IMG/VR virus record: IMGVR_UViG_3300033141_001633
Span: 1-29,473 of that record
Length of the DNA: 29,473 bases
Strand: one strand, 5' to 3'
From: a virus
Shown: piece after piece, positions 1 to 29,473 of the stretch
Position numbering within the stretch: position 1 is the stretch's first letter
How the letters are laid out: each line of letters starts with the position of its first letter
Made by a program: the position numbers and the translations under genes
Notes under the pieces: model-generated
The model's database searches: none
Told to the model about the DNA's origin: nothing
What the model saw: only the letters and a program-made list of their open reading frames with translations

Positions 1-58
1 CCACCGCGATATTTCCGCACTTTTTGTTAAAAATCAAGCTTAAATAATATGAGGCAGC

Positions 59-619
59 ATGCAGATTAAACGAGTTAAGATAACGGACCTAAAAGTAGCT
101 AAATATAACCCGCGCAAGGATTTAAAACCCTCTGATCCTGAATATCAAAAGCTCAAAAAATCCATCATAGAGTTTGATTACATTGATCCAATTATCTGGA
201 ATGAACGTACTGGTGTTGTTGTAGGTGGACACCAGCGATTCAAGATTTTGCAGGAATTGGGCCATACTGAGATAGATGTTTCAGTGGTCGATTTAGATGA
301 GCAAAAGGAAAAGGCCCTAAATATAGCTCTAAACAAGATAAACGGAGAATGGGATATTCCACAACTAACGGAATTGCTCAGTGGATTAGATGATTTAGAT
401 TTCGATATGGATTTAACAGGATTTGGTCGGGATGAAATCGAGGGGTTGTTGGGGGAGGACCTCCCACCTGACGAGGGGATTGTCCCGAAAGGTGATCCTA
501 ACATCTTGATTAGACTATCAGTCCCCCCTCCAGTGTGGTTGTCAAAGCGTAATGAATTTATTGTTATCTTGGATAAAATGAAAAAGACATATCTCATGGA
601 GTATAAAATTGAAGAATAA
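59..619 (+). CDS. ParB-like N-terminal domain protein
   Basis: A 186-residue protein. Residues about 5-110 resemble the ParB/Srx-like domain: an NPR motif near residue 17, the hallmark GGHQR at 56-60, and a following stretch rich in N, K and E (ALNIALNKINGEWD). In phages this domain is often fused to an adenine methyltransferase or stands alone near the terminase. Here no methylase motif follows. The C-terminal ~60 residues are a short alpha/beta tail. Family knowledge suggests DNA or nucleotide binding or nicking; the substrate is unknown. The ATG is preceded by GAGG. The stop codon overlaps the radical SAM start by 11 bases, so the two genes are probably translationally coupled and work together. 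Confidence 0.8.
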   Translation: MQIKRVKITDLKVAKYNPRKDLKPSDPEYQKLKKSIIEFDYIDPIIWNERTGVVVGGHQRFKILQELGHTEIDVSVVDLDEQKEKALNIALNKINGEWDIPQLTELLSGLDDLDFDMDLTGFGRDEIEGLLGEDLPPDEGIVPKGDPNILIRLSVPPPVWLSKRNEFIVILDKMKKTYLMEYKIEE

Positions 620-1949
620 AATAGGGTATTTGTCTTTTGGCAGGGATTCATTTAGCTATGGTCTTGCCCTTGTTTTATCAAGGATAGACAAAACCAAATA
701 TGACCTTTTCAGGGTTACCCCTAAAACTGCGAAATATGTTGATTATTTAGTTTTCTCATGCTTTTGGTGGGAGCATATTTATTGTCTGGCGGATTTCTTG
801 AGGAAAGCAGGTATAAATAAAGCAGATAAAACAAGGCCTGTTATTATTGTCGGGGGTTTTAATACGTTCAATCCTGTACCGTTTGGGGCGTATGCTGATT
901 ATATAATATGCGGAGATGGAGAAGAAGCGCTACCGGCCCTTTTAGAAGGCGATACGACCCAATCTTGCATCCACCATGAAGGAGGGTTACAGGTAAAATG
1001 GTTCAACGTAAAAAAGTTACAAGGATTTGCTCATGTGACTAACGATGTTACCAGAGTTGAAATTTCAAGGGGTTGCAAATTTCGTTGTAAATTCTGTGCG
1101 GTATCTCACCTTAAACCTTACCGTGAAATTTCCTACCAAGAAATCGAACCCTTGGTGAAATCATGCAGAACCAAGAAGATAGCTTTGTTTTCACCTGAGC
1201 CTACCATGCACCATGATAATGATAAAATCACCGCGCTATGTTCCTTGAATGGCAAAACAAGGCTTGATACTGATGTCCGTTTAGATCGCATCGGGAAACG
1301 GCATGATGAAGGCGGATTATTGAGATGTGGCATTGAGGGTCTCAGTGAAAGGCTGAGGAAATCAGTTGGGAAAGCATACAGCAATGATTATATATTCCAA
1401 GTGGTTGAAAAAGCGATTAAAACAAACCGCCCTGGAATTATGTTTTATCTGATTATGGATCTACCTGGAGAGAGCAATGAAGATTTTGAGGAATTTCGTG
1501 ATTTGTTACATCGGTTTGAAACCATTCAAGGGGCAGAAGATTTCTTGTTAATTCCGTCGCCCTCTGTATTTATGCCGTCCCCACACACGCCATTGGAATT
1601 TGAGGGGATAAATTGGAAGAGGGATTATCGGAATATATGGCTTAATTTATTTAGATCCCATGACAAGAAGGGGGATAGGCCATGGAAGTTCAAGCTTGCG
1701 GAGAGAACAAGGATATTTGGTCCCTCCTCCCGTATTTTATCTATGCTATCAACCAGAAGTGGTAAAGAATTTTATGCAATTGAAAAAGATTTGACGGCCA
1801 AGAAGCTTATAAAGGTCGGATCAAATGGAAGGCTAATAGCTAAAGATCCGGCTTATATTGTCAGGGCACTTAAAGAATATGGAGGCGTTGACAAATACTG
1901 TGGCCCATATACATCTAAAAGTGCCCCGTGGAAATTACTTAAGGTCTGA
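609..1949 (+). CDS. B12-binding-type radical SAM protein
   Basis: A 446-residue protein starting at TTG, with GGAG at 598-601 seven bases upstream. The N-terminal ~110 residues look like a degenerate Rossmann B12-binding domain: VGGF near 80 and a CGDGEEALPALL segment near 100. I see no DxHxxG cobalamin-ligand motif. The radical SAM core follows, with C156-x3-C160-x2-C163 to bind a 4Fe-4S cluster, then GIEGLSERLRK and DLPGES segments typical of B12-domain radical SAM proteins. The C-terminal ~100 residues are unassigned. Enzymes of this kind cleave S-adenosylmethionine to a radical and modify small molecules, RNA or proteins. The reaction here cannot be read from sequence. Coupling to the ParB-like gene just before the terminase suggests a DNA-related role, but that is inference. 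Confidence 0.85.
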   Translation: MKNKIGYLSFGRDSFSYGLALVLSRIDKTKYDLFRVTPKTAKYVDYLVFSCFWWEHIYCLADFLRKAGINKADKTRPVIIVGGFNTFNPVPFGAYADYIICGDGEEALPALLEGDTTQSCIHHEGGLQVKWFNVKKLQGFAHVTNDVTRVEISRGCKFRCKFCAVSHLKPYREISYQEIEPLVKSCRTKKIALFSPEPTMHHDNDKITALCSLNGKTRLDTDVRLDRIGKRHDEGGLLRCGIEGLSERLRKSVGKAYSNDYIFQVVEKAIKTNRPGIMFYLIMDLPGESNEDFEEFRDLLHRFETIQGAEDFLLIPSPSVFMPSPHTPLEFEGINWKRDYRNIWLNLFRSHDKKGDRPWKFKLAERTRIFGPSSRILSMLSTRSGKEFYAIEKDLTAKKLIKVGSNGRLIAKDPAYIVRALKEYGGVDKYCGPYTSKSAPWKLLKV

Positions 1950-2114
1950 ATATGCTTTCCGGCTTGTTTCGGGAATCGCATCCATGAACCGCCTGATCCA
2001 AGCCCTGCGGGGCAAGGGATTTTCATATTTTGGGATCATTTCTTTGATTTTAGTTACGGGCAGGTTATGTTCCAGTGCTAATTTAGCTGCCTCTGTTGCT
2101 TTGATGTTATCCAT
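1935..2114 (-). CDS. small minus-strand gene, 59 aa, unknown function
   Basis: Reading the minus strand from 2114 gives an uninterrupted 59-codon frame ending in TAA at 1937-1935. It has an excellent ribosome binding site (GGGAGG, then five bases, then ATG). The product begins MDNIKATEAAKLALEHN and ends RKAYSDLK. It is basic, probably helical, with an RRAWIRRFMD segment, and has no recognised domain. It is convergent with the radical SAM gene, overlapping its 3' end by 15 bases, and divergent from the small terminase gene. It is the only credible minus-strand gene seen in this window, so it may be a regulator or an accessory gene. It fills the otherwise empty gap 1950-2183. Confidence 0.55.
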   Translation of the reverse strand: MDNIKATEAAKLALEHNLPVTKIKEMIPKYENPLPRRAWIRRFMDAIPETSRKAYSDLK

Positions 2115-2147
2115 AATATCCTCCCTGAAATTGGTTAATGATGATAG

Positions 2148-2176
2148 GCCATAACATTAAAAATTGAGTATGTCAA
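2148..2176 (-). promoter_or_regulatory. candidate sigma70 promoter for the minus-strand gene
   Basis: On the minus strand a perfect -35 box TTGACA lies at 2176-2171. A 17-base spacer leads to TATGGC (2153-2148), a weak -10 match. A better -10-like TATCAT at 2146-2141 is too far away, at 24 bases. The site overlaps the small terminase ribosome binding site on the other strand, so the match could be chance. Confidence 0.25.
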
Positions 2177-2183
2177 GGAAGAA

Positions 2184-2828
2184 ATGAGCAAAACTGATAT
2201 AGAAAAACTTCTTAATTTCGGTGAATCTGCTACAGCCAAAGCATATCAAACAATATTAAAAAAGGTTGCTAACGGGGAGTCCCTTAGCCCTGCAGAATTG
2301 AAAGTTAAGAAAAGTTTAGAAGCAGAACTCGAAGCTCAAAAAGCTAAAGCCGAAACTAAGCAAAAAGCAGAGAAAAAGAAGCATGCAATAGTGAAAACGA
2401 CTACATTATGCTCAATTTTTGGCATTTTTCAAAGTCAACTATCAATTTGGAAAAAAGAAGGCGCAGATGTAGCAGAAGTTGGACGGAATCAATGGGATGC
2501 GACCGTATTTTTGGAATGGTGGCTTGATAATAAGTATGATCCGATTGATCCCAATGATCCTGATATCAAGGAATATAGGGGCCGCTATGAAAAGGCCCGT
2601 GCTGAGAAAATGGAAATTCAGGTTGCTATTCTCAAAGGCGAAATGAAGTCGAAAGAGGAGATCCACCAGGAGTGGGCCGCCAGGATCTCTCTGGTGGTCT
2701 CCGGCCTCAACATCTACCAGGACCGCCTGCCACCCTTGCTTGAAGGCAAGACCCGGAATCAGATGAGGGCGATTATCAGGAAGGAGAATGAAAGGCTAAG
2801 GAAGTGGTATATCAAGGAGGGGAAATGA
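2184..2828 (+). CDS. terminase small subunit, Nu1-like
   Basis: A 214-residue protein in the position of lambda Nu1, just before a GpA-type large subunit. Residues 1-70 are charged and coil-like (KAKAETKQKAEKKK). Residues about 70-112 form a winged helix of the Nu1/MerR type (LCSIFGIFQSQLSIWKKEG). Residues 125-214 are mainly helical, with a likely assembly region and a C-terminal tail LRKWYIKEGK. Nu1 proteins bind the packaging site (cos) and recruit the ATPase/nuclease subunit through the C-terminus. AAGGAAG precedes the ATG. Base composition changes inside the gene: up to about 2640 it is AT-rich, after that GC-richer like the large subunit, which suggests a recombined N-terminal domain. 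Confidence 0.8.
   Translation: MSKTDIEKLLNFGESATAKAYQTILKKVANGESLSPAELKVKKSLEAELEAQKAKAETKQKAEKKKHAIVKTTTLCSIFGIFQSQLSIWKKEGADVAEVGRNQWDATVFLEWWLDNKYDPIDPNDPDIKEYRGRYEKARAEKMEIQVAILKGEMKSKEEIHQEWAARISLVVSGLNIYQDRLPPLLEGKTRNQMRAIIRKENERLRKWYIKEGK
2805..2822 (+). repeat. direct repeat, copy 1, flanking the MerR-like gene
   Basis: The 18-base sequence tggtatatcaaggagggg occurs here and again at 3239-3256. It encodes WYIKEG in both reading frames and carries the ribosome binding site for the gene that follows, here the MerR-like gene. Confidence 0.9.
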
Positions 2829-3265
2829 TAACAGATGAGATGAGAGGCCAAGCTTTTGAAAAATATGATATTGCACGTTTTGTGAATGAATCTGTTAGGA
2901 AAATACAATATTGGACTGATTTTGGTCTTATCACTCCGGGTATCAAACCTTCAAGGGGGAGGGGAAAGAAGAGGCTGTATTCAATATTCAATTGTCGTGA
3001 TGCGGGTATGATTCAAATCATGAAGGATGAATATCATATATCATTAAATATGATCAAGAAGATTCTTGATGCATGGGGTAGGAATCCTAAGAAGGAAATA
3101 TTTATTTTAGATAATTCAAACGACACTATTATCAATGGTGTCTCTCCAACGATTATTGTACCACAGCCAAATACTATGTGTTTTACTGTTATTAATTTAA
3201 TCCAACTCGTAAAGATCGTTGAGCTGAAATTAAGAGACTGGTATATCAAGGAGGGGAGGAAATAG
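2825..3265 (+). CDS. MerR-like winged-helix protein inserted between terminase genes
   Basis: A 146-residue protein. I chose the ATG at 2825 because AAGGAGGGGAA lies directly upstream; a GTG at 2804 in the same frame has no such site. Residues 14-75 resemble a MerR-type winged helix: YDIARFVNESVRKIQYW, then GLITPG, then a KKRLYS wing. There is no MerR sensor cysteine pattern. The C-terminus LRDWYIKEGRK matches the end of the small terminase (LRKWYIKEGK). The gene is clearly more AT-rich than its large-subunit neighbour and overlaps both neighbours by 1-4 bases. It could be a late-gene regulator, an accessory insertion, or a second small-terminase-like DNA-binding subunit. Confidence 0.75.
   Translation: MITDEMRGQAFEKYDIARFVNESVRKIQYWTDFGLITPGIKPSRGRGKKRLYSIFNCRDAGMIQIMKDEYHISLNMIKKILDAWGRNPKKEIFILDNSNDTIINGVSPTIIVPQPNTMCFTVINLIQLVKIVELKLRDWYIKEGRK
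3239..3256 (+). repeat. direct repeat, copy 2, flanking the MerR-like gene
   Basis: Exact 18-base copy of 2805-2822. It encodes the WYIKEG end of the MerR-like protein and supplies the ribosome binding site for the large terminase, which starts at GTG 3265. Confidence 0.9.
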
Positions 3266-5187
3266 TGTGGTCCCCTGAAGAACTTCAGATAATCCAACCC
3301 CCCGAGGACCTCACTATCTCCCAATGGGCTGAAAAGTACCGGGTGTTAACTGAGCCCACCGAGGAAAAAGGCCCCCTCCGTATGATTCGGACACCCTACC
3401 TCGCCCCTATAGTCGATGCATTTCTGAATCCTGATATTGAGATCGTGGTTTTCTGCAAGTCAGCCCAAATCGCCGGAACCGAAGGAATGATATCGGTCAT
3501 TGGTTATTATACTCACCAGGAGCCTTGCTCTATCATGCTTGTCCTGGCCGATGAGGAGACGGCTGGCTACATGGCCGAACGGCGTATCTTGCCAATGTTC
3601 GAGGCGTCGCCGGTGCTCCAAACTTTGGTTGAAAAACGAAGCAAGAAGAAGAAAGACATTACTTTTTTAAACCAGGCTTATCTCGTACTCGGATGGGCGT
3701 CATCGGTGGCACGGCTGGCGTCCAGGCCAATTAAGATCATGCTTTTAGATGAGGTGGACAAACCTGGTTACTACGTCACCACCAGGGAGGCGAACCCTAT
3801 CAGCCTTGCTGTTGAGCGAACGGAGACCTTTTTCAACCGTAAAATCGGTATCCTGTCCACCCCCACCATTGAAGAGGGAAATATATGGCGTCATCTCAAC
3901 TCATGTGATGTCATCTATGATTGGCATGTTCCCTGCCCTCACTGCGGGCAATTCCAACCTCTTAGATGGTCATCAGAGTATGCCCTTGAGTTTCCTGATG
4001 GTATGTACCGGGCGGAGGATGGTTCCCGACACCGGGTAGGCGGCGTTGAGTGGGAGGGTGGTAAGGATGCCAACCCCGACCAGGTGGACAAAGCCGGCTA
4101 TGTTTGTGGTGAATGTGGGGTTATGTGGGATACTGTGGAAAAAAATAATGCCGTGGAGCAGGGCCGCATGGTCCCTCGGTCGGAAATTACTCACAGAGTT
4201 CGCAAGGTGGGGTTCCATGTCAACCGGCTTTACTCTCTCTTGGGTAAATCAGGCGACATCCCGAAGCTCGTCAATGACTGGATTCAGGCCCAAAATAGTC
4301 TTGAGGAATTGCAGGGCTTTCTTAATTCTACTCTCGCCGAGCCCTGGCGACAGAAGGCGGCAGACCTTGAGGAATCCACTATCCTTGAGCGAAGGTGCGA
4401 AGTTCCGAGGGCAGTTATCCCGGATCGAGATATAATTGCCTTAACAACGGGTTTTGATGTCCAAAAACATGGGTTTTATTATACGATTTGGGCGTGGACC
4501 AGGGATCTTGAATCTTGGATGATAGACTATGGGTTTGTGCCAACATGGGACGATGTTCGGCAGATCGTCTTTGAGAATCGCTATCAAGTGCAGGGCCAGA
4601 AAAGGTCCATGAGCATTTGGCGGGCTGCTATTGATACCGGAGGCGGGCAATATGAGGAAGAATGGTCAAAGACTGAGGAAATTTATACCTGGTTGAGGAA
4701 TAATGGCCGTGGAGTTATTTGGGGTATCAAGGGTCTATCTAAACCGAGCTCAGTTAAGATAAAGCATTCTATCATTGATCGGATGCCTGGGAAAGGCCAA
4801 ATGATCCCCGGCGGCCTTGTGATTTTTCTTCTTGATACAATGAGGCTGAAAGAGGACTTTTTCTGGAGGTTATCAAATTCCGATACTGATCCTCAGCCGA
4901 TTCACCTTCATGCTGATACGAGCGAGGATTTTGCACAACACCTCCTTGCTGAAGAGAAACGCCGTAAACGGGATGGAACATGGGAATGGGTCAAGATCAG
5001 AAAGAGAAATGATTGGTTAGATTGTTCGATTTATGCCCATGCCTGCGCCGATCCGCAATGGCATGGTGGGGTGAGAGTTCTTAAAGAGCCTCCGAAGCAC
5101 CCTGGAAGTCCAGGAGACCGCCCCGTTAAAACTAAAATACAAAAAGAGGAATCCGCATGGTTACCGACTCCAAAAAATTGGATATAG
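3265..5187 (+). CDS. terminase large subunit, GpA family
   Basis: A 640-residue packaging ATPase and nuclease, full length for the lambda GpA family. The start GTG overlaps the upstream TAG. Visible elements are a variant Walker A KSAQIAGTEG from K65, Walker B IKIMLLDEVD with D162/E163, and coupling motif GILSTPT near 195. A zinc-ribbon-like insertion has C224-x2-C227 and C281-x2-C284. The RNase H-fold nuclease has acidic residues D398 (TTGFDVQK), D457 (AAIDTGGG) and D583/D586 (DWLDCSIYAHA). It docks on the portal, pumps DNA into the prohead and cuts concatemers at cos. The last ~30 residues overlap the next gene in another frame. Confidence 0.95.
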   Translation: MWSPEELQIIQPPEDLTISQWAEKYRVLTEPTEEKGPLRMIRTPYLAPIVDAFLNPDIEIVVFCKSAQIAGTEGMISVIGYYTHQEPCSIMLVLADEETAGYMAERRILPMFEASPVLQTLVEKRSKKKKDITFLNQAYLVLGWASSVARLASRPIKIMLLDEVDKPGYYVTTREANPISLAVERTETFFNRKIGILSTPTIEEGNIWRHLNSCDVIYDWHVPCPHCGQFQPLRWSSEYALEFPDGMYRAEDGSRHRVGGVEWEGGKDANPDQVDKAGYVCGECGVMWDTVEKNNAVEQGRMVPRSEITHRVRKVGFHVNRLYSLLGKSGDIPKLVNDWIQAQNSLEELQGFLNSTLAEPWRQKAADLEESTILERRCEVPRAVIPDRDIIALTTGFDVQKHGFYYTIWAWTRDLESWMIDYGFVPTWDDVRQIVFENRYQVQGQKRSMSIWRAAIDTGGGQYEEEWSKTEEIYTWLRNNGRGVIWGIKGLSKPSSVKIKHSIIDRMPGKGQMIPGGLVIFLLDTMRLKEDFFWRLSNSDTDPQPIHLHADTSEDFAQHLLAEEKRRKRDGTWEWVKIRKRNDWLDCSIYAHACADPQWHGGVRVLKEPPKHPGSPGDRPVKTKIQKEESAWLPTPKNWI

Positions 5188-5357
5188 GCCCGGTGTATTC
5201 GGTCCAGGAAGTCGCACGGAACCTTAAAGTCGATGACCGAACTATCCGAAAATTAATTGAGGCCGAGGTCATTGCCCCAGAACATTGGTTTTATGTGGGC
5301 CGGCAGATCCGTATCCGTAAAATTGCTATTGACTTAATAACGGGCGATTACAATTAA
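5157..5357 (+). CDS. small helix-turn-helix protein
   Basis: A 66-residue protein overlapping the terminase 3' end by 31 bases. Residues 14-39 (YSVQEVARNLKVDDRTIRKL) form a MerR/excisionase-type helix-turn-helix, followed by a wing-like GRQIRIRK. AGAGGA lies upstream of the ATG. Proteins of this size act as excisionases or as small transcription regulators. The position inside the late operon, before a structured gap with repeated motifs, suggests local regulation; no target is proven. Confidence 0.75.
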   Translation: MVTDSKKLDIGPVYSVQEVARNLKVDDRTIRKLIEAEVIAPEHWFYVGRQIRIRKIAIDLITGDYN

Positions 5358-5404
5358 CCTATCACATCTTATCTCAATAACACCCCCTACGCATTAAACC
5401 AGAT

Positions 5405-5440
5405 ACATTTCGTAGCATCCAGGCACATTCAGTAGCATCC
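5405..5440. repeat. two tandem 16-base imperfect repeats, 20-base period
   Basis: acatttcgtagcatcc (5405-5420) and acattcagtagcatcc (5425-5440) share 14 of 16 positions and are spaced exactly 20 bases apart, about two helical turns. They lie 48 bases after the helix-turn-helix gene, so they could be its operator. With only two copies this is tentative. Confidence 0.5.
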
Positions 5441-5512
5441 CCGCGAGTACCCCCTTGATTTTTTCAATTTTATCCGTTTAACTGGATTTACCATTATCTT
5501 TCTTCCCTTTCC

Positions 5513-5534
5513 GGGGAGGCGTGGTTGCCTCCCC
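5513..5534 (+). other. perfect GC-rich hairpin, not a classic terminator
   Basis: ggggaggc, loop gtggtt, gcctcccc: an eight-pair perfect stem with a six-base loop. It is followed by atgttg rather than a run of T, so it does not fit a standard rho-independent terminator on either strand. It is the first element of the structured part of the 5358-5640 non-coding gap. Confidence 0.7.
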
Positions 5535-5544
5535 ATGTTGATTC

Positions 5545-5627
5545 CCTGGCACTGGGGTATTACACGACCGAGGCCCACGGCTTAAGCCATAGGGGGCAAA
5601 GCCCATAAAAAGAATCCCAGTGCCAGG
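5545..5627 (+). other. 83-base inverted-repeat structure, candidate structured RNA
   Basis: cctggcactggg (5545-5556) pairs perfectly with cccagtgccagg (5616-5627), a 12-pair closing stem. The enclosed 59 bases contain two smaller hairpin-forming parts: ggcttaagcc (5579-5588) and gggc-aaa-gccc (5594-5604). The 3' arm contains the AGGA that would serve as ribosome binding site for the small gene at 5641. The structure could regulate translation, protect or process mRNA, or be a protein-binding site. No known RNA family is recognised. Confidence 0.5.
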
Positions 5628-5640
5628 ATCAAAATATCTC

Positions 5641-5769
5641 ATGGGATTGAGAATAAATATATTCAAGGATGAATTTGTTTGGTACCCGGTTGTCGTAAGG
5701 CATAAACCGGGAAATTGGGAGATTTTATTTTGGTGGTGGGATATATCAATTCATTCCTATAAAGATTGA
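5641..5769 (+). CDS. 42-aa aromatic-rich small protein
   Basis: A 42-codon frame from ATG 5641 to TGA 5767-5769. The product begins MGLRINIFKDEFVWYPVVV and ends LFWWWDISIHSYKD, with six tryptophans or tyrosines clustered in its second half. Small aromatic-rich proteins of this style are common in phage genomes and have no known function. The AGGA at 5625-5628 is 12 bases upstream, a long spacing, and lies in the arm of the 5545-5627 inverted repeat. The TGA stop is part of the TGAGG that precedes the next gene, so coupling is likely. An in-frame GTG at 5620 is an alternative start. Confidence 0.5.
   Translation: MGLRINIFKDEFVWYPVVVRHKPGNWEILFWWWDISIHSYKD
5685..5711 (+). other. weak hairpin inside the 42-aa gene
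   Basis: cccggtt (5685-5691) and aaccggg (5705-5711) are a perfect seven-pair inverted repeat with a 13-base loop, lying within the coding part of the small gene. It may be chance, but it adds to the concentration of inverted repeats in 5513-5711. Confidence 0.35.
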
Positions 5770-5776
5770 GGTTAGC

Positions 5777-6040
5777 ATGGCTAAACGAGGAAGACCAAAG
5801 AAGATTGACGCCAAACCTAAACGAGGAAGACCCCCCAAGAAGGCAGTGAAGCCCATTGAGGCCCCAGCCCCAATTGATCCTGCCCCAGTTTCTACCGAAA
5901 TCCAGGACCGGATGATGCGTTATCGCCGCTCCGCTCCCTGTCCTGAATGCGGTGCCCGCCCTGTTGTCTGCATGATGAAGCGTCAAAACTACGCTGCCTT
6001 CCGTTGCCGTCAATGTGGTCATAGATGGGAGGTTGGTTAA
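5777..6040 (+). CDS. AT-hook plus Com-like zinc-ribbon protein
   Basis: An 87-residue protein. Two AT-hook-like cores occur at the N-terminus (KRGRPKK with GRP at 5-7, KRGRPPKK with GRP at 17-19), each able to insert into the minor groove of AT-rich DNA. After a proline-rich linker, a zinc ribbon uses C55-x2-C58 and C77-x2-C80, with H82 nearby. The ribbon resembles phage Mu Com, a zinc protein that activates translation of mom mRNA, but no mom gene is seen nearby. GAGG lies before the ATG, and its TAA overlaps the gpW start. It probably binds DNA or RNA; the gap structure just upstream is an obvious candidate target. Confidence 0.7.
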   Translation: MAKRGRPKKIDAKPKRGRPPKKAVKPIEAPAPIDPAPVSTEIQDRMMRYRRSAPCPECGARPVVCMMKRQNYAAFRCRQCGHRWEVG

Positions 6041-6270
6041 TGTCATTCACGTCCTGGTCTGCGCTTAGGGATGACATCAAGGATAAGCTGGCCGCTCATG
6101 TTTCAGGCTCAGCAATGACCGGGGAATATTCCATTGGCTCAAGGCGTCTGAAATATCGGAGCTATGAGGAATTGATGGATCTTTTGAAGCTCACCTTCGA
6201 GATGGAGGCCCTTGAAACCGCCGGCAGTACATTCACGACTGTCAGTTATGGGCGATATCGGAGATTCTAA
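6040..6270 (+). CDS. head-to-tail joining protein, gpW-like
   Basis: A 76-residue protein from ATG 6040 (TAATG overlap with the previous stop), preceded by GGGAGG at 6027-6032. An in-frame upstream ATG at 6025 lies before that site and is less likely. The helix-rich start and the segment YRSYEELMDLL near residue 50 fit the gpW family, which adds to the portal after DNA packaging to make the neck. It sits between terminase and portal as in lambda. Confidence 0.85.
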   Translation: MSFTSWSALRDDIKDKLAAHVSGSAMTGEYSIGSRRLKYRSYEELMDLLKLTFEMEALETAGSTFTTVSYGRYRRF

Positions 6271-7874
6271 TGGGATTTCTTGAAAAAATAGCCCCAGGAT
6301 ATGCGCTGCGTCGCGAAGTGGCCCGCAGACGGCTCAAACGGCTCAGGGATTACAAAGGAGGCAATAATCAACGGTCTTTTGATGTTGTTACTGGAGGCCG
6401 TAAAGCATTTGACATCCTCCAGCCTCATAATTCCCCCAATTCTGCCATTGACAGCAGCATCGAGGGCCTTCGGAACCAAGTAAGGCAGCTTGAGTACAAT
6501 AATGGCTTTGTAGCTGGCCCGGTGCGTCGGATAGTCAATAATGTGGTCGGGAACGGGTTTCATTTCCAGGCAAGGGTGCGTCCAGACCGCAAATTCACCG
6601 AAATTCCGAAGATAAATGACCAAATGGCCGATAGATTCAATCATTTTGCTGAAAAACGGTGGAAAAAATGGGAAAAAGAGGCGGATAAGAGGCTATTACG
6701 GTCATTTTCACGCATTTGTAGGACGATTGAGGGTGCCTTAGTCAGAGATGGCGAGGTTTTGTGCATTATCAGGGATAGTAGCAGACCATCCCGGATGATT
6801 CCTCAATGCCTTGAAGTTTTAGAGGCTGATCGGCTACAAACTCCAGTTTCAGAGGTAAACAATCCCAATATCCGCAATGGGATTGTTTATGACCGTGAAG
6901 GAGTCCCTGAGACTTACCTGGTGCTCAAACGGCATCCAGGAGAAAGCATCCCGACGCCTGGAAAGAATCTGAATGATTACGAAGAGGTCCCTGCATGGAA
7001 CGACAATGGGACCCGGAAAGTCCTCCACCTATTCAACCCGGTCCGGCCTGAGCAATCAAGGGGATTTTCGGCGTGGGCGTCGGCCCTTGAGTACATCCAT
7101 AATCTTGACCGATACCATGAAGCTGAAATTTTCGCTGCCCTTGAGGATGCGTGTCTGACTGGTTTTGTAAAAACCCCTGCCCCCTCTGCATGGCAGGCTA
7201 ATTATACCGCCGACAATATCCCTGCTGACGAGGCCAGCAATAGCAATCGGATTCACAATTTCGCTCCCAACAAATGGCATTACCTGAATCCAGGTGAGGA
7301 TGTTTATATTCATTCACCCAGTAGACCTAATCAAGCATTTGGGGAGTTAACAAACCAGTTACTAAGAGGCCCCGCCAATTCCCTTGATATCCCCCCGGAA
7401 GTTTTCAGCCAAGATTGGCACCGCATGAATTATTCCAATGCCCGGACAGTGCTCTTGGCTTTTTATCTTTCATGCCGAATTCGTCAGCAATATCTGATAG
7501 AGGCCTTTTGCGTCCCGGTTTATGAGGTAGTCCTCAGATCATTTGTGGCAAGGGGGCTGGTCCCCGGCATTGGTTTCGATAGGCGTACGGATGACTTTCT
7601 GGCGCATGCTTGGATACCTCCAGGCTGGGATTGGGTAGACCCGGTTAAGGAAAGCAAGGGCAAAGAGATCGAACTTGCGAATGACATGACCACTTTATCG
7701 AATATCCATTCGGCTCGTGGGCTCGATTTTGACGAGACAATCGAAGCACGGGCGAAAGAATTGCGAAAAATTAAAGACCTTGAGGATGAGTACGATATTG
7801 AATTTCCAAAGACTGCGAAAAATACGAAAACGACCACTACGGCAGGTGAGCCGAGATCAGTGAGGGCGATATGA
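6270..7874 (+). CDS. portal protein, lambda gpB family
   Basis: A 534-residue protein, the usual size for lambda-type portals, starting at a TAATG overlap with GGAG upstream. Recognisable segments are GPVRRIVNNVVGNGFHF near 85, GALVRDGEVLCII near 155, VLHLFNPVRPEQSRG near 250, and LLRGPANSLDIPPEVFSQDW near 360-385. The C-terminal half is helical and ends in a charged tail. Twelve copies form the DNA channel at one head vertex, where terminase and later the gpW-like neck protein bind. The stop overlaps the protease start by four bases. Confidence 0.93.
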   Translation: MGFLEKIAPGYALRREVARRRLKRLRDYKGGNNQRSFDVVTGGRKAFDILQPHNSPNSAIDSSIEGLRNQVRQLEYNNGFVAGPVRRIVNNVVGNGFHFQARVRPDRKFTEIPKINDQMADRFNHFAEKRWKKWEKEADKRLLRSFSRICRTIEGALVRDGEVLCIIRDSSRPSRMIPQCLEVLEADRLQTPVSEVNNPNIRNGIVYDREGVPETYLVLKRHPGESIPTPGKNLNDYEEVPAWNDNGTRKVLHLFNPVRPEQSRGFSAWASALEYIHNLDRYHEAEIFAALEDACLTGFVKTPAPSAWQANYTADNIPADEASNSNRIHNFAPNKWHYLNPGEDVYIHSPSRPNQAFGELTNQLLRGPANSLDIPPEVFSQDWHRMNYSNARTVLLAFYLSCRIRQQYLIEAFCVPVYEVVLRSFVARGLVPGIGFDRRTDDFLAHAWIPPGWDWVDPVKESKGKEIELANDMTTLSNIHSARGLDFDETIEARAKELRKIKDLEDEYDIEFPKTAKNTKTTTTAGEPRSVRAI

Positions 7875-8866
7875 GCAATAAGGATCTGTTTTACAGAGCG
7901 GTGGAGTTTAACGAGGCGGTAGACACAGACGCACGGGAAGCGGAACTGTCGTTTTCCTCTGAAGAGCCGGTCAAACGTTGGTTTGGGGATGAGGTTTTGC
8001 TTCATGGGCAGGAGAATGTTGACCTGTCTTATCTTAGGGCTGTTGGGAGTGTAATTTACGGGCATGATCCGAGTGATATTCAAAACATTATAGGCCCGAT
8101 TAAAGAGGCCCGTCTTTATAACCGCAGGGGTATTGCAAAGATAGGCTTCGACAACGACGAGAAGGCTACTCTTGCGATGCTTAAGGCTGGTTCTAAGAGT
8201 CTCAGGGGTGTGAGTGTAGGTTATACGATTCAAAAAGCGATACAGCTTGAGGTGGGCGATGAGTGGATCAACCCTGAAACGAATAGGACGTATTCCGGGC
8301 CTGCTTTGATCGCTACCCGCTGGACGCCCCTTGAAATAACATTGACACCGATCCCGGCAGATATGTCGGTTGGTATAGGTAGGGAGGCCACGAGGTCCCT
8401 CGATGGCATTGAGATTGAACTAAATCAAACCCACAGCATGGAGGACAATGAAATGGATGAGAAGGAAGTTAAACGACTGATAGAGGCCGAGAGGGAGCGA
8501 TTTGCGGCTGAAATCGAGGCCATGGCCGATAAAGTGGCTGAGAGAATCCAGGAGCAGGCTAAACCCAAGTTTCGGATGTCTCTTGAGGAGTTCCAAGATC
8601 TTATGGGCAGGGCAGCTGCCATCAACCAGTCTGCACAGGTTAAGGTCGCGGAGTTAGTAGCTGAAGGCAAGAGGGCCGAGGATATTAAGGATAGTTTGCT
8701 TGAACTTGCTACTACCAAGCGTGATGCTCAGGACAAGGGAGATGGCCCTGCACCGAATGATCCGCCTGTTCAGGATGTTTCTGGCAATATCAGATCGTTT
8801 AAGCAGATAGAGGATGATGACTTTTTCGCAGGTCTGAGTAATCCTTCGGCCTTTGCGATAAACTAA
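7871..8866 (+). CDS. prohead protease (S78-like) fused to scaffold
   Basis: A 331-residue protein. Residues 1-175 resemble HK97-type S78 prohead proteases: catalytic histidine H65 in IYGHDPSD, nucleophile S115 in SLRGVSVGY, and acidic E155 in PLEITLTPIPAD. Residues 195-270 are a charged coiled-coil (EAERERFAAEIEAMADK), typical of scaffold, and a linker rich in D, G and P follows. The protease matures capsid components and degrades the scaffold. The surrounding terminase, portal and gpW are lambda-like, where a ClpP-like S49 protease would be usual, so this is a mosaic head module. An internal start for free scaffold is listed separately. Confidence 0.85.
   Translation: MSNKDLFYRAVEFNEAVDTDAREAELSFSSEEPVKRWFGDEVLLHGQENVDLSYLRAVGSVIYGHDPSDIQNIIGPIKEARLYNRRGIAKIGFDNDEKATLAMLKAGSKSLRGVSVGYTIQKAIQLEVGDEWINPETNRTYSGPALIATRWTPLEITLTPIPADMSVGIGREATRSLDGIEIELNQTHSMEDNEMDEKEVKRLIEAERERFAAEIEAMADKVAERIQEQAKPKFRMSLEEFQDLMGRAAAINQSAQVKVAELVAEGKRAEDIKDSLLELATTKRDAQDKGDGPAPNDPPVQDVSGNIRSFKQIEDDDFFAGLSNPSAFAIN
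8453..8866 (+). CDS. internal in-frame start: scaffold protein
   Basis: Inside the protease gene GGAGGA (8440-8445) is followed by seven bases and an in-frame ATG at 8453, residue 195 of the long protein. Translation from here gives a 137-residue, mostly coiled-coil product beginning MDEKEVKRLIEAERERF. The arrangement copies lambda C/Nu3, where the scaffold is made from the 3' part of the protease gene. The site is seen directly; use of it is inferred. Confidence 0.6.
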   Translation: MDEKEVKRLIEAERERFAAEIEAMADKVAERIQEQAKPKFRMSLEEFQDLMGRAAAINQSAQVKVAELVAEGKRAEDIKDSLLELATTKRDAQDKGDGPAPNDPPVQDVSGNIRSFKQIEDDDFFAGLSNPSAFAIN

Positions 8867-8891
8867 TAACCCTATTTTGGAGGATTAACCA

Positions 8892-9737
8892 ATGGCAGTA
8901 AACAATGATCCGTTTTGCTACACACGGAATAAGGATGGTTTGCCCGTTGTGTTCAAGGGACTGGTCCAGGCCGGTTCTACGCAGGCCATAAAGGTTGGGG
9001 AAATTTGCACCTGGGATGAGACCACCGGATATTTTGTACCGGTTGATGCTGTTGCTGATTCCAGATACATGCTTGCAATCGCCAAAGAAGAGCAGAAGGC
9101 TACTGGAAGGGGTGAGCTTACCGCTTCCAGGTACATTGATTTCTATGCCTTGCATCCTGACGATGTATTTGAGTTTGAGCTTGCTGCTGCAAGGAGTCTT
9201 GCACTCGGAGATCCGTTTACGCTCACCGCCAGCAATAGCCAAAAGCTCACCTACGCCAATGGCGATTTTGCTGTTGCGATTTGTGTGGACGACAATCACT
9301 ATCCGCAGGAAGAAGATACCACGATCAGGAATCAGAGCTATGCCAGGGTGTCGTTTAATCCGGCGGTTACCTGGTGGGGTTATCGGATGTCTCAGATTGT
9401 GCGTCCCGGTCGGCGTGTTATCAGCACAGCCGCTGACTTAACACTGAAAGAGTCCGATTGCTATGGAGGCACGGTGGTTCTCGTCACTGCGGCCAAGACG
9501 ATTACCCTCCCGGCGGTCAAGCCCGGGATGGATGTCACTGTGTTGGGCACCGGTGCGAATGCGATCAATGTTGACCCCGATGATGATGATAAGATTAGAC
9601 TGTCCGGCGCACAGCTTGATGACGGTGACAAGCTCACTTCCGGTGGAGCAGCGGGTGATTCTGTGAGGCTTTACACGGAGAGTGCGGATGGTTGGATTGC
9701 TGAAACCATCAAGGGAACATGGTCTGACGGAAGCTGA
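8892..9737 (+). CDS. capsid decoration protein with extra C-terminal domain
   Basis: A 281-residue protein with GGAGG before the ATG. Residues 1-165 have the pattern of small head decoration proteins: an early VFKGLVQAGSTQAIKVGEIC segment, then beta strands. Residues about 176-281 form an appended beta-rich domain with TITLPAVKPGMDVTVL, DGDKLTSGGAAGDSVRLY and a final DGWIAETIKGTW. In my experience of phage proteins this domain recurs as an add-on to virion components. It sits immediately before the major capsid gene, as lambda D sits before E. It probably trims and stabilises the expanded shell, with the extra domain exposed. Confidence 0.7.
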   Translation: MAVNNDPFCYTRNKDGLPVVFKGLVQAGSTQAIKVGEICTWDETTGYFVPVDAVADSRYMLAIAKEEQKATGRGELTASRYIDFYALHPDDVFEFELAAARSLALGDPFTLTASNSQKLTYANGDFAVAICVDDNHYPQEEDTTIRNQSYARVSFNPAVTWWGYRMSQIVRPGRRVISTAADLTLKESDCYGGTVVLVTAAKTITLPAVKPGMDVTVLGTGANAINVDPDDDDKIRLSGAQLDDGDKLTSGGAAGDSVRLYTESADGWIAETIKGTWSDGS

Positions 9738-9770
9738 TAATACAAACTCTTGCACAAGGAGATTTTGACA

Positions 9771-10991
9771 ATGGCAAAGAAGAAATTCAGAACAAATCTG
9801 GTTCCGGTACAGGGTCGATTGAGTCTCGCCGATCTGCGTGCCCTGGCCCAGAATGAACCCAAGGACTTCCTGCACAAGGTCAATGCCGGGGTGGATTCCG
9901 GTAAATTGAGGTTGGAAGATATCCGGGATTGGAGGGGCCTTTACGCAGTACTCGCTGATGTTCAGGTTCCCGTGACAATGGAGATGGCTGGTGCTCAGAG
10001 GGCAATATCCGCATCGGCGTTCCCTATTCTTACCGGCACGATGGCGATTGCATCTATTAACGAAGCCTATGAAGCAGTGCCTTCGATCGGCGATATGATG
10101 GTGACTGATTTTGAGGATAACAAGAAGGTTACTACCATAGCCGCTGTGCACACACTGGACAAAGCCGGAGTTGATGAGGTCAAGGAACTCAAGGATTTCC
10201 CGGAGGTCGGAGTTGACGAGGAAAAGGTTGAGATCAGGCATAGGCGTAATGGCCGTAAACTCACTATCTCCGCAGAGGCCATTGAGGAGAACGACGCGGC
10301 TGATATTGTGACCCGCGTTAATGCCCTTGGGGAGATTGCCGGAGAGTGGATTGAGGAACAAACTCTTTACCGTGTAACTGACCATTACGGTTCGGGTTCT
10401 ACTCCGGCGGAGCCTTACGTTTACCGCCCCAATGGGACCGGTACGCAGCTTTATAACGCCACAGCCAATAAGCCAGGCACGAGGGCTCCTTCTGGAACGA
10501 GGGTTACCAGTAACGCCCTGGTGGATGAGACCGACCTTGCAGCGGCCAGGACGGTTCTAAGGGCCATGAAAAACGCCAGGGGCAAGAGAATCAATATCCC
10601 CTGGTCTGAGGTTTATATCGTGGTCCCGGATGCTCTGGAAGACACCCTGATGAAAATCGTTAACAGTGAGATGGTTCCCGGTGTCGAGAACGAGATGTCA
10701 ACTTGGGGTCCAAGGGGTAAGTATTACATCCCCCTGGAGCGGATTCTAAGTTCCCCCAAACTGGACGATCTCTCCAGTTCGGCCTGGTATATGGGTGCTT
10801 TCCGCAGGCAGTTTAGGCGTAAGTGGAAACTCAATTTCGAGTATGTGACCCTCGGTCAGGATACGCAGGCGTATTTGAATTCAAGAGTAGCCGCGCAATT
10901 CCGCTTAGCATGGGATGTTGAGGTAGGGGCTACTGATTATACAATGGTCGTTCAGAATTTGGCAGGCAGCACGGCTCCTGTCGATGAATAA
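9771..10991 (+). CDS. major capsid protein
   Basis: A 406-residue protein. The ATG at 9771 has AAGGAGA upstream; an in-frame TTG at 9750 has no comparable site. The product starts MAKKKFRTNLVPVQGRLSL, with an N-terminal arm, then a beta/alpha body with VEIRHRRNGRKLTISAEAIE near 150-170 and INIPWSEVYIVVPDALEDTL near 270. Size, abundance-type ribosome site and position after protease and decoration genes identify it as the HK97-fold shell subunit. Lambda gpE itself is shorter (about 340), so this looks like a different capsid lineage. Confidence 0.85.
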   Translation: MAKKKFRTNLVPVQGRLSLADLRALAQNEPKDFLHKVNAGVDSGKLRLEDIRDWRGLYAVLADVQVPVTMEMAGAQRAISASAFPILTGTMAIASINEAYEAVPSIGDMMVTDFEDNKKVTTIAAVHTLDKAGVDEVKELKDFPEVGVDEEKVEIRHRRNGRKLTISAEAIEENDAADIVTRVNALGEIAGEWIEEQTLYRVTDHYGSGSTPAEPYVYRPNGTGTQLYNATANKPGTRAPSGTRVTSNALVDETDLAAARTVLRAMKNARGKRINIPWSEVYIVVPDALEDTLMKIVNSEMVPGVENEMSTWGPRGKYYIPLERILSSPKLDDLSSSAWYMGAFRRQFRRKWKLNFEYVTLGQDTQAYLNSRVAAQFRLAWDVEVGATDYTMVVQNLAGSTAPVDE

Positions 10992-11015
10992 TATCATAAC
11001 TCATGAGGTGACACC

Positions 11016-11663
11016 ATGTTCAAATGGATGAGAAAGCATTTCGTGCTAACCGGTGTCCTGATAATTGCTACGGTGGCTATTGCCTATGCGGGTACGGTAT
11101 CAATCAAGCCGTATGGCATAGCCACGCCTTATTGGTATGGGTACTCCAGCGGGGCTAAAAGTTCGTACTACTTAGGATTCCCGACGCTGACTGGCAATGA
11201 TACTGTAACGGGCATTGCCACGTCGCAGACCATTACCAATAAGACAATTTCAGGAGCCTCTAATACAATAAGCAATATCGGCAATTCAAGCCTGTCTGCG
11301 CCTAACTCGTACTTCACTGTTGCCCTGAGTGTGAACGGTCAGGAGTCCGCCACCGTTGATCCTGCGGCTGTGTTTCAGATGCCATTTGCGGCTACACTGG
11401 TTGAAGTAAGTGTTGGGGCCAGGGATATCGACACTGGGGATGGGAATGAGACATACACGGTCGATCTTGAGGAATCCGGAACGTCAGTGCTTGATTCGGC
11501 CATTTCCATTACCGCTGATGCAACTCCTGTTGTTGGGACGATCAGCGATGATAGCATCGCTGACAATGCTAAACTGGAGGTTGTGCTAACTTTGGGAGGC
11601 ACGTCTCCTGCAATTGATGACTTAACCGTGTTGCTTACTTTCAAGGTCGCGCATACCAGCTAA
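11016..11663 (+). CDS. exported-looking beta-rich protein after the capsid gene
   Basis: A 215-residue protein with a clear signal peptide: KWMRK, a hydrophobic stretch from V10 to I22, and an AYA site cleaved after A25. Residues 55-95 have a fibre-like repeat style (TGIATSQTITNKTISGASN), the kind found in head or tail fibres. Residues 100-215 are predicted beta, ending LTVLLTFKVAHTS. It has no recognised family and sits where a head fibre or head completion gene would be expected. A Sec signal is odd for something assembled in the cytoplasm. GAGGTG lies upstream of the ATG. Confidence 0.6.
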   Translation: MFKWMRKHFVLTGVLIIATVAIAYAGTVSIKPYGIATPYWYGYSSGAKSSYYLGFPTLTGNDTVTGIATSQTITNKTISGASNTISNIGNSSLSAPNSYFTVALSVNGQESATVDPAAVFQMPFAATLVEVSVGARDIDTGDGNETYTVDLEESGTSVLDSAISITADATPVVGTISDDSIADNAKLEVVLTLGGTSPAIDDLTVLLTFKVAHTS

Positions 11664-11679
11664 AATAAAGGAGGGCATT

Positions 11680-12132
11680 ATGAAGAAACTTTTATCCGCC
11701 CTGCTTTTCGCTTGTTTGCTCACGCCCACCGGGGCGTGGGCAGCAGGCACGATAACGGAAACCTGGACAGCGATCGGGGATAGAGATTACGTCCTGAAGT
11801 TTACTTGTGTAGCGGATGCCTCAGATGGGTCATTTCCTTCCCACGAGACTGTCAAGGCTGTGGATGGATGGGTTTACCTTATTACGACTGACCCGGGATC
11901 ACCGGCCCCTACCGATGACTACGACATAGTTATCAAGGACAGTGAGGGGGTTGATATCTCCGGTGGCATGCTGGCGAACAGAGATACCAGCAATTCAGAG
12001 CAGGTAATCCCAAAGATCAATAATAACTATGTGTCCAGGCGGGTTTACGGCCCATTGACAATTGAGATAACAAGCAACTCGACCAATAGCGCATTGGTTG
12101 TTGTATCGGTCTATTTCAACAGAGGGCCATGA
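11680..12132 (+). CDS. exported-looking protein, 150 aa
   Basis: AAAGGAGGG precedes the ATG. The N-terminus is a textbook signal peptide: KK, hydrophobic LLSALLFACLL, then AWA cleaved after A21. The mature part has aromatic and beta-rich segments (GWVYLITTDPGSPAPTDDYD, then SEQVIPKINNNY, and TIEITSNSTNSALVVVSVYF at the end). Proteins with this pattern occur in phage head-neck regions without known function. Its stop codon overlaps the next start (ATGA), so it belongs to the same operon as the neck genes. Confidence 0.6.
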   Translation: MKKLLSALLFACLLTPTGAWAAGTITETWTAIGDRDYVLKFTCVADASDGSFPSHETVKAVDGWVYLITTDPGSPAPTDDYDIVIKDSEGVDISGGMLANRDTSNSEQVIPKINNNYVSRRVYGPLTIEITSNSTNSALVVVSVYFNRGP

Positions 12133-12458
12133 CACTAAAAACTCAAATGACGAGCGACTTGTCTATCTTTTTTAATACAGATGAGTTTGCCGAAACGATT
12201 ATCTACACGCCGAGTGGTGGGAGTGGAACGGCCATATCAGCGATTGTTGAGAGGGACGATATTTTCCAGGAACCTTATATTCGTGGTCCTGATACCGCCA
12301 CATGCCTCGTCTATGTCAAGGCGAGTGATGTTTCCAGCCCTCAGTTTGGAGATACGTTCACGATTGATTCGGTAGTTTGGGAGTTTGATCCATCAAGGGG
12401 AGTCCTCTACATGGATGATGATGTTTATGCAATTGGTCTTGAGAGGCAGATGTCATGA
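12129..12458 (+). CDS. head-tail joining protein, gpFII-like
   Basis: A 109-residue protein with the FFNTDEFAETIIYTPSGGSG start characteristic of phage head-tail joining (lambda FII-like or adaptor) proteins, followed by beta strands and a final DDVYAIGLERQ. It would sit below the gpW ring and receive the tail. ATGA overlaps link it to both neighbours. Confidence 0.7.
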   Translation: MTLKTQMTSDLSIFFNTDEFAETIIYTPSGGSGTAISAIVERDDIFQEPYIRGPDTATCLVYVKASDVSSPQFGDTFTIDSVVWEFDPSRGVLYMDDDVYAIGLERQMS

Positions 12459-13069
12459 TTCATATTGAGATAGACGATAGGCAGATAAGGCACTTCCTTG
12501 ATAAATCTCCCGCACGGGCTAATTGGGCGTTAAAAGAGGCGTTCGGGAAAACTGGTGGTCATTATCGTAAATGGTTGCAGGGATTTATCCAAAAAGGTGG
12601 CGAAAATTGGCAACCACTTAGCGATGCCGCCCTCCGAAGCAAGAATAGGCAAAAAAGAACCCCTTTATATGCTTTAGGAGCATTGACGCGATACCGAGTT
12701 TCAAAGATCCAGAAGACGTTTTACCGCCTCCATATAGGGTTTTTTGGAGCAAAGACAAAAGGCCAGACCGTCAAGCAGTACAGGGCTTTTAGGGAGCGGT
12801 TCAAGGAATCCTTCGGGATGACGCCGCAGGCATTAGCAAAAATCCATGAATACGGGCGTACTCGGAGGGTAACTCCTGCTATGCGTCGCAAGATGCATTA
12901 TGTTGTCCCTGGATTTGGATTACAGAAAACTACCAAAAAGATTACTATCCCAGCACGTCCCATGGTCCAAATGCTTTACAAAAAGAAATACCGTGAAATG
13001 ATTAAGTACGTTGAGGACGCTTTTTTTGAGATATTTTTCAGCAATCGTAATTCTAAGCTGAAGGTGTGA
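12455..13069 (+). CDS. tail completion / virion morphogenesis protein, gpG/HK97-gp10-like
   Basis: A 204-residue, strongly basic protein. The C-terminal part has the family signature: IHEYGRTRRVTPAMRRKMHY around 130-150, then ITIPARPMVQ near 172. In related proteins the IHNFG...IPARPF pattern marks tail completion or terminator proteins that cap the tail at the neck. The N-terminal part contains WQPLSDAALRSKNRQKRTPL. Coupled by ATGA to the joining gene. Confidence 0.7.
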   Translation: MIHIEIDDRQIRHFLDKSPARANWALKEAFGKTGGHYRKWLQGFIQKGGENWQPLSDAALRSKNRQKRTPLYALGALTRYRVSKIQKTFYRLHIGFFGAKTKGQTVKQYRAFRERFKESFGMTPQALAKIHEYGRTRRVTPAMRRKMHYVVPGFGLQKTTKKITIPARPMVQMLYKKKYREMIKYVEDAFFEIFFSNRNSKLKV

Positions 13070-13072
13070 TTT

Positions 13073-14134
13073 ATGAAACTCACCGGGAGAGATGGTAAAT
13101 TACGCATATATGATAGCTCGGTCAACATCCTGGGCGAAGCTCCGCTTGATGATGTGACCATTAAAGTCGTCAAGTTCAATGGAGTCGCCACTTATAGCGA
13201 TATTACCGATGATGTTGAATCCGACGATGCCTTGGCTGCGAGTGCTTTCCTGACCGATAATGACGATGCAGTATTCATTGGAGCCACAACAGTCTTTGCA
13301 ATGATCCAGTATATCAAAGGCGCCGGTACGAATTATGCGGTAGCTTCGGGAGCGCTGAAGGCATTTTACTTTAACGGCACGGATTTCAGTACCCCGCTAA
13401 CGGTAACGGACGGCACAGCTTCAGGTGGAGACTGTTTCGCCCAGGATGGGGTAATTAGCTTCGCAATACCCAAAGACTGGCAAACAGGGGCAAATACCGT
13501 TGATTCTTCGTTACCATCCACGATGTACTTCATCAAGCTAATGACTACCACGTCTCTCACAACCGATCCTGATGCCGATGTTCTCGCTCCCGTTGACGGG
13601 CAATACTATGAGGTCCCATTCGCTTTGATGGATTATTCGGGACCTACTGGTCGAGCAAAAACTGAGGAGCTTCTAATTCTCAACCGCAATAAGATGGACG
13701 ACAAGGCACATTACATTGAGGGTGGGGATGATCGCATTTATGAGCCGGTCCCTGTTACTTTCTCAGCCTATTTGGACGACACCTACAACCGCACAAAACT
13801 CTTTGCGGCCCTTAGTTGCGGCAATCCTGGTGCTGATCGGTGGACGGCAAGTGGAACATCAACTAAGGGTGACACCAAAAATGACGGTACTAATGCCAAC
13901 CCCAGTTTTGTTGATAGCGACAAAAAGACCGTCAACGTCCAGATCATTTGGGAAGGTAATTACATATCAGGCACGAGTGGTCGTAAGCAAGTGGAGGGAT
14001 TCGCCCTTTACGAGTGCTACGCCCCGCCTGACCAGCAACAGATCAGCGAGGGGGAGGATGGCGTAATCCTTGCTTGCAATTTAGGGTGTTACGGAATAAT
14101 TGAGCGTATACACGGTTTCGGAAATCGTTATTAG
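13073..14134 (+). CDS. tail tube protein, long form with inserted domain
   Basis: A 353-residue protein whose first ~20 residues and last ~175 align by eye with the next gene: GKLRIYDS, SGPTGRAKTEELLILNRN, HYIEGGDD and PPDQQQISEGEDGV have close counterparts there. Between them, residues about 24-175 form an inserted beta-sandwich-like domain (ALKAFYFNGTDFSTPLTVTD, then a PKDW motif), a type found on several phage surface proteins. The position before the tail chaperones and tape measure fits a tail tube subunit. The insertion is probably exposed on the tail surface. Alternatively it is a tube-initiator or terminator variant. Confidence 0.65.
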   Translation: MKLTGRDGKLRIYDSSVNILGEAPLDDVTIKVVKFNGVATYSDITDDVESDDALAASAFLTDNDDAVFIGATTVFAMIQYIKGAGTNYAVASGALKAFYFNGTDFSTPLTVTDGTASGGDCFAQDGVISFAIPKDWQTGANTVDSSLPSTMYFIKLMTTTSLTTDPDADVLAPVDGQYYEVPFALMDYSGPTGRAKTEELLILNRNKMDDKAHYIEGGDDRIYEPVPVTFSAYLDDTYNRTKLFAALSCGNPGADRWTASGTSTKGDTKNDGTNANPSFVDSDKKTVNVQIIWEGNYISGTSGRKQVEGFALYECYAPPDQQQISEGEDGVILACNLGCYGIIERIHGFGNRY

Positions 14135-14145
14135 AGGAGGCTATT

Positions 14146-14727
14146 ATGTCTAAGTTCACGAATCGTTCCGGGAAGTTAAGATTATATGATGGCACTGCAA
14201 CGCCGTTTTACTTGGAATTGGATTTTGATCTCGGGGACTTCTCTGGCCCGATGGGTCAACCCAAAGTTGAGGAGTTGCTAATTCTCGACAGAAACACCGC
14301 TACAGAAGATATGCACTACATAACGGGCGGCGACGATGCTTTGATGGCCCCCGTGACTATCACTTTCGGCGCAAATCTTGTTGACAAGACTCAATGCATT
14401 TATTTGCTTGACTGGATTGATGTGATGAACGGCGGACTGTCGGCCACGATCAATGGCAACACGATTGTTTCTACACAGGGAGACACTCAGCGGGATGGAA
14501 GCAATAATAACCCCACCTTTGCTGATTCAGGCAAGTTAACTTGTAATATCGAATACCGCCTTAATGGCAGTACGGATCGAGTCTGGCACTATAACGAAGT
14601 ATGGCTTCCTGCTGACCAGCAACAGATCAGCGAGGCAGAGGACGGCGTAACGATCTCCTTAAATGGTCAGGTATACGGTACGATTGTCAGAGATACGGCA
14701 TTTACGAGCGGTAGTTCGATAGAATAG
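14146..14727 (+). CDS. tail tube protein, short form
   Basis: A 193-residue protein with GAGGAGG upstream. It is the likely main tail tube subunit: right length, strong ribosome site, immediately before the chaperone genes. It shares GKLRLYDG, GPMGQPKVEELLILDRN, HYITGGDD and PADQQQISEAEDGV with the longer gene just upstream. A 24-base exact DNA match links the two (14028-14051 and 14612-14635), so the duplication is fairly recent or has undergone gene conversion. Confidence 0.75.
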   Translation: MSKFTNRSGKLRLYDGTATPFYLELDFDLGDFSGPMGQPKVEELLILDRNTATEDMHYITGGDDALMAPVTITFGANLVDKTQCIYLLDWIDVMNGGLSATINGNTIVSTQGDTQRDGSNNNPTFADSGKLTCNIEYRLNGSTDRVWHYNEVWLPADQQQISEAEDGVTISLNGQVYGTIVRDTAFTSGSSIE

Positions 14728-14737
14728 GAGAAACGGT

Positions 14738-15250
14738 ATGGATAAACCTGAGCGGATCAGTGAACTTATTGAAGGGCAAAAGCTGTTTGATTCAACAGGG
14801 TACTCCCTGGTGAAAGTCACGAAGGATGGCAAAGAGCGATGGCTTGAATTGCCAATAAAATCAACGGGGGTTGCCGAATACATGGACAAGCTTTCAGGTT
14901 CAGCTCCACGGCCTCCGGTGATTAAGCGGGTGGTCAAGAAGGATTCCCCTGAAGGCAAAGAATTGGGATTGACACATGACAAATTGATGCAAGTCTTTGA
15001 TACGACTGATGAAGCATACGTTGATGCACTCAATCGACACAACCAAGATTTTAATTGGCGAGTCGCAATCTTTGCCCTTGACTTGGCCTGGAAGAAAAGC
15101 GATGGCACAGAGGCAAAGACTTTTGTGGAGAAAAAGACCATTTTGCAGAGTACCGGAATTACATGGGGGCATATCGAGCAAGTTTTCAAAGATGTCAAGA
15201 ATTTGACGACCGTACAGGAGGCGAAAATTGATTTTTTGCCCGAAAGCTGA
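14738..15250 (+). CDS. tail assembly chaperone, G-like
   Basis: A 170-residue protein placed between tail tube and tape measure, where lambda G lies. AGGAGA lies before the ATG. The N-terminal half has beta character (SLVKVTKDGKERWLELPIKS), the C-terminal half is helical (EAYVDALNRHNQDFNWRVAI). No strong family motif is visible, so the call rests mostly on position and on the frameshift arrangement at its 3' end. Ends KIDFLPES at TGA 15248. Confidence 0.7.
   Translation: MDKPERISELIEGQKLFDSTGYSLVKVTKDGKERWLELPIKSTGVAEYMDKLSGSAPRPPVIKRVVKKDSPEGKELGLTHDKLMQVFDTTDEAYVDALNRHNQDFNWRVAIFALDLAWKKSDGTEAKTFVEKKTILQSTGITWGHIEQVFKDVKNLTTVQEAKIDFLPES
15232..15238 (+). promoter_or_regulatory. -1 ribosomal frameshift slippery site T TTT TTG
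   Basis: In the frame of the upstream gene the codons read gaT TTT TTG, an X XXY YYZ heptamer. A -1 slip continues as GCC CGA AAG CTG, open through to the next stop at 15546. The in-frame TGA lies 10 bases further on. This is the same position as the G/GT frameshift in lambda. Confidence 0.65.
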
Positions 15251-15546
15251 CGGGCTTGACGGATGAAGTTCTGTCAGCCATAGATAAACGCAGTAAGAAG
15301 AAAAACAATCAAAAAGCAACTGATCTTTACCAGGCTGTCTCTACCATGAAAGAATTCAACCTTTCTCCCGCCGAATGGAGGCGGCTTTCCCGATTGGACA
15401 AAAAAATCCTCATATACTCAAGAGTTATGGAGCAGCACTATATTGATTGCACCCACGAGGAGCATAAGCGAAACTTGGAGCAGGAGCGCAAACGGCGTGA
15501 AATGATGGATAATATGCCTAAACTTGCGATTCCGAGGCGTAGATAA
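15238..15546 (+). CDS. T-like part of the G-T frameshift product
   Basis: This -1 frame runs from the slippery site to the TAA at 15544-15546 and encodes about 103 residues: LTGLTDEVLSAIDKRSKKK, then a lysine/arginine-rich helical segment and a final PKLAIPRRR. An independent start would be TTG 15256, but it has no ribosome binding site. A fused product beginning at 14738, about 269 residues in all, is therefore more likely. In lambda the GT fusion brings the tape measure protein to the tail tube subunits. The stop overlaps the tape measure ATG. Confidence 0.65.
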   Translation, partial: ARKLTGLTDEVLSAIDKRSKKKNNQKATDLYQAVSTMKEFNLSPAEWRRLSRLDKKILIYSRVMEQHYIDCTHEEHKRNLEQERKRREMMDNMPKLAIPRRR

Positions 15547-17513
15547 TGTTCGGAGCGAAAAAAGAAACCAAGGTTACGATAAGCGCCGAGACCTCGAAAT
15601 ACGAGAGAGCTATGCGCGGCGTCAAGCGATCCACTAAAAGTATGACGCAATCGGTTGAACGCTCCTGGAAATCGGCTACTGCCAAGATAACCGGATACCT
15701 TGCAGCCATTGGCCTCGGTTACGGAGTCAAGGAATTGGCAGGTAGTTTTCTTGATGCGGCGAATGCTACTGAGCAGTTTCAGATTAGACTTAGGGCACTC
15801 CTGGGGAGCACTGAAGAAGGCAACCAGCTTTTTCAGGATATGACTGAATATGCGTCTAAAGTGCCATTTGAGTTTGAGGAAATTATGGCGTCTGCAACTC
15901 AGCTTTCCGGTGTAATGAAAGGCGGGGTGCAGGAAATCAATCAGTGGATACCGATGATTGGGGATCTTGCGGCAGTTAGCGGACTGAGCATTGAGAAAAC
16001 TACTGAACAGGTCATCAGGATGTATTCTGCCGGTGCTGGGGCGGCTGATCTGTTCAGAGAGCGTGGGATTACCGCCATGATGGGGTTTGAGGCAGGTGTT
16101 AGCTATTCTGCGGAGGAAACCCGCAGAAAAATGATGGAGGCATGGACCAAGGCTGATAGCCAGTTTAAAGGGGTAACGGAGGACCTCTCAGGAACCTGGA
16201 CGGGTCTCATGTCTATGATGAAAGATAAGTGGTTTGCCTTCCGAAATCTCGTAATGGAGGCCGGAGTATTTGATGAGTTGAAAAAAATCCTATCTGATTT
16301 GAACGACCAGGCAGGGAGATGGCTTAAAACCAACCGGGAATTGATTAAAGTCAAAGTACCAGAATATATAAAAAAGATTCGTAATTATCTGGAGGATATT
16401 TGGGATATAGTTAGCTATGATTCTGCGATTCTCGAATGGGGAATTGTTGGTTTAGCGATTGGTGGCAAGAAATGGGGTGTAATCGCGGCTGGTCTGGGCC
16501 ACATGGTAACATGGGTAGGTAATCTTGCGAAGGCTTTAGGATTAGCCTCGGCCGGCATTATATCATTTTCAGAAATTGCAAAAGCTAATTTTACCGAACT
16601 TGAGGAGTTGATTAAGAGGGGTGAGGGAATTATATCAGGCACATCCTCTCTTGGTGGGCAAGTTAGATTGCCGATGCCGACTATGCCCGAAACTGTTGTT
16701 ACAGCAACCCCTATTGCTCCAGAACAACCTCTACAGCCAGGCCCTACCGATGAGCAACGAGAAAAAGCCCTCAAAGACTACGAAGCATGGAAACAGATGT
16801 GGATTGATATTGATACCCTGAGAGTCAAGGAAGCCGAGGAGCTTGAGCGTCATCGGATGGAACATGAGCAACAGATGTATGAGGAGGGGTTTGACGCCTG
16901 GCAGCAAATGGAAGAGGCCCGGATGGTGCTTATGCAAGAAAACGCCGAGAAGGAGGTGTCTTTAAGGGAATGGGTTATTGAGCAGATGGAAAGTCTGAAC
17001 ACCCAGGGATTTAATGATTTCGTAGGTAATCTTAAGTCGACCTTCCTTGCCTTCTCTAAGAACAGCAAAACTATGTTTGCCTTATATAAAGCTGTATCGT
17101 TGGCTCAGGCTATTATTTCAGGCATATCAGCGTCAATTGAAGCCTTCAAGAATGGCATGATAGCGGGGGGGCCGTATGCTGGTCCAGCGGTTGCGGCGGC
17201 TTACATGGCGGCATCTATTGCAGCCACGGGAGCCCAAATAGCGGCTATTATGAGCACGGATATAGGCAGTACCGGTCAACTTTCTCCTGGTGGTACGCCT
17301 GCAACACCAACATATCCGGTCTCCCCTGATACCGGCCTCCCGACATCGGGAACGGGTAGCCAGGGCCAAACCCTTGTGATCCATATTGAGGGTGATTTCA
17401 TCGGCGATGAGGCTTACATTGAAATGTTGGCTGACAAAATAACCGAGGGTGTGGAGGACCGCGATGTGTACCTGGTGGCTTCTCACTCGCAGTATGCGGA
17501 CGCTCTGGCATGA
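15546..17513 (+). CDS. tail tape measure protein
   Basis: A 655-residue protein starting at a TAATG overlap. The N-terminus matches tape measure proteins: KVTISAETSKYERAMRGVKR, then GYLAAIGLGYGVKELAGSFL, and an FEFEEIMASATQLSGVM segment near 110. Hydrophobic stretches occur near 295-345 and 515-575. A charged coiled coil spans about 400-485 (KEAEELERHRMEHEQQMYEE). The C-terminus is a GT/P-rich linker and an acidic end. It sets tail length and is ejected on infection. At roughly 0.15 nm per residue the length suggests a tail of about 100 nm, a rough inference. Confidence 0.9.
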   Translation: MFGAKKETKVTISAETSKYERAMRGVKRSTKSMTQSVERSWKSATAKITGYLAAIGLGYGVKELAGSFLDAANATEQFQIRLRALLGSTEEGNQLFQDMTEYASKVPFEFEEIMASATQLSGVMKGGVQEINQWIPMIGDLAAVSGLSIEKTTEQVIRMYSAGAGAADLFRERGITAMMGFEAGVSYSAEETRRKMMEAWTKADSQFKGVTEDLSGTWTGLMSMMKDKWFAFRNLVMEAGVFDELKKILSDLNDQAGRWLKTNRELIKVKVPEYIKKIRNYLEDIWDIVSYDSAILEWGIVGLAIGGKKWGVIAAGLGHMVTWVGNLAKALGLASAGIISFSEIAKANFTELEELIKRGEGIISGTSSLGGQVRLPMPTMPETVVTATPIAPEQPLQPGPTDEQREKALKDYEAWKQMWIDIDTLRVKEAEELERHRMEHEQQMYEEGFDAWQQMEEARMVLMQENAEKEVSLREWVIEQMESLNTQGFNDFVGNLKSTFLAFSKNSKTMFALYKAVSLAQAIISGISASIEAFKNGMIAGGPYAGPAVAAAYMAASIAATGAQIAAIMSTDIGSTGQLSPGGTPATPTYPVSPDTGLPTSGTGSQGQTLVIHIEGDFIGDEAYIEMLADKITEGVEDRDVYLVASHSQYADALA

Positions 17514-18088
17514 CGATAAGGATAACCTTCGATTCAAACAATGTCGACCTTCTGGTAGGGCCTAACGGCCTCGATAGCATATACCGAAGCGAATACAAAC
17601 GGCAACAATCGGGGAGCGGGAAGGCTGAGACTATTAATTTATATGGTATTCAGAAGTTCAGCTTTGACGCTCGGTTTACGGAGGCCACCTATCGTAGCTT
17701 GATTGCCTGGTGGTCATGGGCAAGGCAAGGAAAATCGTGGTCATTCACTATGGATTCGAGCAAAACGGGGAACACGGTAACTACGGGGGCACTAAGTCCT
17801 GGCACTACCAATATTCCCGTTGTGGCCTCGGGAGCTTTTTCAGCCGGGGAAGTTTGCTTATTGCGCGAACTCGATATGTCCGATTATGAGCTATTTACAA
17901 TTAATGCTGTTCCAAATGGAACTACCATCCAGGCCACGTCAGGGGTTATTTGGACTTATGCAACGTCGGGGGCGATTGTCAGGCATGTCGATTATTTTCC
18001 TGATGTCATAAGTACCGACAACCAATTTAATCCGACAAAGAACGGGGATTATTATAGTTGGACGTTTAATTTCATGGAAAACCTGTAA
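17510..18088 (+). CDS. distal tail / minor tail protein, copy 1
   Basis: A 192-residue protein directly after the tape measure, with an ATGA overlap. It contains TEATYRSLIAWWSWARQGKS around 60-80 and ends with FPDVISTDNQFNPTKNGDYY. The next gene is a clear paralog. The position after the tape measure corresponds to lambda M/L or distal tail genes. The middle third (GTTNIPVVASGAFSAGEVCL) is a small beta domain. No ribosome site of note, so translation is probably coupled. Confidence 0.6.
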   Translation: MTIRITFDSNNVDLLVGPNGLDSIYRSEYKRQQSGSGKAETINLYGIQKFSFDARFTEATYRSLIAWWSWARQGKSWSFTMDSSKTGNTVTTGALSPGTTNIPVVASGAFSAGEVCLLRELDMSDYELFTINAVPNGTTIQATSGVIWTYATSGAIVRHVDYFPDVISTDNQFNPTKNGDYYSWTFNFMENL

Positions 18089-18742
18089 ATGGCTATTCAG
18101 ATAACATACGATTCAAAAACCGTTGATCTTATTATGGCAGAGAGGGCCTTGGAGCCGAACTATTTACACGATTACCGCCGGAATATGGCAGGGAATGGCG
18201 CAGCGGAGACTATCAATTTACATGGCTTTCAAGAACATACCTTTGAGTTATATTTCACTGAATCAACTTATGAAGCCCTGATTGCTTGGTGGTCGTGGGC
18301 AAGGCAGGGAAATCCATGGTCATTTGCATTTGATAGCAACAAGGCGGTTGAGACCACCCTCTCAATGGCTGCTTCTGCGGATGAGGTATTAATTAACCTG
18401 ACTCAGACAGCCGGTTTCAGTTCAGGGGATGTGTGTTTTATCCAATCGGCAAGGGATGACAAATATGAAATCGTTACGATAGATACAGTAGGCGTTGGAG
18501 ACGTCTATATCGTTGATGCTGATGGCACATACATTGTTGATGCTGATGGCACTTACCTGGTCAGCGGCGAGGTGGGGACAGCGGTATCAATTACGTCGGC
18601 TCTTAAATTCTCATATGACGCAGGAGATTATTTTCGGCATTGGAATTACTGGCCTGAAGTATTCAGCCTTGATACTGATTTCAAACCATTGAAAAACGGT
18701 GACTATTATAAACATTTAATTAGATTTGCGGTGTTAAATTGA
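18089..18742 (+). CDS. distal tail / minor tail protein, copy 2
   Basis: A 217-residue paralog of the preceding gene: it shares AETINLHGFQ, TESTYEALIAWWSWARQGN and DYFRHWNYWPEVFSLDTDF. It is about 25 residues longer, mainly in the middle, where a 24-base tandem repeat encodes DADGTYIVDADGTYLV. It could form a hetero-oligomeric ring with copy 1 or be a specialised version. Start ATG 18089 directly follows the previous TAA, with only GGAAA nearby. Confidence 0.6.
   Translation: MAIQITYDSKTVDLIMAERALEPNYLHDYRRNMAGNGAAETINLHGFQEHTFELYFTESTYEALIAWWSWARQGNPWSFAFDSNKAVETTLSMAASADEVLINLTQTAGFSSGDVCFIQSARDDKYEIVTIDTVGVGDVYIVDADGTYIVDADGTYLVSGEVGTAVSITSALKFSYDAGDYFRHWNYWPEVFSLDTDFKPLKNGDYYKHLIRFAVLN
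18512..18559 (+). repeat. 24-base tandem repeat, two copies
   Basis: Units beginning at 18512 and 18536 each read gttgatgctgatggcac, followed by a diverged atac/ttac end. The second differs from the first at only a few positions. It duplicates the peptide VDADGTYI in the distal-tail paralog and looks like recent slippage in a surface loop. Confidence 0.8.
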
Positions 18743-21700
18743 AAAAATATACGGCGTTTTTACTTTTAGTCATATTATCAGTTTGTAACGCTTACGGTGA
18801 GTCAGAACCTCCACCAAAAACCATTGCAGATTTTGACGCTGTGTCTCCAATGGCTGACGCCGATATGTTTTTGATATGGGATACCAGTGCGGGAGTCACC
18901 AAGAATGTTACGAAGGATGTGCTGATGTCATCCCCTGGTGCTATCGGGGATGGAACGCCGAGTACCGGGACTTTTACGTCTCTATCATTATCTACGCCTC
19001 TAACACATGAAAATGGAGGGTTGGAATTAGATGTTTCTGCGTTTGACGGGATATTGAAAATAAGTGGAGGAGCTACATCGGAAATTGCTGATAATTCATC
19101 AAATTGGAATACGGCTTATTCCGACAGGCTCAAGTGGGATGGCGGCTCGACAGGTCTCGATGCTGCCACAGGCCGGACTTCGTTGGGGTTGGGTTCCCTG
19201 GCCATACTTAATTCTATTGACATCTCGGAGAATACCAACCTTGCTGTAACAGCCCCTATTATCTTAACAGACGACACGCTCTCGGTGGCTACCAACTCCG
19301 ATACGTCCGCCGGCGTAGTGTTATCTGGATCTGGGCAGGCTAATAAAGTCTGGAAAACCGACGGGTCGGGTGTTCCTGGCTGGAGAGATGACTCTACAGG
19401 GGGAACTCCATCCTTTGATTCTATAACTACTGGAACTAACACAACGGCCACCATGACAGTTGGTGCTGGTGGGACTCTTACTTATACATCAACAGGAGTA
19501 GTAAATGCTTCACAATTTCAGGGAGTGACAACCGTTGATTCGACCGAGTTTGGTTATCTTGATGGTGTAACAAGTGCGATACAGACACAGTTGAATGGGA
19601 AGCAGGCTACGGGTAACTACATAACCGATCTGACTGGCGATGTTACAGCTTCCGGCCCTGGAAGCGTGGCGGCCACCATTGCCAACGATGCCGTGACCTA
19701 CGCCAAGATGCAGAACGTCTCGGCTACTGATAAACTCTTAGGCCGGTCAAGTGCCGGTGCGGGAGATATTGAAGAGATTGCCTGCACTGCCGCCGGTCGA
19801 GCTCTCCTTGACGATGCTGACGCCTCGGCTCAAAGGACCACCTTGGGTCTCGGTTCGCTCGCTACTCAAAGCACTGTGGACAACTCTGATTGGTCAGGCG
19901 CAGACCTGGCAATGGCAAATGGTGGGACCGGGGCATCCTTATCCGATCCTGACGCAGACAGGATTATGTTCTGGGATGAGTCTGCCGAGGCTATTACATG
20001 GCTTACAGTGGGGGCCAACCTAACCGTGACGGACACAACGATATCTGCCACAGACAACGACACAACCTATAGTGCGGGCACAGCCCTGGACCTCTCCGGG
20101 ACCACGTTCAATGTGGATCTTAGTGAACTTGCCACTTCTACTACTGACGGTGACGGTGACTATTTCGTCGTGGTGGATGCCGCCAATGCTCAAAAGAAAC
20201 TCACCAAGGCCAATATCAATCTCAGTGGTTTCAATAACGACGCTGGCTGGACTTCTAATACGGGTGATATAACCGGAGTTACAGCCGGAGATGGATTAAC
20301 AGGGGGCGGTGCATCTGGGGATGTTACCCTAAACATAGGTAGCAGCTCTACAATAACAGTAAACGCTGATGATATTGAAGTTGCAGTAGATAGTATAGGC
20401 GATACGCAACTGGCCTACAATACAGGCCAACACCTCACCACTGCAAGTAGTCCCACGTTTGCCGGCATGACGGTGACCGGTAATGCAACCATAGGCGACG
20501 GCACGAACGATGTCACATTGACCTTTGATGGCGGTAATGACGGTGTTATCAAGTGGATGGAGGATGAGAAGTATTTCCAGGGGAGTTTTAATGTTTTTAA
20601 TCCAGCAATGTACAGTGGCACGGATACTGAGAAGATCCAAGCCGCCATTGATGATGCGGAGGCCGTTGGTGGGACAGTATACATCCCACGGGATTCAGAT
20701 GGTGAGTGGACACTTACGGATGCAGACGAGGACGGTGCATGCTTGGTAGTCGAGGCAGGGATCACTATACGAGGTGATGGTTCGGTTGCCACAGACACGG
20801 CCTCCCAGTTGGTCAGTACTGATACCACAGCGCACATATTAAAGATCAAGTCGGACAAGCCTGTTATGGTCAGGGACCTTTGGTTAGAGTTCGACCGTAA
20901 TGGCTCCGATCCAGATTCAGGTATGTGTTGTATTTATGTGACAGACTACGATAACGATGATGGGAATACGAGATCGCAGTTTGAGAACCTTGCGTTATAC
21001 AATGGTGATTATGGTCTACATTTCTATCGAGCACGTTGGTGGCAAGTGAAAGACTCTTTTATTGCGTACAATAATACTTACGGAATTTTGGTAGAGAACT
21101 GGAATAGCACTGATAGTGGCGCAAATACAATACAGGGGAATTACATAGTTACGGATGGCAGCAGTCATGCAGGTATTATGTACAGGACCCCAAGTGGGGT
21201 TCGTATATTAAATAACCATATTGCGGGTTTGGGTGTAGGCAATTCAGCTGATTATGATATCCACCTCGATGCGACAAGCTCAGGGGACGGCTATACAACG
21301 ATAAACTCCTGGATAATTTTAGGTAATAATTTAGAAGGTTTTCCTATAAGGGCTCTTTATATCACTACCAACACCGCAAGTGTTGTGGGCGGTATTATCG
21401 CCAATAATAAGTTTGATTCTGGGATGGAATTATTGGGCGATGCAACTTATAAAATACAGAATACTTTGATTATCGGTAACCGATTCATACATCCCACTGG
21501 CACTGGTTCACACAACGAGACGCTTAAATGTACGTATACTGATAACCTTACGCTTTCCGGCAATCAATTTATTGCGAATGGGCTATCAACAATAGGCATA
21601 AATTTAGACTCCTCAGTTACTGACACACGTATTACCCCAAGTAATACTTTTGACGGCTACACCACTGACGTAGGTGGTGCTGGTTCACCGATAACCAGTT

Positions 21701-22542
21701 ATGTGTATAACTCATTAGTGGCTAAATCTGCGGTAGTTGCCCAAAGCCAGTTGAGAGCCGGGGTGGACGACGACACGCCTGGGCTTATTATGGCCTATGG
21801 GGGTGGGGATACAGAACAGGGTGGCCGGATAAATTTACATATGGCATCCGACCACGATACGAGCAACGAGTGCTGGTTTGTAGACGTGGATACTGAGGAT
21901 CTACGCTTCGGCGTAACTCCTGATGGTGTTATGGCGGAACTAACACAAACAGGCGACTGGACTACTTACGGCGATTCCCTCACCTTCGGCGACGGCTCTG
22001 GAACACAGACCCTGACCTTCAACGGAACCACAGACGGCACAATAGCGTGGGATGATTCGAACACCGAGTTTGATCTTGACTATGACCTCCATTTGTCCAA
22101 CGCCGGCGATGTTACTCTAACCCTGGAGGCTGATACCGACAATACTACAGAATCGGACAACCCCAGTTTGGTTTTTTCTCAAGATGGGGGAGCGGTTACG
22201 GCCAGTATAGGGCTGATTGAATCGGGGAATGCTTTCAAGATAGCTCACAATTTTGATGCGGCTGATATTGAAATTGCTACAACCGGCACGGGAAGAGTGT
22301 ATTTCGACGTCTACCGCATTGGAATCAAAAACGCCTCTCCAGCGTATACTTTGGATGTGACGGGCACTGCCCGTTTTACAGGGGCGGTAACGACTGATGA
22401 TCTAACAATCTCAGGCGGTGATTTGTACCTAACAGGAAAGAGTGCCGCCGGCTCGGCCACGGCTGGGGCTATTTATTTTGACACAGACGATAACCACTTT
22501 TATGGCTACAATGGTTCAGCATGGGTGCAATTAGACAACTAA
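18739..22542 (+). CDS. tailspike / tail fibre with beta-helix and signal peptide
   Basis: A 1267-residue protein starting at TTG 18739 (overlapping the previous TGA). The first 20 residues resemble a signal peptide: MKKY, hydrophobic FLLLVILSV, then NAYG. Residues 60-560 are repetitive fibre segments (GDGTPSTGTFTSLSLSTP, TTLGLGSLATQSTVD, LTGGGASGDVTLNI). Residues about 618-990 resemble a pectate-lyase-type right-handed beta-helix, starting FNPAMYSGTDTEKIQAAIDD and GGTVYIPRDSDG, then many N-rich coils (IIGNRFI, LSGNQFIA). The IGDGTNDVTLTFDG motif near 583 recurs as FGDGSGTQTLTFNG near 1079. The end AGAIYFDTDDNHFYGYNG is typical of phage fibres. It probably binds or degrades host surface polysaccharide; catalytic residues cannot be assigned. 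Confidence 0.8.
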   Translation: MKKYTAFLLLVILSVCNAYGESEPPPKTIADFDAVSPMADADMFLIWDTSAGVTKNVTKDVLMSSPGAIGDGTPSTGTFTSLSLSTPLTHENGGLELDVSAFDGILKISGGATSEIADNSSNWNTAYSDRLKWDGGSTGLDAATGRTSLGLGSLAILNSIDISENTNLAVTAPIILTDDTLSVATNSDTSAGVVLSGSGQANKVWKTDGSGVPGWRDDSTGGTPSFDSITTGTNTTATMTVGAGGTLTYTSTGVVNASQFQGVTTVDSTEFGYLDGVTSAIQTQLNGKQATGNYITDLTGDVTASGPGSVAATIANDAVTYAKMQNVSATDKLLGRSSAGAGDIEEIACTAAGRALLDDADASAQRTTLGLGSLATQSTVDNSDWSGADLAMANGGTGASLSDPDADRIMFWDESAEAITWLTVGANLTVTDTTISATDNDTTYSAGTALDLSGTTFNVDLSELATSTTDGDGDYFVVVDAANAQKKLTKANINLSGFNNDAGWTSNTGDITGVTAGDGLTGGGASGDVTLNIGSSSTITVNADDIEVAVDSIGDTQLAYNTGQHLTTASSPTFAGMTVTGNATIGDGTNDVTLTFDGGNDGVIKWMEDEKYFQGSFNVFNPAMYSGTDTEKIQAAIDDAEAVGGTVYIPRDSDGEWTLTDADEDGACLVVEAGITIRGDGSVATDTASQLVSTDTTAHILKIKSDKPVMVRDLWLEFDRNGSDPDSGMCCIYVTDYDNDDGNTRSQFENLALYNGDYGLHFYRARWWQVKDSFIAYNNTYGILVENWNSTDSGANTIQGNYIVTDGSSHAGIMYRTPSGVRILNNHIAGLGVGNSADYDIHLDATSSGDGYTTINSWIILGNNLEGFPIRALYITTNTASVVGGIIANNKFDSGMELLGDATYKIQNTLIIGNRFIHPTGTGSHNETLKCTYTDNLTLSGNQFIANGLSTIGINLDSSVTDTRITPSNTFDGYTTDVGGAGSPITSYVYNSLVAKSAVVAQSQLRAGVDDDTPGLIMAYGGGDTEQGGRINLHMASDHDTSNECWFVDVDTEDLRFGVTPDGVMAELTQTGDWTTYGDSLTFGDGSGTQTLTFNGTTDGTIAWDDSNTEFDLDYDLHLSNAGDVTLTLEADTDNTTESDNPSLVFSQDGGAVTASIGLIESGNAFKIAHNFDAADIEIATTGTGRVYFDVYRIGIKNASPAYTLDVTGTARFTGAVTTDDLTISGGDLYLTGKSAAGSATAGAIYFDTDDNHFYGYNGSAWVQLDN

Positions 22543-22559
22543 AATTAAGGAGAAAAGCA

Positions 22560-22802
22560 ATGAAGAAGGTACTTTTATTTCTGGGCGTGTTCTTATTCCT
22601 CTTAACCCCGAGTTCCTGGGCTGACTACACCCTCAAAACCAGAGGCGATGTCGAAAAGGCACTCCAACGGTTTTTCCAGGAAGAACAGGGGAATAGGCTG
22701 TCAACTTACTCCATGAGGGGGTTGATGATGGAGATCAACAGGGTGTTCACAGAGAACATCAAACGACCTGAGCCAAAGGACGATGACTCTATCAAGAAAT
22801 AG
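22560..22802 (+). CDS. small exported protein, 80 aa
   Basis: The ATG at 22560 follows AAGGAG by seven bases; it lies inside a longer frame that begins in the fibre gene without a ribosome site. The product has KK, a hydrophobic run VLLFLGVFLFLL, and SWA cleaved after A21. The mature part is about 59 residues, helical and charged (TRGDVEKALQRFFQEEQGN, then MRGLMMEINRVF). It may be a periplasmic partner or chaperone of the neighbouring fibre proteins; no family is recognised. Overlaps the next gene by 20 bases. Confidence 0.6.
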   Translation: MKKVLLFLGVFLFLLTPSSWADYTLKTRGDVEKALQRFFQEEQGNRLSTYSMRGLMMEINRVFTENIKRPEPKDDDSIKK

Positions 22803-24831
22803 CAATTTTGATAGTTATAACGCTCTTGGGCATAAGACCCCGATATATCTTGTCCATTTTGAGGGTGAGACAACGGACTATTGTAACCATCTTCCTCTGA
22901 CAAATGTCACTGATGGGATCAAGCAATACCTGGTTGATATATCGGGTCTAAGCCAAAAAATAGTGCCAGAGCAGGGATCAGGGTCCATCTCCGGCCTTGT
23001 GGTGCGTATCCTTGATTACGATAATGAGATAACCGCCCTCCTTGCTACCGACAGCTATTATTTCCACCGACGAAAGACGATTATTAAGGCCGGATACCTC
23101 GGAATGGCCGAGACGGACATGCTTACAATTATGAACGGATGGGTGACTGGTCTTGACATGGACAAGGACCTCCTGATTTATCAGTTCAAAATCACAGATC
23201 CCCAAAAATGGATGCAGCGCAAAATCTTTCGGGGATCTGAATCAAGTGAAGTTAAAATATCAGGAAACCCGCTCAATATCCTTATGCAGGTCTTAACCAG
23301 TACGGGCAATGAGGTTGAGCTTGAGGATTTCAATGCGGGGGTTACGCCCTCAACAATCAGCTTGACGGCCATAGCTGATACGTACCCGGATGTTTCGATT
23401 ATGAGGGGTACAATATCTGCGGATACAGCACTCATTGTTTACGACCATAGCGATCAGTCCGGTACTGATTACAGATATATTTGTTTTAAATACAGATGGT
23501 TCTCTGGTTCAGCTACAGCGAATATTAAAGTCACCTATGCGACTCTTGGGGGTGGTGGGCATACCTACGACCCAACTAACTACTATAAGGCCGTTACGCT
23601 TGATCTGACCGGCGAATGGGCAACTGCTGTTTTGGACATGTGGAATCTGGACGCCGGCGGAGACGATTGGAAGGATAACACGATTACCGGCATTAGAATT
23701 GACCTTAACAATTCAAATGGAGCAGTATTTGAGTTTGATTATATCTCGGTAGGTAATGGCCGATACGACAACCTCAATGCAGAAAATGGGCTTGGGATAG
23801 ATGTTGAACATATTGACATTCATGGTATTGAAGCGGTGAGGGATGATTGGTATCCGGCAGACTCTTACTACATGCAGTTTACAATCAACGAACGAGAGAA
23901 GGCCAAGGATTGGATCGAGACCGAGATCCTAAAGCCCCTCAACTGTTATCCAGTAATTGATGGTCAGGGACGGTTCGGGGTAAAGCCTTTCAAACCTCCG
24001 TTGGCAGCCATAGAAGAGGCTCAAACCCTCACTGAGAGTAATATCATTGGATTGCCTTCGTGGTCGGCAAATCTTGAAGCGTTGGTTAATGAAGTTGAAG
24101 TCCATTACGACTGGGATTCAGCAGATGGCGAATTTGATACTATCGAGTTTTTTGCTGATGGAACGAGTATCAATAACAGGGGGCCCGGGAAAAAACCAAT
24201 CACCATCAAAACCAAAGGTCTACATTCAACCCCATGGGGCTCAATGAACGGCCGTGCTGCTGATATTACTGAAGGGCGCAAAACAAAGATATTTGGTAGG
24301 TTCTCGACTCCGCCCATATCTATTGGAGCTAAGGCATTTTTCAGCAAATTAGCCATTGAGGCTGGAGATATTATTGAGCTTACGAATAGTCATATCCCTG
24401 ATATTGAGGTAGGGTCACGGGGATTAACTTCCCGGAGAATGGAGGTCATCAACCGGTCGATCGACTGGAAGAAGGGGTCCTGTAAGTTCGCCTTGCTCGA
24501 TACTGGTTTTGACAAGGATACGTATGGCGTTGTATCTCCATCGGGGACGGTCGTTTCAGGATTAAGCTCTACCCAATTTACGCTCTCAGCCCCTGATGCG
24601 GCCAAGTTTGAAGAAGGCTGGGAGATTGAAATATTTGACTCTGGCATGAGGAGCCAATCTTCTGCAATTACAATAACGGATATTACAGGAACTACGATTA
24701 CAACGGACGATATTGGAGCGACACCGCAAGCGGGTTGGATAATAATATTCGCTGCATATAGCGATTGCGTATCAGCCCAACAACTTTACGCTTTCTCAAA
24801 ATCAAGTGGAGCGCATGCAATAGTGCCGTAG
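22783..24831 (+). CDS. baseplate hub / tail tip-like protein
   Basis: A 682-residue protein. The N-terminal part has PIYLVHFEGETTDYCNHLPL, then segments on binding and displacement of rings (SGLVVRILDYDNE, IMNGWVTGLDMDKDLLIYQF). The middle contains a beta-rich insertion around 190-330 and then INEREKAKDWIETEILKPLN with PVIDGQGRFGVKPF, a pattern seen in phage hub or tail-tip proteins that open at the host surface. The C-terminal 110 residues are a small beta domain (SPSGTVVSGLSSTQFTLSAP). The hub role is inference from position and architecture. It overlaps the preceding gene by 20 bases; AAGGA lies close to the ATG. Confidence 0.55.
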   Translation: MTLSRNSNFDSYNALGHKTPIYLVHFEGETTDYCNHLPLTNVTDGIKQYLVDISGLSQKIVPEQGSGSISGLVVRILDYDNEITALLATDSYYFHRRKTIIKAGYLGMAETDMLTIMNGWVTGLDMDKDLLIYQFKITDPQKWMQRKIFRGSESSEVKISGNPLNILMQVLTSTGNEVELEDFNAGVTPSTISLTAIADTYPDVSIMRGTISADTALIVYDHSDQSGTDYRYICFKYRWFSGSATANIKVTYATLGGGGHTYDPTNYYKAVTLDLTGEWATAVLDMWNLDAGGDDWKDNTITGIRIDLNNSNGAVFEFDYISVGNGRYDNLNAENGLGIDVEHIDIHGIEAVRDDWYPADSYYMQFTINEREKAKDWIETEILKPLNCYPVIDGQGRFGVKPFKPPLAAIEEAQTLTESNIIGLPSWSANLEALVNEVEVHYDWDSADGEFDTIEFFADGTSINNRGPGKKPITIKTKGLHSTPWGSMNGRAADITEGRKTKIFGRFSTPPISIGAKAFFSKLAIEAGDIIELTNSHIPDIEVGSRGLTSRRMEVINRSIDWKKGSCKFALLDTGFDKDTYGVVSPSGTVVSGLSSTQFTLSAPDAAKFEEGWEIEIFDSGMRSQSSAITITDITGTTITTDDIGATPQAGWIIIFAAYSDCVSAQQLYAFSKSSGAHAIVP

Positions 24832-24841
24832 GGAGGCAAAT

Positions 24842-25630
24842 ATGGCGACTTGGGATATATCAGCACTTAGGACAATTTTATCCACTGAGACCGATGCTGA
24901 CAGTCCGGTAAGCGAGGAGTTGATGAGCCAGTTCCGGGAAAATTGGGAAGCCCTGGTCCTTCTGCTATTGGGGACGGGGATTACCGGAACTGTTACATCA
25001 ATTACTGAGACAGTATTGACTGACACAGCGCAATCATACGATGCAGATACGCATATCAACCATACTCTACTCATAACGTCTGGCGATGCTATTGGCAATA
25101 TGTATACCATTGACGATAACGATGCCACAACATTGACTTGTACCGGCGACACAATGGTAACTGATGGAGTAGAGGTGGGCGATACATTTGCAATCCTGTA
25201 CGATATGAAGGTCAACCAGGATGGACACGACCACGACGGAGATAATAGCAAAGAGGCCGTTTTTGCAAAAGGCCGGGTTGTGGCGTTCTCGGCGTTGTAC
25301 CCGACGAAGGAATATAGCAATACCGGTACAAGTTGGACCACGGTTGCTACATTGGGGCTTTACGTTCCCGCCACGGCCAATAAACTATATGCGGAATACA
25401 GCCTGAAAGCAGAATCTCTTACAACGGCATCGGTAAGGATAAATGAGACTACCGCAGGGAATTCGTCTGGATTAGCAACGGCAAGCACATCTTATACCTG
25501 GGTATCTGAAGACTCATTGGATATGTCCGGGGTCTCAGAGGGCTGGACTACGATAAATATCCAGCTCCGTAATTCAGGAGCGTCAGGCACATCCTATCTT
25601 GATGGGTTAACCTTAGTATGGGGACCATAA
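24842..25630 (+). CDS. minor tail / fibre-associated protein
   Basis: A 262-residue protein with GGGAGG before ATG. The N-terminus (TWDISALRTILSTETDADSP) is followed by a helix with ENWEALVLLLLG. Then come a beta-rich middle containing NMYTIDDNDATTLTCTGDTM and an HDHDGDNSK loop that could bind metal, and a beta-rich end (TSWTTVATLGLYVPATANKL). It lies between the hub-like gene and the DGR target, so it is likely an adaptor or collar for the fibre. No family is recognised. Confidence 0.55.
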   Translation: MATWDISALRTILSTETDADSPVSEELMSQFRENWEALVLLLLGTGITGTVTSITETVLTDTAQSYDADTHINHTLLITSGDAIGNMYTIDDNDATTLTCTGDTMVTDGVEVGDTFAILYDMKVNQDGHDHDGDNSKEAVFAKGRVVAFSALYPTKEYSNTGTSWTTVATLGLYVPATANKLYAEYSLKAESLTTASVRINETTAGNSSGLATASTSYTWVSEDSLDMSGVSEGWTTINIQLRNSGASGTSYLDGLTLVWGP

Positions 25631-25641
25631 TGGAGGATATA

Positions 25642-28600
25642 ATGAAACGATTTATAGTGATTACCGCTTTTTTACTATGCCTGATTCCCGGTGTCGGGAA
25701 TGCTGGAGAACCGAAAACGTGGGGGTACGATTGGGAGGCCATCTTTGGAGATCTGGGTGGTGTTACTACATCAGGAACACCAGTTGATAATGATTACGCT
25801 AAGTTTACTGATGAGGACACCGTGGAGGGGCGCAGTTATGACGAGGTTAAAAGTGACCTCGGATTAGGTGAGACCGATAGTCCCACATTTGACAACCTGA
25901 CCATAACGTCTGCAATTACTGAGGGGGGTAATGCAGTCCCCAACAGTACCGACAACCTTTCATTTTTTGCATCGACTACCTCAGCACAGTTATCAGGGGT
26001 CTTGAGCGATGAGACCGGATCAGGTCTTGCGGTCTTTGCAACTTCGCCTTCCTTAACGACTCCCGACATCGGCACTCCATCAGCAGGAACGCTTACTAAT
26101 TGTACAGGGCTTCCAATAGACACCGGAGTTTCAGGTTTGGGGGCAGGGGTAGCCACATTTCTCGGAACTCCGTCCAGCGGGAATTTAGCGACTGCTGTTA
26201 CGGATGAAACAGGTTCGGGCGCATTGGTGTTCGGCACATCTCCGTCGCTTACAACCCCTGCCCTGGGAGCTGCAACTGCGGATTCTCTTGATGCGGCCGG
26301 GCAAATAGACGCAGGCACACTAACTATAAATTCAGGATCAATCACCGATACCAGCGGGGCGATCTCATTTGGGGATGAAAACCTATCAACCACCGGGACC
26401 TTAAGCGCAGCGACCACCGACCTGACAAGTGTTACCGACGACAACATCCCCAAAATGGGCGCAAGTGGGTTTGAAGACTCGGCTCTATCAGACGTCGGCA
26501 GTGGAGTTGTGGCATATGATAGCAGTAGAAGTATAACCGATATGTACCACTTGGCGGACAAGAGATATGTGGATGAAGCGGTTACGGCATTGGGAGCAAG
26601 ATATTACATGCTTAACACTGCTTCTGGAGAATCGGACTACAAATTATGCTCTGCTTCCGCTTCGGGCGGTGGGGAACAAAGTGTTAGCGGGGCAAGTCTG
26701 TCAGACGATGATTATGTCCAAGGCTGGATCGCTCCGAACACTAATGAACCGGACAAGTTGCTACTCGGCGTATACAACTGGCGGATCTATGCTGAGAAAA
26801 CTGGAGGCACAGAAACACTGAGGCTGTACTGGAAACTTGTTGAGAGAAAGAATGATGACTCAGAGGTTGTGATTGCAACCTCTGTTGTTAGTAACGAGAT
26901 AACGAGCGGCAAGAACTCGTATATTATTCCCCTGACACTATCGGCCGATCATGATATAGCAAGCGATAGTTATGTTGTTGGTAAGATCTATGCCGATGTG
27001 TCCGGGAGCGGATCGGCCCCGAGCGTCACGTTGTACTATGAGGGCGATTCGCACTCGCACTGGCAAATACCGGTAAACACAGAGATATTTAATAACATCT
27101 ATGTCAACATAGATGGCGACACGATGACGGGGGTCTTAACCGTCAACCCCGATGGCACTAATGAGACATTCCAGGTCAACGATGGCTCGGTGGATTTCAC
27201 AGACGGCAACGCTGGTACAACTGGCACGCTAACCGTAGATGCGTCAGGGAATTGGTCGTATAATAAGAATATAGTGTCAACCGGCAACGTAGCAGGCGCG
27301 ACGTATGGGTCGGATGGGTCAATCTCGGATGCGGAATTGCTTAAAATAGACAACAGTCCGTCCACGACTGATATTGCCATGCTTGAACTTGCTACCAATG
27401 CAGAAGTGGCGGCGTTTACGGATGAGACCAGAGCTGTTACCCCTGAAGGTCTTGGTTATGCAATGGCCGGAGTGTTGGCCTATGGAGTAGAGTGGGACGA
27501 GGATGAAGCCAGCCCTACTTTGACCCGTACAGGAGCTTTAGCGGGAATAGCAGCAGGGGAGAGTCCAGGTGATGTTGTATTGCCCATACAGGCGTCTATG
27601 GTGCGTGTTATATTGGCCGATGATGGGTCTGAGGTATATGAACTCTGTCCTACGGATTCAACAAAAAAAGCTGATTGTTCAACCGCCTCTAACCTGGACG
27701 GCACGGACGGTCAGGTTATGGTGCGCATTGACAGGTTCGCTTACCTATACACCTACGATGCCGCAACTAATGTACACCACTGGAGCATATCAAGTGTGCT
27801 CTTACCGGGCTATGAATGGCACCCGGCGTTTTATAAAGACGGTGAATGGGTAGAGCATAGATACATCGGGGCCTACGAGGGTGTGGGATATGACGATAGT
27901 ACATCAGCTTATTTTGATGGTGATGATCCAGACGATAACCCGGCAACCAATTGGCCTGGGGGCACAGCAATAGACACAGCCAATGACAAGCTCGGTTCCG
28001 TAAGTGGCTATGCTCCTTTGGCGAATGAGACCAGGGCAGAGTTCAGAGCTATTGCCTCAAATCGTGGAGCTGGCTGGAGACAGCAGGACTTCTATCTGGT
28101 GAGTGCTATTCAGTTACTCTATCTCGTGGAATACGCATCGTTTTACAGTCAAGATGTTATTGGAATGGGCCGGACAGAATTGACCGGCGGAACCTGGGCA
28201 AAAGACAATTATATAGGCGTCACGGGCAAATCGAACAGTGACGGCAATGCAACTGCTAATACCGGCGGGGATACTAATGATGCTTACATGAGCTACAGAG
28301 GTATTGAGAACTTTTATGGCAATATTTGGAAGTGGGTAGATGGATTTAATATCAATAACAACATTCCTTATGTCTGCAACAATGAAGCGAATTATGCGGA
28401 GGATACGGATACTAATTACTCCAGGTTAGAAGATACCGGCGGAAGTGGGATAACGTTGCATAACGGTGATGGTTACCAAACCACCCTGGAGCAGACGAAA
28501 GGAGGCTTTTTACCAAGTGCGGTTGGCGGAAGTAGTTCGACATATATCACGGATTACTATTATCAAGATACGGGATGGCGGGTGGTGAAGTTTGGTGGTC

Positions 28601-28698
28601 CTGCGCATGTTACGTCTGCGGCGGGGTTTTTTTGTTGGTCTTTGGCTAATTCCGGTACTTATGATCACGTGACTATTGGTTCCCGGATTGCTTACTAA
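25642..28698 (+). CDS. fibre-like DGR target with C-type-lectin/FGE-like end and signal peptide
   Basis: A 1018-residue protein. The ATG at 25642 has GGAGG five bases upstream; an in-frame GTG/ATG further upstream does not. Residues 1-21 are a Sec signal peptide: KR, hydrophobic FIVITAFLLCLI, GNA cleaved after A21. Residues 60-230 are phage-fibre repeats (LSDETGSGLAVFATSPSL recurs as TDETGSGALVFGTSPSL). A beta region follows. The last ~300 residues resemble the formylglycine-enzyme/C-type-lectin fold used by DGR variable proteins: RYIGAYEG, YGNIWKWVDGFN, DTGWRVVKFGG and the closing IGSRIAY. No catalytic role is expected; the end is a ligand-binding surface. Confidence 0.85.
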   Translation: MKRFIVITAFLLCLIPGVGNAGEPKTWGYDWEAIFGDLGGVTTSGTPVDNDYAKFTDEDTVEGRSYDEVKSDLGLGETDSPTFDNLTITSAITEGGNAVPNSTDNLSFFASTTSAQLSGVLSDETGSGLAVFATSPSLTTPDIGTPSAGTLTNCTGLPIDTGVSGLGAGVATFLGTPSSGNLATAVTDETGSGALVFGTSPSLTTPALGAATADSLDAAGQIDAGTLTINSGSITDTSGAISFGDENLSTTGTLSAATTDLTSVTDDNIPKMGASGFEDSALSDVGSGVVAYDSSRSITDMYHLADKRYVDEAVTALGARYYMLNTASGESDYKLCSASASGGGEQSVSGASLSDDDYVQGWIAPNTNEPDKLLLGVYNWRIYAEKTGGTETLRLYWKLVERKNDDSEVVIATSVVSNEITSGKNSYIIPLTLSADHDIASDSYVVGKIYADVSGSGSAPSVTLYYEGDSHSHWQIPVNTEIFNNIYVNIDGDTMTGVLTVNPDGTNETFQVNDGSVDFTDGNAGTTGTLTVDASGNWSYNKNIVSTGNVAGATYGSDGSISDAELLKIDNSPSTTDIAMLELATNAEVAAFTDETRAVTPEGLGYAMAGVLAYGVEWDEDEASPTLTRTGALAGIAAGESPGDVVLPIQASMVRVILADDGSEVYELCPTDSTKKADCSTASNLDGTDGQVMVRIDRFAYLYTYDAATNVHHWSISSVLLPGYEWHPAFYKDGEWVEHRYIGAYEGVGYDDSTSAYFDGDDPDDNPATNWPGGTAIDTANDKLGSVSGYAPLANETRAEFRAIASNRGAGWRQQDFYLVSAIQLLYLVEYASFYSQDVIGMGRTELTGGTWAKDNYIGVTGKSNSDGNATANTGGDTNDAYMSYRGIENFYGNIWKWVDGFNINNNIPYVCNNEANYAEDTDTNYSRLEDTGGSGITLHNGDGYQTTLEQTKGGFLPSAVGGSSSTYITDYYYQDTGWRVVKFGGPAHVTSAAGFFCWSLANSGTYDHVTIGSRIAY
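28576..28698 (+). other. DGR variable region (VR), approximate limits
   Basis: This covers residues 979-1018, WRVVKFGG to the stop. Between 28591 and 28686 only about 10 of 96 bases are A on the coding strand, while G and T dominate. That is what adenine-specific mutagenic homing leaves. The codons at P987-S992, C998-A1002 and S1004-T1011 are the likely diversified sites; conserved GG, AGFF and IGSR positions frame them. The true edges need the template repeat, which is not in the window. Confidence 0.75.
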
Positions 28699-28759
28699 TT
28701 CAAATAATTTAACAGGGTTATTATGTTTCAGCAGGTAGCTAAACTCAGGAGGTCTAAAC

Positions 28760-29245
28760 ATGACAAAATTAATCACAATAATCACAGTACTAATATTTCT
28801 GATCCCAGCATCAGCATTAGCGGCAGCCAAAACAGCAGAGTCTAAAACCTCGCCACCGGTTATCCAGAAGATTGCACCAGGAATGCACTACTATAATTAC
28901 AACATTCAAGAAATTCAGAAAGATCCAGACGGTGATGGGCCATTGGAGACGGAGACTTTTTATCAGTATAACTATGTTGTGATCAAAGACAAACTGACAA
29001 AGCTGAAAGTCCTGGATGCCATAGCAGAGGCAGAGTCTTCTACAAGTACAGCAGATATTGAGAATGTAGCTACGCACAGAAGCGAGGCCATGAACAAGCT
29101 CGCTGAAATATCAGCTATGAGCTACTCACAGATTGACACACATATTGACGATACGTTTAGTGGGTTATCTACGGCACAGAGGAATAGCTTAAAGAAGCTC
29201 TATAAAGCTGTGTTGGCATTGATCAAGAATATGGATCTTGAGTAG
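28760..29245 (+). CDS. exported protein downstream of the DGR target
   Basis: A 161-residue protein with AGGAGG before the ATG. The signal peptide is hydrophobic LITIITVLIFLI, then ALA cleaved after A21. The mature part contains MHYYNYNIQEIQKDPDGDGP, then a helical C-terminal half (SYSQIDTHIDDTFSGLST, LKKLYKAVLALIKNMD). The helical end resembles an assembly or coiled-coil domain. I do not recognise it as the usual DGR accessory protein Avd, which lacks a signal peptide. It is a candidate partner of the variable fibre. Confidence 0.6.
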   Translation: MTKLITIITVLIFLIPASALAAAKTAESKTSPPVIQKIAPGMHYYNYNIQEIQKDPDGDGPLETETFYQYNYVVIKDKLTKLKVLDAIAEAESSTSTADIENVATHRSEAMNKLAEISAMSYSQIDTHIDDTFSGLSTAQRNSLKKLYKAVLALIKNMDLE

Positions 29246-29296
29246 GGCATGGTGAGGTAAACGTTTGTTACAGACAGAGGAAGTAGCTTAGATACC

Positions 29297-29473
29297 ATGG
29301 ATATAGAACTGATAGTAATGGTTTCGTCTGTATTGGGGGGAGTTGTAGCTGCCGGTGTTGCCTATGGTCGCCTGCGGCAGACTGTGGCAAGTCACACTAA
29401 GACCCTGGAGGGATGTTCAATGGATGAAGTTATGACGCCTGACAAATGTGATAAGAGGCAAGACGCTTGCTCA
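29297..29473 (+). CDS. membrane-anchored protein, cut by the window edge
   Basis: An open frame of 59 codons running off the end, from ATG 29297. The first ~25 residues are a single hydrophobic segment (LIVMVSSVLGGVVAAGVAYG), followed by basic and cysteine-containing residues (RLRQTVASHTKTLEGC, then CDKRQDAC). Phage small membrane proteins of this layout sit near lysis genes, as holin-like or antiholin-like proteins. The role is inferred from this layout only. The nearest ribosome-site-like GGAAG is rather far upstream. Confidence 0.5.
   Translation, partial: MDIELIVMVSSVLGGVVAAGVAYGRLRQTVASHTKTLEGCSMDEVMTPDKCDKRQDACS

Follow-up and report, generated by a model that had tools for sequence, protein, structure and literature searches.

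Why would the late operon of a tailed phage, a particle whose textbook assembly is entirely cytoplasmic, encode fibres with Sec signal peptides? The question is raised by an IMG/VR contig of 29,473 bases (the window, analysed at its full length), which by its gene content lies entirely within the late region of such a phage. It encodes a ParB-like protein, a radical SAM protein, a gpA-type terminase, a lambda-type portal, a cement-like protein, a Phage_capsid_4 capsid, an FII-type connector, a tape measure, tail proteins, and fibres; a tRNA search of the window returned none. Six products of this region, named below by the start positions of their genes, had been assigned Sec signals in a first-pass annotation. 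Pfam and NCBIfam searches returned little for the exported proteins.

Signal peptides predicted in the late region

N-termini were scored with a three-region log-odds model trained on 50 E. coli Sec signals. In leave-one-out runs the cleavage site was placed exactly in 48 of the 50, and on random sequences the 99th and 99.9th percentiles of the score were -1.8 and 5.4. Five of the six N-termini exceed the latter value and have the form of signal peptidase I-type Sec signals, with a basic n-region, a hydrophobic core, and small residues at -3 and -1. Shuffling the residues of each N-terminus matched its score in at most 0.1% of 2000 trials, and all window genes outside the six score -2.7 or lower. 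The sixth, 18739, is weaker than had been claimed: its score of -0.7 falls short of the random percentiles' upper mark and is reached by 2.1% of shuffles of its own sequence, and its TTG start, overlapping the stop codon of the preceding gene, has no Shine-Dalgarno site. Because of this score and the missing site, its signal peptide is rated probable at best. The adjoining gene, 22560, has a strong signal.

Table 1. Late genes of the window discussed in the text, with predicted signal peptides; a slash marks the predicted cut
Coordinates	Strand	Product	Length (aa)	Signal peptide	Score	Remarks
9750..10991	+	Major capsid protein		none	-10.5	Pfam Phage_capsid_4, E 2e-16
11016..11663	+	Predicted exported fibre-like protein	215	11016-11090 if cut at AYA/G; leader MFKWMRKHFVLTGVLIIATVAIAYA/G	9.0	Directly 3' of the major capsid gene
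11680..12132	+	Small predicted exported protein	150	11680-11742, ..PTGAWA/A	22.1	
18739..22542	+	Large fibre/tailspike	1267	probable, LKKYTAFLLLVILSVCNAYG/E (AYG/E)	-0.7	DUF5907 repeat
22560..22802	+	Small predicted exported partner	80	22560-22622, ..PSSWA/D	15.5	Directly 3' of 18739
22783..24831	+	Putative tail protein		none	-25.6	Between two fibre/partner pairs; cytoplasmic control
24842..25630	+	Tail protein		none	-16.4	Immediately upstream of the exported fibre
25642..28698	+	Fibre, C-type-lectin/FGE-like, DGR-target-like C-terminus	1018	25642-25704, ..GVGNA/G	8.6	
28760..29245	+	Predicted exported fibre companion	161	28760-28822, ..SALA/A	15.7	

Wrong start codons or chance hydrophobic N-termini could in principle produce such signals, and the start of 18739 is of the kind that this explanation predicts. 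For the other five genes it is refuted, and overall it is hardly credible: Shine-Dalgarno sites of the GGAG, AGGAG, or GAGGT type lie shortly 5' of each leader start, no internal start with such a site was found near the five cleavage sites, the scores lie above the random 99.9th percentile, and the signal pattern recurs in relatives. Dual products from internal starts by the cleavage site were likewise rejected, no such start having a Shine-Dalgarno site.

The signals are also concentrated in the window, where 5 of 31 genes pass, as against 2 of 289 open reading frames in lambda, Mu, P22, HK97, and T7 called with the identical start-picking routine (Fisher p = 1e-4) and 4 of 577 in unrelated fibre-bearing viral contigs (p = 3e-5). 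The two that pass among the reference phages are the known exported proteins lom and bor of lambda; none of the core head and tail genes of the five phages passes. In the window itself the head, connector, tube, and tape-measure genes carry no signal, the signal peptides being restricted to fibre-class genes and their small neighbours, in agreement with the earlier statement that they sit on fibre-type genes of a single structural operon.

As regards the type of export, a lipobox (Cys at +1) is absent from the six window proteins and present in 5 of the 90 signal-bearing genes found over all loci. The mature window proteins contain no transmembrane-like stretch, and neither an outer-membrane barrel nor a sorting tail was seen in them. 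Anchoring of the fibres in a membrane, one of the options proposed at first, is unlikely, given that a lipobox is missing from 85 of the 90 genes and a transmembrane segment from the mature window proteins. The simplest reading of the sequences is that the exported proteins would be soluble in the periplasm, given a host with two membranes. A need for disulphides was rejected as the reason for export, the mature cysteine counts (0, 1, 6, 0, 6, and 0) following no pattern. In a capsid alignment a single named genome contig was matched, from a Nitrospiria MAG; among 295 genomes of its phylum no further capsid match was obtained and the fibre matched none, so that a binning error is possible, and Nitrospiria was not accepted as the host on this one match.

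Fibres and their small neighbours

The signal-bearing genes of the window can be interpreted as three pairs, each of a fibre and a small neighbour, of which 25642/28760 is the best grounded, 18739/22560 fairly so, and 11016/11680 weakly.

The major capsid gene served as the anchor for locating relatives, and 14 viral contigs yielded homologues of its product with identities of 52-80%. Complete terminase/portal/capsid operons recur across many viral contigs, and for this reason a domesticated prophage, another of the initial options, is unlikely. The gene that follows the capsid gene bears a signal in ten related contigs (L014, L015, L016, L018/L047, L020, L002, L048, L050, L059, and L060), and a signal peptide is present in every complete 11016 homologue found; in L021, L022, and L025 the post-capsid gene is missing or of a different kind, with no called signal. 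The scorer prefers a cut of 11016 at AIA/YAG, two residues earlier than the AYA/G adopted here because conservation begins there: the motif GT[IV]S..PYGI[AS]TP.WY is conserved directly after the cleavage site and the leader is variable. Beyond the mature N-terminus there is a TNKT repeat and then a variable C-terminus, and the length differs among homologues. Such variation is the pattern of a putative fibre anchored via its N-terminus. The AlphaFold model of 11016 is poor (pLDDT 44). Homologues of 11680 bear signals in L058 and L037, where they adjoin signal-bearing genes of the fibre cluster.

Members of the 22560 family carry signals in the window, L034, L035, and L036, and lack one in L109, where the fibre (64% identical) is signal-less too, as is the companion; the change between these states lies at or near the cleavage site. 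In L036 the 22560 homologue follows a fibre gene, and in L034 and L035 a 538-aa gene with a signal-like N-terminus. The gene at 22783, placed between two pairs, is putatively a tail gene from its position, and the product of 24842 may be a dock, made in the cytoplasm, for the 25642 fibre.

The 25642 protein matches phrog_5302, a family of receptor-binding tail proteins (E 8e-83). Its earlier label of a DGR fibre is based on homology: neither a reverse transcriptase nor a template repeat was seen within the window, which ends 775 nt past the fibre gene. The C-terminal end of 25642 varies between relatives, and an N-rich template-like repeat or a reverse transcriptase lies beside some of these.

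The 28760 family is found 3' of 25642-type fibre genes in many phages, among them the archaeal virus MetMV. Its signal-less members start at the cut of the signal-bearing ones or within a few residues of it: 28760 reads ..ALA/AAKTAESKTSPP (TAESKTSP.. in the family), as against MSQILTAESKTSPS in L040 and MKTIAESKSSPP in L108. The AlphaFold model of 28760 has low confidence over residues 1-21 and is folded from residue 24. For this fold no solved structure was found by sequence and no significant Foldseek match in the PDB; the best VIA-align Z of 4.8 is uninformative, and the only viral matches, to small crAss-like phage proteins and a DUF4376 protein, are weak. In line with the suggestion that the small exported proteins could be partners of the fibres, they behave like partners: the 28760 family adjoins the fibre and shares its signal state and a 22560 homologue follows a fibre gene.

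These N-termini bear on another explanation, in which the hydrophobic segment is an uncleaved helix, either a signal anchor tethering the fibres in the inner membrane or a plug fixing the fibre to the particle. Long hydrophobic cores occur in several cases, and neither 18739 nor the L058 fibre has a good cleavage site. Most of the leaders, in opposition to this, end in clean A-x-A sites; the conservation in the 11016 family begins at the predicted +1; in several sets of homologues the signal-less protein begins at or near its partner's cleavage site; and in the 28760 model the leader is disordered, with folded structure starting immediately beyond it. An uncleaved helix is thus quite improbable.

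Gain and loss of the leader among relatives

The lectin-type C-terminus of 25642 was used as the query of a fibre survey, in which 80 loci were found. Among the 71 complete fibre N-termini 17 carry a signal peptide and 54 do not, with a clearly bimodal hydrophobicity; the L167 fibre is tallied among the former, as its signal-type start scores 8.5 and has a Shine-Dalgarno site, whereas a distant upstream start reads as signal-less. Retention in related phages, which the first-pass annotation had proposed to look for, is thus seen both in these fibres and in the post-capsid genes described above. When the signal label is mapped on a maximum-likelihood tree built from the C-terminal domain, 9 changes are required, of which supported branches force 7; shuffles require 16.2. 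This points to a predicted trait that is clustered on the tree and yet has been gained or lost repeatedly.

Close fibre pairs show a modular exchange of the predicted leader. The L159 fibre reads ..NVANA/YRRKHHRAYGIVWDESQ (VANA/YRRKHHRAYGIV) and its signal-less relative in L162 MSRRKHHRAYGVTWDESQ (MSRRKHHRAYGVT); similarly, ..NVEA/VSLPVEYYGIQWDENTSTPSAIERTG in L117 faces the signal-less MSYKPLPISYYGITWDENTSTPSAIERTG in L116. In the contigs with a signal-bearing fibre 25 of 220 other genes have a signal as well, compared with 10 of 804 in the remaining contigs. Long clusters occur in L117 and L142, each with four signal-bearing genes in a row, and in L159, with about six, some of them weakly scoring. 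Both L108 and L116, with signal-less fibres, have at least one other gene with a signal.

The companion follows the fibre closely. It bears a signal at 7 of 8 loci with a signal-bearing fibre and at 0 of 25 with a signal-less one (Fisher p = 2e-6, with loci that are related and not independent); kinship of the contigs makes such statistics overstate independence, and the bulk of the joint signal comes from two signal-bearing companion clades. One of these clades also contains L108, whose fibre and companion are both signal-less. At L136 the fibre has a signal and the companion match is weak and signal-less. The joint switching of the predicted leaders suggests that fibre and companion must share a compartment.

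Proposed route of the exported fibres and comparison with known systems

Judged by their sequences, the leaders resemble genuine Sec signals under selection, carried by a module that in other phages functions without them, and export of the fibre module is well supported by these predictions. As signal-less orthologues of 25642 are annotated as tail proteins, the likeliest destination of the exported fibres would still be the virion. Capsid, neck, tail tube, and tail tip would be built in the cytoplasm as usual, and the adhesion module, comprising the fibres and their small partner proteins, would pass the Sec translocon, where signal peptidase I would cut off the leader. In the periplasm the fibres would then fold and join their partners, and at lysis, when the cell is opened and finished particles meet the periplasmic store, they would dock, as the last step of virion maturation and one that takes place outside the cytoplasm. 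We regard the export of the whole fibre module to the periplasm and its mounting on cytoplasm-made particles at lysis as about evenly balanced between right and wrong. A periplasm is assumed for the host. Periplasmic assembly remains the best of the options listed at first, with the export signals in its favour and with cleavage, periplasmic location, folding with the partners, and docking as its inferred parts. Chains cross the Sec translocon in the unfolded state, and fibres that are large trimers would need to avoid folding beforehand. To our knowledge, no tailed phage has been shown to add its fibres after export.

The main rival, which we consider rather unlikely, gives the exported fibres and partners a task away from the virion. 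Located in the periplasm or on the surface of an infected or lysogenic cell, they would bind receptors, glycans, or incoming phage and thereby bring about superinfection exclusion, shield progeny from debris, or mediate adhesion. In keeping with such a role, lom of lambda is an exported protein encoded amid tail genes, N-terminal signals or membrane segments are typical of cellular DGR targets (PMC8144416), and the phage-fibre-like adhesins of Bdellovibrio are exported by means of signal peptides (PMC10769870). The window, however, holds no second, unexported copy of the fibre for the virion, other phages encode the same fibre with the same companion and no signals, the fibre there being a normal tail protein, and neither an outer-membrane barrel nor a lipobox nor a sorting tail was seen in the window proteins. 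Lom and bor would also be the precedent for host-derived cargo genes of the moron type, inserted in the late operon and unrelated to the virion. This is disfavoured and very unlikely, as 25642 is a tail-fibre homologue and 28760 a fibre companion with signal-less counterparts that are tail proteins and companions, promoters and terminators are matched in the region no better than in shuffled sequence, and the positions, after the capsid gene or within the fibre cluster, recur.

Mounting at lysis may thus characterise a recurrent class of tailed phages, in which a Sec-exported adhesion module is stored in the periplasm and gain or loss of the leader switches between routes; we hold this wider claim more tentatively, at somewhat below even chances. 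An exported fibre module sits badly both with all-cytoplasmic assembly and with the absence of signal peptides as an argument for the phage origin of DGR proteins (PMC6199706). Related pairs, distinguished chiefly by the leader, are ready-made natural experiments on the destination of fibres. Mounting at lysis, if it occurs, has consequences for the linkage of phenotype and genotype in DGR evolution, the folding of fibres, and the annotation of fibre genes in metagenomes, where exported does not mean cellular.

The open-access literature yielded no description of a tailed phage with an exported fibre module, and no cultured phage carrying the module was found; PfAn1, considered as a carrier, was rejected, sharing a repeat only and having no signal peptide. 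The nearest relatives are the FGE/C-type-lectin fibres of phrog_5302, with members in MetMV, S-EIV1, Perkons, Bacteroides phage Versailles, and crAss-like phages; they have the C-terminal domain of 25642, and several also have the same small companion gene downstream, but a signal peptide is absent from each of the four annotated homologues that were examined, those of MetMV, S-EIV1, Perkons, and Versailles. Lom and bor resemble the window genes as signal-bearing genes of a tailed phage, lom being located among tail genes; unlike these, they are outer-membrane proteins of the lysogen and not fibres. WceF of Pantoea stewartii is an exported protein with a phage tailspike fold (PMC7949094), which differs in being a single bacterial enzyme and in using Tat, not Sec. 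In the mosaic adhesive trimer (MAT) fibres of Bdellovibrio, which are exported and phage-fibre-like, the signal peptide is followed by a conserved domain, and the tips are variable and include a C-type lectin fold (PMC10769870); these fibres are likened to the window fibres by description, not by sequence, and are cellular proteins of the predator encoded outside a phage operon. Phage DGR targets are likened to 25642 for its variable C-terminal end in a lectin-like domain and for the template-like repeat or reverse transcriptase beside some of its relatives. Phage DGR proteins have been reported to lack signal peptides, which was taken as support for a phage origin (PMC6199706); with predicted leaders on about a quarter of the surveyed fibres, the 25642 fibre module is an exception to this published rule.

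Radical SAM gene and features of other contigs

The radical SAM gene is an unusual cargo at the beginning of the phage late region, and its product bears a weak likeness to B12-binding radical SAM families. In L057, an 81-kb viral contig encoding a companion with predicted export, several ORFs resemble glycosyltransferases or sulfotransferases by eye. In L040 the C-terminal part of the fibre is duplicated in template-repeat-like form, and the copies seem to be a tandem pair.

Features of the window and compared viral contigs
Feature	Locus	Coordinates	Remark
Radical SAM gene	window	609-1949	Radical_SAM_N2 domain
Sugar- or sulfate-transfer-like ORFs	L057	6789-11514	
Template-repeat-like copies	L040	82-335	
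HNH-like ORF	L040	352-1059	by eye; between template-repeat-like copies and companion gene
28760-family companion	L101	5501-5839	beside lectin-type fibre
Two-fibre cluster	L142	4315-8140	
Signal-bearing cluster	L037	7570-14368	

Clusters of signal-bearing genes

One cluster in the viral contig L142 holds two lectin-type fibres with a single small gene in between, all three with predicted Sec signals. L037, a viral contig outside the capsid search matches, has a single cluster of four or five signal-bearing genes, including a homologue (29% identity) of the window's small 11680 protein.

The 28760-family companion

Homologues of the window's 161-residue companion adjoin lectin-type fibres in widely differing viruses, archaeal MetMV among them, and likewise in L108, L139, L161, L175 and other loci. 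This companion is an uncharacterised partner of the fibre, with weak matches to phrog_11557.

Follow-up and report, generated by a model that had tools for sequence, protein, structure and literature searches.

The window, i.e., the whole stretch of DNA analysed, is one entire linear viral record of 29473 bases in which end repeats are absent. ParB-like/DNA-methyltransferase-related and radical-SAM genes are followed by the terminase, portal, head, connector and tape-measure genes and then by the tail and fibre genes, and the window features for which positions from 11016 onwards are given below lie on the + strand. The radical-SAM protein (609–1949), encoded just upstream of the terminase genes, contains a Radical_SAM_N2 domain and has no PHROG match, its B12-binding match being weak and below the Pfam cut-off.

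The gene at 25642–28698 encodes a tail fibre of 1018 amino acids, probably an orphaned DGR target. Its ORF opens at 25618, but the GGAGG ribosome-binding site fits ATG 25642 instead, being placed 5 nt upstream of it, which bears out the start chosen in an earlier reading made from the sequence alone (hereafter the sequence-only reading). Both position and homology are those of a tail fibre: terminase, portal and tape-measure genes lie upstream and the C-terminal part of the protein is covered by PHROG 5302 “tail protein” (E 8.4e-83). The gene is followed, after a gap of 61 nt, by a small gene (28760–29245; 161 aa, phrog_11557-like), here called the partner, which carries a signal peptide of its own and in the relatives is conserved and normally comes next after the reverse transcriptase (RT). 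Pfam searches of fibre and partner gave nothing above cut-off, a PDB sequence search gave no significant match and the predicted fold of the partner has no match in the PDB; that the partner is a chaperone or accessory protein is a guess.

Between the signal peptide and the C-terminal domain the fibre has a shaft (25705–27468) of repeated GTPSSGNL/ETGSG motifs, matching PHROG 6002 “virion structural protein” (3.7e-9). These repeats recur with 60–69% identity in virion-region proteins of the cultured Pseudomonas phage PfAn1 and of podoviruses, proteins that are without a signal peptide.

The C-terminal domain (27469–28695), modelled by AlphaFold2 from an alignment of 50 relatives (mean pLDDT 91.9, pTM 0.94), finds as its top PDB match in Foldseek the variable protein TaqVP (5vf4; E 1.9e-10, prob 1.00), followed by five Mtd variants (E 5.8e-3 to 0.16). 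The fibre thus has the C-type-lectin fold with a C-terminal variable region (VR) that characterizes DGR variable proteins, as the sequence-only reading had proposed; the length of ~300 residues given there has to be corrected, the domain comprising ~409 aa.

Variable region and loss of the DGR cassette

The VR (28576–28695) is A-poor. From the composition of the gene 31.8 A would be expected in its last 120 nt, which contain 14 (binomial P 6e-5); the 100-nt windows poorest in A across the entire fibre gene fall within these 120 nt, so that the depletion noticed from the letters alone is real.

The DGR ancestry of the fibre emerges from its relatives, collected from viral contigs (designated here by L numbers), in which the template repeat (TR) was sought as an ungapped repeat following the fibre gene, on identity alone and with no use made of adenine. 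Such a repeat was found at 60 loci, and 1151 of the 1246 TR/VR mismatches (92.4%) fall on TR adenines, 18 being at sites where it is the VR that has A; an RT lies downstream of the fibre at 56 of 76 scorable loci. The concentration of mismatches at TR adenines is that expected of a DGR variable protein, and the assignment of the fibre to a family of DGR targets that works, or worked, like Mtd and TaqVP is supported. In L007 the RT-17 RNA (RF03020) sits between TR and RT.

The VR of the window carries A at 7 of the 24 sites (29%) where the TRs of relatives have A, the same as the 29.7% of TR-A sites seen in 53 intact TR/VR pairs, and at 2 of 68 non-A sites, as compared to 13/68 and 12/68 in the older orphans L072 and L080. 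Judged by these two classes of sites it still looks like a freshly diversified sequence. Compared with the TR of L126, it differs at 25 of 34 TR-A sites but at no more than 24 of the remaining 78 (p 6e-5).

Within the record, which is a fragment, no RVT_1 match was found anywhere, and instead of an RT the partner directly follows the fibre. A whole-window repeat search and an A-directed TR search found no complete TR in the window, and an exact search of viral contigs for a TR with the 18-nt VR piece TCTGCGGCGGGGTTTTTT gave no match. What is left of the TR, which in a complete DGR is near-identical to the VR save for the adenines, is a stump made up of its first ~20 nt (28729–28748); together with the DGR leader it forms the segment AGGGTTATTATGTTTCAGCAGGTAGCTAAACTCAG (28714–28748), identified by alignment to L126 and also to L075 and L040. 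The local alignment score of this segment with the intact L126 is 46, the maximum of 1000 shuffles being 25. The stump is followed by the deletion junction and the ribosome-binding site of the partner, AGGAGGTCTAAAC (28747–28759), found likewise before the partner in L126 and L123. In the closest homologues of the partner (L122, L123, L126 and L074) the RT is still in front of it. The alignment points to a deletion that began inside the TR, ended at the partner's ribosome-binding site and removed the remaining template and the RT; since the two pieces overlap in a shared “AG”, short-homology recombination is the simplest history.

With no more than a stump of the template left and the RT-bearing stretch lost, this copy has probably ceased to be diversified in cis. 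The fibre would then be a target without its element and, barring an RT in the part of the genome beyond the fragment, is probably frozen. Adenine-directed hypermutation, which the sequence-only reading attributed to this gene, therefore holds for the phage family and probably no longer acts in cis on the present copy; the companion expectation that RT and TR would simply lie further downstream has to be abandoned, the TR being a stump, the RT being absent from the record and the partner following directly. Both the truncation and the absence are visible in the contig and go beyond what that reading stated.

Other losses occur among the relatives, L003 having kept a TR without an RT and L066 having a truncated TR. 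In L003 fibre and TR are flanked by identical direct repeats (at 8050 and 12501), each longer than 60 nt, which may be the scar of a recombination tied to RT loss. L002 carries between fibre and partner (~11219–11290) an apparent RT-17 RNA fragment, CCTTGCCTCTTGGCAAAA, by a deletion distinct from that of the window. The starts of the contigs L123, L124 and L126 lie within the RT, the VR or at the partner, where breaks would be expected if assemblies fail at hypervariable DGRs. Homing-endonuclease-like ORFs (NUMOD/HNH-like by eye) adjoin fibre or DGR in L001 (7911–8159) and L007 (2972–3790).

Predicted signal peptides on the fibre and its neighbours

The fibre begins with a predicted Sec signal peptide, MKRFIVITAFLLCLIPGVGNA (25642–25704), with cleavage predicted before GEPK. 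Read across this site, the n-region is positive and the core hydrophobic, and both a helix breaker and an A cleavage context are present. Signal peptides were assigned at all loci by a rule of our own, not by SignalP, demanding a positive n-region, an uncharged hydrophobic 9-mer and a small-x-small motif, i.e., the n-/h-/c-region pattern of a signal peptidase I substrate, which the fibre displays. The one false call of this rule in the window is the radical-SAM gene at 609, and L031, scored as having a signal peptide, equally resembles a membrane anchor.

Homologues occur with and without this element. In the first set it is present in 14 of 73 fibre tree rows with a closed 5′ end, and the trait has undergone at least 10 changes on the fibre tree. 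The near-identical fibres of L040 (none) and L041 (signal peptide) differ by a pure N-terminal addition. The L040 gene (4879–6351) has an RT downstream, and no RT was found for that of L041 (9914–11446). A signal peptide coexists with a downstream RT in nine distinct contigs, L007, L008, L071, L074, L155, L160, L170, L182 and L151/L153, the last two, apparently one phage in two contigs, being counted once.

Two further properties accompany the signal peptides. Directly behind the hydrophobic core a small-x-A motif is found in 44 of 50 genes of signal-peptide contigs, 29.1 being expected by shuffling, as compared to 19 of 37 (17.4 expected) in controls. Furthermore, the C-terminal domain of the window fibre contains a cysteine pair (TGT 27646 and TGT 27676; 27646–27678), a candidate disulfide whose two members occur together in signal-peptide fibres only: in 5 of 14 of these and in none of 60 others, the second set having it in 1 of 10 as against 0 of 29. 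The total cysteine count is weakly higher in signal-peptide fibres (p 0.03), the specific pair being the clearer signal; it suggests folding in an oxidising compartment.

Within the partner family, signal peptides take the form of a 20–25-residue extension (longer in L059 and L060) before the start of the untagged homologues. In the first set both genes are tagged, i.e., endowed with a signal peptide, in 7 cases, the fibre only in 1, the partner only in 0 and neither in 50; the Fisher value for this co-occurrence (2.7e-8) is optimistic, the sequences being related, and the independent tree contrasts, 3 to 5 in number and each concordant or neutral, remain below significance. The corresponding figures for the second set are 2, 2, 0 and 11, where both rows with only the fibre tagged appear to come from a single phage represented by two contigs. 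Altogether, a tagged fibre with an untagged partner is found three times, in L026, L151 and L153, of which the last two are apparently one phage.

The neighbours of tagged fibres are tagged as well (23 of 59 adjoining genes as against 5 of 262 by other fibres; p 1e-14, again optimistic for related sequences), and runs of at least four signal-peptide genes occur in L041, L059, L060 and L090. In L059 (2350–4032 and 4438–6129), and likewise in L060, tandem paralogous DGR-family fibres, both tagged, are followed by a tagged partner. In the window itself signal peptides are predicted on a large fibre/spike gene (18739–22542) with a probable TTG start overlapping the upstream stop, the start codon being uncertain; on a small fibre-module gene (22560–22802), by its N-terminal pattern; and on two genes located between the head and connector genes, at 11016–11663, whose homologues in L094 and L101 are tagged too, and at 11680–12132, also by N-terminal pattern. 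The Sec signal peptide at the fibre start, already claimed in the sequence-only reading, is borne out by the n/h/c pattern under our own rule, by its nature as an N-terminal addition with respect to homologues and by its tagged neighbours. By these sequence comparisons it is very probably real; it is also unusual, phage DGR proteins being described as devoid of such peptides (PMC6199706). Sec targeting of both fibre and partner is strongly inferred.

As to the hosts, L074, 49 kb long and carrying genes for integrase, terminase, portal, head and tape measure, is also present in a deltaproteobacterial MAG. When 395 genomes from the phylum to which the L017 MAG belongs were searched for prophages, one weak partial match was obtained besides that MAG itself. 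An int-alpA RNA (RF02996) at 14553–14627 of L005 suggests a temperate phage.

Proposed export of the fibre and comparison with known systems

Fold, DGR ancestry and deletion scar being shown computationally, what could be the route followed by the fibre? The reading that we favor, with a probability of about 0.5 for its joint form, is that of a receptor-binding fibre whose C-type-lectin tip would have been diversified by a DGR until the deletion froze one variant, and which, like the partner and other peripheral virion proteins, would be made as a Sec precursor and then cross the inner membrane. Folding of the fibre would take place in the periplasm, where in this subgroup the tip domain would probably acquire a disulfide, and exported fibres would most likely join the virions when lysis mixes the compartments; attachment at or after lysis is what we infer. 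The more general proposition, that some tailed phages export peripheral virion proteins (fibres, partner and some head-region proteins) via the host Sec machinery and fit them outside the cytoplasm, signal peptides being gained and lost repeatedly in modular fashion also on actively DGR-diversified fibres, is put forward more tentatively.

The sequence-only reading had instead envisaged a phage-encoded variable adhesin displayed on, or secreted from, the host cell. An exported adhesin or decoy of the infected or lysogenic host, foreign to the virion, is in line with the typical occurrence of signal peptides on cellular, surface-displayed DGR targets (PMC8144416) and with the presence of a signal-peptide fibre in the temperate contig L074. 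We nevertheless regard it as unlikely: close untagged homologues occupy the same place in tail modules (e.g., in Methanosarcina virus MetMV), shaft and PHROG assignment are of the tail-fibre type, and the tags on the fibre-module neighbours and on the two head-region genes (11016 and 11680) would be left without explanation. Display in particular is weakened, since both a lipobox and a later membrane anchor were looked for in the fibre and none was found; the protein may yet be secreted. The occurrence of similar N-termini on several proteins of one virus could also mean that these are uncleaved docking or membrane-anchoring peptides of virion proteins. This seems distinctly improbable in view of the small-x-A enrichment right behind the core in signal-peptide contigs and not in controls, of the fact that the extension stops exactly at the start of the homologues, and of the restriction of the cysteine pair to tagged fibres, which suggests an oxidising compartment.

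As to the frozen state of the VR, diversification could continue in trans from a TR and RT in another part of the genome or in the host, given that the contig is a fragment, that remote DGR targets are known (PMC8144416) and that the VR has kept its A-poor signature at non-A sites, unlike the decayed L072 and L080. However, the TR is cut to ~20 nt, the RT is missing between fibre and partner, and the agreement of the VR with the TR consensus at non-A sites is 0.60 as against 0.71 to 0.84 in intact pairs, lower as expected after template loss; continued diversification is accordingly held to be rather improbable. Finally, that an ordinary fibre should have acquired hydrophobic start and base composition by coincidence is hardly conceivable, since there are homologues equipped with TR and RT, and the fold match, the mismatch bias and the stump score speak against it as well.

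If the favored reading of a Sec-exported, periplasm-folded fibre holds, some tailed phages may route their receptor-binding fibres through the secretion machinery of the host, as the tags on fibre and neighbours hint. The cytoplasm is assumed to be the place where the fibres of tailed phages are assembled, and no tailed phage is known to fit exported fibres to cytoplasmic virions. The same fibre family has members that carry a signal peptide and members that do not, the partner often agreeing with the fibre in this respect, and at least nine tagged contigs keep the RT; since one family offers both states, the place of fibre maturation is directly testable. It follows that a signal peptide cannot serve to label a DGR target “cellular”. 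The deletion scar, in turn, represents a clear case of DGR loss with a surviving target.

The Hankyphage survey, which covers phage DGR targets, describes phage DGR proteins as having neither signal peptides nor transmembrane regions (PMC6199706), and a global DGR survey names these as features of cellular targets (PMC8144416); our literature search, with most subscription papers outside its reach, found no precedent for signal peptides on phage fibres or for the export of tailed-phage fibres. The C-terminal domain is homologous, with 24–31% identity, to that of the tail-collar DGR fibres of crAss-like and gut phages (e.g., crAssphage LMMB, PMC7290462). The tail-fibre homologues compared in annotated phage records, those of MetMV and S-EIVl, are without a signal peptide, unlike the window fibre. 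The best structural match, TaqVP of a Thermus aquaticus prophage DGR (PDB 5vf4; PMC6328139), is likewise phage-borne with a C-terminal VR. Identity to it is very low (14%), and the window fibre differs in its long shaft, in its signal peptide and in the deletion of its cassette. Mtd of Bordetella phage BPP-1 (PDB 1yu0-1yu4) is not known to carry a signal peptide and is the target of an active DGR, whereas the window fibre has a signal peptide and has lost TR and RT. The two share the C-type-lectin fold, a C-terminal VR and, presumably, a receptor-binding role in the phage. Surface-displayed bacterial DGR proteins, Legionella LdtA and Treponema TvpA, are exported targets likewise; they are cell-encoded, and the Legionella one is described as a lipoprotein, whereas the window fibre lies in a phage tail module and has no lipobox. 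New here is the signal peptide on a phage DGR-family fibre, fold and DGR ancestry being of an already known type.
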